Positions 1-64,000 of a stretch of 64,000 bases of DNA are shown here, piece by piece. Below the pieces are notes generated by a model, which saw only the letters and a program-made list of their open reading frames with translations, was not told the DNA's origin and ran no database searches. Numbering within the stretch: the first letter of the stretch is position 1; the number at the start of each line of letters is the position of its first letter. The translations under genes were made by a program, and so were the position numbers. Where the stretch lies: positions 713,308-777,307 of the forward strand of contig NW_020194684.1 of assembly GCF_002865645.1 (NCBI RefSeq), in the 5' to 3' direction. This DNA comes from Hyaloscypha bicolor E. Lineage: Eukaryota > Ascomycota > Leotiomycetes > Helotiales > Hyaloscyphaceae.

Positions 1-145
1 TCAAACTAATTCAGGCTTATAAGTAGTATAACTAGACAAACTAGGTAAGTACCTGAATCTCCCTATCTAAGATTTATCCGCTTTATATACAAAAACTAAT
101 AGTATTTAGTAACCCGAATTTGAAGTTCCAATAGTACGGAGAACG

Positions 146-185
146 CGGCATAAAGTGACGGGATTACAGGTGCATGCATAATTAT
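146..185 (+). repeat. Left terminal inverted repeat of the Tc1/mariner element
   Basis: Starts CGGCATAAAGTGACGGGATT and pairs with the reverse complement of 2151-2186. Over the outer 25 bases the arms differ at only two places, both G versus A as RIP would leave them; pairing resumes at an inner ATAATTATA after a short indel. The outer core is shared with the MITE at 38739-39173. Confidence 0.9.
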
Positions 186-462
186 AGGGCCACTAATAGG
201 GCCTGCAGTGTCTCAGCGAGCCCTGTAAGCCCCGTAATTACCTTCTAATAGAGGCGTAAGGCCCCTGAAAGCTCCCTGAAACATAATGTAGCCCGATTGG
301 GAGGTTATATTAAGCCACAGGCTTTGATAGGGCCCTTAGCCCCTGTATTTTAGGCATACGTCCGCAATCGGTAGCGGGATAAAGTGAGCTTTACCCCCCT
401 TCTCACCCCTCCCCAAGCTCTTTACTCACTCTCTTCTTTACTCTCACTTTCCCTTAGCAATT
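181..462 (+). other. Non-coding leader of the Tc1/mariner element
   Basis: About 280 bases between the left inverted repeat and the transposase start. It is unusually C+G rich for this window, with several TAGGGCC/GGGCC words and a C/T-rich tract at 395-450 just upstream of the start, as often seen before fungal genes. Near 378 the word GGATAAAGTGAGC resembles the terminal GGCATAAAGTGACGG and could be an internal transposase-binding site. Confidence 0.5.
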
Positions 463-2028
463 ATAGCTACCTTTAGTAGTTTGTTTGACTTCCCTGATTT
501 ATCAGATAACCAATCAGAGCTCTCCTCTCCTCCTGATTCCTCCGATTCAGACGAATCAGCCTGTAGCGTAGCTACTAAAGATGAAGAGGATGCCTGGTAT
601 AATTTGCTATCTGATTCAGAAGATAAAGACGATAATTCAATTGTACCAAGCCTTACCCTCCCTCTTCGTCCTTCTATAGCCACCTCTATAGCTTTTACTA
701 TGCCCGATATCATACGTAAAGAGCATTCTACTAGTGCCAGAATCAAGGCTATTTATATACTTGAGTAAAGACGATCTGCAGGTAATATTAAGAAAGCTAT
801 AGGAGTATCTAGAACTCGTATTTATAAGCTTGCAAGCCTTACTAGGTAGTATGGATGGAAAGAGTATAAGGATATATTCCTAGAAACCTCTTATATACTC
901 AATTAACCTCGATCTGGTAGGCCAGTAATCTCGCCTACTGTAATTAAGTATATCTTGCAAGTGGTATTTCAAAATTCGACTATTTGTAGTTTCTCCTGTA
1001 CTATTATTATAAAGAAAGTAAGGAAAAGAGGTTATAAGGTTATTCCCCGGACAGTTTGGAAGGTTCTTATAGCAGCTGGCTATTCTTAGTATAAACTGAT
1101 AGTAAAGCCTGGTTTAAATAAGTTTAGTAAAAAGGAGAGGCTAGACTGGTGTTTGGAGTACGAGTATTGGAGTCTTGAAGATTAGAAAAATGTGATTTTT
1201 ATAGACGAAATAGTAGTGTAATTGGGTAATATATAAGGGAAAAGAAGGGTCTGGAGGCTTCCAGAGGAAGCTTATAATAAGTATTATATAAGGAGATACT
1301 GGAAAGGCTTTTCTGAGTTTATATTTTGGGGATCGTTCTTATATAATAAAAAAGAGCTATACTATGTATAGGAAAAGGAGACAGCTTAGTAAAAGCGAGA
1401 GAGAAAAGCTGATTTGGATATAAGGAATTCCTTAATTAAGAAGGCTAATAAACAGAAGTGGGAGAAAGAGTAAAGGAAGTGGCTAAGGGACTGGATTAAA
1501 GTCTATAGTAGGAAACCTGGTAGAATAAGAAAAATATAGAAGTATAATAAGAAAACCGGAGCTTTTGTAGTAAAGAATAGATATAGAGGAATTAATTAGT
1601 ACTAATACCAAAGGAAAATCCTTACTATAAAGCTCTTGCCCTTTGCAAAGGAATGCCTAAAGGATCGTCCAAATACTATTATTCAGGAGAATAATATACT
1701 AGCCTATAAATCTTATTACTAATAAGGGATTTATAATCTTTAGAGGATTATGAAAATACTCTGGCCAAGTAACTTACCTAATCTCAATACTATTAAGCCT
1801 ATATAGTTTTATATAAAGAAAGAAACTATAAAGCGGGGACCTACAAGTAATAGAAAGAAGCTGAGGATAAGGTGGGAGAAATACTGGGAGGATCTCCCTC
1901 AAAGAAAAATTCAAGAGTGAATTGAGGCAATTCCTTATTACGTAAAAGAGGTAATTAGATTAGAGGGAGGGAACGAGTATAAGGAAGAGTGAAAGAAGGG
2001 CCAAGAGAAAGAAGTAGTATATAGCTAA
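463..2028 (+). pseudogene. Tc1/mariner transposase (DD34E type), RIP-killed
   Basis: One uninterrupted register of 522 codons. The most likely start is ATA at 463 (ATA GCT ACC, originally ATG). The N-terminus is Ser/Asp/Glu-rich (about residues 5-70). A helix-turn-helix follows (residues ~80-120, with RIYKLASLTR), then a basic region and a DDE domain. Catalytic positions: IFIDE near 1200 keeps the first Asp; QENNILAYKS near 1690 has Asn for the second Asp; PNLNTIKP near 1780 has Lys for Glu, 34 residues downstream. In-frame stops are TAA/TAG/TGA of the kind made from CAA, CAG, TGG or CGA. TAA at 2026-2028 is the natural end. The family cuts and pastes its own element; this copy cannot. No frameshift is visible. 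Confidence 0.88.
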
Positions 2029-2150
2029 AGTATATCTTTAAATATAATTAATTTTATTAGGTGATTTACCCTACCTATAAGCCTCTTTTTTTAAGCGAAA
2101 TAGCCTTTAAGGGGCAAGTAAGACCTTATAGGGTACTTTAGTGAACTGTA

Positions 2151-2186
2151 TATAATTATGTCCTGTAATTCCGTTACTTTATGCCG
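2151..2186 (+). repeat. Right terminal inverted repeat of the Tc1/mariner element
   Basis: Ends GTTACTTTATGCCG, the inverted copy of the left arm at 146. Only 16 bases separate its outer edge from the first readable codon of the EST1-like relic, so the transposon sits at the 5' border of that gene. Confidence 0.9.
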
Positions 2187-2202
2187 TAATCTATATATAG
2201 AG

Positions 2203-3813
2203 TTCTATCCCCAAGCTCTAACTCGAAGTCTATCTAATTCCTCTAAAGTAATACCAGAAGTTATAAAAGATAATTCATATAATATAATTTTATAACCCAA
2301 AACCAGACCTATATTACTAGAGCTATTAGCTACTGAAATAAGAGGCATTTATACTAGATTTATAATAGTTAAGGCCAAATATATTAAAAAGAATTAGAGG
2401 CTATTAGCCTTACTTACTCAAGTAAAGCTTAATAATTAGTAATAGTAAGCTTTAATTATTCTCTACTATACTCTTTTATATAAGTACTACGATTTCCTAT
2501 TCGTATTATAATATCCGTCTATAGATCTAGCTCTATAATAGTTTATATTAGAGGATAATATACTAACTAGAATATAGCTTTATAATATTTATATCTTCCT
2601 TGAAATCTTATAGTATTATCTACCTACTTCTTTGGATTTTATACTAGACTTTCTTTATCTATTATATTTAATAATAGTATTACTTTATAAGATAATACTA
2701 ATATTTGCAGATATTTGAATTAAATATCTAGGAGAGATAAGTTAGTATAGAATAGCTCTTAAATATAAAGATATTTAAAACTAAGAAATCTGGATATCTA
2801 ATACTTGTAACTAGTATTCTAAGATATCTAATAAAACTCCGACTATTAGTAGATTCTACTACTACTATATACTTCTTATAACTAATACCCTTTAAGAATT
2901 ATTCTTATATAGTAAGTTCCTTTATATTATAAATTCTTTTAACTCAGTTCGAATATTAATCTTAATATTATTTGATCTAGTCCTAATTCTTATAGGGAAA
3001 TACTAATACAAGTTACCTATTTTAGATATCCATTTTATAAAAATATATAGGCTATTATTTAAGCAGATAAAAGAAAGGTTTAATAGGGAAATAATATAAT
3101 TTTTATATCTTCTAAATCTCTAGATTAAAAGAACTACTTCCAGCTTTATAGAATAAGGATATCTAATTACTATTTCTAATATTTATATAATATTCGATTT
3201 TGGATTAAAGAATAATATTTTAATTAAAGCTATTAAGGGAATACTAATAATAATTACAGATAAGAAGACAAATACTTCATTTAAATACTTATAGTATCTT
3301 TACTATAAGATACTAGTAGTTATTCTTAAATAAGCCAGAGATCTAAAAGTTTTGCCTTTTCTTTATATTATTCTTGCTTTTATATATTATATATTTTATT
3401 CTCTATATATAATAGACCTTTAGGAAGCTAGATTACCTTGGGTTTAGTTAATAATAATATTAAATACCTTAATTAATTATTTCTCGAAACGGGTTAAATA
3501 TAACAAGTTCCCAAAGCCTATAGAAAATAACTAGTATCTATTTTCTGAAGATTATATAATATATAGACTATTATAGACCAGAGACTATTTCCCCAAATAC
3601 TGGTTTATAAAAGAGGTTAAAGATAATAAGAAGTCTTTCGAAAAAGCATTAATAATTCCTTAAAGAAAAGAATAAATTCTTTGGCTTATATACTATATTA
3701 CTAATTATAGTAATTTACTAATTTATTAGAATAGTACTATATATATGTTTTTAGTAGAGTATACTAATAAAGTAGTAGGTAAAGAAGCTTACTAGAGAAG
3801 AGTCAGATAATGA
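2203..3813 (+). pseudogene. EST1-type (telomerase-activating / SMG7-like) protein, RIP-degraded
   Basis: A single frame from 2203 to about 3810 reads, after discounting RIP changes, like the fungal EST1-like family: a 14-3-3/TPR-like N-terminal half, then the EST1 DNA/RNA-binding region. Visible pieces are IKYLGEIS and KTPTISRFYY (2730-2870, normally 'IE-LGD-' and 'APT-GRLYHHL'), LILFDLVL (near 2975), YLITISNIYIIF (near 3160), then FSEDYIIYRLL and DYFPKYWF (3545-3610) and KE*ILWL (near 3670), typical of the C-terminal part of that domain. Stops fall at expected Gln/Trp codons. Relatives act in telomerase recruitment or nonsense-mediated decay, but amplified fungal copies are of unknown role. 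No ATG survives at the 5' end, and the 3' limit is uncertain (TAA-TGA at 3808-3813). Confidence 0.72.
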
Positions 3814-5091
3814 AATAATAAAAGAAATTAGTAGTAAGAACTATAAGATATATAATACTATATATAGAATAATTAATTCAGATATAGAAAAGGGCCAGAA
3901 TAAAGAATTATATTTCCGGAAAAAATTACTAGTAAGTTATTTATATATTAATAGACTATAATAGTAAGAGGAGCGGCTTTATATATGGAACTATCTGTAT
4001 TAAGAAGAGCTATAGGCTATAATAAAATAGTTTATAAAAAATAGAAAATACTAGAAGTTTAATATATAATTTCTGAATTATTATTAAGTTATTAAAAAAT
4101 ACTTCTTTAAGCTATATTATATTTGCTATATTTTTTTTAATAAACTATTACTTATAAAAGCTCTTTATCTTAAGGCTTTACTTCTCGAGTTTTATTTACT
4201 AGAATAGTAAGTAATTATTGAAATAATAATACTTTAGTAAGTTTACTCTTCTAAGATTTATTTATTCCATACTATTATATTCCTCTTTATTATAGATTAA
4301 CTTTAAGCTTTCTAGAAATTGCTTCCTCTACTAGTATTAACGAGTTTATCTAAGTTAGTATTACTGAAATATCTTTTCCGGATTTCAGATATACTATTAT
4401 AGCCCTTTAAAACAGAATAGGATATATAAGGATATCTGAATATAACTAACTAGGCCTATAAGCTCCTTCTTTTATAATAAGTTATCTAAGAAAGTATACT
4501 AGAGAGATTAGAATATATAGAAAGTAAGAATTCAAATAACTTACTAATAGAAGTTCTTTAGCCGAACTCGATACTATTAAATACAAAAACTTATCTGCTT
4601 ATTAAGATTACTTATCGGGATATTCCAAGGCTAGTCTTCTATAGGAGTAGCTGCCCTGCTCTATAAATTAGAGTATTATAAAGCCTAATATTTCGGTATC
4701 TTTATATAGCCCGTAACTTTATAGACTAATATTAATATAGCTTTCAGGATTGGCTTAGATAACAGATTAATAAAATAAGCAGTCCTTAGGCCGAGGCCTT
4801 ACCGATTTTAATATCTTTATAAAGAGACAGGAATATAGTAGAATATATAATATCTCTATATATTATATCTCGAGAGGCAAGAAATTTAAGTCCCGTTAGT
4901 ACCTACTACTTTAATATTAAAGCCCAAAGAGTTTTAATAGTAATAGTTTACCTTATATATAATTATTACTACCTGAATCTCGTTTAGTAATATAGTAGAT
5001 TTATTAAGATCCGTTAGAGAGATGGCTATATATTCGAAAATAGTAAAAATAGTATTACTATATATAAATATTTTATAGCTAGTAAGGAAAT
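3814..5091. other. Unresolved RIP-degraded sequence
   Basis: Very AT-rich with stops in all six frames. It could hold the C-terminal part of the EST1-like gene and the 5' part of the relic that follows. Fragments such as KYFFKLYYICYIFF near 4100 look hydrophobic, but base bias alone yields Ile/Tyr/Leu/Phe here, so membrane segments cannot be claimed. No repeat or RNA gene seen. Confidence 0.3.
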
Positions 5092-6000
5092 TCTTATCTC
5101 TAACTTAACGGAGGGTTTAAGCTTGGTTATTAACCTCTAAACCAGCTATATATTTTATTATAAAAAGCTCAAATATAGCTGGGTTCTTATATATAACAAT
5201 TACTAATACCTCTAATTTATAGTAATATATCTTGGTATAATATTACTAAGGTAATACTCTTTTTAGAGGCAATAAATTATATAGTAGTAACTCTTCTGGG
5301 CTATATATTTCTTATAGTATAAAAAGAGATTCGGGTATATTAAGCTTAAATAATAGTTGAGATAAGAATATATTATAGATAACCTTACTAATATTATTAT
5401 TTAGGTCAGATTACTTTTTATACTATATCCTCTTCTATTATATAGGGCTTTAAGGGTTATTATATTAGTTCCTCTTTAGTAATATAATAGCCTAAAGGGT
5501 TATATTTCTTTACTTCTCTAGCCGAATTTTGTCCGGAAACTATATTATAATCGAGTCTAATCTCTCTAGTTAATATATTATACTTGTTATAATATATAAA
5601 AAGGAAATAAAGTTAATTATAAAAGGTATAAAAGCAGGCTATTAGTTTAAGGCTTTTATAAACCAGAGTCGGCTTAAGGAGTTTAAAAGCCCTTAAGGTT
5701 ATTTCGGAAAGAATCTCGACTTTTTATAATTAAATATAAATAGATAGCAGTTCTTACTATATAAGGAAAATAGAACGGCAGAAATTGAAGTTATTACCTG
5801 AGAAAAGAGAAAAAACTCTATTATCTAATTACTTATACCGAAACTAGAGCCGCTTAAAAAGATAAAACAGAAGACTGGAAATGGCACTTATATTAATAAT
5901 AATTCTAGCTAAGGGTATTAAGAATATTACCAGATACTTTTCTAATACTAGGTAGTAGAAAATAAATATCCAAAACAGAACCCAGAAGCCAAAATTATAT
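5092..6000 (+). pseudogene. Unidentified coding relic upstream of DUF3723
   Basis: One frame stays coherent for about 300 codons with stops mostly where Gln or Trp codons would be. It contains SGLYISYSIKRDSG (near 5310), hydrophobic stretches, then a charged C-terminal part with TAEIEVIT (near 5775) and PKLEPLKKIKQKTGNGTY (near 5840) and ends near PKQNPEAK. I do not recognise the family. The change from a hydrophobic to a charged, lysine-rich tail with normal-looking codon order argues for a former gene rather than noise. It lies 130 bases before the DUF3723 relic on the same strand and could belong to the same transferred segment. Confidence 0.35.
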
Positions 6001-6129
6001 AACTGCCTCTCTAATACTATAAAGGCAGTAAAACTAGATATATTTACTAGTTTAAAGTCTATTCTATATCTCTTTCTCTTCTTTATTTACTGCCTACTTT
6101 ATTCTTCACTCTCTCTATTATCTATATTA

Positions 6130-8690
6130 AAATAATAAATATATAATATAATATCTAGTATTATACTATTAAGCTAGAAAGAAAGCTTATTAAAGATTAA
6201 AAAGAGAATTTTCGAGAAACGGCTTATATTAGTCTAAAAAGGCTTAATTTTAAGCCCGAATACTCGAGAGATATTAATAGAAAGAATATTAAAAAGCTAA
6301 AGAGAATTTTTATAAGATAAGGCTATTTTCGGCTATTACTATCTAATTATATACTAGTAATTATTACTAAATAAGACCTGAAAGTTATATTCTAATATTT
6401 AGGTAAAATACTTAAAGATCTTCTTAATAGTATATAAGATATATCTCTTAAGCTAATATTATTTCCAAATTATATACCCAAGTACTTTTATAGCTAATAT
6501 CGGATTCTAGCTACTCTGGAAATCTTAATACTAAAAGAAGAATAATAGATAGTAGATTTATATCTATTAGGTTCGACCTTAAAACCCTTTATAGTTATTT
6601 TAGAATATCTAATATTATTCCTATCTAGTAATAAGTCTAGAGGCCAAAACTGCCTTAAATAAAAAGTATTTTAACTTATTTAATTTTACTAATAGTAAAA
6701 TCTATAGAAAGATCCGAGACTACTAATAGCAAAACAAGCCCTTTACTATAAGGCAGTAGCAGGTATACTTATCTAAAGGCAAGCAGAAAGATCTAGGCCA
6801 GCTTCTAATAAGGGAAAGATATAAGGAGGCTTTTAATACCTTACTAGCTATTTATAGTCTCTAGGCAGGACCAGGATTCTTATTTAGTAATATATAGGAA
6901 GTTCTAGCTATATAATTTAATAATATCTACTAGGTAATTCCTATTATAATTATCTAGACTAATCTTTTAAATAGAAGGTTTTATATTATCTTAACTATAT
7001 CTAGTAGATATAATCTTTTATTCTAGGCAGAAATACGGATCTTATATATAAAACCGACCGATTTATTATTGAAACTTTATAACTAAAAGCTCTATAAGTA
7101 TTAGGAAATAACTTAAGCCAGCTTAAAATACTTTTCGATTTAGGTAAACTTTTTCCCAAAATAAAATAAAAAAAAGAATAGAGGTTAATCTGAAATAATA
7201 TTCCAAAAATAGCTTATCTTATTCCCTTACTATATATACTCTTTAAAGACCTGAAATTACTAAGCCTATATATAAAAATTATTTAAGCTTTAATTAAGTA
7301 GCCTTTTAAGGAATTATTATATAATATAATAGAATAGTAGTTCTCTAGTATAAACCAGACTCCTGGTATAATTATTATATAAGATACTAAAACGGTATTT
7401 AATATATATAAAAGAAGTATAATAGATTAGATCGAATTCGGCTACTAGTAGTTCTATCTCTTTATACTATAATATTTTCCCCGAATAATTAGAGAATATC
7501 CGAAAAAGGAAAAGAATTAGCCTAAGCTAACTATTAAAGAGCCTAATTCCGTAACTTAATACCGGTTTGCCTTCTTGGCTAATTAACTAAACTTTAATTC
7601 GGAAGTTATTAGGTAGCTAAAGGCTAATAATCCATATAAAGTCAAGGCTTATAACTTTCTCCTAAAATATAACTCTCCTGAATTATATACCTATAATTAG
7701 TAGCTCTTTAAGGAATATATAAAATAGATAGCAAGAATATATATAGTAGTTATTAAAAAGAACTAATAATATATTAAGCTTCTAGTAATAGTAAATGGAA
7801 CCGGTAAACCCTTTCTATAATAATATAGTTAGTTCTTTTAGACTACTTATAAATATAAGCAGAACTACTTCTTTTTAGATATTCTCTATAATACTACTAA
7901 TATAAAAGAGAAAGAAATTATATTATTTTTTATTTAGAGGTTAATATACTTTATATTCTTTAGTAAACGCCTATCTAATACTATAGCTAAGGCTCTATAA
8001 GGGCTACTATCTCGAAATACGGAAATTAATATAACTATAGAAAGTAATAGGGTATTTCCCTATAATACCGAGTCCGGATTAGTACTACCCCAAGCCTTAG
8101 TAGCCGAGCCTTTAGTACAGAAATAAATATAGAGAGATTACCTAATACTCCTGCCTTTATTAAGCCAGAAATAGATAGTACTAATCCCTGCTTTATAAGC
8201 TAGTAAGAATTTATTAAACCAGAAATAGATAGTACTAGTACCTATTTTGCAAGCTAGTAAGAATATATATATTTATCTCTATTCTCTAGATTATACTTTT
8301 CGGAAACTAAAAAATAATATAAGTTATTATATATCTTAATAAAAAAGATATAGATCTCCCTAGATACCAAATAGTTTTCCAGGTATATTAGAAGAGAGGC
8401 TTCCAAGACTAGAAGTACTCTATATTATATAGTAACCCTTTTAAGATAAAGCAAATAGCTACTAAGTATATTCGAAAAAACATATATTTAATAATAATAA
8501 GAGGCTATAGCCTTATTCTAGAGAGGTACTATAATACGGTAATTAGTAATAGTATATATATTATAGTACTAGTACTAAGAGAAAAAAGGAAGATTAATAA
8601 ATTACTAATTACTTCTGGAATAAGATCTATTATAAAAAATAAGCCCTAATTTATAATACCCGAGCTAAAAAAAAAAAAATTTATAGAAAG
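6130..8690 (+). pseudogene. DUF3723 family protein, RIP-degraded
   Basis: The N-terminal signature is plain: AYISLKRLNFKPEYSRDI (6214-6267, normally 'AYISLKRL-F-PEYSREID'), KNIKKLKRIF (the 'KNVE-L-RIF' helix), LLSNYIL with LLNSI*DIS, then IVDLYL (near 6555, 'WWTVDLYL') and KIYRKIRDY (6697-6723, 'GEIYRKIRQY'). C-terminal marks are LFKDLKLL (near 7240), LANQLNF (near 7570) and I*RLIYFIFFSKR (near 7940, 'FVRRSVY-AFFG'), then SGIRSIIKNK near 8640. Register changes occur between blocks, so some indels or introns exist. The function is unknown; the family is repeatedly found in Starship giant transposons and other accessory regions of Pezizomycotina. Length (~800 codons) suits the family. The start is approximate: no ATG survives. 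Confidence 0.78.
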
Positions 8691-8740
8691 ATAATTTACT
8701 TATTTTATAATTAGAATACAAAATTATACTAGTATTAATT

Positions 8741-9040
8741 CTCGTATTACCTATAACTCTTATACTAGTATATAAGCTTATAGGAGCTCAAAGTCTCATA
8801 TAAACCTATATACTTTTACTAGCCCGTATATTTCTACTAGTCTTAATTCTTATACTAGCCTGGATTCTCGTACTACCTATAACTCTTATACTAATATATA
8901 AGCTTATAGGAGTTCAAAGTCTCATATAAGCCTATATATTCCTACTAGCTTATATACTTCTACTAGCCTTAATTCTTATATTAGCCTGGATTCTTATATT
9001 ACTTATAACTTTTATACTAGTATATAAACTTATACTAGCC
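8741..9040 (+). repeat. 126-bp (42-codon) tandem repeat, 2.3 copies
   Basis: Units start at 8741, 8867 and 8993. Copies share CTCGTATTACCTATAACTCT, AAGCTTATAGGAG and CAAAGTCTCATATAA blocks and differ almost only by T/C or A/G. The period is an exact multiple of three, and one forward frame reads as a Ser/Thr/Tyr-rich repeat (TYNSYTSI, SSKSHI, TSLNSYTSLDS). It lies just after the DUF3723 relic and may be its low-complexity C-terminal tail or a separate surface-type repeat protein. Confidence 0.75.
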
Positions 9041-12000
9041 TATATATTATTAATAAATCTTTATTAGTTCTTATAAATCAAGAGCTAAGTCGCAATTATA
9101 ATATTAATATAGATATCTAATAAATACTTCTCTTTCTTATATATTAAAGCTTAGTTTCGTTTTACTATAACTATATTAGTTAAGAGTATATAATTAGTTT
9201 ACTAAGCGGCCAAAGTTACTATCCGGAACCTCAATTAATAACTATCTCAATTATTTTCTTTAGAACTAATCTTACTATTACTAATATATATTTTATTTTA
9301 AAAAGGATAATAGGTAAAATAAAAATAAGAAATTATTATTAGTTTACTATTAGAAATCCTTATTAACCGAGGGCTAGTTATACTTTAGAGATACCTTATA
9401 ATTGCCCAAGAAATCCGCTCTTATTCTAGTAATATATAAAGTAACTAGGTAGTATTTTTACTATAATAAGACCTTTATATAATAGAGACAGATTCCAAAT
9501 CCAGTCCTATAAACCCAGATATTAAGCTAGTTATAATTAATATTAAGATATAGATTCGTATTCTCTATATAGTATATAAATATAGCCTTATTATTCCTAA
9601 CCTTAATAGCTAACTATTTCTATTATAGAAAGTTACTTTCTTTCTAGAAATAGGTAAAATAATAGAAAAAATTAAATAAATAATAACTGAACTTATAGCC
9701 TTTTATAATAAAGGCAACTCCCTTCCTATAACTTGCCTGCCAGTTTTTATAGTAACTATAATTCTTTTAAAGCTCTTATTAAAGGCTATAATAGTATAGG
9801 TATATTCTAAATATACTAGTCCGGATTAGAAATATCTCTTAATTATACCTGGAGATATTATTATTACTTATATAACTATCTAGTTATAAATATAATAGAC
9901 TAAAGTTAGATCCGCTATTTATATAGATAATTTTATTATTTATAGGAGTTAGTATAGTTTATATTCTCGAAATATATAATATATTTCTTATACTAGGGAC
10001 TTGTATTTATAAGCAAATATATAAATATTCTAGATTTCATATATAAATAAGTAAATAAGTAAATTTATTCTATATTATACTATTCTATTAAGTTCTAATT
10101 ACCTATATAGCCTATTAGAATTATAATAGGTGAAATAGTAACTTCTTTAAGTAAATATCCTTATTTAATATCTGCCTTATAATCTCTCGGACCTATTCTC
10201 CTATATAATTATTTATATATACTATTAAGTCATTAGTTAATAGGTATAGTATCTATTTATTACTAGACTTATATGAGATTATATTTTGATCCTTTCTTTC
10301 TTTAATTTCAGATCTAATTAGATTCTTAATATTAAGGCCTTAATAATAGTAATTTACTATAATATAGTTATATTTACTAACTTGACTAACTATACTATAT
10401 TCCGTACTATTAGTAATATAATTCCCGGTAATAAAGAGATATATATTAAGAACTTATTAGAAATATAGATTAGAAATACTCTAATAGGTTACCTTAATTA
10501 AACTTATATATTTAGAATCTTATTTAAATAAGTTAGTTATTTATTATTCTATCTATTTCAAGTATTTTTCGGGGTAGTTATTAGTAAAGATTCTCCTGGA
10601 ATTAACTAAGGCCTATCTTTAGAATTCATTTACTAAAATAATATAATTCTCCTCACTTTTATATTATAATTATAAAAATTCTCGAGAACCTACTTTATAT
10701 AAGGTAACTGGCTAGCTATACTAATATCCGTTATAAATAATAAGACTATTTTATACTTATTAAGATATATCTTCTTATTATAAGATCCTTTAATAATAGC
10801 TCTTAATTTAATAAATTAGAATAAGCTATTATTACTAGAAAGACTTTATATAAATCCCGTCTGCTATTAAATAATAAAGATAATAATATCCTAATCTTTA
10901 TTATATAAATACTACTATATAACTATATTCGGATATAATTAAAAGAAAGTACTATAGCTTGTTCCTGGAATATAAAGATATATATATTAGTCTACTTAAT
11001 ATATCTAGAGCCTCGAGATCTTAATATAGACCTAATAAACATTCGGTAAGGATTTAATAGAGACTTTATATAAGTATTTCCAATTATAAAGGTTCTAATA
11101 GAGTATCTAATAAGTCCGGAGAAAATATAAAGATACTTATATATAATATATAATAAGGAAATATATTATTAGTATACTAAATAGCCTTTCCGGAATATGA
11201 ATCCAAATAGCGGTTATAATAATTATTACTAGAATCCGATAGATATTTAAGAAGATCTTATAGAAATAATATTATATAATTAAAAATAAAGTAATTAGAA
11301 TAGTAGCTATAGTAGAGGCAGTCTGGTTTATTTAGTTAGTAGTTCTCGTTTCGAGAGGGGAACTTACTACTAATACTACTATTTGAGTTAACGAATATAG
11401 ATTAGGTATCTATAATACTATAATAAGAATTATATGAATTACTTCCTTAATTATAGCTACCTGCCCTATCTAATAATAGATAATATTATAAGCCTTATAT
11501 CCAAGTCTATAGCTACTAATAATAGAGTTTATATAACTTCTGAGAATAAGAAAAATAAGATTTACTATAGATAATAGTTCTATTTACTATAAGGCCTTTA
11601 TATAATTATTTATAAGGCAAATAATATTACTTATAAGGAAAATAATAACTAAGAATATATAATATCGAATAGTACTACTTATATACTTATAGACCTATAA
11701 ATAGAAGATATATTTAAGAAAATAGTATATTATATAGATATATAAAAAGCTAATAGAAATTCCCAATATATAGAAAATAATTAAAAGAATAGTAATAGCT
11801 ACAAGTACTATAGTATACTATTAAATAATATCTATATCCTAGAGAGTCTTAATAAGATTAATATAATATAAAACCCGGATATATAATATAGGAGAAATAA
11901 TATAGGCCCTAATAAATTAGCTTATAGAAAGGTATTTAAATTAGAAGCCAAAAGTTACTATAGTATTTAGTATACTTTATATCTTAGTTATATAAGATAT

Positions 12001-13472
12001 TAGGCTCTAGTAATATACTTCTAGAAGTAATACCTCTAAAAAATGGCTTCCAGAAATGGCCTCTAGAAATAACCTCTAGAAATAGCTAGTCTTAAAATTA
12101 CCTTTCAGATCTCTAAAAGTAATATCTCTAGGATAATAGGCCTAGATTCGTTATTAGATTTATTAAGATACTAAGGGTATACCCAGACTATAGCTCTCTC
12201 TTTAATTAATAATTAAATTACTAAAAGCTTGATTTTCTAATTAGGCTTCTAGGCTAGAAACGGATTAGATAATAGTAGGCAAAATAGAAGTATTAAAATA
12301 TATAAGGATATTCTCTCTTTAAATTAACTATTTATTCTATTAGATTATTCTCTTATTAATACTTCTATATATCCTATATAATTAAGGTAAGGCTATTTAT
12401 AGACTCGAGCTTATTTCTAAGACATTCGAGGACATTTAATTCTTTTATAACTATATCTAAAAAAAGGTAGTTTATATTTGATTTATAAATATAGTAGAAC
12501 TTTTCTGGGTAGGTAAATAATTAATAGGAAACTATCTTTAAGAAGAGAGAATAATAAAGATTTTATTAAATATCTAGATAGCTTTAATTATAGTATTCGA
12601 TTATATCTATTTCTAAGGCAATTTTCTTATTAGCGGAATTACTAGTTAGTAATAATTTCTGCCAAAACAGCTATCTTAAACCCTATACTATTTAGTATTT
12701 AAGGATATTACTTTATTAAAACTAGTTATCTTGACTAGGGTATAGGTCAGGTACTTATTTGTATTTCAGGATTAACGGAGAGCTTATAAGTTAATATAGC
12801 TGAATCTGGGTTATTAGTACTAGTATAAGTAAGCCTATCTCTAAATAGAAAGAAGGTCTAATAAAATTCCGGCTAGAGTAACTAGTATAACAGATTTGAG
12901 TAGAACCTTATATAAGATAGTAAAGTTAGAATATTTCTTAGAATAGGCTTGAAACCCAAGCTCTTTATAGCTATATATAGCTTTATAAGTAAATACTCTC
13001 TAATTATATAGCTTTTAGAAATCCTGCTTTATATTAATCTATTATACTTAACGGAGTCTAATAACAGGTACCGGAATCCCTAGTAGATATAGCTAGGCTA
13101 TAAAGCCAGACTTTCTACTTGTCTTATAATATAATACCTTATCTATATTTAGCTTTATAAAGGATTTCTTATACTTTAAGGTACTACTTGAGCTTTTAGT
13201 TCTGATATACGAATAATACTATTACGAATCTATTACCTCTACTATATTATAAGACAGATAATAGATATGAGATAAAAGATCCTTAGTAGACAGGTTAACT
13301 TAATTCTAAGCTATCTCTTCTAATCCTTTATATAAAGAATTTAATTCTACTAAATTAATATATGGAATTACCGGTTATTACAAGTTATAAATACTACTAC
13401 CCTACTATTACCTCTCCCTTCCTCTTCCTCTTTCTTTCCCAAACGACTATATAGTATAATATATAATAGTAT
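9041..13472. other. Unresolved RIP-degraded sequence
   Basis: Dense TAA/TAG in all frames. A forward register near 11520-11830 (ITSENKKNKIYY, NNITYKENNN, YKYYSILLNNIYILESLNK) and another near 12380-12900 look gene-like, but no family is recognised. Around 12000-12080 a short repeat (ATGGCTTCCAGAAATGGCCTCTAGAAATAACC) gives four near-copies of a 14-base word. No RNA gene or clear element ends seen. Confidence 0.3.
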
Positions 13473-14170
13473 CTCTATATAGCCTCGGCCTCATCTTATA
13501 ATTCTTTGATTTGTTTCCGAAGCTACTAGTTAAGCTATAGATAAATATATAGGAGGCGGCTTTCCGGAATCGGAAAAGCAGGGTTATCTTTCCTATCCTC
13601 GAATATATCTCGGCCCCATACTTATCTCTAATAAGTAATATTAATTATAAATATAATAGAGCTAAGGTATATTAATAGTACTTGAGTTTTGCCTACTAAA
13701 ATAATAGTAGTTATATTATACGAACCCTATTATATAAACTCTAGTCCCTACTTTACTTTATATCTACTAATAATCTCGAACTATTACCTAATAGATATAT
13801 ATTAATATTAGGCAGAGAGGGTTATTTAATACCCGAGACAAGCTTCTAGTAACTACAAGTTCCCTTTATACTAGACTTTAATATAACAGGTATAAGGAAA
13901 AGATAAATAGTATAGCTCCTAGTATGAATTATACTATAATATTAGAATAGTTATATATCTAATATATAATCTATTATATACTAGCTCTATCTTACTTAGG
14001 TAGTTAGTAGTAGCAGGGATATAGTAAGGATCTCTAGTATATATTCAGAATTAGGATAAGAGACTGCTTTATAGAGATAATTATAGTATTTACTAATAAG
14101 ACTAAGGAAGAATTCCGGATTTCTTTGAACTAAGAATAGATAGAACCTATTAGTAACAAGAAATTTGAGG
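13473..14170 (+). pseudogene. 2EXR-domain-like protein, RIP-degraded
   Basis: The register opens with SLGLIL*FFDLFPKLLVKL*INI*EAAF, the pattern of the fungal 2EXR domain ('F-LFPKLPxELRxxIWExA'), with stops exactly where the two Arg/Trp codons should be. It continues RVIFPILEYISAP and NINYKYNRAKVY**YLSFAY, matching the 'L-VNRESR-EAL--Y' second half after RIP. Further on come LLPNRYILILGREGYLIPE, LDFNITGIRKR and VVSSSRDIVRISSIYSELG. The family is abundant and of unknown role in Pezizomycotina. A C/T-rich tract (13392-13440) lies upstream as in fungal promoters. The start codon is not identifiable and the 3' end is approximate. Confidence 0.5.
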
Positions 14171-16439
14171 AGGAACCCTATAAGCCAGTATTAAACTAGA
14201 TAAATAATCCGATTACTTTATAATAAGTAAAGTAGATATTAGATCTAATACCAAAATTCCGGATTTCTAGAGCTGGATTTTAAGGGCCTAATAATCTTAA
14301 AGAAGCAGAGAGAGAAAGAGATTACTTTATTACTTTTTATAGCTACTTACTTACTAATCTCATTTTTAATTATATATAAGATTTCTAGTATACGGACTTA
14401 ATATACTAGTTTGCCTCCTGTTTTTTACTTAGAGCTTTTAATTATTAAAGAAGTTATATAAAATAGGGGAAGTAATAAGAAATAAGGGAGAAACTGAATT
14501 TATAGCTTTATAAGATCTATAGCTTTATATTAAAGACTTGAAATAATAATAGTAGTACTTATAGTAAGTACTATTAATTGAGCTATAATTCCTTGGTTTA
14601 ATTCTTTATACTAGGTTATCTCTAATCCGAACTATAATAAGCTTAAAGAAATATAGAGAAAAATAGAGCTTTATATAAGATAATTAGTTCTTTAATAATA
14701 TTACTAAATATAGTTATAACCGTTTGGAATCTCCTTTATAATACTTATATAACCGGCTTTCCCTTAATAGAACTAGAGAGATAATAGTATAAAGCTTCTT
14801 AAAATGCTTTTAATTTCTTCTAGAAATAGTACCTAACTTTACCTCTTTCTCGAATATATTATAAAACCAAACCAAAACCTAATAATTCTGGAAAACAGAA
14901 ATAGTAGCCTAGAAATAGTACAGATTTGGTAGCTAGTAAGAAGTTTGGCTTACTAAGCTTTTTAAGTAAACTTCCTATTTATAACCCCCTTTTTAGCTTA
15001 CTTACTAGCCTATTATATCCTTTGGCTGCCCTATCTAACCAAATCCCACTCTTCTATAAATCTATTAGTTCCTTCTATAGGTTTAATATTTAGTAGAAAA
15101 AATGGGTTTTTAAAAATTTAATTCTAGTATATTTCCCTAATTACTCTTATTATTATCCGGATTAATTATCTATAGTAACAAGATACTAGGACTAACTTAG
15201 GGCTTCGCTTATACTTTTTATCTAATTTAAGATAGCTTTAGAATAAATAGAATATATAGAATAGATAATATAAGTATTATAGCTATAGTAATTAAAAGAG
15301 AATTTAGAGATTAATAATTAAATAGGTAGATAGGGAAAAATAAAAAAAGAGGGAATAATAGAATTTACTAGCTAATATTAATAATAAGAACTCGGTATAA
15401 TATTATTCCTTAGCTTTAGGTTAAAAAGACATTAAATAATAAAATAGATATATAGTATAAATTTTATATTACTAGTTCCTCTTATTCTTACCTGAAATTC
15501 CTACCGGTATAAATCCTACTAGAAAAACTCTATATTTTCCGTTTTAGCCAAACTAGTAAACTATTTAATAAAGCGTTTCCCTGCTCTTAATATTACTAAA
15601 AGCAGTAGTAAAAGTATTAACTATAGGTAAGAATTCGGCTTTAGTAACTCTTATTCTTCCTAGAATATCCTTTAGTTAATCCTGTATCTAATAAATAGTC
15701 TTAGTAGAACGGTCTTCTCTCGAAAATTATAGAATAAGCTCAAAGAATACTGGATTTATTTAAATAGAAATTAATTAGAATAATATCGGATTAGAATATT
15801 TATAAAAGGTTCTTATTACCTTAGCTATCCAGAGAATAGTTATAAAAACATTAGCTAGAATCGAATTACCTTCTTTAGCCCCTTTCCAAAACTCATTCCA
15901 GCTAATTACTTGAATTATACCCAAGTAGTATCTTATTTTATATAATCTTTATTTCTTAAAAGTATAAGGCAGCTCAAGAAATAATAGGTCTATTATCTTA
16001 AGCTCTATCTAACTGGTTTTGTTTTTCTTTTCCTTATTTCCCTTTTCCGGTCTAGCCTACTCTTTAGATTCTTCGGGAATTATTAAAAGATTCTGTTCTT
16101 TTTTATAGCCTCTTTTTATATTTCCGGCCATAATAGTATTTTTAAAAACAGATATAAAGGTTAGGGCTATTATAAGGTTATAGTATTTTATTATACTTTT
16201 CTAAAGTATTTTTAACTAATCCTATATAAGTACCGGGTCCTTAAATAGCTATAATAGTTTTTAGTAAATAGTATAAGTTCCTCTAACCTGAAGCTTTATA
16301 TCCGTAAATAGTTATAATAGTTCTCTATTAACTTTTATATTAAGGGAATAGTATATTACTAATTACTATTAGGCCTCTTTATTACTAAAAGCAGCCTTCG
16401 AAAAGTTTATAAATATAGAGGCAGCTTGGGAACCCTGAA
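14171..16439. other. Unresolved RIP-degraded sequence
   Basis: No nameable coding frame. Forward fragments such as NKGETEFIAL near 14490 and WKTEIV near 14890 suggest remnants but cannot be joined. A short word pair, CCGGATTTCT, occurs at 14116 and 14256 within similar contexts, hinting at a small internal duplication. Confidence 0.25.
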
Positions 16440-17600
16440 CTATAGTAGTAGTTATATAGCTATAGAGTTCCTTACTTATTATATTAGTATTATAGAAAAC
16501 AGGTAGTAAGGCCGGCTAATTAGTTAATATATTATTACCAGGTTCTAGGCTAAATTAAAAGATCTTAGTAGTATTATCTTTATTAAGGAAGCTCTAGTTA
16601 AGATTCGGGCTAATATATAAAGGCAAGACCGATTTATAATTTAATAGCTTATTATTACTATAAAGAATTAGATCTACCTTTACTAGAATATATAAAATAG
16701 CAGAATTAGAAAATGAAATACTATACTATATAACTAGTTTATAGTCTAATACTCTAGTATTATTAGAGGTTTCCTCTAGCTACTAGAAAATATAAGGAAA
16801 AAGATTAATAAGCTAAGATATCTCAAAGAAGCTTAAGATACTTATAAGTATTATAAAGTTACGGAATATAAATATCTTATTAACTCTAGTACTTTTATAA
16901 ATATTTTATAATATATCTAGCTAGCTATAGTATAAGGATATAATATTCTCAATAAGAATTACTTTACTATCTAGTTAATAGACTTTATTCTTTTATTTTA
17001 CTAAGAATAAGCCAGTATTAATAGAATTTTCGGTATTTGGTCCTTTATATCTAATACTTACTATAAATTATTTATATATAGTATATTAAAGTTTATCTTG
17101 GATTCTAATATTTAGGATTATCTAAAATTCCCTATATTTAATAAAATTTGTTACCTTTTCCTTAATATCTTTATTACCTTTATAGAGCCTTACTATATAT
17201 TAGAATAATATAAGGATTAGCTTCTGGCTAATATTATATAGTAAAATATTATTTCCTATTTCTGAATCTATAAGATCTATAATCCAATAGAAATCAGATT
17301 AGATAGTCTTATTTTAAATAAAAGAAATAATTCTATTCTAACTCTATTCGAGATATATATCTTGGAATATTTTTATAAAGGTCTATATTATCCTATCTTT
17401 ATCTTTATACCTTAATATTATTAAGGTAATAGATTATAATATTATTCTATATTATATAAGTTAGTAGTACTATTATAGTTTATTAATTATAGAATATTAT
17501 ATTTAATAATTTAGTTATATATTCTCCTATAAATCAGGCTATAACCAGATATAAATTACTACCTTAAGAATTCCAGGTAGAAATTAAAGTAACTTATTAG
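16440..17600 (+). pseudogene. Unidentified coding relic with a helical N-terminal half
   Basis: One register stays coherent for about 380 codons. The N-terminal half is charged and helix-like: SSIIFIKEALVKIRANI*RQDRFII (near 16570), LLENIRKKINKLRYLKEA (near 16785), YKYYKVTEYKYLINSSTF (near 16850). The second half is hydrophobic and ordered: INRIFGIWSFISNTYYKL (near 17020), LKFPIFNKICYLFLNIFI, FIEPYYILE, IYNPIEIRLDSLI and LEYFYKGLYYPIFIF (near 17365). Stops are all of the Gln/Trp/Arg type. The amino-acid order (Pro-Ile-Phe, Ile-Glu-Pro-Tyr) is not expected from composition alone, so I call it a former gene. The family is not recognised. Confidence 0.4.
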
Positions 17601-20600
17601 GGCCCAGATTTAGAGATTTTCTCAAAGAATAAAAATATAAAATAAAGGCTAATTATTAGAGGTCTACTAGAAGTGGCTCTTTTATAGTATTATATAATAT
17701 ACTATATAAAATGGCTTTAAAAGCAATACTTGAATTAAAGGATTAGTTATATAATATAATAGTATTTCTAAGGTCTTATCTAATATATAGTTCTAATATT
17801 TACCCTACTATATATAGCTACTTATAGAACTTTATAGCTCCCAGTATCTTAAAAATATTATATAGGTATTTAAGCTATAGTTTTAGTAAAGTAATTCTTC
17901 TATAATTTATTAATTAGTATAAACCTATATACCAGAAAGTTTTATTAACTATTCTAACTCTCTGGCTTTTCTTTTCTATTTCTAAATACTAACTCTAGAT
18001 AAAACTCAAGCTTAAAAAAGTAAACCTTTATTTCTAAAAGATCTTATTATAACTTTCAAGCCTCTTTATTTGCCTTTTAGCTAATATATATTATATTATA
18101 ATTAGTATAGTAAATTAATAAACTCTCTAAACTTACTTAAAACTATAATACTACCTAGTACTATTTTAATAGTTAAATAGATCTCCTTTTCTATATTAAG
18201 TCTTATATTAATTAGTTATAGCTCGAAAATCTAAATTAAGTTAGAATATAAATAAAATTAGAGATATCTCTATCTATACTATATAATAATAACCTATAAA
18301 AATATAAGTTTATTATACTCTTATAGGCTATATTATTATTAATCTCTCAGAAAAGATATATATAGTAATAGCTAATTCTTTATATATAATATTCTTCTAA
18401 AGCCTAATAAATATATAGTAATATTCTAGTAATTCCGATCTTGCTAATAAAGAATAAGACTATATTATAAGTTCTAAGTTAGATTTCTCTATTATAAGAA
18501 CTATTAACTAAAGCAAGTATCTCTAAAGTTCCTTTATTTATAAGTAATATTATAAACCCTTTCCTCTTTCTAATTATTAGGCAGATAACTATATTACTAT
18601 TAATAAGCTTATATAATAAGAGGCAAAAAGAGTACTACTATAAATAAGAACTCTAACTCAGGTATAATATATAGATTTTAATATACTAGCCGGCCTTAAA
18701 ATCCTAAGGCCTTGGGAATATAATAGATATAATTATAATCTTACTATTTCTTTCTACTATTACTTATATAAGCTTGCTTTTAATTCTCAGATTCCGGTAT
18801 ATAATTCTAAAGAGCTAAAAATACTATATAATTATTAAGATACTAGAGATATCTAATAAATATACTATAGGAACTATATTTCATTTTCCTGCTCTTATAT
18901 AGATTCAAACTATTACTATAATTACTACTACTAAAAACTAATAAATAACTATAAAGACCTTATAATAATAACTAGTAGAAATAGTAAATATTAATAAGAA
19001 TATAATAATAATTATTAAGAATACCTATAGTACTAGTCAGATTATAGTTATAATAGGAGAGGTAAGATAAACCATTCAAGTTATTATCTAAAAAACAATA
19101 TCTGCCTTTCCTATCTTTAAAATAATAGTAATAATTAAATATACCAGAGCCTTAATAATCGAAATACTAGCTATCTAATAATAAATACAATTATAATCCA
19201 ATAATAAAAGGCTACTGCTTTTATATAAAAAGCTTATATAATATTCAAATAATAGAAATATAAAGTTTATAATTAATACTAGCCCAGATTAATATATAAG
19301 TATTTATATATTATAAATATTAATAGTAGTACAAATTACATTTATTACTAAGATAGCAAGTATTAAGAATATTTCTAGAAATATTATCTTTTTAGAAATA
19401 AATATATATTTATAAAGGCTATATTAATATTTCTATACCAGACTAGAAATATATCTTACGGCCTATAGAATTATTAGAAGCCCGATAAGGGTACCCGAGA
19501 AAACTATATACTATTAAGTAAAGTTCATTTTTCTTTAATCTCTCAGAAATCCTTTAAAAATAGAAATAAAAATAATTATAATTTTAATTAAATATTAATA
19601 ATAAGAATAGATTACTTCTACCTCTATTCCGAACTATATTAGTCCTAAAGTAAATATAGATATAGGAGTAGTTAATAGTTCAAACTCATAAAATTAGAAA
19701 TATAATTATAGTAGCTATTTAAGATTACTATATAATATATATAAATAGTTATTTACCTTCTATAATTTTCAGATTTCTTCTTTCTTGGAATAGAAAGGCT
19801 ATAGAGTTTACTAGTAATAGATATAATATATATTTTACTATCTTAGTTAATAAAGACCGGTTCTTGGAAATAAAAAAGGTAAAAAAAGAAAGAAAAAGGA
19901 GATTTATATATATATTCCTGCTATATCTATAACCTATAGTTACTATAGATAGGGAAGTACTATAATAAGAAGATATTATACTACTATAATATATATCTAA
20001 GACCTCTCTATTACCTAATAAGAAAATAGTAAGATAAATAGTTAAGTATAAAGGAAAGCGGTTCGAATAAAATAGAAGAATTAACTTAAGAAAGTATTTA
20101 TAAGAGATTCTCGATCCTTTATTACCTTAATTAATATATTGAAATACTTTGTTTTTAAGATAAGAAATATATTCTAAAGTTTCAGATCTAACTCGAATAT
20201 AAGATTATATTCTATAACTAACTTATATTATAATTATAAAATTAATTTTTTTTAAAAAACTAATAATTTATATAATATATTAAAGCTAGCCGAAATATAA
20301 AAATAAATAGATCTGGATCTAATTAAGGTATTAATTAGTAACTCCTATAATATAGTTTACTAAATAGTAAACGGATTTTGGTATAATAAATATTTAAAGA
20401 CTTATAATAGAGATCTTAAAAAACTAGAAAACAAGAACTACTATAAAATAACAGAAAATAATATTAATTATATTTTATACTTAATACTAGTTAACCCATT
20501 TTCTTAGTAGAAAGTACCTTAAAGATACTATAGTAGAAAGCTTAATATATCTTTATAAAAAAGGCCAGGTCTAAAATAGATAGGCCTGAAATAAATAATA

Positions 20601-21800
20601 TTATTTTCTCTATTTAATATTCCCAAGCTTCGGATTCTAATATTAAATACAAAAACCAAGTAATTTGAGTCTTCGGAGATAATCTATAAGGATAAGATAA
20701 TAAGAATACCAAATCAAGTATATAATAAACCAAAAAAGCTCGACTATTTTTGGGAAAAGGATACTTTACTACAAATTAGGAAAAAACAGGAGAAGATAAG
20801 AATAACTAACTCGGCTTCTATTAGAAATAGCTAGTAGCTTATACGGAAATATCGGAAATAGAAATTAATACAAGATTCGAACTCGGATAATATATAATAG
20901 TCAAATAGCTAAATAGGAACTCTATTATTTACTTGAATTAATTACTTTTTTATAGAAAGGAACTTTATTAGAAAGTAGTAAAACCTATAAGAATAATATA
21001 ATTTATTACCGGAATTAATAGCTTCTCCTTAAAGGGTTTAGAAAGTATAAATAATAACTTAAATCCAGTATTAGAAGGATAATAATTAGAGAGCAAAAAT
21101 ATAAATAGATTATTAAATAGATTTTTACTATATATAATAAAAGATTTTATTCTCTTAGTTAATATATATTATAATTAAAATATACTAGGTCAGGTAATTA
21201 ACAGGTATTAATACGGCTTATATTCTAAGAAATAAGTAATACTTATTATAGCTACGAATTCTTACTATATTTCAAACTTCCTATATTCTAATAAAAGAAC
21301 TAAAGCGGAAAGAAGCCAAATTTCGTTCTCTAGTTATAGTATCTTTATTCTAATTAGTAAGCCTCTAGTATTACTACTATTCGCTTAGTAAATCTCCTAT
21401 CTTAACTAAACCTCCTCTTTTAGTAACCCTCTTATTTTAATATCTTTTGGTTTATAGCCCTTTAGTCTCTAGCTTATTAGAGAATCTATTCTTTTAGTAT
21501 TCTAAAAAATAATCCTTTTTAAATATTATAAGTATTAGTAAAAAGCCTGGATTTTATTATAAGAATTACCTAATATTTCTCTTATATAAGATCCTAATAA
21601 AAATCTTTAATACTAATATTATATTATAAATATAAGAAGTAGTATCTATAAGATATAAATATATATTAGATAAGTTCTATAGCTTATTAATTTCTATTAA
21701 TTCTATTTTATTCTTTAATACTAATAAAATAATAGAATCCTATATCTTTTATCTTACTAATCTAGTTAATCTAATATAATCTTATATTCTATTTACTAAT
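17601..21800. other. Unresolved RIP-degraded sequence
   Basis: Highly AT-rich with no frame I can assign. It contains scattered runs of Asn/Tyr/Gln-type codons near 18870-19060 (NYYYNYY, NNNYQEY), which may mark a low-complexity protein. Near 21060-21180 a basic segment (IIREQKYK) is seen. No TIR, LTR pair or RNA gene found. Confidence 0.25.
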
Positions 21801-22870
21801 ATTCTCTTTCGGGCTATTATTCTAATATTATTATAATATATAATAAGGCTTTTTCTAGGCTAGTAATTTTTAACTCAAATATCTAATCTTATTAGATATA
21901 CCGACTTTCGGGAAATATTAAAAATCGGGTTTGAATTCAAGTTTAATAAGGTTTACTAGCTAAATATACTAAATAAAATAGGGCTTAAACTAATAATTAC
22001 TAAGAAATAGTCTCAGAACTATATTAGGTTTACTATATCTCGGAAAATGGAAGCGAATCTAGTATAGAGTTATATAAACCTATTTTATAGGCTTATTTGC
22101 CTTTACGAAACCTATAAGGCTATACTATAAAATTCCTATATATTTCCGGAAATAAGTAAAGGATTTATATTCCAGAACTATACTAATCTCATTATCTAGT
22201 TAAGCTTATCTAATAAGGCTAGTCTTATTATACTTCTTCCTAATATATTTTACTAGGGTAAAGCAGAAGACTATTATAATTCTATATCTATAGTACTAGA
22301 AAGGACTTTACTTATAAAGCTACTAAAAGAATCCTATAATACTAATAGTCTAAGAGAATAGCTCCCTAATATCGACTTTATATCTAATATAACCCCCTTA
22401 CTATCTACTTATATAAACTCTAGTATAAATAATCCCAATACTATAAGATCGAAATCTAATATAAAAGTATATATCTCCGACAAATATCAAGAAACTCTTA
22501 CTAGTAATATTCTCCTGGAAATTTTAAAAGCTAATACTAAAACCGGAATCCTGCCTAAATCTTTTAACCCTCTTCCGAAGATTAATAAAAGTAATATTAG
22601 AATATATAGGTAAGGTAAGTCAGGGAAATTACAAGTTAGTAAGTAAGATAAATCCAGCTAGTAATTAGAAACTAATAGAAATTACTTTAGATCTTATAAT
22701 ACTAAAAGTACTAGTAAAGAATATATAAAAGCTAGAAAAGAACTTCTATTTATTCTTATTAGAAATCTAAAGTTTTATAGTTATTTTTCCCAGATATATA
22801 ATACCGGAAATTAAATGCCCCGGTTTTATTATTACTTTTAAGAGAGATAAAGAATAGCTAATAAGGCCTG
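21801..22870 (+). pseudogene. Unidentified coding relic (Ser/Thr/Pro/Lys-rich C-terminus)
   Basis: A frame with start positions divisible by three runs about 350 codons with few stops. It reads ISNLIRYTDFREILKIGFEF (21876-21935), NYIRFTISRKMEANLV (near 22020), YRLICLYETYKAIL (near 22095), NSYIFPEISKGFIFQNYTNL (near 22138), then a hydrophilic part with KAEDYYNSISIVLERTLL, KSNIKVYISDKYQETL (near 22460), KTGILPKSFNPLPKINK (22547-22597) and GKSGKLQVSK. The order (globular first half, basic Ser/Pro-rich second half) is gag-like or that of a DNA-binding accessory protein, but no zinc knuckle or polymerase follows. The family is not recognised. Confidence 0.42.
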
Positions 22871-25139
22871 GCTATAATTAAAGTCAAATTTCTAAAGTAG
22901 CTTAATAGAATTACTTCCCTTTTAATATTACTATATCCCAAAATAGACTAGTTTAATTAAGGTCTTATAGTTTTCTATCTTCAAATCCTTTTTTTTTTAC
23001 TCTACTATAAGAAAGAAGATATTTATAACTCTTTAAATACTTAAGAGTTTATTATCTACTATAAATCCTAGCTTATAATATATATTTTAATATAATACCT
23101 AACTTAGTAATTATTAATACTACTACTAAATAGGATTTACTATATAATATCTCGGTTTAGATTCTAACTCCTATAATTAGAACTAGAAACTATAATATTA
23201 CTATATATACAGGAATATTATTTACTTAACCAGACTACTATAACCCAGTCTACTCTATTACTCCTTTATAGAGGAATATAGTTATATCTATACCGGACTA
23301 GTTCTTATATAAGTCTCAGAGTATTTAGTTATTATACCCTATATGTTTTTTTAGCTATAAAGGTTTAAAGTTAATAACTCGATATATATATCTATAAAAG
23401 TAATTAAATAGACTAACTAGTCTGGCCAAAATCTGCTCCTATAGAGGAAATTAAGTATAAAGGCAGCCTCTCTCTTCTCTCATTTCTTCTCCTCTTTCTC
23501 TTCTCATTTATTTTATTATAAATATATTATTCTGTCTCCCTATATTACAAGATATTATATCTGAGATTTCTATTACTAGAAATTAAAATACTTTAAGTCT
23601 AAATACCTATAATAGCCTATCTACTATATAGGAAGGATTATTGAAATATCTGAAAAGAACCTACCTTTAATTATTTCGAGCCTATTCCCAAAATAAAGGG
23701 AAGCCCTTTTAGTTTAATACTACCAAGTTTAGAAAATAGTATATATAATTACTAAGGCATTTAAGATATACCCGAAAACCCTCTATCCTTATTTAGTAAG
23801 TAATCTTCGAATAATATATAGAAATATCGGTATATAATGAGTTAAAAACTCCTTTCTTTACTAACCCCGAAACTACTAGTAAACTAAATAAACCTGCTAA
23901 TCCGGTTATTTCCGGACTATAGTAGGATATTAAAAACAAGTATTAGGTTAATAATAACGGTTATCCAATTTCTTAGCTCAAGCCGGAAAGCCAGCCTAAT
24001 TCTTATCCTATTATATTTTTATAGGTTAAAATTAACTAATATAGTAATTATAGAATAAAAGGAAATATATTAGATAAGCTAGTATTCTGCTTTTAATTTA
24101 TATCTTCTAAAAAATATAATAGAAAGCCTATAATTATATAGGCTTATACTAGTAAAGAAATCGCCTATAAAAGTACTATAATCGATTATATAAATAGTAT
24201 AATAAAGAATATAACCTGTCTCTAATAATATTCTAGGATAACTACTATACTACCTATATCCGGAATTAAAAAGCAGGTAATAATAGATATAAGATAAGGT
24301 TCTCTAGATAATCTCAAATATTAATAGGAAGAGTTTGACTCTTATAATACCTCTAATATAGGCTATAAAGATTTAGGTCCTAAAAGCAGAAGAAAGTTTT
24401 AATTTATATTATAGACTACTTTAGCTAACTAAAATCAGGCCCTTCTCTTAATACTTCTAAAAAACTCAAATCTTATAGGACCGAAATAACTAATAGAAAA
24501 TATTAGATAACTATCTCTATTTAGAATATAAACCATACTATTAAATATATTAAAAGTACTATTAAGCAAATTAGAAAACTAGATAGCCTTTTTAAAAGAC
24601 TTGGATCTAATAGCCTGCCTATAGAGGAAAAGAAAATTATTAATATAAGTTTTAAAGCTAATAATTTACTATAGAATATAATTCAAATTTTGGAAAATTA
24701 TAGGATTAGTATATAAAATAAAGGAAATAAAAATAGTAAGAATAATAAGTTTTAATAATAAGTTTTTTATATATTTTCTTTTTAATATTATAAATATATA
24801 ATAAAAAGAAAATTTTAATAGGTAATAGTTTATAGACTATTTTATATAGTAAGAAGAATTAATAATAACTTAAATTAAAGTTTATAAATACTATACTATA
24901 TTCTCCGAAGCCTATATAAAGATAATAGGCCGAGATTCTATAATCTCTATAGAAAAAGCCTATTCCTATACTATAGGTATATCTAGACTAAATTAAGTAT
25001 ATTAATAATTTATTAAAGAGTAATTGGGCCAGAGAAATATAATAATACTCTGGGAAAAGTTAGCTTATTAATATTATAAGTATATAATTGGATTTATATT
25101 CTTTAATACTAGCCTAATATATCTAATCTCAACTATATC
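22871..25139. other. Unresolved RIP-degraded sequence
   Basis: No assignable gene. C/T-rich tracts at 23465-23520 resemble a fungal promoter tract. A forward register near 23870-24400 contains KLNKPANPVISGL, KYNRKPIIIQAYTSKEIAYKS and KDLGPKSRRK, probably a disordered protein remnant, but I cannot follow it to clear ends. Confidence 0.3.
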
Positions 25140-25652
25140 TCTTTTAAGTAGCTATTTCTTATACTATACTTTTATATCTTCTTATAAGAAAGCTATATAT
25201 ATAGTTATATCTTTTCTGAAAAAGCTATTTCTTATATTACCTCTATATTCTCTTCTAGAAGAGCTATATCTACTACTATATCTTTTTTCCAAATAGCTAA
25301 TTCTTCTATTATACTTTATATTCTTTTCTAGAAAAAATATATCTACTACTATACCTTTCTTTAAAGCTACTATTTCTTCTATTATATCTTTATATCCTCT
25401 TTTAAATAAGAAGCTATTTCTTGTTTTATACTTTTCTAACCTTTTCTAGAGACCTATATCTATTACTATACCTTTTTTTCAAGAAGCCGTTTCCTATACT
25501 ATACCTTTTATACTCTTCTAAGCCACTAGTTCTATTACTATACCTCTTTTATTAAGTAGCTATCTCTTCTATTATACTTTTATATTCTATTTCAAAGGCC
25601 ATTCCTACTATTATATCTTTCTTCTAAAAGGCAGTATATTAGTATTAGCCAT
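25140..25652 (-). repeat. Tandem array of ~37-38-bp units, possible repeat-protein relic (inverted relative to 58990-59780)
   Basis: The plus strand shows a degenerate unit of the form AGCTATTTCTTATACTATAC then TTTTATATCYTCTTTTAAG, repeated about 13 times. The same units occur in the opposite orientation at 58990-59780. On the minus strand an ATG at 25652-25650 opens MANTNILPF and leads straight into the array, which would encode short repeats like KKGIVIDIG and KSIKGIV*ETAS. A coding array with a start codon at its head is plausible; the period is not always a multiple of three because of later indels. Function unknown. Confidence 0.6.
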
Positions 25653-26029
25653 AACTATAATAGAAGAAATATCTTTAAATATAATAATAGAATTAGAAAT
25701 AATATATTAAATAATTTAATTAATTATAATTATTAGCTAGTAATTAAATTAAATTAAGTCAGAATTATAATAATCTCAGGTATATATAAATAGAGATAGT
25801 ATAAGCTATAAGTTAAAGCCTATATTAGGAAACTCCTTTTTTAAGTAAAGAAATCTTTTATTTTTCTTTTAGAAGAAAAAGCAGAAATATAGTCGGAAAG
25901 AGAAAGAAATAACTTAGTTCTACTTATAGGCCCATATTTCAATACTTGCTTTATATTTGGTTACTAAAGACAAAATATCCTGTTTCTATAATCCTATTAC
26001 CTACTAGATTCTTATCTAATCTCAGTTTA

Positions 26030-27000
26030 TCTCAGCTCATTTTAGTTCATTCTTAATTATAATATTAAGTAATCTATTCTTATTATTCTCTTCCCCTTTC
26101 TATATAACTAAAGGCCCTATTCTCTTAAAGAACTTCCCTTTAAACTATACTGGATAGAAACCTATATACTCCTAATTAATTATAGTCTTTACTTTTAGTA
26201 TTACGGGATTAATGATTATATTATATATTAACAAGTTACTATAGTTAAATACTAGCTCCTCAGACTCAAAAGGCTTCATTTTCCGCTCTTAATAGCCACT
26301 TTTAACTATAATATAATATAGTAGTATAACCTAGATATATTAGTAAAAATAAAGAAAGCTTATTATTAATATAAGTAATATATAATTCCTGAAGGCCCTC
26401 TCTAAAATTTTGACTTTATCTCTTTTAATAACTCTAAATAAACCTCTAGTTCCTTTTTAATAAACTTCCGTTTCTCCTCCTCAAGCTCATTTATACCTAT
26501 TCTTTTAATATATTCTATAATTAGATAAATGGCCTTATTATCTTTAAAGTAATAATATAGCTTAGGAATTAGGATATTCGTATACTCAGTAATAAATACT
26601 ATTAATACTACCTTATTATAAAGTCTTTCTTTTCCGAAACGAGATATAATTAATATATCTATAAACGGATTGGTTTACTATTCTATCGGTTATAGGCTAT
26701 ATTTGACCCAGATCTAACTAACTTTATAATATTTTCATTTAGGTATAATAGAAATATAGTTCTTTTTATACTATAAGTTAAGTATTTAATTAGTAACAGG
26801 TAGTATTATATATAATAGCAGAAAACGAGATATATATAATATTTTATTAGTTTCTATACTAATTCAAGTTACTGAATTTTATTAAGAAATATTAGTCCAG
26901 ATCGGTAGTAATTCTTATTCTCGGTTATGAGTTTTAATATAAATATTTAATAATTAGTATTAAATACCCAAACTACTCAAATACTACTAATTAAGTTTAC
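26030..27000 (-). pseudogene. APH/protein-kinase-like phosphotransferase, RIP-degraded
   Basis: Reading the minus strand downward: IKTHNRE and LLPIWTNIS (near 26935-26890), then FIDILIISRFGKERLYNKVV (near 26660-26600), TNILIPKLYYYFKDNKAIYL (near 26580, the 'T-IPVPKLY-YF-DD-A-YLV-EY' N-lobe), YIKRIGINELEEEKRKFIKKE (near 26500), RGPSGII (near 26395), then LVFNYSNLLIYNIIINP (near 26250) and TIIN*EYIGFYP (near 26180). The last two match 'FCHNDLSxxNIIVDP' and 'AIIDWEYAGFYP': the catalytic His is Tyr, the catalytic Asp is Asn, while the following Asn is kept. One register shift lies between RGPSGII and the catalytic loop (indel or intron). Large fungal families of this fold have unknown substrates. 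Confidence 0.75.
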
Positions 27001-29528
27001 TTAAATATATATAGGCCATAATATACCTAATAGTAATATATAATAAATAAAAACTAAACAGGTAAAGGTTTTATAGCTTATAGCAAATTACTAAAGATAG
27101 AGAATAGATCGGATTCTGGTATACTAAATAATTCCTTTTATTTCTTTTAATCCCTTAGTATTACTACCAGATAATTATCTAATATACTTTTATAATATTA
27201 AATAAATATAAAGAGAACGAAATAGGTTACAAAAAGTATTAATATCTAAATCGATTTAGATATTAAAATTAAATTAGAGTTCTTTCTAACTTACTTATAA
27301 AAAAGATAATTTCAGTTCCTCTATTACCCTTATTTCTTGGGGTAAGTACTTATAAAAGGGCAACCGGATTATATAGAAGAGTATTTAATTCTATAAATAT
27401 TATATTTAATTATCTCAAAAGATATAGTAGTAATAAGTAGAGGCATAATTATAAAGGATATAGAGTTAGAGGTACCGGAATTTAAAAATAATTAGTATCT
27501 AAAGGCAATTAAGCTAAGGAGAAGAATTGAGAGAGAATAAGGAAAATTCGGAATAAAGCAAATAGTATTTATATTTGTATAAATAGAGAATAACCCTATA
27601 AGGTAAACTATAAACCGTAAAACCATATATAGTCAATTTTCTACTAAAAGCAGGCAGGGGTATTTATATGCCTGTTATTAGACTATAGTTTATTAGAATT
27701 AATAGTAGATATAATACAAGTTTACCGGCTTCTAGTTATATCTTCCTGTTATATTTAATAATAAATTATAGTATAAGTCATTCCGAGATACAAGAATACT
27801 AGATATTATAGTTATAGCTAGAATATAGATTATATATTAATAAAGGAAATAACCTCTAATTATATAGTATTATATTATATAGCCTAGTTTAATATATTTA
27901 AGCTATAAAGCTTACTTGTTTTATTCTAAGGCTATACTATTTAATTCTTTACCTAACCGCTTCTACTACTATTACCCGATTATAATAAGATAAGTAAGAT
28001 TAGAAATATAATATCCCAAATAATTAACTTTCTTTAATCCTAAAGTATATTTATAGTCTAGTAGTACTAGAACCCAAATACCGGATCTATTCGGCTATCT
28101 TTGGCTTGGCTAAGCAAATTATATAGTATTGAACCCTATTACCTTTAAGCTTAGTAAAATACGAAATTCTTCTAAGAAGTTATAATCTCGAATTAGAAAA
28201 GATTAGATAATATTCAAAAGTCGTTTCTTATAATAGTAAAATTATTTCTATCTAACTAGTTTAGTATCTACTAGTATTTACTAGTACTTAATACTAGTAA
28301 TTGCATTCTTCTATATTATAGCTTTCTATCCAATAATTTATTTTATTAGTAACCTTATCCTTCTAAGTAGCCTATTAACTTCTTATAACCTTTTAAAGCA
28401 AATATAAAATCTGTCTCTTTATTCCTCTATATATCTATTAATCTTACTAGGTAATAATTATAACTAGCCCCAGCCTCTATTTATCTATAAAGCATAAATG
28501 ATTCTATCTAGCCTTAAAACTAATTATATTTATCTCTTTTTTATAATATATTTAAAAGGGCTTCTATATCTAATAGTAATTTATAATATCTCTATTTATA
28601 GCTCCTCTAATATATTATTAGACTTTTAAGCCTAAACTACTTATTAATAATATATAATTTATAGAAGATAATAAGAATAATAATATTAAGGTAATTAAAG
28701 GTAATAGTTAGTAGATATATTAGAAGAACTATAGTAGTATTTCATATACCGAGAATAGAAATAAAAAGATATATAATATAAACTCTAGTAAAATAATACT
28801 ATAATTAGATATTAAAGTATACTTTACCGAAAGTTATATAAAGAAAGACTAGTATTATATAATATAGAAATATAAATTATATTCTAGAGAATATCTTTTT
28901 TCTTATTTCTATAGCTCTAAATATTTCTAGAGTTAAGTTAATAATAACCGTTTTACTAATCTTAGCCGGAAATACTATTAATATCCTATATATAGTACTT
29001 ATTATAACTATTATAAATATCTTTAAACTAAAGATATTCTCTAAAATAGTATTATCTAAAGTATCTTTTATAATAAGTTTAGAAAAAGATACTATTTCTA
29101 TTATAGTTTTTTTAAAAGAGGTAAAGATCTAAATATATTTCTACTATTTAAAAGAAGATGTTATTTTAATTTCTCTAGGATAAATAAGAGACTAAATATA
29201 TCCCTACTATTTAATTTATATATTAAATAAAGTATTTATAAGATCTATTACCTTATTCTCGAATATAGCCAGAATTATAATATAATCAAATATAACTAAC
29301 CTAGAAAAGAATATTATTATAATAGCTTTTAAGTAAATTACCTCATTTTACTAAATAGTATCCTTAATAGTATTATATATATTTTTATTAAAAACATTCG
29401 TAATTCCTTATTATAAGATATATTCGAATACTTTAAATAGTTAAGTAATATTATTCTAGAAGAGTTCGGGAATTATTATAGAAGTATTTTATAATTCGTT
29501 TGGAATTACTAAAGATATAGTTTAAATA
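27001..29528. other. Unresolved RIP-degraded sequence
   Basis: No nameable gene. A minus-strand register between about 28620 and 28140 is comparatively open (FMLYR*IEAGASYNYYLVR, KETDFIFALKGYKKLIGYLE, RNNFTIIRNDF) and may be a relic of a gene oriented like the APH-like relic. Near 28865-29300 forward fragments are Phe/Tyr-rich and uninformative. Confidence 0.3.
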
Positions 29529-29630
29529 CTTTATATCTTATTTAAAGGAAATAAGGAAGTAGCAGAACTGCTTTATATCTTGTTTAGAGAATTTAGGGAA
29601 ATAGTAAAACTATTTTATATCTTATTTAGA
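29529..29630 (+). repeat. 42-bp (14-codon) tandem repeat, 2.4 copies
   Basis: Units start at 29529, 29571 and 29613. All three share a CTTTATATCTT core (TTTTATATCTT in the last). The forward frame reads LYILFKGNKEVAEL, LYILFREFREIVKL, FYILFR, with hydrophobic and charged positions conserved as in an amphipathic helix. This looks like a piece of a helical-repeat protein whose other parts are not readable. Confidence 0.6.
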
Positions 29631-30242
29631 TAAAATAAATTCATATAGCTAGTTAAAATAGCTAATACTATAAAATATTATTAAATTCTTTTATTACTTT
29701 TTAAAGAAAGATTTAGAATATCTTTTAAGGAATCGGGTTAGAAATAGAAAAGTAAAATAGTTAGGTTACTTACTATAATATTTATAAGATATAGATATTA
29801 TTTTACTAATCTTAATAATAGAATTATATTTTTGACCGGCTACTACTTTTTATATAACAAGTATTCGATTACTATTAGAAAGTTCTTGGAATATAGTAAT
29901 ACTAGTATTTTAAAACTTCTATTCTTTTATTATATAGAAATATACTACTCAAGCTATAGTTCCTCTATATTATAGTAAGATTTATTCTATAGTATTAATA
30001 TAGGCTTCTGAAAATCCTTTTTCTATTCCCTTAAATAAGTATTAATAAATCTATTCTTATTTAAGGTTCTATAATAATAAGATAACTAAATCTTTAACTA
30101 TACTTTAGCTTAATATAGCTATAGTCTATATAGTATTTATTATAGTAGAAATATTACCAGATAGATTAGGGATATAAAAATTCCGTATTCTATTATAGAA
30201 TAGAAATAATTCAGTTTCTATACTTTATTATAGATCGGATAA

Positions 30243-30510
30243 AAGATTTAGTACCCTATTATATTATAATATAAATACAAAATTCGATATCTTATTACGG
30301 AATAAGATTAAAGATTTAGTATTCTATTATATTATATATAGATATAAGATTTAATTCCCTATTATGGAATAAGATAAAAGATTTAATACCCTATTATATT
30401 ATATATAGATACGAGATTTAATCCTCTATTATAGAATAAGATAAAAGATTTAATATCCTTTTATATTATATATAGATATAAGATTTAATAAATTATAGAA
30501 ATAATAAATA
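30243..30510. repeat. 67-bp minisatellite, four copies
   Basis: Copies begin with AAGATTTA at 30243, 30311, 30378 and 30445 (spacing 68, 67, 67). Each has CCTATTATATTATATATAGATA and AGATTTAATNCCCTATTA blocks. The period is not a multiple of three, so this is probably non-coding. Copies differ mostly by T/C and A/G, so the array existed before or during RIP. Confidence 0.75.
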
Positions 30511-33500
30511 ATAAATTTCAAAATAAAAATATAAAAAGAATTTTCTAATCTATATTATAGAATAATTATCTAAGTATATAAATAGTTATTTGCTTACCGA
30601 ATACTTACTATCTCCGGAATAGGAGATTTAATTATTAGAAAATTATATAACCTATATTTAATTAAAATATTATTTTACTAATTATACCTATATAATAGCT
30701 ATTAATATTTCACTTTTAGCTATATAAGAAATATTTGAAAGTATATCGGATTATAACTATAAGCTACTAATCTATAATTTATACTATTATTAAAAGTTTT
30801 TATATTTAGTAATAAATAATACTATTAAAAATCATTTCAAAAACTAAAGTACTACTACTAGTCTAGCCCAGACAAATATTCAGGTATATTTTCTTTATTT
30901 AATAAAGCTTTCTATTTAAAAAGTATTAGATAATTAGAAAAAGTATCTTAAATTTAATATTTATACTAGTTCTAATTCCCAAACTATTTCTTTTATTATT
31001 AATAGATAAAAATATATAACTTTTAATTCTTTCTATTCTGGATATTTTCTATTAAATTACAAAAATATATATTCAGAACCTGACCTCGAATAGAAGTCTA
31101 TTATAAATACTATATATAAAATTATTACTAACCTTAAAAGGAGATAGTATCTTAGTTATAGATATTATAGAAAGCTTTTTAGTATAATAGTAGTTTATTA
31201 TTTTATTATAAATACAGCCTTATTCTTCTATAAAAAATACTAATAGATTAGTTTTATATACTATATTTAGCTTATTATTAATATAATAGCTTACTAGTAT
31301 TATAAATTAATACCTATTTCTTTTATTCCGACTTACTTTCCAAAAGATATTATAATTATTATTCCTATAATTAATATTAATATTAATAATCTTTTATAAA
31401 TAATATAAAGTATATTGGCTTATTATCTGTTCCAAATCTTTCTCGTTACTTGAAAGAATAAATACGGAATTCTTTAAAAGTTTATAAAATTAATAAATAT
31501 AGATCTCAAAATTCTTAAGGTTCCTATTACTAATAAGTATTATTAACTTTACTAGGCTATTTCTCTGGTTAAAACGAAAATTCTAGTTTTAGCTAATAGT
31601 AATATAAAATAGCCCTTTATAATTCTTTCTTAGCTACTAGTACTATTTAAAGATCCAAAAATAAGTAAAGTTAGAACAAGTTAGTATATAATATATCCCG
31701 AAAACGGATTATTTATAGAATAATATTGGAATTAGTAGAATAGAGCTTATATTAAATAGTATAACTTCGAAATATTAGTAATATACTAGATTAATAATAG
31801 TACTTTATATATATCTGGAAGAATATATACTATTCGAACTAAAATTTTAAATTCTCATATCTTCTTATTAGTATTCTAGGAAGAAAGATAGAGAAAACAT
31901 CTCCTTAATACTAATAATAATAATTTCGTAATATACTAGCTATTTATAAATAGATAGAAAACTTGAATCTAGTATAATTAGTATTATAAGATTAAAACTA
32001 CTCTTGAGAATAGTTCTAAATTTCTTAAATAGTATTCTAGATAAGTAAGAAGTAATTAGAAAAGCAATTAGATAACTCTAAAATAAGGGCTCTAAAAGCA
32101 AGTTAATATTTTAATACTAAAATATAATAACTAACTATTATATAGACTATATTTTTAGTATTTATATATTTTATACCTTATTATATTTATAAACTTTACT
32201 TTTATTATTAATCTATTACTTTTTTAACTATACTATTAATATACTATATTTTACTAGTACCGAGCTATATTCCTAATCTAGTTATTTAATTCCAAAATTA
32301 TTAAGTTAATTAGGCTCTTTAAATATAATTCTTAGGATATCTTCTTCTTACTACTATTAATTCTCTTTAGCTATTACTATAGTTTTATTAAAATCTGAAT
32401 ATTCTTAATTCTTTATTAGATATAATTTATTCTAATACTTTATTAATCCAGAAGTAAATATATCTCTAGATAAATTAGAGTTAGTAGAAATAGAAATAAG
32501 AATTTGGTTAGGGAATTAAATAGCTTTAATTATAGTATTAATATCTTGGACTATTAGAAGTTATAGATTTATATAATAAATTAAAATCTAGAACAGAGAT
32601 ATAATTTACTAAAAGTATAGTAAATAATATTCTTTATATAAAAGAAGAATACTGCTTTATTATAATAAAACATATTTTCAAGCCAAATAAGGCATATAGT
32701 AGAGCTACTAGTTATTTAATACCGAGCTTTTCTGTCTTTCCTACTAATAAAACCGTCTCCCAATTATTATTATTATTCGTTCCCGTTTCTACCAGATTCA
32801 AATCTATAAACTTTATTAAAGCCTAGAGCTTTGCCTTTTCAAAAATACTATTATAGCCCGATTAGTATTTAATCCTATAATTGAAATACTAATCCGAATA
32901 TCTATTAAGAGAATATAATATAGATATATCCTCTATACTAAAGATAGTAGTTAGGAATTAATAGAGATTCTGAAATCGGCCTTTAAATATTTTAAAAACC
33001 CTTAAAAAGAATAATATTATCTATTCGAGGATTACTTACTTATTATATAGAGGCTTGAAATTTAAAAAAGTATTAAAGTTTAAAAAATATAAGCCATTTA
33101 TAGTTCTAGGGATATCTTAAATACTATAAAGTTATTAATAATATAATAAGGCTATTAAGTTTAATCCGAGATCTTTATATATTTATAGCCTCTAAAGGTT
33201 ATTAATTATTTCCTTAAATATATTCTAACTATTATTTAAGAATAACTATTTAGTAATAACTTAATATACTATTGAATTAATTAGGCCTAATATAAGAAGA
33301 ACTAGTATATTATTCTTTCTCCTATTAAAAAAAGGGTATTATTAGTAAATATATATACTATTACTAATTAATATCAGATTCTAATATTAATAAACAAATA
33401 CTTATATTTATATTTAAACTAGGTTTAGCTATTCGGAATTAAATCTGCCTTGAATTATATTCGAAAGAACCTATAGAACCTTAGTACTAATTAGAAGATA

Positions 33501-34802
33501 TAACTAAAGATATTTTACTATATATTAAATATTCCCAAATAGAAAAAGATTTCCTAATTTTAGAATCCAAATCCCAATTTCTAATTTACTAATATTAATA
33601 GTATTAAATACCTTGAATTTTAAAAAAGTATTATATATTTTCTATATATTAAAACTTCTAAAGGGCTTTAATATAGTAATACTTATAAAGATACTATATA
33701 GGATAATATTCTAAATAGATATAGATTCTAGATTATAATATTTCTCTAAAAAGTTTTCTCTTCTATTAGAAAATTAAATAACAAATCTAAAAACTAAAAC
33801 CTAGTAAAGGTTATTAGTATTAATTAAGTAATATTTAGAGTACTAGCTATATATATTATCCACTTTCCAAAAGATCTCAAATAATTCATTCTTACTTTTC
33901 CCAAAGAGTTTAAGTATAAGAGGTATCTTATAGTTATTAAAAATATTAAAAATAATAAAAAACAGATTTTGGACAAATTTAGTATAGACTATTAAATCTT
34001 TCTAGAAAAGATTAGTACTAGTATAAATAAATGAAAGATAGTATATTTACTAGTATTTTATAGCTTATAATTACCCATTCGAGTATTTCTTATAGTTATA
34101 GTAGAACGAGCTTATAATAAATATAATCCGAGTTCTGAGTTATATCCGGTAATTATTATATTAATAATATTATTAAAATACTATTCTTTAGTATTTATTA
34201 TAGCTATATATAAGCCTCTTATCCGAATTCCCACTTCTGGCTCAAATAGGTTAAGGGAAATTTCAAACTTTAACCCTAAATATTAAAGCTATAGAAGATA
34301 GTCTTTATATATTATAATATAGTAGAACTTGCTATTATAGCTTTTTCTACTAATAAATATTTATTTCACTTGCTTTATTCGATTCCAATTAGAATTCTAG
34401 GACCTAATTTAGTTTACTAGTATATAGCCTAATACCTATAATTTAGTAATATTAATTAGCTTATAGCTTTATTAAGAAAGTATAAATAATTAGTCCTTAA
34501 TAAACCTAGAGAGGCCTACCTTTTCAACTACTATTATAATTAGAATTAATCTCTTATCTAATATTGGAAATAGTAGTAAGAAAGGCGGTATAGGAGCAGG
34601 AATAGGTAAGGTATATATATTTATAAGTAAAAAATATATCTTTAATAGAAAGTATATAATTTTTACCTATAAAGCCGGATATCCTAGAAAGAATAAAGAA
34701 ATATATATATATATAATATATTGGCCTATAGCTAATAGTATATATCTATTCCTAATTCTTTAAGTTTTATTTATTATTAGCTGAAATCTCTATATAGGAA
34801 CT
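30511..34802. other. Unresolved RIP-degraded sequence
   Basis: No family recognised. Forward registers near 31500-32100 (NLLIEVPITNKYYQLY-like text, TTLENSSKFLK) and 33420-33980 (SELNLP*IIFERTYRTLVL, FPNFRIQIPISNLLIL) may be gene remnants. No reverse transcriptase, integrase or LTR pair found on inspection. Confidence 0.25.
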
Positions 34803-34880
34803 AGAATCTCTAGGGCCGGAATTTACTTATAGAGACCGGAATCTCCCTATAGGGGCCGGAATCTTACCTTTAGCCTCGAC
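34803..34880. repeat. Short G/C-bearing minisatellite (~20-bp units)
   Basis: Four degenerate copies of GAATCTCCCTATAGGGGCCG, each ending in CCG or TCG, in an otherwise AT-rich setting: 'CTAGGGCCG', 'TAGAGACCG', 'TAGGGGCCG', 'TTAGCCTCG'. A TATATATAAGG word follows at 34886. Units contain a short palindrome (CCCTATAGGG). A decayed promoter or LTR core is possible, but no partner copy was found. Confidence 0.5.
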
Positions 34881-35429
34881 CTATATATATAAGGCTTATA
34901 GATCGTATTACTAATCTAAAATTTCTTAATAGATAGCTCGGGAAGCTATAGGAAATATAATTAATTTATAGATATAATAATAGTACTATATTAATCTTAA
35001 TTATTTAAATATCGAATACTAACCCGGTCTATAGGTACTTCCGATCCCTTAGGTATCTAAAGGGAAAGCTATTTACCGGAATAATAGCCTATTATACCGA
35101 AACCAAACCTTAAGATTAAAATACTAGATTTGAAATAGGTTATTTTCTTCCAAAATTCTATTTCTAATATATAGAAAAGAGATATAATAAAGGATAACTA
35201 ATAAACTTTCCAGATAGTCCAAAGGTATATAGATTAATAGAACCTCTAATAGAAGTAAAATCGAAAACAGGTATAGAGGGCAAAAGACAGCTATATAAGG
35301 ATTACTATAAAAGATAAGGAAGAACTTATAATAGTAAGCTGCTTTCTGGAAATATATTTCCAGATCTTAATTTGGAAATTCTATAGATACTAATATATAA
35401 AAAGGTTATAAATAACTAATAACAGATTT
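34881..35429. other. Unresolved stretch before the coiled-coil relic
   Basis: A forward register (KTGIEGKRQLYKDYYKR near 35260, then SGNIFPDLNLEIL near 35350) probably is the 5' part of the following coiled-coil relic in a shifted frame. Nothing else supported. Confidence 0.3.
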
Positions 35430-35823
35430 TATAACCCCAAAGATATAGAATCCAGAAAAATATAATAAGAAATCAGGAATAGATATATAAAAGCAAAGTT
35501 CTATAGGGGCAAAAAGGAAATAGTTAAAGAATTAGAAATATTTCAGACTAAGGAAGAATAAGGCTAAGGAAGATAATATAATTAAGGAAAAAGATCTGGA
35601 ACTAATTAAAGTTAAACTTAAGAAACTCAAGTTAGAAAGAGAAAACAGAATTAGTATCCTGAAAAAACTTAGAATAAGAAAGAGACTCTTTTATTATTTA
35701 TATAAAGAGGATACTAGAATTACTAGAGAATTTGAATATTTCTCTTATAAATATATTAGATATCCTATCTATTAGGTAAAATCGGAATAAAATCTAGATA
35801 GTTATATAATTTCTATAGTTTAA
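35430..35823 (+). pseudogene. Coiled-coil protein C-terminal fragment, RIP-degraded
   Basis: In one register from about 35430, IGAKRK*LKN*KYFRLRKNKA is followed by a long charged helix: EKDLELIKVKLKKLKLEREN (35592-35651) with Leu/Ile at heptad spacing, then LKKLRIRKRLFYYLYKEDTR and FEYFSYKYIRYPIY. It ends at TAA 35821-35823, which could be the natural stop. Only four or five in-frame stops occur in about 130 codons. The family is not recognised. Coiled coils of this type appear in many fungal accessory proteins and some transposon ORF1 products. Confidence 0.45.
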
Positions 35824-38738
35824 AATATATTACCTTTTTAATTAGAATTTTTCATTTCACTTTATAGAATAACTTACTACCTCTAATCTGTTTTATATAT
35901 ACTAGATTAGATTAATAGTAACTAAATATAAATACTATATAAAATAGAAAAAAGATCCTAAATTAATTAAAGAGAATAATAATTAGAATATAAAATACCT
36001 TAGCTTTTCCAGAATCCTATCTTCTTTTTATTAGCTACCAGGAAAATATTCTCTCTTATAGCCTTTCTTCTACTATACTAATTAAAATTAATTATATATT
36101 ACTATATATTTCCTAAAAAATATATAAGTTATAATTAAACTAGAGAAAAAATAACGGATTTATAAACCTATTTAATAAATAAATAATAATAGTAAAATAT
36201 CCTATCTAAATTTTATTTATATAGGACTAATAAGTCTTTAACTTATAATACTTATACTTAAAAATATACTAATAAGGCCTGCTATAATATATAGAACAAA
36301 CCTATTATATAAGTATTAATTCGAACTTAAGTAGGTTAAATAAATAGTTATAGTAACTAGGAAGAGCTATAATCTAAACTTCAAATATAATATAATAAGA
36401 ATAAAGCAGAATTATAGTTATAAAGCTTCGAATTAAGGAACTAAAAGAGAGAATATTGGAATAATACCCAGAAACCCAGAGACCAGAATAGTCGGGGTTC
36501 TTTATATCCCAATTTATAAATAGAAAGAGCCTATATAAGAAAGATAAAGGATAGAGATATATAATACTTAGCTTTTTATATATAAAACCTGTATTAAAAT
36601 AAGTTAAATAAAATATAAATTTTTGAAAAAGAAGAATTATAGTATTTAAGGAAAGTCATTCTATAATATATTTATAATTCTATAACTAATCTAATCTTTC
36701 CCTAAATATATTAGTTATAATTAAACTAGAGAGAAAATAATATATTATTACTATAATAGGAAGATATAAATAAATAAGAATTAGTATTTCTTTTAAGAGG
36801 AAATATTTCTCGAATTATCCGGAATTAGTATTAATTATATAATCCTGCCTAAATACTATTTCTAATATGAATTATAATACTTTAGGTTCGGGACTACTAT
36901 CCGGTTCCTAATTATTAATCCCCGTTTAATAAATAGCTATCCCCTTTTCTACTAACTACCTAATATCTAAAATATAGATATCCTTAATCTTTCCTTTAAA
37001 TATTATACCCTTCTATTTAGTCTCTCAGATAACTGGTTCTAGTACTTATTATTTATTAGCTATAAATAGATATTTAATAAACTTATTAGGAAAGGAAAAG
37101 TTATAGAAATATTAATTTCTTATTTCTATTTCTAAAGGCTACTAGGATATTATTGAAATAGTCGAGTACCAAGATATATTATTAAAGGAATTATTAAATT
37201 TTATAAATAAGGAGAATACTATATAATTAGAAAGGCTTTTGGTAAGGAAATTTAGGGAGTTATTAAATTATTTAGGATAATATAAAAGCTTGTTTTAGCC
37301 TTAGCTTTACTAGAGAAAGTACTTATACTTAAACTTATAGAGAATAGATTAGGTATTAGTAAAGTTACTTAAGCTGCCTTTAATAAATAGCTATAGTCAG
37401 AAATATATATATATAATATATATAGTATTCTGCTATAAGGTTTTATTTAGGTATAAGTATTAGATAGCTAGACTAAGGCTAGGGACTAGATAGTTAGATT
37501 AATTATAAAATTATAGATATACTATAGAACTTTATACTTATATCTTAGTAGTAGCTAGGTTAACTCAATTAACTATAACTAAATATAATATTGACTTTCC
37601 TATAGCCTCTTTCTAAGTAATAATAATATTATTTTATTAGACTATAAGTATAAGCTTTAATTAAAATATATCTAAATAAGTATATAAATTATCTTCTTAC
37701 CCAAACTTCCTTAATTAAATATAAAGGTTTTTAGTAGTCGGAACTCACTCCGATTCCTTTCCTTAAATTCAAGAGTTATACTAGAAAGGTTAATAAATTC
37801 CTTCTTACCTTTAACTTAAATATATACTATTTCTACTATAATAAACTTTAACTTTATATAAAGTAGCTTTCCAAGAAAGCTTATAAAAAGAGTTAAAGCC
37901 TTAATTTTATTAGAAATAGCTCTCTAGATAGCCCAATAATAAAGTACTATTCTAATACCTTCCCTTCTATAGTTGAGATAAGTTACTAAGGTTATTAAAC
38001 TCTATTACTTTTTATTATACTTCTTATTAAACTAGTATAATTTGATTTTATAATATATTCGAAAAGCTTTTATTCTAGCTAAGCTAATATCCTTTTAATT
38101 AAAGTAATCAGAAATAGGCTCTATTATATCTTAGATTAGTAAAGTTATAACTTTATTCTCTATTATATATTTGGCTTTATCTTATTAATAGCTTTTAAAA
38201 GAATTCTTGAAAGTTGCTATATTATAAATATAATTACTTTTATAATAGTTTTGTCCTTAATATATAATAATAGTTCGGCTATAATAATATAGAACTTATC
38301 CTCTTTTTAATTTACTAAATACTTTTTATATTAGTTATAGGTATTTTCTTTATATTCTATAAGATAGATCTTAGTAAATTAATACTAGTAAGTTTATACT
38401 AGATCCAATAATATTAATAATAGAGTAATTTTGCTAATTGCTTTAATATCGGATTCTTTAGCTTCTTATAGTATTAGCTTGCCTTTTATAATATCTTTAA
38501 GAGGCTATCTCTTTTAGGAGATATAAAGAAACCAAACTCAGACCAAAAAAAAATATAGGAAAAGCAAATAAGAAATAAATAATTAATAGATATAGGAATA
38601 GTTATATATAAAATTATAATAACTAAAACTCCGGCTTATATATATATTTAATACTACTATAGAGACTCCGAAGCGGGACTATAAGAATCCTTACTATATT
38701 TATCTGTATTTATACTTATATATATTAATTCTATAAAA
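35824..38738. other. Unresolved RIP-degraded sequence
   Basis: No gene recognised. 37220-37340 was examined on both strands for retroelement polymerase motifs because of LSLVKLRLKQ-like text on the minus strand; no YxDD box or flanking signature was found. Confidence 0.25.
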
Positions 38739-39173
38739 ATTATAATATAAAATAACGGAATTATAGGGTATTTGGACTCTTAGTACTTCTTAGAGTATAA
38801 TTTAGGGAATTTGTTCTGCTATAAGGCCCTATAACTTCAGGCTATATACCCCAAGCAGATCTCAAAAAATACTATAAGATATTTATAAGATATAAGAAGA
38901 TTTTCAGAGGGAAATAATACTATTAGTAGAGTAATAATAGTACTTGAATATTAAATAGGTAATTACTATAGGGCTCTTTAGTAAGATATCCTTTATAAAT
39001 ATAGGGAAGAATCCCTAAAAAGGTATAGTATCTCTTACTCTTATCTTCTAGTATATTTTCAGGATAATAGCCTAGAATTATAAAATAATTTAGTACCTGA
39101 ATATACTAAAAAAAGATACTAAAGTATTATTAAAGTATAAATACCCTATAATCCCGTTACTTTATACTATAAT
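38739..39173. mobile_element. MITE with 35-bp TIRs related to the Tc1/mariner element
   Basis: The left arm (38739-38773) begins ATTATAATATAAAATAACGG and the right arm (39139-39173) is its inverted copy. The arms match over 35 bases except at three positions, all G/A-type. The 435-bp interior has no coding frame. The arm core (TATAAAGTAACGGGATTATAGG) resembles the arm of the 146-2186 element (CATAAAGTGACGGGATTACAGG), so a related transposase could have mobilised it. No clean TA duplication is readable in this TA-rich context. Confidence 0.75.
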
Positions 39174-39246
39174 CTTTATATATATATCTATTCTATATAT
39201 ATTTATTCTATATATCTCTTTAATATCTAACTTAATAGCTCTTTAT

Positions 39247-40140
39247 AGAATTGGCTTAACTAGTATAATTATCTTTAGATAGCATTCCTCTATAAGATAA
39301 AGAATATAAAGAATATTAGATAAGAAATAATTAGAAGGAGATATAGAGATCGAGGAACTTCTGGTTACTAATTAAAATATAAACCCAAAATATTAGAAAG
39401 ATCTAGAATATATTTTATATACTAGATTTAGAAGAAATATATTTTAATTAGAAATAAAGATATATGAATATATAAGTAGTTATTTATTTATCCGGTCTAT
39501 TTACTATTTTAAGGGGCAAAAAGAATTATTAGCCTATTTTCTTTAAATAATAAGAATAAATAGTAATTTATAAAGTATCTTATAAGATATTAATATTCTT
39601 TATAAACTTTAGGAAAATAAAGGCTATCTAGATATTACTAAGCTAAAGTTTTATAAGATCTCTACTATATAGCTTTTAATTACTAGACCCCTTCTCTAAT
39701 TCATATATACTATTACTAAATAGAGCCATACTAGATATTAGTTAATAAAGCTTATATATATAGAAGCTTAGTAAGGCTATATTAGTCTAGTCCAGAATAT
39801 ACTTATATATACTTATAACTAGTAAATCCGGGAGATATTATATCCCGAATCCCGAATTAAAAAAGTAGCTGGGCTAGTATTATAACTATATAGAAACCGT
39901 TTCTATATCTTACTCTATTATACTACTATACTTTCTAAGACCTAGCTTAACTAGGGCTTGGAAAGTATAGTATTAGATATTAGTTTACAAATCCAGGTTC
40001 TAAACTAGTTAAATAGGCTAGAAAAAAGATTTAATTTAATATACTTAGAAATAAGTATATATTTAAAAGGCTTATTCTAAAGATTTCAAATCTTTTATAT
40101 TAAGGTTACTGAAAAAACAATATAACCTCAATTATAACTA
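39247..40140 (+). pseudogene. Unidentified coding relic downstream of the MITE
   Basis: A single register is coherent for nearly 300 codons: LEGDIEIEELLVTN (39331-39372), FKGQKELLAYFL (near 39512), ENKGYLDITKLKFYKISTI (39616-39672), LLITRPLL*FIYTITK*SHTRY*LIKLIYIEA (39676-39768), REILYPESRIKKVAGLVL*LYRNRF (near 39835), LGKYSI and FNLIYLEISIYLKGLF (near 40035). Stops are of the Gln/Arg/Trp type. The composition (acidic start, Arg/His-rich middle) is that of a folded protein. The family is not recognised. The MITE lies about 75 bases upstream, where the promoter would be. Confidence 0.4.
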
Positions 40141-43029
40141 CCTCTATACTTCTACTTCTTTTACTTCCTCTACTATCTCTTTTGGATTAGCTATAATTCT
40201 TAAAGGAATTTCATTTCCTATCTAATTTTAGTAGAAAAAACATATCTATTCTCTATTACTTTCTATAAACAGGAGTTTACTTATCTAATATTCTTCTAGT
40301 ATTACCTCTTTAAATTAAAAGTTATAAGGGAAATAATTTCTATAAATAATAAACTTATTTCCTTTCTTCTCTACTTTAAAGGATATCCTATTATTTTCTA
40401 TTATCTCATTCTTATATCTTAACCAAGTCCGGAAAGTTTAGTATAGTTAAGTATAAAGCTAAATATAAGGGCAAATCTAGTACTTATAATAAAAAAGAAC
40501 CCAGTATCTAGCCCAAGTAGCCTCTAATAAATCTATTTCGAAATCGAGGAGTTAGTTAAAAAGCTAAATATATAAGATAATTATTATAGAGATAATTTTG
40601 AATCCTTAAACCGCTTTATATATATCTGGCTCCTATAAGTATAGAAGGCAGTATATATTTCCAGATATACTATTAAAAGAACTAAATAGATTAGACTATA
40701 TCTAAGGTTAGTATAAATAAAGAGCAGGTAATAAATATTAGTACTTACTATAATACTAGTTAAGCTATATAGAGATCTAATAATAGCTACTATATTAGAA
40801 TTCCAGCTTCTATTAGATATAGTAGTAAGAAGAAAGGGAAGATCCGGTATTTTAATAGCTACTATAATAAGAAGGTAAATTAAGTAGGAAGATAAAGTAA
40901 GGCAAATATAATATAGGAGAGAGGAAAATATATATAGGTTAGTTTAATCTATAGGATACTTAATAAAATAAGATAGATAATAAATAAAAGGAAATTAAAA
41001 ACAGATAATTCCTCTTTCTAAAGAATCTATAGTACTATAGCCTTTAAAGGCCTACTAGAGCCATCCGAACTCCAAAACAAAGAAGTTATTAGCAGACTAG
41101 TATTTTAGGAATTATCTCGGAAATTGCCTCTGGAATTTCCTTCTAAGGCTTTTACTTACTTATATATAAACCTAATAGCTAGCTATTAGTAAAAACAGAT
41201 AAGTACCTATAATACTATAGCCTTTTCTCAAGTTGAATTAAGGTATATAAAGTACTTTTATAATCGAGTCTAGTATAAAGATATAGCAGATATATATAGA
41301 AATATATAGGATATATTTACTTATTAGATAATCTGCTATTAGAATAGAAGAACTCCCTCTATAAACAGGATACTATAGATTACTAGTATCTTAAAGTTAT
41401 ATAACTAATATAGGATACCTGATATATACTAATTCGAATTTAAAAAAATCGATTTTAATAAGGGTTTGAGATTGACTCCCTAAATTAGGTAAATACCCCA
41501 AACTGGGCTCTCTTCTTTATTTCCTCTATATCTGAAATCTAGTATAACTACTAATTCTACTAAATATAATCTTAATATCTATTTAAAAGATTTTTAAATC
41601 CTTTATAAAAACGAGACTATAATATAATTTTTAATAACTATATATACTAGTTATAACTTTATAATATCTTAAGTAGAATAAATAGTTAAGATATTACTAT
41701 TATTTAAACTAATAATTTATTTACTAGAATTAAAGTTTCTGGACAATCGGATCTTATTATAAACCAAACCAAATATTAATTCACTTTACTTAAATAGGCT
41801 CCTAATAAATACCAGAAATCTCTTTAAGGCAACCGGATATATATAGGTCCTAGTACTAAGATAGCCGAAAACTTTAGTTAAGATATTTAATAACCGTATC
41901 TATTAGTAATTCCTTAAAAGCCCGATATTATATTAATATAGAACTCTATTAAGGGAGTTCAAGAATCATACTACTTTCTGATTTATAATAGTTAACTCAA
42001 ATATAATAGAGAGCCTTAGCTAGTTTCGATATTAGATAGGTCTTTAAAGGCAAAACTCTGGAATTCTTATATCCTTACTAAATTATTAATTTCTTATACT
42101 AAGTTTAATAAAAAATATAAAAAAAGATATAATATAAAAGCTTAAATTAACTATTTGAATTATACTAAAAGTAGTTAAATAGAAAACCAAGACTTAAAAG
42201 TACTACTTAATAATAGAAGAGGTAGAAAAAAACCTTTAGAATATATTTATATATTATAAGCCATTTCTAAAACCATAACTAAAACAGAAAAATAAACTAA
42301 TACTAGAAATTACTATATATATTCTCTATTATATAATAGAATTCAAAATTAAGAATAAGAATAGAACCTTTTAATAAAAGAAGGCAGTCCTATAAATAGT
42401 AATATATATCTTAATAAAGGTATCTATAGTAGCTAAGAAAGCTACTATTAAAAAAGTAAATATAGTTAATATTATTCTATTTATTATACTAATATCGAGA
42501 GGTTAAATCCTTAATAAAGTTACTAGATACTAGCCAAAAAGATTAGCTAATATAGATTTACTATCTTATCTATTTCTGGTATTAGATAATAGTAAATTTA
42601 TCTTATTAGAAGAATTAAAATTTACTTCTATTATTTATACTATATAAAATATATAATATTATATTAAAGTATTTACTAATAATATAGTATTAGTAAGCAA
42701 ATATAGTAAATTAGCTCTATAAGAGATATTTCAAGCTATTATTTCTATAGATATAGGAGAATTTATATTAATTCTTAGCTCTAAAATATACTAGAAAGAC
42801 TTACTTACCTTAAAAAGACTTCCCGATCTAATTAAGATTATAATAGTCCTACTTAGTAACTATATAAAGTTAATATAATAGGCTAGTAAATAAGTATAAT
42901 TTACTAATATTAAGCTAATACAGGTATGAAATAATTAGCTCTACTCTTAGATACTTAGCCTTATACCTAAAAGATCTCGATCCAAAATTCTTTTTAATAA
43001 TATATATAAATATAATAAAATTATACTAG
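40141..43029. other. Unresolved RIP-degraded sequence
   Basis: No nameable gene. Forward fragments near 40930-41330 (DKEIKNRQFLFLKNL-like text, YKQDTIDYQYLKVI) and 42000-42300 look coding but shift register often. No repeats or RNA genes found. Confidence 0.25.
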
Positions 43030-44420
43030 CTTAAACTCTTCTAGAAAGAGGCTATAGGAATAATAATACAAGAAAATCAAGAGGCTATAGAAGAAATAGG
43101 ACAAAAAGATTAAGAGGCTATAAGGGAAATAGGATAAGAGAATTAAAAAAACTATAAAAGAAATAGAATAAAAGAATTAAATTAAAAAAGATATATAAAT
43201 TATAACTATTATATAAGAAAAATAAAAGCTAAAACTATATAAGATAAAGAATATAATATTAGTACTAATATTAATTCTTGTCTTTCTATTAAATATAATA
43301 TAGATAAGGATTTTAATAATTTATTTTATAGGGACTTTAATATCTATAATTCTCTTATTTATTAGTAATAATAAATAGATCCGAAATTAACTCCTTTACT
43401 ATCTTTATCTCAACCTCTTTTATAATATATATTATTATTTTTGGCTTTAATTCTTTTCTATCTAATATTGGATCGAATCCCTAGTCCTATATAGAAACTA
43501 TATCTATTTAACGGATATATATAATATTTGGATTATAGATTCTCAGTATATTATATTTCCTATATCCCTTATCTTTTATTAGCTTAGTTATAAAATTAGT
43601 TAACTAAAACTAGATACCTTGAAACCTAATATATAAAGAAGTTATTTTACTACTATAGGCAAGTTATTATCTATATAATTTTCCGTTTCTTCTGTTTTTC
43701 CGGATTCAAATTTAGCCTTTTGAAATATTATCTCTAATTCCTATAAAATCTCATTAATTTCTTCTATATCCTCTAAGCTTTTCTGGAAAAGTTAAAGCTT
43801 ATTCGAATTAATTATAGGAATAATTATCTACTGAGTCTCCTAAAGAGATATATTAAATAATCGGAAAAGAAGGAATAAGAATTAAAAGAGGTTATATTAT
43901 TATCTAATAGACTAGTAATCCTATAGCAGACTAGTTATAACCTATATACTTATATTAGATATCTTCTATATTATAAGTACTATTATACTAGCTTTAATTT
44001 ATAAATACTTCTTTTTACTTTATTACTTTCTATCTATAATAAAGAGATTAAGTCTAGAAATACTAAATAAGTTTAGAATCTCGATATATTCTTTACCAAA
44101 TTCCTCAGGTATAAGCTAAAAATAATAGAGAGTTTGCTTTTATATAACTACAGAAACCAGAGCTCTTACCCTACCAGATCCTACTATAAAATTTTACTAG
44201 AATACTAGTAAAGTAATAAGTATAAAAAGAGCAGATAGAAAAAATAGAAGAAGCTTACCGAGTTTATTTACTAAAATAAGGTAATACTATATAAAGCTAG
44301 TATATATTAATAAAATACTCTTTAGGAGATCCGGAGAAATCTTAATAGAAGTAGTACTAAAGTAACTAAGACCGGATAGGAAGCTGAGATTTGAAAAATA
44401 GAACTTAAAATAAGGTATTA
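43030..44420 (+). pseudogene. Low-complexity protein relic with 11-residue coiled-coil repeats
   Basis: From about 43055 the frame reads EAIGIIIQENQ, EAIEEIGQKD*, EAIREIG*EN*: three copies of an 11-residue (33-bp) unit. An acidic stretch (DKDFNNLFYRDFNIYNSLIY near 43310) and a long region rich in codons left by RIP of Pro/Thr/Ser (near 43390-43560) follow. A second register at 43861-44420 includes NRKRRNKN, ILNKFRISIYSLPNSSGIS, TETRALTLPDPTIKFY, RADRKNRRSLPSLFTK and RRSGEILIEVVLK*LRPDR. I infer one disordered protein with an N-terminal coiled coil and a basic patch, broken by at least one frame change. Family and role not recognised. Confidence 0.45.
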
Positions 44421-44939
44421 AATAGTAAAATTTAGTCTATTTAAGATAATATTCCCTATAGTAAAAATATTTATATTTGTTTTACTTTTCTCTCAAATAT
44501 CTTTAAAATCTTACTTCTCTTAAGTAGTATTTACTTATATAATAACCGTTTCCCAATATTACCTCTTTAAGAAATAACTAAATCTTAATTCAAATAAAAA
44601 TTTTATATTAAGCTAAGAGAAACTTTTACTTATATCTATATATTATATATAAAAAAGTATACTTTATCTGGACTTTATTCTATTAAAGCTAATTTACTAG
44701 AGTAATAGTATTTATAATAGAAGAGAGAAGAAAGGATATAGTAATAGTAATAGTTCTTTTCTAGAATAGAATAAAATAAAGTAGAATAATACCAAATTAT
44801 ATTAAAGACTTTATTTTAGCCCTCTTTTTAAACCTATACTAATAATATTTGACTTATAATATAAAAGTACTAGGCTATAAAGCAGGCAATATGGCTCTAA
44901 ATCTAATAGTAAGCTTACTAGATATAAGAAAGATATAGA

Positions 44940-45003
44940 AGAATATATATAGAGTAGATATATATAAAATAGATATATATAGAGTAGATATATATAGAGT
45001 AGT
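44940..45003. repeat. 15-bp simple tandem repeat (agagtagatatatat)
   Basis: About four units of AGAGTAGATATATAT, one altered to AAAATAGATATATAT. A similar motif in inverse orientation (TATATCTATTCTATATATAT) lies just outside the MITE at 39177-39216. Both may be ordinary AT slippage. Confidence 0.6.
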
Positions 45004-45599
45004 TCTATCTCAGAATTAAGGCAGTTACTATAAGTATATATATAGGCCGGGGCTTTAGTTAACTATTTAATAACTTCTATTAATAATATTTACTAATTCC
45101 CTCCTCTTCTTTTCCTACTAGCTGGACTTTTTAGCTAAGACTTATAGTATACTACTTAAGGCTAGATAAAATACATATACTAGAAGCCTATAAAACTTGA
45201 AATAGAATTCGATATTTTAGTATATTAGTCTTAGTAGCTTTTATACTCTTATATTATACTCTGCCTCCTTATATATCCTTTAATAACCTATATACTTGGT
45301 TTTTTTGCCTTTAATATATATCTCTCCAAATAGAGGTTCTGGTTTAGTAATTAAATTATTTACTATCTTATAAACTATTAAAGCAATTAGCTTAATTCTA
45401 GAAGCTTTTAATAGAAAGTTAGTTCGGAATAAAACTATAACCTTTTAATAGTTCTATATTTGTATTAAGTATATAACTATTATATTTCGGCTCTTTATAG
45501 GATAGATAAATACTTTTATTAGACGAAATAGCTACTGGCTATTTGTATTTATAGTACTACTATATATCTATATTAAATAGGCAGAAAAGGAAGCTATTA
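45004..45599. other. Unresolved stretch before the 45600-46683 relic
   Basis: The register of the following relic stays readable upstream to about 45240 (LYSYIILCLLIYPLITYILGFFAF), so the gene may start in here, but composition bias makes this part unreliable. Confidence 0.3.
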
Positions 45600-46683
45600 A
45601 AGTATTAAATATAATTCTGGAAGTTTTAAACAAAATATAAGTTAAGCTTATAGCCTTATTTAAGTTATTAATTACTTTTTAGTAAGATCTAAAGTACCTA
45701 ATTAGTATTTAGATCTTAGCTTATAGCCTAATTAAAAATATAAGAATAATATAAAGTTTTAGTAAAAAGCTAGTTTTACTAAAGTAGCCCTTCTTTAATC
45801 TTGCTTAATTATTTGTATTTCGTCTTACTAATAACTAGAATATTTTGAGGTATAGTAAAAGGCTATAACTAAGGCTAGTTTTACTAGTATAAAAAGAAAA
45901 GTAAAAATAAATTTAAATAACTAAGCTACTTTTTGAGCAGATTTATATAATACTTATATTTATAATATTTCTATTCTTGCCCAAGTATCCGGATATTATC
46001 TTATAGTAAATATTAGTATCTAAAAGTCTTATATACTCTGGCAGAGAATTGTTTCTATATACTAAAAGAATTCCTAATAGTAGAAGAGTCTAGGTATTTT
46101 GAAAAGAAAAATAAATAATACGGGTATAGCTATATTAATTAAGTATAGAAGCTATTATATTAAATATAGTATAATTACTATAAGAGAAGTATTAGATATC
46201 TTAGAAACTTCAAATATTTTAATATAGAGAAATTTCAGGCAATTACTTCTTGCTTATAAAAGGGATTACTACCTATAACCCTTAATAGCTTAACTTGAAT
46301 TTTAGAGACCTTAATACTATAACTTCGAAGAATTAATATAATATTCGCAATATTTCAAGTATTTTCTATAATATAGAAAGTTTTTGGAATTTTCTAAAGA
46401 CTTTGAAAAATAGAGAAAATTTTAGTAAGGTAGGTATAAGTAGTTAAGGGATTATAGGCAGTTATTGGGTCCCTACTTCTATTATCTCCTTTATATTATT
46501 TATCTTTTATATTATTTATATCTTTAAGTACTTCTTAATAGAATTAAATCGGACTATTTTAATAGAACCTATAATTCTTAGATAAAGAAATAGTATCTAG
46601 GCTTACTTCCAAATGCCTTTATAGCTACTATATAAGAAGCAGATAAAACAGAAGCTAAATATAAATACGGATTAGTCTTCTAA
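45600..46683 (+). pseudogene. Unidentified conserved-looking relic upstream of the phosphoesterase
   Basis: One register runs about 360 codons to TAA at 46681-46683. It reads YFLVRSKVPN*YLDLSL, ASFTKVALL*SCLIICISSY (near 45785), AITKASFTSIKRKVKINLNN, ILAQVSGYYLIVNISI (near 45975), NNTGIAILIKYRSYYIKYSI, REVLDILETSNIL and RNFRQLLLAYKRDYYL (46228-46275), then YNFEELI*YSQYFKYFL*YR, FLEFSKDFEK, LRDYRQLLGPYFYYLLY (near 46450), LNRIKSDYFNRTYNS, LGLLPNAFIATI*EADKTEA. The order is protein-like and the tail hydrophilic. The family is not recognised. Its stop lies 43 bases before the ATG of the next relic on the same strand, so the two were close neighbours or parts of one unit. Confidence 0.5.
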
Positions 46684-46726
46684 TTATATATATTATAGCT
46701 AATATTATGTTTCTTAGTATAAAACA

Positions 46727-48607
46727 ATGAAATAATAATAGATATCTATATTAAGGCTTGTTTTAATAGTAATTGTCCTACTAGCCATAATACTTTATAC
46801 TTTTAGAGGCTTCCTTTCCAAAATAGTAATATTATTTACTCCCCATACTATAGCTATTATTACTTACCTAGTTATTATAAATCTGACTATATATATATCT
46901 CTAATAGTTCCTTCTTCTACTTATAAACTGGACCTGTAAATATAATAGTATTATATAGAGAAGAACCTCTACTAATATATATTTTAATAAAATATATAGC
47001 TATATATAGTACTAGTAAATAAGGAAAAGCTTATAGCTAAGGACCTGGTAGTTATAGATATTAGTATTAGCCAGCTACCTTCTAACCCTAGCTTAGGTTA
47101 TTTATAGGAAAGTTAACCTAGTAGAATCTAGATACTAAGAAATATATTCTCTAGTATAATTAACTAGGCTATAATAGAGGTAGATATTCTTTTTAGTATA
47201 GATACGTATAAATACTATTAACCTATAACTATAATAGGCTCTTATATAATTATTACTCCAACTTAATATTTAGCTAAAGGTACTAGTTATAAGACTAAAT
47301 ATATTCTATAGTAGGGCCAAGCCGAGCCCAGATCAGGCGGCTTTAAGAGTCAGAGAAAATAGCAAATTCAGGATTATCTAGATCTCTAATATAAATATAA
47401 TTACTAGTATTAGGGTATATAAAGATACTATTAATACCTATAGGAAGAATCTGCTAGAGAGTAAGGCTAACCCACTTATAATAGACTTTATTAGAAAGAT
47501 CTTGGATATCGAGAAACCAGACCTTATAGTTCTTACCGGAGATTAGTTATACTATAATATCTCTAATAGCTAATCTGCCCTCTTTAAGGTAGTTACTTCT
47601 ATTATTGAGTATTTAATTCTATTTATAACTATCTTTAGTAATTATAATAGTAAAGGCATCTATATATTATTATATAAGTAACTTCTTTTATAAGGTAGTA
47701 ATATATAAAGCTAGTAATTAATAATATACTCGGACTTGTTATACTCTTAATAATATAGACTATCTTACTCTATAAGATAGTTATATAATTCTAATAAACT
47801 AAGTCTTAGGAATAATAGCTATTTATTCTTACTAACTAGATTACAGGTATAGTACAGATATTAATACTTTAGAATCTGCCTTTTAGCCTCTATAAGTCTG
47901 GCCCAGAGCAGATTAATAGTATAGGCAACTTCTATCTTCAGGTTCTAGCTCCTGCCTTATTATAGTTCCTATTATTAACTTTATATTTCCTGGATTTATA
48001 TAGTCAAATATTATATATAATATATAATTCTGACTATAACCCTATTAAATAAAGCCAAATTAACTGGTTTATAAACATTTCCCAAGTATAATAAAGAGTA
48101 TATAAAAAGGGCAATTATAATAACTTCTTTTATCTACCTATAGCTTTCTAATATATTTCTCTTTATAAATTCAGAGACAGAGATCTTTATATATATAACG
48201 GCTACTAGAGGGAACTAACTAAAAGCTCCTGCTTTAATTACTATTTCTATAATACTTTAGCTAAAAAAGATATATTAGTATTATATTACAGGTATAATTA
48301 TATAAATAACTTTTGCGGTCTATTACTATAATAAATATAGTAAAATAGTAATAAAACCCCTCAGCTTGGCCCTTAGCTATACTATAGAGGTTATAATAGA
48401 TTCGGGACATATTACTCTTATAATAGAAAGCGATTTTACTAATAAATACAGGTTTTGGAACTTAATATAAATACCGGAAGCTTAAAGACTTGGATATAGG
48501 TCAAATATACTATAGACAGAGTTAATAAGCTAGTACTTATAGAAAGTGAAATAGTAGTTAATTTCCCTAAAAAAGAAAATAAAGGCAGAAGATATATAGT
48601 AAGTTAA
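46727..48607 (+). pseudogene. Dcr2-like calcineurin-type phosphoesterase, RIP-degraded
   Basis: ATG 46727 opens a hydrophobic signal-anchor (ILRLVLIVIVLLAIILYTF), then the lumenal N-domain (KLIAKDLVVIDISISQLPSN near 47025; RI*ILRNIFSS and VDILFSIDTYK near 47120-47210). In a shifted register the metallophosphatase domain follows: FRIIQISDI-type text near 47367, IIDFIRKILDIEKPDLIVLTGD (47485-47543, GD metal motif intact), ITIFSNYNSKGIYI (near 47630, normally VFGNHDxEG), and after a probable intron SLYKSGPEQINSIGNFYLQVLAP (near 47890), YFLDLYS, INWFI, the histidine block, and GSLKTWI*VKYTIDRVNKLVL (near 48470). TAA 48605-48607 ends it. Metal-binding His/Asp are Tyr/Asn, so it is dead. The family comprises membrane-anchored phosphatases such as yeast Dcr2. 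Confidence 0.8.
47695..47846 (+). other. Probable spliceosomal intron in the phosphoesterase relic
   Basis: The two sides of the phosphatase domain are in different registers. GTAGTA at 47695 and TTACTAACTAGATTACAG ending at 47846 (branch-point TACTAAC, acceptor ACAG) would join them in frame (phase 1) through a 152-base intron, a normal size for filamentous ascomycetes. Mutation may have altered the donor. Confidence 0.55.
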
Positions 48608-50109
48608 AGTTAATATTACTATATAAGGAAAAGAATAATATTTATAAGAGAAATACATTTTGGGGCATGCCCTGCCTTTAATATAGCTTTCTTAGTATAT
48701 AGCCTGTTACTAGAAATAGATAATACCGGAAAGACTAGTAAGAAACTCCAGATTAGGTTATAATAAAGCTATAGGAAATAAAGAAACCATTACTCTAGCT
48801 AGAGTCAAAGTATTATTTATCTCTTATAAATACTTAGAGGCCTATTTTCTATATTAGATAGACCTATCGAGATACTAGATATAATTAGGTTTATTCTACT
48901 TAATTCTTTTAGGCCAAGCTAATTTAATACTAATAAAAATAATTAATTATACTATAAAGTTACCGAACTCGAGGCTACTAATATAATTTCCGAAGACTAT
49001 ATAAAAAGAGATATAGAAACAGGTATAGAGGAGAACGGTATAGATAGTAGTAAAGATAGCTAGGAAATTAGTAATATTACTAGAATTATATAGCTTATTA
49101 GCCTTAACCTTAATATTATTAGTATAGATCTAGTATAGAAGAAAGAAATTACAGATTAAGAATAAGCCTATAGTAATAAAGTTAAAATTTACTTGTAATT
49201 CCATCTAGAATAATAGAGGCTAGAGGATTATTATAGTAATAATAACTAGAAAATTTAAGCTATAATAGATCTAGTATAGATTATAAGTAAGCCTAAAATA
49301 ATTAATTTGAGGTTATATAATATAATCCAGAATAAGAAAGCCTAGAGAATACAGGTAATAGCTATAAAACTAGTCTTATATAGCTTGTTAACCTTAATCT
49401 TCCTATTATTAATATAAGTCTAGTCCAGAGTTAAGAGAATACGGAATATAATAAAGCCCAAGATAATTATATAAATATTATAAAATATAACCCAAAATAA
49501 GATAAAGTAATAATTATTAGAAAGTATTAGATATATATCTAATTTACAGAATATATAAAACATAAAAAATATAGAGAGAGATATAGAGAGGACCTTAAAG
49601 ACAAAATCGATAGATATCGGATAATATAAGATATAGTAAGTAATAAAAATTCCAATAAGTATTAATATAAAGCAGGGCTTGTACTAATTAATAATAGTTA
49701 TATCTAAAGCTATAGTTATTATTAGAAGTCCGTAATAGAAGGCTAGTATTTTCAGCTAGCTTTCTGGATAAGAGTATATAGTAAAGCTAAATTCAATAGA
49801 TAAAGAGAAGAAAAGAAGAAAGAATTCGAAGTTATTACAGAAAAGTTCTAAGTTATTATAATTAAAGATATTATAGAAGGGTTAAAGTCATTACTAGAAA
49901 ACACTTATTATTAAAGAAAGTCGTTAATTAATAATAAACTAAGCGAATTGGACTAGATTAATATATTAATTACTAGGATAATCATTTCCCTTTAATAGAA
50001 GTCGGCTTACTTTTACTATTTACTACTAGAAAATAAACTATATCTTCTTATAATATTATATTTGCCTTCTTTATAAAGGCTTACTTCTTATAGATAAAAG
50101 GCTATATAA
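48608..50109. other. Unresolved RIP-degraded sequence
   Basis: A forward register at about 48850-49200 (LDRPIEILDIIRFILLNSF, NIISEDYIKRDIETGIEENG, NITRII*LISLNLNIISIDLV) and a partly similar phrase near 49380 (LYSLLTLIFLLLI) suggest an internal duplication in an unidentified gene; I cannot define its ends. A basic stretch (NIERDIERTLK) lies near 49580. Confidence 0.3.
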
Positions 50110-52014
50110 GTATTAATAAGAGTAATCTCAAAGTACTTATAGCTATATATAATTATATACTTATATTACTATAAAACATACTCTTAAATTAGCAAGATTC
50201 TATAGCTCTTAAAGACTATAATAAGCTCTAGCGAAATACCAAAAGAATTCGAAAAGTAGAATTAAATTTTAATAAAAAAGAATAACTAAGTAAATCCGCA
50301 GATCTAATAGTAGTAATAAAGGAAGGGCTCAAATTATATCTAAAGTCCTATAATAGATAATAAGAAGACGTTTACTACAAGCTTCTATAGCTAGTCTCAA
50401 TATTTATTAGCCCTATATATATACTTCTATTCTTATATACTATTACTAAGAATAGAATAAAGATTCTAATAGCTAAAGGAAAAGTAAAACTTATCTAGTA
50501 TATATAATAAAACAAGAATTCGCTCTTATATCCCATATTTCAAAATAAAATAACTAAATTTAAGCTTTATAATAATAATATATAATTCTTTCTAAGGCTT
50601 TCTTTATTTACTAAGGCTTACCTCCCTACTAGTTTAGGGCCTTCCTAAATACTAATAGCTATAAGAGAAATATTATAATAGGCAAGCAAGTAGCCCTATA
50701 TAGTAATATATACCTATTCCGATATTTAATACCTTTCTCTTCTAGTAAGATCTCAATCCCTTAGCTATAAAAGCAATACTAAGTAATAGCCTTAGAGTTA
50801 TACTTAGCTATATAATATTTCTATAGCTATAGTAAAACAAATAAGAAGTATTTTATAAAGTTATACTATATAATACTAGCCTCTATTATATATTAGCTAC
50901 TAAGATTTCGGGAAACTAGCTACTAGAATAACTATAAGTTATACTAATATACCAGAAAAGTATCTTATTATATAAAGAATTTGTCTCTAACTATTTCAGA
51001 TTATTATATTTACTATCTCTATCTTAGGCTTTACTAGTTTCTAAGAAACTATTCTATAATATCCAGATATATTTCGAAAATACTTATTAAAATATAATTT
51101 TAGATAATTATAGGACTCTCCTTACTTCAAATAGTACTAAGTTATATAATAACCTATATAATGATTTCGACTTGTACTACTTTACTATTACTATACTTAA
51201 AGAAAAGGAATTATATATCCAGTTTCGCTATATACTTTCTAAAGCCTTTACTTTTATTAAATAAATTCTTTAAGCCAAGTATCCTCAAACCCTAGCCTGC
51301 TTTCTCGAAGTATTTATTTACCTTATATAAACCGGGCTCCCTAAAATAACTTCTTCTTTCTATAGCTTTATTAAAGAAATATCTATAATAATTATTAAAA
51401 AGAGGCATTCTTAGAATTAAATATATTAGCTTCTCGGTAAACTTGACTCGGAATCTCTTAGCTAGACTATAATATAAATTTGGAAATATATTACTAATAC
51501 TTTTAATAGTAAACTCGAAATATTTAGTCGACTTATTATATCTATTTATCTCGATTATATAAAGTATATATACGGAATTACAGATTATCCTAAAGAAGAA
51601 TAGCTTTTTCGAGATCTTCTTACTTAATTTAAAGGCATTCCTACTTCCCTATTCCTATAGGTAATACTTAACCTAATATATAATTTAAATAGATAGGGAT
51701 ACTATAGCAAAGTAGAGGGAATAGTATTAAAAGTTCCTTTACTACTTTAAGAATACGAAATAGTCGAGATAATAGAATATCTAAAAATTATTTCTTATAG
51801 TTAATTTAACTAAGGAAAGACTCTAATAGCAGAGTAGACTATATGAATAGTAATATAAATAATTGTGGATTAGTAGGGAAAATAACATTTTTAGGTCCCT
51901 GAATTTATAAATATTCTAGAGGGTTAGCTTCGAGCTTAGGGCCAGGAAAAGAATACTAATATATTATAAAGAGAAATAGAAGAGTTAATAGGGAAGAATG
52001 AAATTAATAAATAG
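50110..52014 (+). pseudogene. Clr5-domain family protein (TPR-like C-terminus), RIP-degraded
   Basis: The C-terminal 378 codons (50881-52014) are in one register and match the helical C-terminal region of fungal Clr5-domain proteins: KTL-type helices with FRYILSKAFTFIK, FLEVFIYLI*TGLPKITSSF (51301-51360), IY*LLGKLDSESLS*TII*IWKYI (51421-51490), DYIKYIYGITDYPKEE*LFRDLLT (51560-51625), VILNLIYNLNR*GYYSKVEGI (51661-51720), then VPEFINILEG*LRA and REIEELIGKNEINK* at the end. Upstream, ALKDYNKL*RNTKRIRKVELNF (near 50205) is the expected Arg-rich Clr5 DNA-binding segment ('-Y---I-KWGF'). The family is named for a yeast heterochromatin factor; roles in Pezizomycotina are unknown. The start is approximate. 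The C-terminal assignment is firmer than the N-terminal one. Confidence 0.6.
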
Positions 52015-55000
52015 CCTAATAGGATATAAGGCTTATTTTATTAAGATAATATTAGAAGAAGCCTGAATTATATATACTTTATTAGAAAGAGTTAATTTAA
52101 TAATAACTAGTTTTTATAGGTAATTATATATTTATATCTACTTTCTATTATTTTATTTAGGTAATAAATATATATATAGTATCTTTACTACCTTTAGGGT
52201 ACTATTATTTCTTACTATTATACTAATATATACCTATATTATCTATATAAGCCTTTTTAGGCCTTAATAGGTTTAGTAACTATCTCGAGTTTTCTTATTA
52301 TAAATAATAAAAGAGACATATTTCTATTCTATTTATTTCAAGTATTAGTATTATAATCAAATATATCCGGAATTAAATCTATAATTTAATAGTATTATTT
52401 AAGAACAAAACTTACTCTATAGGATATCCGTATAACTTATATCTATTCTTAGTTATATTATTTCCGTATAATATTATTCTGTTCTATAGTTCATTACTTA
52501 ATAGTTTAATCTAGTTATAGCTTTTAGTAGCTTACTTCTAACCCGGATGAAATTAGTTATTAGATATATAGAATAAAAAAGAGGCTGGCTTATAAAGTTA
52601 CTAGAATATAGATATAATAGATTCTATTCTATATACTTTAGAGCTCCAAAAGCTTCTTTATTGGATCTCAGCTATTATACTTTCTATAAGGCTTATAAGA
52701 AGATCTTAATATAATAATAAATAGATATAGTAATATATTTCTTACTTCTATTAAAAAACATCTTAACTAAAGCTTAAGAATAAAAAAGAACTTTATAATA
52801 TAAGAGTATAGTCCTTAGTATTTATAGCTAAATATTAAGTTATCCTTTATAGTTATCTTAATAAGAACCGATTTAGAAACTGTAAATATAATAAGGTTTT
52901 CCTTATTCTACTAATAGTATACTAATTAAGAGAATTAATATTAATAATTAACTCTATATTTATATATACTTACTACTTTTAGAAATAGTAAGATATCCGA
53001 ATTATAATTCTTTAGCTTATAAATAGTTCAAATAACTAGTTCTAGTAATACTACCAGGTTATTTTGTCTTATAGATATAAAAGAGGAGCCTCAAATTAGA
53101 GTTTAATTTCTATAGATCTTCTATTTGCTCTTTGACTTATCTTAAAAATATTTCTTTATAGCTAGGCAGGAATTAAGTAATTAGTTCAGATTAAACAAAT
53201 TTGAAGTTTGGAAGTAGTAGAAGAAAGGTAATAGTTTAGTATTTGAATCTAATAAAAAATCTCAATTAAATATAAAGTTCTCTTATATTCTAATATATAA
53301 TTATATTTATAAAATAATATAATAGTTCCAACTTGTAGTTACTTAAGGCTATAGGAGCAGTTTCAGGAGCTTATTTCTATAATAGACCGAATTCGAGGCA
53401 AGTAATATTAGCGGATCCGGAGAGAATTACAGACTACTATAATAGCTAGTACTACTAAAAGCAAGTAAAACTAGATACTATTATATTATATAGTCTTTAA
53501 ATAAATTATTCTATTACTCTTCCAAATATATCTATAAAATTAATAAGGCTACTTTACTATTAATAATAGTTCTTTTAATTTCTTTTTAATATTATACTAA
53601 TAAGTATAAGTAAGGTATTCCTGTATTTTGGAGTTCTTATATTGCTAAAGTTTACTATATTTTGAATTAGATTATTATAGATTTAATATAAATAATCTTA
53701 AGGTATAGTAGTATTATAAAGTAGTAGACATTTATAATTACTTAACGGAAAATAAAGTTATTATAGAACTAATAATAGTAGTTTTAATTATATAATTAAA
53801 TCTACTAGATTTGAATCTATAAAATTATTATAAGTAGTATTAGTAATTGGGTATACTTATTTAACTAATAGATCCTATTAGTAGTTTAATAGTAAAACAT
53901 TACTATAAGGTTAAATATAATATATAATTTAATATATAGTTATATTTATTTAATTACTATTATACTATTTAACTTTAATTCATCTTTATAATAGTATATA
54001 ATTTATAAAATAAAAGAATATTATAAGCTATTTCAATTACCGAATTAATTATCTTTTATAGCTTTAGTAAAATACCTCGATATATTAAAATCCTAACTAT
54101 TATTATTATCTTAACTTTTATTTACTAAGTAAATATATGAAATTAATCTTAATAAAGATACGGCTTTACTTAAGAAAACATACTATAATTAATTAGGATT
54201 TACCTAAGGTTATATTACGAGACTCACCTGAATATACTATTCTAGTAAATCTAATAAAGGAAATAAGGAGAACTCGAGAGCTTCTTTAGACTATCTCTTA
54301 TTACTTAATAAACCATATAATATAAGAACTTCTAGTATCCGTATTAGAAATACCAAATTATACTAATAGTCTGTAATATATTCCTCTAGCAGACTTTAAT
54401 AGTAGTTATTAGGAACTAGAGAGTTAGCCCGAATAGATAATAATAGGTTAGTTATACCAAGTTTAATATCCCTTTTTAATAATAACCTTATACTATTAAT
54501 ATAAAGCCTATAAGCCGGTATAATATCTAGTAGGTAAGTTATTACTTTAATTATCTATATAGTTTTAGCCTTATATAGTATAAGGCAACTTAAAGAGTTT
54601 TATTTCTCTAATAATTATTATAATCTCTCACTCTTCCGAAGCTAACCTTTTAAACTCTAGGTTAAATATTAAAACATTTATATACTTACTAATAACCTAT
54701 AGCTTATTATTATAGTAATATATATTAAGGATATTAGTAATATTTGGATATTAAATTTAAGTAAATACCTTAAGTATTTATAGTAGTATTAGTAAGAATA
54801 ACTCGCAGATAATAGTAAAATAGAAATAACTTTTCTGATAGTATATAAATATATCCTGGTTTAAATAAATTTTATAGATAAATATATAATCTTTTTTCGG
54901 ATCCTTAAACTCAATTCTTAGTAAATATCTAAATTTCTATTATCTAATAGTTACTATAGGTACTAACTTGGAGTCTAATAGACTACTAAAATAAAAGAGT

Positions 55001-55119
55001 TCTACTTTTTTTACTAATAAAGTATTCTAGAGGCCTATATTAATCTAATAAGCTATTAGAAAATAGTTAGTAAATTAGCTAAGAGAAATTAACTTCTAAA
55101 ATTCAATTTATTAATTCTA
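52015..55119. other. Unresolved RIP-degraded sequence
   Basis: No nameable gene. A forward register near 54200-54640 (RDSPEYTILVNLIKEIRRT, LADFNSSY*ELES, SFISLIIIIISHSSEANLLNS) looks like a gene remnant. Near 53160-53260 KFEVWK-like charged text appears. No element ends, RNA genes or long repeats seen. Confidence 0.25.
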
Positions 55120-56480
55120 AACTATAAGTATCTCTTCTAAGAAGCTCAATTTTTGGCTACTAAGATAATACGGAACCAGATTAAGCTATTAGTTAGCTAG
55201 CCTCTTATATAAATCTATAGTAAATAAAATCCAGATTCCGTATCTAAAAGATTATTTATAATAGATCCGATACCTAATATAATTCCTGAAAGCAAAAAGA
55301 TATTTATAATAGACTAGAGATCTTACTCGATTCTACTACCTAACCTTTACCTGACTTCAAGTATCTATAGTAATAATATATCTATAATAACCGGTCTGGT
55401 TTATAAAGTCTCGGAAGAAATAAGAATATAAGAATACTATATAATTATATATTATATAAGAGAGAATTAGGTACTTAAAGATAAGATTATACTTTACTAG
55501 ATAGTATAAACTAGAATAATTATACTAGTAAATAAAGTTATATAAGCCATTACGATTATTGAAAAGAGTTTTATTATAGTTAATATAAGTATAGCAAATA
55601 TAGAAAAAGACTAGTTAGTATTCTAGGGTATTTATAAAGAGTCTCTAGGTTTATACTTATTCTAGCTCTAAATATTACTTATTATAAATTCACTAAATAT
55701 ATTATAATCTATATAGTTTAGATTTATATATAAATCCGGAGCTTATAAAGATAATTAGATATATAAGAGTTATAGGATAGGCAGAGTAATATTTAGTATT
55801 TAGCTATATTAGTTCTAAGAATAAAAGGCTATCTATTATTAAGATATATATTAGCTAAAGAATAAAGAATTAGAAGGCTATTATTAGAACAGGTATTAAA
55901 TAAAGAGTAAAGAGTTAGAAGAGAATTATAGCTGGAATAAAGAGCTATTTAATAGTTATAATACTTCTTTAAGAATTCTTCTATTAAAAATCTCAAACCG
56001 GTCTATTCTTTCTATATTTCTAATAAGTATTCTAGATCAAATTATTAATAGAAGTTCTTTTAAAAGGAAGTTAAGTATATGTCTTGGTTTCTTCTAAACT
56101 ATTTTTGAAATTAGTAATTATCTAATAAAAGTTTGAAAAATATATATATAGTCTATATATTATTAAGTCTACTTTTAGAATTAGCTATTATTTACTAATA
56201 GTAAAATACTTATACTATAAGTATATTATTTATTCGCTTTTTTAATTTATTATAGTATCGAAAAAGTACTACTAATTCGGAAGAATTCGGGAAAGGGGTT
56301 TACTAATAAATCTAGAAATAGATCAGAAATAGATATTAGAGAATAGGGTACTAAGCTTATATAGGATACTAAAGTCCGGCTATTTACTAAGGCTAGATAT
56401 CCTCTAAGTAGTTACTTTCGGATTCCCATTATTTATATTAATAAAAAGCTATAAAATCGGAGGTTTTATTAAAGTTTAAT
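55120..56480 (+). pseudogene. Unidentified coding relic, ~450 codons
   Basis: A single register holds from 55120 to about 56480: NYKYLF*EAQFLATKIIRNQ, RLFIIDPIPNIIPESKKIFI (55246-55305), RSYSILLPNLYLTSSIYSNN, ITGLVYKVSEEIRI*EYY (near 55390), LKDKIILY, ITIIEKSFIIVNISIANIEKD (55549-55611), GIYKESLGLYLF*L, KSGAYKDN*IYKSYRIGRVIF (55732-55794), KNKELEGYY*NRY*IKSKELEENYSWNKELF, FEISNYLIKV and SGKGFTNKSRNRSE (56287-56328). Charged and hydrophobic residues alternate as in a folded protein and stops are of the RIP type. I do not recognise the family. The Lys/Glu-rich KELE repeats near 55870-55950 suggest a helical hinge. Confidence 0.42.
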
Positions 56481-56689
56481 ATATTATCTAAGAGAAAGAT
56501 ATAGTAGATTATAAAATAGTACTATTTTTATCTTATATAATAGCTAGTACCCGAATAGTAATTATATATAGAATCTATAATCCTCTATCTAAATTCATTT
56601 AGGGGTTATAAATAAGGAATATATATAGATTTTTCTTTTCTAAGAAATTAGTACTAAAAAGCTAATAGGGCTAAAAAGTAATACTAGTA

Positions 56690-56850
56690 ATAAATAATAC
56701 CGGTATATAATTAGATATAGGAACTAAAAGATACCGGTATATAAAGAAATATAGATACTAAAAGATACTAGTAAAGATACTAGTAAAGAGATATAGGTAA
56801 TAAAAGATAATACTAGTATATAAAAAATATAGGTACTAAAAGAAATAGTT
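56690..56850. repeat. Degenerate short tandem repeat (agatactagtaaa type)
   Basis: Variants of ATAGGTACTAAAAGATACYGGTATATAAA recur about five times (ACTAAAAGATAC, AAGATACTAGT, AATACTAGTATATAAA). The forward frame reads as RYRYIKKYRYQK-like basic repeats; coding status unsure. Confidence 0.45.
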
Positions 56851-57339
56851 AGTATCCTAGAAGAAATCTCAGCCGATCTTTTTTAAGTAATAAGTATTAC
56901 TAATAATATAATATCTAAATATTATTTATTATTAATTCCAAATATTACTATTATTAATAAGAAATACTAGAATTAGTATCTCTAGTATAGAAATATATAT
57001 ATTACGAATACTTATTAGCTGCAATTATAGACCTTATTTAGAGATATTAGATATAGTTAGAATTATAGCTATAAATAGCCTTAAAAATTATTTTTATAAT
57101 ATCTTATTTAATTACTATATTATTTAAGGCTTGTATTATAGCCTCGAAATTCTATAGTAAAGATTACTACCTATAATAGATCTCTATATTATTAAACCGA
57201 TTATATTATTCCTAGAAATATTAAGTATAAATAGTATTTTATTATTGTTTTTAGAACTAGAAGTTAGAGTTTTCTATATATTTCCCAAAACTTAAGTTAA
57301 TCTAATTTACTCAGGTTATTATACTATATCCTAAGGTTT

Positions 57340-58020
57340 AGCCTTTAGCTCTATATCTCGATATTATAAATGAAAAGCTTTATAAACTCCGTAAAAAGCT
57401 CGATTAATTAGAGATTAGGTAATTCAAATAGCAAATATAATACTAGGCCAAGATATAGAGAAGTTAAACCTTCTAATAAGGTTTTAAAGTTTAATAATAG
57501 AAGTATATATCTATATCTAAAGAATATAACTATAAAATGGCTATACTTTAATAGAACCTTAAACTTACCGAAAAACTTATATTAACCCAGAAAAAGATAA
57601 TAGATACTTAAGGTTAATAATAGTAATCTAAAAGCTATTCTATTCCGGTAAGTCTATTACTATCCAATTATAATAACTAAAATTAGTTCTATCTACCCTA
57701 CTAGTTCTACTATTAATTATTATATAACTATAATTTCATTATAGATTCTACTAGTCTTTACTAGATTAATAACTATAACTATAATATTGGGACCTCTATA
57801 AATAGTTCCTATAATCTATAGCTAGTAATATCTAATCCGGTCCTTAAGTTTAACTAATAGATATCTAACTTATTTATATTATTTATATTATATCCTATAT
57901 TTACTAAGCGGGATATTCCGGTTCCTACTAATATTAGTAAAGGTATAAAGAGGGCCTTAAAGAATAAGGAAATAAAGTCTAATAAAAAGTAGAGAATAAA
58001 ATAATTACTATTATAAAATA
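57340..58020 (+). pseudogene. Glutamine-rich coiled-coil protein with basic patch, RIP-degraded
   Basis: The register from 57357 reads LDIINEKLYKLRKKLD*LEIR*, a leucine-heptad helix, then many clustered stops (*F**QI*Y*AKI*RS*) interpreted as RIP-hit Gln/Arg codons, SISKEYNYKMAIL**NLKLTEKLILTQKKIIDT* (near 57515-57610), SKSYSIPVSLLLSNYNN, IGTSINSSYNL*LVISNPVLKFN, and YPIFTKRDIPVPTNISKGIK followed by RALKNKEIKSNKK*RIK (57955-58000), a basic cluster like a bipartite nuclear signal. The stop density is high only in the Gln-rich part, as expected if CAA/CAG were converted. The family is not recognised; possibly a nuclear protein. Confidence 0.42.
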
Positions 58021-58989
58021 GATATAATTCCTATTTATTATAGTATAAGATTTCTTTTAGATACTATATATTTCTTCTATATATTAGTTTTATAATTTAA
58101 GTTTTATTTCTTTAATAGTAATATATATAATAGTAAATAACTTATATAGTAATATAGTAATATATATAGTAATTACTAGCCAGATATACTTTAAGTCTAT
58201 CTATAGGAAAACCAGTTCTAATAGAGTTCTATAAACTTCCTTTTCTAATACCTATTTTCTATCGTTTCTCCTATATTATTTCACTTATAAATATATTAGT
58301 ACCGAACTTACTATATCCGGTAGATTATCTCTATTATAGATAGCTTTTATTACTCTAGTTATTTATAATAAACCAAGCTATATACCAAGGCCTCTATAGA
58401 TAGATTATCTTAATTCAATCCAGTTAATAGGATTATTAACCTTTATTATAATTTGACTATAGTAATAGAAATAATCCCTTAATAACTATAAGAATCTAAG
58501 TAATACCTAATTCCTAGTTTATAAAAAAGAATTATATAATTATAGAAAAAAAACAGTAGCCTTAACTATAAGATAGTATATTACTAAGATATAGAATAAT
58601 ATTAGAAAAAATTTCGAGATAATATAATATAATTAAAGAATAACTTTAAAAAAGCTATATTAAAATTAGATAGAACCTAGTAAAAAGTTTATTCTAAATA
58701 GATTTAATTAAGGTAAAGAAGTAAAGCAAATATTTAGAATAATTTTCAAATTCATCTGGTAGTTTAAGGCTTTAAGAAGCTTTAGAAATAGAAAATTTAT
58801 AATATATAATACCAAATTACTTATAAGTAGTCTCGGATAATATAGTATAATAGATTCTTTAAAATTCACTTAATAAGAAAATATATTTAATTAATACCCG
58901 AATTTTAATATAATAATTTATTTATTAATAACCCCGATTAAAAAAGTTTACTAAAACGGCTATTAAGATACCGAAGAGTACTAGTAAGG
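58021..58989. other. Unresolved RIP-degraded sequence
   Basis: No nameable gene. Forward text such as IYKASIDRLS*FNPVNRIINL near 58400 and FRDNIIQLKNNFKKAILKLD near 58615 suggests coding remnants leading into the tandem array, but register changes prevent a call. Confidence 0.28.
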
Positions 58990-59780
58990 TTTATTAGCTT
59001 GAGGTAAGCGGCTACTATAGAACTAGCTATTTACTAAAAAGGTAATAGATATAGTATCTTAAACAGGATATAAAAGTATATTAGCAGAAATGGCTCTTTA
59101 TTAGTAGAGATATAGTAGTAAAACTAGCTATATAGGGGATAATATAAAAGTATAATAGCAGAAATAGAAGAGAATATAAAAGTATAATACAAGAAACGGC
59201 TTTTTAGAAAAAGGTAATATAATAGATATAGTTCTCTAGAAAAGAATATAAAAATATAGTATAAGAACTAGCTACTTAATAAAAGAGGATATAAGAATTA
59301 GATATAAGAAATAACTATTTCGAAAAAAGGTATAGTAGTAGATATAGTCTCTAGAAGAGAATTAAAAGATATAAAACAAGAAATAGCTGCTTTTTTAGAA
59401 GAGAATATAAAAGTATACTATAAGAACTTACTACTTGAAAGAAAGATAAGATAGCAGATATAGTATTTCAGAAAAGGATACAAATATATAAAGCAAGAAG
59501 TAATTACTTAATAAAAGAGGATATAAAGATATAGAATAAAAAACAGCTTTTTGGAAGAAAGATATAATAGCTAATATAACTTCTTTAAAAGAAGTTATAA
59601 AGGTATAGTATAAGAAACGGCTACTTAATAAAGAAAATATAAAGATATAGAGTAAGAAACGGCTTCTTGAAAGAAAGATATAATAGCTAATATAATTCCC
59701 CTAAAAGAAGTTACAAAAATATAGTATAAGAAACGGCTTCTTGGAAGAAAGAAGTATAGTAATAGAAATAGTTATTTTTA
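58990..59780 (+). repeat. Tandem array of ~37-38-bp units, about 20 copies, inverse of 25140-25652
   Basis: Degenerate units of two alternating types: GAAAGAAAGGTATAATAGCTAATATAG and AAGAGGATATAAAGATATAG followed by AGTAAGAAACGGCTTCTT. The forward frame gives runs like KKGIVVDIVSRRE, LKDIKQEIAAFLEE and short K-G-Y-K motifs, so the array may have coded a repeat protein with 12-13-residue units. The same units, in the opposite orientation, form 25140-25652. Flanks of the two arrays do not match. Confidence 0.65.
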
Positions 59781-60113
59781 ATAGAAGGAGTAACCTGAGA
59801 TCTGGAGAGTTATTTCTGAATTATTTAATAAAGCAAGTATTTACTAGAGCTTAATAATATTAATAAGAGTATCCCAGATATATTAGAAATGGGTTTTTTG
59901 AAATAATATTTATAATATAGAAATTCAGGAAATAGCTTATTATTTTTAGTAGCCGAATATACTAGTTAGAAAAAGTTAGGAAATTGCTTTTACTATTTTT
60001 ATTCTCAAGAGAGAAAGAAATATATATTAAAATAATAATTACTATTTAGAAATATATATCTTTTTGCCTTTATTATTATATTATTATATTACTAAAACTA
60101 GACCAAAATAACT
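59781..60113. other. Spacer between tandem array and MADS-like relic
   Basis: A forward register (EGVT*DLESYF*II**SKYLLELNN) continues out of the array for about 100 bases and may be the C-terminus of the repeat protein. The rest shows nothing supportable. Confidence 0.3.
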
Positions 60114-60476
60114 ATAGCCAAGAAATATAAAAAATACTAAGAGAAGTTTAGAAAGAGAACTAGAAGCCTCTTTAATAAGGTAAAAAAGCTAGTACTAGAT
60201 ACTAATACTTTTATTACTCTTATTATTTATAATAGAGCTAATAGAATCCGGTTCTTTAAATTATTAAATAGCCTTTATTAGCCCTATTTAATTATAGATC
60301 TTATTATAAATAGTAAGATATCTTAATATATATAATACTTTATACTAACTAATAACTAAAAGAGAAATACCTTTTAGATACTTATAAATACCTTTAGAAG
60401 TATATTATTTCCGGCTACTAGAAAGAAATAGAAAACGAGAATAGTTCGGCTCTAATAGTTAAGAATAGGGAATTAG
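60114..60476 (+). pseudogene. Short MADS-box (SRF-type)-like protein, RIP-degraded
   Basis: The likely start is ATA at 60114 (ATA GCC AAG, originally ATG). The sequence AKKYKKY*EKFRKRTRSLF, then NKVKKLVLDTNTFITLIIYN and RANRIRFF, follows the MADS-box layout: a basic N-terminal helix with 'KRxxxLFxKxxEL', an Asp-containing turn ('DTD-F') and a hydrophobic strand 'ALII-N---R-R-F'. It continues LLNSLY*PYLIIDLI and ends about 121 codons from the start, typical of the short MADS-like proteins found in multiple copies in some Pezizomycotina. These are presumed DNA-binding factors. Only a handful of stops occur. I rate this plausible, not proven. Confidence 0.45.
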
Positions 60477-60515
60477 CTATAAAAAATATTCGAGTAATAA
60501 GGGTAGCCTCTATAA

Positions 60516-61106
60516 AAAAAACAGACTAGATTAGATAATACTTTAATAGTTAATATATACTATATAAATAAGGAAGTTGAGATCCGTATAAATATACCAA
60601 AAAATAAAGTAATTAAGAGAGTTAAATCGAGAGAGACTATAGTTAATATATCTAATAATATAGTAGCTAATATATCTGGGAAGTCGGGTAATTCAGTAAT
60701 TACTATACTTTATAAATCGGATTACTTAATATTTAAGTAATTGGATTATATAAAAGTCGATTTACTTAGTAATTTATATAATAGAATATTTAATATAGAT
60801 AGGAAACTAGATGAAATAATAGCAGAACTTGGGAAATCTAATAATATAATAGTTAATACTATTAGAGAATTAAATAATAAAATACTAGATATACTTATAG
60901 AAGCGGATAAAGTAATAGATATACTTAGGGAGTTAGTAGCTATTAATATATATAATATAGCTAAAATAGATCCTATAACCTTTAATTATAATATAATGGA
61001 TTTAGATATAGTAGAGGGAAAAAATAATATAGAAATTAATAGGATTGAAATATTCGGGAGAGGTAACTTAATAGAAGCAGCTATTACTCTTTCTATACTA
61101 AGCTAA
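60516..61106 (+). pseudogene. Nearly open frame, Ile/Asp/Glu-rich helical protein, one stop
   Basis: One register is open from 60516 to 61106 apart from a single TAA at 60738-60740 (likely a former CAA); TAA ends it after SILS. Residues after the break include LLSNLYNRIFNIDRKLDEII, NTIRELNNKILDILIEADK, VIDILRELVAINIYNIAKID, DLDIVEGKNNIEINRIEIFG. Heptad-like Ile/Leu spacing suggests helices. Without ATG it could start at TTG 60741 or further upstream; neither is supported by a start context. I do not recognise it, and its alternating Asp/Val-Ile pattern could also be the shadow of a gene on the other strand. Confidence 0.35.
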
Positions 61107-62257
61107 TATAATATTCCTCTATTCTTTAATAATCCTGGCAGTTGGCAGGTAATTAATTAGCTAAGGATACTGCTTCCAAATAGTCAAGAAGATTAGGGAA
61201 TAGCTAAATTAAAGCTTTTAATAAGAATAGATTAAAAGAAGCTACTTAATAGATAGGATTGGGTTTTTTTAGAAGAAATAGATATTATTATATAGATAGT
61301 AGAGCTTCTGGTAATACTATAATTATTAGGGTCTATATATAGATGCAGTTAGTACTAGAATTAGCTCTTTACTAGGATAAATAAACTCAATTTCTTCTTA
61401 GCTTCTAATTATTAAACGTTTATTTATATCCTGATTTTATTATTATAATATTAATACTCTTGAAATAAGGTTAAGGTATAGAGTTCAGACACCTTATATA
61501 ACTAATATAACTATAATATAAGAGGTATAGTAATATAATAGTCCGGTTTTAGATTAATTTTCTAAAGATATATAACTAATAAATATAACTATTACTTCTA
61601 ATATAGTTTTCAATCCAGTATAATATCTCGGTAGTAATAGATATAAAAGGTATTTAAGCTACTAGAATTACTGAAAATTATAGTAATCCCAATTATATTA
61701 TAAATTCATTTATATTACTCTATTTATTTTACTATATAAAGATTGGCTATTAGGCTACTATTTACTTTATCTGGCTATTAGACTCAATATCTTAATTAAT
61801 TATATTCCTAGCTATAATTATTATACTTTTTATAATATTCCCCTTTTTTTATATAATTATTTATATTTTCTTTACTAAGCCTTTTTCGAATCCTATCTTT
61901 ATTATATATCTCTATTCCAGGTAGGCCCTTATCTCTTTTATAATAACTCTTTACTAATATAGTTCTCTTAGCTTACTATTTGTAATCCTTTAGTATAAAC
62001 CTATATAAGATAGAAAGAATTATATTCTTCTATTTAAATTAGTTATAACCTTTAATCTTCTTATATTTCTTATCTTTCTTCTCTAAAAACAAATCTATTA
62101 CTAGTATAGTATTCCTATATTAGATATTAAATAAGGGAATCTCAAGATAGCAAATATTAATAATGTTTTAATAAGGCTTATAGCTAGAGACAATAGGCAA
62201 ATCAAGTATTATAACCCTATTACTATACTAGAGACTTGCTAACTCTAGATAATACAG
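61107..62257. other. Unresolved stretch with a probable 3' splice site
   Basis: No gene recognised. At 62234-62257 CTTGCTAACTCTAGATAATACAG has a branch-point (GCTAAC) and acceptor (ACAG) arrangement and precedes the long frame at 62258, so part of this stretch may be intron or an upstream exon of that gene. C/T-rich words occur near 61835-61960. Confidence 0.35.
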
Positions 62258-64000
62258 GGGTTAGGTTATAATATTAATACTATTAATTATTCTGGGAGCA
62301 ATTATTAAAGTATTATTAGCAGGTCCGGCTAGCTAATTAATAGTAGAGGGCTTAATAAAAGGTTAGATAATAGTAAAGCTAGAGGATTAGTATAAGAAGA
62401 GATAAGTAAAGCAAACAAGCGGTTTACTAGTACTAGAGTAACTGGACTACTATAAGGCAGAGTTAAGGGCTAAGGAGAGATAAAGGAAGATTAGTAAGAA
62501 AGTATAAGTACTAGTATTTTTCGTACTAGCTCTAAATTTAAGAATATCTATTTACTACCTGCTATTATTACCTCTAGTAATATATATCCTGCTTTAAGAT
62601 TACTATTTAATAATACTTCTTAACCTGAATCTTATAATAGCTTCCGAGCTATAATACTTGAATAAAATTAGTTTTAAGGGAATTATTTTTTATTTTATTT
62701 TATTTATTTCATTTAATATTTTTTCCTATTATTCTTTAATAATTTCTCGATTTTATATTTAAAGCTATATTATAAAAACTAATATAGGAAGTAACTCGCT
62801 TAATTACTACTATTTAATTCTAAAAGACCTTAATTACTTTAAATAAGGCTTAATCCCAACTAGTAATAATACTTGTTCTAACTAATCCAGAAAAAGTAAT
62901 CTGCTTTTCTTATCCTATAAGTTCTCGGCTAATAGCTCTATATACCTAAGGTATACTAGTAGTAGAGGAAGTTTAACTAGTAGACTTATATAAGGCTATT
63001 TCTATTTATATATATAATTATAGTAATAGTAGTAAATCTCGAAGATTATAATTACTAGAAGGAGCTAATAATACTCCTCGAGCTTTTTCTTTCTAATATA
63101 CCTATAATAGATACCTTAAAATAGAGGAGGCTTTCTAGAAGGATATCTTAAATAATATATAGAAGACCTTAGTCTTTAATAGATATAATATATATGTTTT
63201 ACTAGCTTTAGGCTATTTATAGACCTAGTATTCTATAGTAGCTCCCGATATTCCTATTTCTACTTTTATAATATTAAAATTTTTATAGAACTTGAAATTA
63301 ATTATATAATTTTACTATTTTTTAGAAATGAAATACTATTATTAAATAGGGAAGATATATTATAAATAGCTCTGGTTTATAGGTTATACTATAAGTTAAT
63401 CTTAATTAGCTAAGTTCAAAATAGTTTAAATATAAAACAGATATAATTCCCGATATCTAAAGCTATTTACTAAAGCTATACTTTTTATTATAAGTTTTAT
63501 TTTATCTTCTATATTTCTTAATATATAATATTATAAATATACCTAGTAGCTTGACTTAGCTATAAATAACAGGAATATTTTCCTTTAGAATACTAATAGA
63601 CTTTATATTCTTCTAGAGAATTTTCCAGATTCCTATAAATAGAACCCAAGTCTTCTTATATTTATTAAAAATAAATCTAAAGCTATAGCTATAAAAGAGC
63701 TTATAAAGACATTTTCTTTATTACCGAAATACGGCTATAACCCTAACTACTAATTCCAGTATAATAATAAATCCAGTTCGAGAGGCTAGATAAACTTAAA
63801 TAGTAGATATATATATAGGAAGATATATCTCTATATCTATATTTCAAATACCTTTAGTAATAAACCCATACTACTTATTAAGGGAGACCTACCTATCCTG
63901 AATAAACCAGGAAGAATACTAGCTACCGAGAAATATTATAAGACCTCGAGCCAGTAGCTTAATATAAGGGCCTTAACTATTTCTATCTTATTAGAATCCG
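62258..64000 (+). pseudogene. Long Ser/Thr/Pro/Gln-rich (disordered) protein relic, runs off the window
   Basis: A single register (codons starting at multiples of three) holds from about 62280 to the last base, at least 570 codons. It begins LAGPAS*LIVEGLIKG, then a charged segment LDYYKAELRAKER*RKISKKV (62445-62507), followed by residues expected from RIP of a Pro/Thr/Ser-rich chain (many Leu/Ile/Tyr/Phe), NNTCSN*SRKSN, FSANSSIYLRYTSSRGSLTSR (near 62920-62980), a cluster of stops near 63015-63030 that was probably a glutamine run, TRRS**YSSSFFFL, NRGGFLEGYLK, RNEILLLNRED and finally RPTYPE*TRKNTSYREIL*DLEPVA*. The family is not recognised. Frame consistency over 1.7 kb is the main evidence. 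The 3' end lies beyond the window. Confidence 0.45.

What the first reader, a model, noticed from the sequence alone, without database searches (positions are those of the whole stretch)
2203..64000. Graveyard of non-transposon gene families rather than of retroelements
Relics read as EST1-like, DUF3723, 2EXR, APH-like, Dcr2-like, Clr5 and MADS-like. RIP normally hits repeats, so these genes must have been in duplicated segments. No reverse transcriptase or integrase is readable. A large duplicated accessory block, possibly decayed Starship cargo, would explain it.
Basis: inference. Interest (0 to 1): 0.8.

Follow-up and report, generated by a model that had tools for sequence, protein, structure and literature searches.

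The report
RIP-mutated duplicate of Starship-like cargo
This stretch of a fungal genome is a graveyard of ordinary genes wrecked by the fungus's anti-duplication mutation system (RIP): much of it is a mutated copy of an intact gene block on another contig, about 71-93 kb from a gene of the kind that drives giant "Starship" transposons.

Summary
Window 2203-64000 is 23% GC with strong RIP indices; no reverse transcriptase or integrase was detected. Four of the seven named families are supported: DUF3723 directly (E 7e-40); Dcr2-like, Clr5-type and MADS-like through intact homologues. EST1, 2EXR and APH were not recovered.

C51:2106001-2128372 is an intact copy (GC 48%, normal indices) of window 23258-24237, 31350-52281 and 60795-61576. 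Between them are 5,361 C-to-T/G-to-A changes in the window's direction, 112 reversed transitions and 236 transversions; 86% of CpA and 77% of CpG sites are hit. About 85% of the region has a match elsewhere in the genome.

The intact copy lies 71-93 kb from an intact DUF3435 captain-like gene with a defined 5' end, in an interval with DUF3723, NACHT and (below cut-off) patatin/RING genes. Window 4355-12260 matches captain-flanking DNA. So this is most likely derelict Starship-type cargo, but a rearranged mosaic of several ages. No captain, terminus or target-site duplication was found in the window. Derelict RIPped Starships are known; the one-sided RIP is the interesting part.

The parts
137..2193 (.). 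Tc1/mariner-like DNA transposon (outside the stated range), inserted in repeat X
   Evidence: Imperfect TIRs; 32 related places listed; X is uninterrupted at C53, C49, C71 and C1. Superfamily named by eye, not by a Pfam hit (the attempt failed)
2195..4354 (.). Repeat X, right part (continues at 1-136); five other places, two of them partial; no Pfam match
4355..12260 (.). Block A1: captain-proximal cargo, in several AT-rich copies (C53 89%, C71 83-84%, C62 73-76%, pieces at C76 and C50)
   Evidence: the 12260 end continues into captain-flanking DNA at C71 and C62
6631..7964 (+). DUF3723 relic (6631-6867 and 6972-7964), 36 stops
   Evidence: PF12520 E 6.8e-40 and 1.2e-7; genome scan; stop-free relative at C51:2060617-2062105
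15161..25327 (.). Block A2: repeated in AT-rich pieces at C1:303-384 kb and C50:1185-1219 kb
15478..17424 (-). Relic of an unnamed 670-aa protein, intact relative at C51:2169148-2171157
   Evidence: tblastn 45%, E 4.6e-148; no Pfam match; 5 homologues among 7,998 scored candidates
21567..22848 (+). Relic of a related unnamed protein, intact relative at C51:2211004-2212311
   Evidence: tblastn E 8.7e-79 and 4.7e-16
23258..24237 (.). Block B, left end: copy of C51:2127518-2128372 (reverse), RIP-type differences apart from a 125-base insertion
   Evidence: by eye the match runs on to about 24258
24238..31349 (.). 7.1-kb insertion that splits a glycosyltransferase-2 ORF that is continuous in C51
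31350..52281 (.). Block B: RIP-saturated copy of intact C51:2106861-2127502 (reverse); 44912-45711 does not match
31355..32131 (+). Glycosyltransferase family 2 relic
   Evidence: PF13641 E 9.7e-31 in the C51 ORF
37678..38130 (-). GNAT acetyltransferase relic
   Evidence: PF00583 E 1.1e-4, above cut-off, in the C51 ORF
46742..48604 (+). Dcr2-like calcineurin-type phosphoesterase relic
   Evidence: PF00149 E 2.1e-9 in the C51 ORF
48697..52163 (.). 3.47-kb segment inverted relative to C51:2106979-2110455
50596..52011 (+). Clr5-type TPR protein relic (472 codons)
   Evidence: E 3.6e-136; some relatives named Clr5 domain-containing; TPR_12 only below cut-off
54120..64000 (.). Block C: older, diverged homologue of C51:2078.8-2086.6 kb, with gaps
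   Evidence: RY matching; 5.9% transversions over the 868 bases aligned near 63.1-64 kb
59979..60441 (+). MADS-like relic
   Evidence: tblastn E 2.5e-22 to C51:2081090-2081605, SRF-TF E 2.8e-7
60795..61576 (+). RIP-only copy of C51:2106001-2106786, displaced into block C
63448..63999 (+). Relic of the ORF next to the patatin/RING-like ORF of C51 (that they form one gene is an inference)
   Evidence: tblastn E 4.9e-43 to C51:2078083-2079447, an ORF without Pfam match; the adjoining ORF has RING E 2.4e-5 and patatin E 2.9e-4, both below cut-off

Best explanation
The window is a derelict, rearranged mosaic of cargo from Starship-type giant elements, in a genome whose captain gene is closest, among named relatives, to those of Leotiomycetes. 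Shown: two or more loci carry the same accessory DNA; the window's copies were RIP-mutated, block B to near saturation; the C51 copy of the same DNA is intact; and that copy lies in an interval with an intact captain-like gene and genes often reported from Starships. Inferred: captain-driven copying, or cargo exchange between elements, made the duplicates; RIP destroyed the extra copy before meiosis; an outcross, or later arrival of the C51 element, kept one unmutated copy; and once the copies fell to about 74% identity RIP no longer paired them, so the intact one stayed safe. The window's element lost its captain and was broken up by inversion and insertion.
For: RIP-type, one-way divergence from an intact collinear copy over 21,953 aligned bases. 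The intact copy has GC 0.478, TpA/ApT 0.75 and the other index 1.23. The C51 stretches at 2066-2075 kb and 2136-2146 kb are of normal GC and have only short or partial matches elsewhere (longest 1.2 kb at 65% and 0.96 kb at 80%). Intact DUF3435 at C51:2033550-2035070, DUF3723 at 2060617-2062105, NACHT at 2174103-2175971. A sharp 5' boundary, 410 bases upstream of the captain's likely start codon, shared with DUF3435 loci at C32 and C28 and with a captain-less end at C70:130618, the upstream DNA differing; two further, RIPped places match it. Block A copies next to DUF3435 relics at C71 and C62, with the captain's 3' flank collinear between C71 and C51. About 85% of the region has a match elsewhere.
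Against: No DUF3435 match, 5' terminus or target-site duplication in the window (the last was not searched for systematically). The DUF3435 relics beside block A rest on profile scores alone (E 7.6e-9 at C71, 2e-12 at C62): tblastn with the C51 captain ORFs did not hit the C71 relic at E 0.01, and the terminus was not among the best matches there. The 3' end of the C51 element was not found, so its unity over about 180 kb is assumed; 110 kb of it was read. Only 22 kb of the C51 interval is duplicated with RIP-type divergence. The kilobase just left of it (2105-2106 kb) is itself RIP-like (GC 0.39, indices 1.27 and 0.69). Block C and the C62 copy of block A differ by about 6% transversions, so not all copies come from one event. 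About 15% of the region has no detected match. Patatin and RING are below Pfam cut-offs. Lone DUF3435 genes also occur outside Starships (PMC12134995, passage).
Confidence: 0.7

Rival explanations
1. Ordinary segmental duplications of an accessory or subtelomeric gene region, hit by RIP, with DUF3435/DUF3723 genes merely frequent neighbours; no Starship moved the cargo.
For: Block B copies only an interior 22 kb of the C51 interval; no terminus or captain in the window; copies are cut at many different points.
Against: Captain, MADS-side DNA and block A lie together at C51, C71 and C62, with DUF3723 in the C71 and C62 copies; a shared terminus upstream of captains; a NACHT gene in the same interval.
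Confidence: 0.24
2. Two waves (overlaps the best explanation): the RIPped copies are old residents, and the C51 element arrived recently, by introgression or horizontal transfer, and has not met RIP.
For: Nearly all of the C51 stretch read is unmutated, including the duplicated part, whereas RIP normally mutates both copies (recalled); 0.56% transversions separate B from C51 over 9,128 bases; a metagenome protein is 92% identical to the captain over 87% of the query.
Against: No species tree or second isolate tested; outcross rescue gives the same pattern.
Confidence: 0.35
3. Decayed retrotransposon or LINE heterochromatin misread as genes.
For: The genome has many RT places (150 scored of 767 candidates).
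Against: None detected in the window, with the limits given in the observation check; an intact non-TE counterpart exists for block B.
Confidence: 0.02
4. AT-rich sequence from generic mutation bias, not RIP.
For: Low GC throughout.
Against: Context: CpA 86% and CpG 77% mutated against CpC 27% and CpT 20%, one-way.
Confidence: 0.01

Closest known systems
Derelict, RIP-mutated Starships (heavily RIPped elements in P. variotii IMV00236 and Spiromastigoides, PMC11623301; the GtA elements of Gaeumannomyces, PMC12134995 and PMC11905480; passages seen)
   Same: Giant-element cargo mutated by RIP; in PMC11623301 RIP is ascribed to a second copy in the genome, and duplication of a Starship is said to have led to RIP in an experiment
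   Different: Here the captain and ends are missing at the mutated site, the cargo is scrambled, and the intact partner of a 22-kb segment is in the same assembly
Limos in Fusarium falciforme versus Verticillium (PMC12257634, passages seen)
   Same: About 78% identity with a transition excess (813 transitions, 26 transversions at the 3' end; 511 and 45 at the 5' end)
   Different: There the two copies are in two species; here in one genome, over 22 kb
RIPped segmental duplications of Neurospora type (recalled)
   Same: Duplicated genes destroyed in CpA context
   Different: There both copies are usually mutated; here one is untouched, and CpG is nearly as heavily hit as CpA

Membership tests
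RIP-mutated duplicate | C-to-T/G-to-A transitions concentrated at CpA | tested here: met
   Block B: 2,463 of 2,862 CpA sites mutated; 5,361 forward against 112 reverse transitions and 236 transversions
RIP-mutated duplicate | A second copy in the genome | tested here: met
   About 52,723 of 61,798 bases have a match elsewhere, counting match extents
RIP-mutated duplicate | Both copies mutated | tested here: not met
   Block B: C51 copy unmutated. Block A: mutated on both sides. Both-sided RIP as the rule is recalled
Starship (C51 interval) | Captain: DUF3435 tyrosine recombinase, intact | tested here: met
   PF11917 in three stop-free ORFs, E 1.5e-11, 1.3e-26, 2.3e-30; Tyr of a YINE-type motif invariant among 10 aligned sequences (its catalytic role is recalled)
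Starship (C51 interval) | Captain is first gene at a defined 5' end | tested here: met
   Shared boundary at C51:2032522, C32:59704, C28:39477 (all with DUF3435) and C70:130618 (no DUF3435 listed), with dissimilar upstream DNA
Starship (C51 interval) | 3' end, TIR or target-site duplication | tested here: inconclusive
   The 33-base 5' pattern has no close inverted match in the C51 interval; the right end was not fetched
Starship (C51 interval) | Frequent accessory genes (DUF3723, patatin-like, NLR, ferric reductase) | tested here: met
   DUF3723 and NACHT found; patatin/RING below cut-off; ferric reductase not tested
Starship (C51 interval) | Presence/absence between isolates; empty site | not testable with these tools
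   The genome is held without relatives
Starship (window itself) | Captain or 5' terminus | tested here: not met
   No DUF3435 place in C70:713308-777307 among 62 matches; best terminus scores in the window 21.0 and 20.5, reversed-sequence control 21.0

The most novel reading that the evidence does not exclude
RIP here may act asymmetrically on shared cargo: a captain-bearing element keeps an untouched copy while copies at captain-less sites are driven to saturation (86% of CpA and 77% of CpG). Starship-type elements in such fungi might thus hold the protected reservoir of accessory genes while the rest of the genome fills with their RIPped shadows.
Probability: 0.1. Interest if true: 0.7.

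Novelty: new member of a known kind. Interest (0 to 1): 0.45.

Why it matters
It gives a within-genome pair, an intact gene block and its RIP-saturated copy, over 22 kb, which lets RIP's context preference, its limit and its one-sidedness be measured directly. It also shows that an AT-rich gene graveyard can be former giant-element cargo with few readable transposon genes of its own, which annotation by TE libraries might miss.

Tried and rejected
A coding frame could not be picked by low stop density: the DUF3723 frame has 32 stops in 331 codons, close to the 10.1% average over six frames. Rfam (gathering threshold) and tRNA scans of the window found nothing. A low-penalty blastn of L049 against the window gave dozens of matches, mostly of 56-65%, that I take for AT-composition noise; only the 84% match to 11547-12260 is used. 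The global alignment forces non-homologous stretches together (for instance window 44912-45711 against C51 about 2113338-2114014), so its 215 transversions in the largest block are inflated; the local figure is 0.56% over 9,128 bases. A BCS1-type AAA ORF exists at C51:2113452-2113895 but gave no tblastn match in the window. The first L044 search was swamped by a short repeat and was repeated without it. In the 85% coverage figure whole match and chain extents count as covered, small rows were left out, and gene-family and short-repeat matches are included. C51 at 2041-2066, 2146-2166, 2176-2206 kb and beyond 2216 kb was not read.
Full report
Setting. The window is C70:713308-777307 of an 82.0-Mb genome in 76 contigs. 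Most proteins close to its captain-like gene are unnamed metagenome entries; the nearest named ones come from Lachnellula, Rhynchosporium, Pseudogymnoascus and Cadophora (117 hits), so the host is probably a leotiomycete (inference; the taxonomy of these genera is recalled).

RIP. From 2203 to the end the DNA is 23% GC with RIP-like indices in every 1-kb bin. The 1-2200 part is less mutated (GC 0.37) and holds a Tc1/mariner-like element with imperfect inverted ends, inserted in a repeat, here called X, that is uninterrupted at C53, C49, C71 and C1.

The intact partner. Searching the genome with three 20-kb pieces (window 4001-64000) and with window 1-4400 found matches for most of it. The key one is C51. 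In a purine/pyrimidine alphabet, which ignores RIP transitions, window 31350-52281 runs along C51:2106861-2127502 in reverse, with one 3.47-kb segment inverted and one 0.8-kb stretch (44912-45711) that does not match; 23258-24237 matches the adjoining C51:2127518-2128372, and 60795-61576 matches C51:2106001-2106786. A reversed-sequence control gave one short chain. Over 21,953 aligned bases C51 differs from the window by 5,361 C-to-T or G-to-A changes (window mutated), 112 reverse transitions and 236 transversions. Mutated fractions by C51 context are CpA 2,463 of 2,862, CpG 1,609 of 2,096, CpC 698 of 2,598 and CpT 589 of 2,956 (summed). C51:2106001-2128372 has GC 0.478 and normal indices; the kilobase left of it, 2105-2106 kb, is RIP-like. 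Further C51 stretches (2066-2075 kb, 2136-2146 kb) have only short or partial matches elsewhere: the longest are 1.2 kb at 65% on C5 and 0.96 kb at 80% on C4, and whether those are RIPped was not tested. So in block B RIP is visible in one of the two copies only.

Relics. Mapping C51 ORFs to the window by tblastn and naming some of them with Pfam (10 ORFs each) identifies a glycosyltransferase-2, a GNAT acetyltransferase, a Dcr2-like phosphoesterase, a TPR protein related to Clr5-named proteins and a MADS-like gene. DUF3723 is found directly. The six-frame Pfam scan of 2195-31356 and 52165-64000 (9 calls) found nothing else, and no retroelement domain; heavy RIP lowers the power of that scan.

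Layers. Transversion rates separate the layers: block A against C53 0.24%, C1 0.60%, C50 0.76%, C71 1.02%, C62 6.1%; block B against C51 0.56% (9,128 bases); block C against C51 5.9% (868 bases). In block A both partners are mutated. A 7.1-kb insertion (24238-31349) splits the glycosyltransferase ORF, and its first kilobase also occurs, with the adjoining sequence, in the C1 and C50 copies, so the rearranged structure was itself duplicated. Together, about 52,723 of 61,798 bases (85%) have a match elsewhere, and 31,550 (51%) lie within chains to the C51 stretches read; the nine unmatched pieces of 300 bases or more are equally RIPped.

Starship evidence. A genome scan for DUF3435 scored 63 candidates and listed 62 matches, many of them exon pieces of one gene. 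One of the few genes free of stops lies at C51:2033550-2035070. Upstream of it is a boundary shared with DUF3435 loci at C32 and C28 and with C70:130618, where no DUF3435 gene is listed; beyond it the four sequences differ and are AT-rich in C51, C32 and C70. A 33-base degenerate pattern of this end matches five places exactly (C51, C32, C70 and, RIPped, C2 and C24) and C28 with two mismatches; the other 53 places have three mismatches and look mostly like an unrelated AT-rich repeat; the reversed control gives one. The same C51 interval holds stop-free DUF3723, a NACHT gene and a patatin/RING-like ORF below Pfam cut-offs. Block A of the window (4355-12260) continues at C71 into DNA collinear with the 3' flank of the C51 captain (68% over 1.1 kb), and DUF3435 relics lie 1.8 kb (C71) and about 8 kb (C62) beyond. 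Against this, the C51 captain ORFs did not hit the C71 relic by tblastn. The window itself has no DUF3435 match. Hill et al. name DUF3723, ferric reductase and patatin-like genes among those reported as prevalent in Starships, and note that lone DUF3435 genes exist and that captains can be lost (PMC12134995, passages).

Why one copy is intact. RIP is said to act in the pre-meiotic cell on repeats in CpA context (PMC12543289, passage) and in Neurospora usually hits both copies (recalled). An outcross can restore an unmutated original, and at 73-75% identity the pair would be below the limit at which RIP recognises duplicates (about 80%, recalled). Late arrival of the C51 element would give the same picture. 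The data do not decide between them.

Known or new. RIPped, derelict Starships are in print: heavily RIPped elements called derelict, with RIP explained by a second copy (PMC11623301, passages); element-wide or extensive RIP in Gaeumannomyces (PMC12134995, PMC11905480, passages); and a transition-dominated divergence in Limos (PMC12257634, passages). Among the titles and abstract starts listed by searches for a Helotiales or Leotiomycetes case, for derelict or degraded RIPped Starships and for duplications with RIP I saw none about an intact and RIP-saturated cargo pair in one genome; that is limited to this library and these terms. Gluck-Thaler et al. 2022 is not held and was not read. Verdict: a new member of a known kind, with an unusually clean intact partner.

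Noticed in passing
window 25069-25640 and 59019-59772: Two inverted copies of one minisatellite-like array 33 kb apart; relatives at C75, C21, C26, C1 and C70, some near matches to other block A pieces.
   Followed up: partly
window 38728-39182: A 450-base repeat with 18 listed places besides C51; also in the C51 copy at 2119726-2120174, so it was there before the duplication.
   Followed up: partly
window 46288-46434: A 147-base repeat with 26 listed places at 81-89%; no Rfam or tRNA match in the window.
   Followed up: no
window 12255-15160: Segment that looks inserted between blocks A1 and A2; short pieces of it recur at C26:1161-1168 kb and C70:2874-2881 kb.
   Followed up: no
window 4354/4355: Repeat X abuts block A1 exactly, while at C53 5.5 kb lie between them; the C71 copy shares the C53-type flank.
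   Followed up: partly
L047:3148-5157 (C51:2169148-2171157): Intact 670-aa protein without Pfam match and with only 5 homologues among 7,998 scored candidates, all unnamed; a RIPped relative lies in the window.
   Followed up: partly
L029:3405-4820 (C51:2108888-2110303): The Clr5-type TPR protein is 71-82% identical to proteins of Ilyonectria, Xylaria, Colletotrichum and Emmonsiellopsis over 71-74% of its length, high for such distant fungi; possible horizontal transfer.
   Followed up: no
window 44912-45711: About 0.8 kb replaces the stretch of C51 (about 2113338-2114014) that holds a BCS1-type AAA ORF.
   Followed up: no
C51:2105001-2106000: A RIP-like kilobase (GC 0.39) directly left of the duplicated, otherwise unmutated segment.
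   Followed up: no
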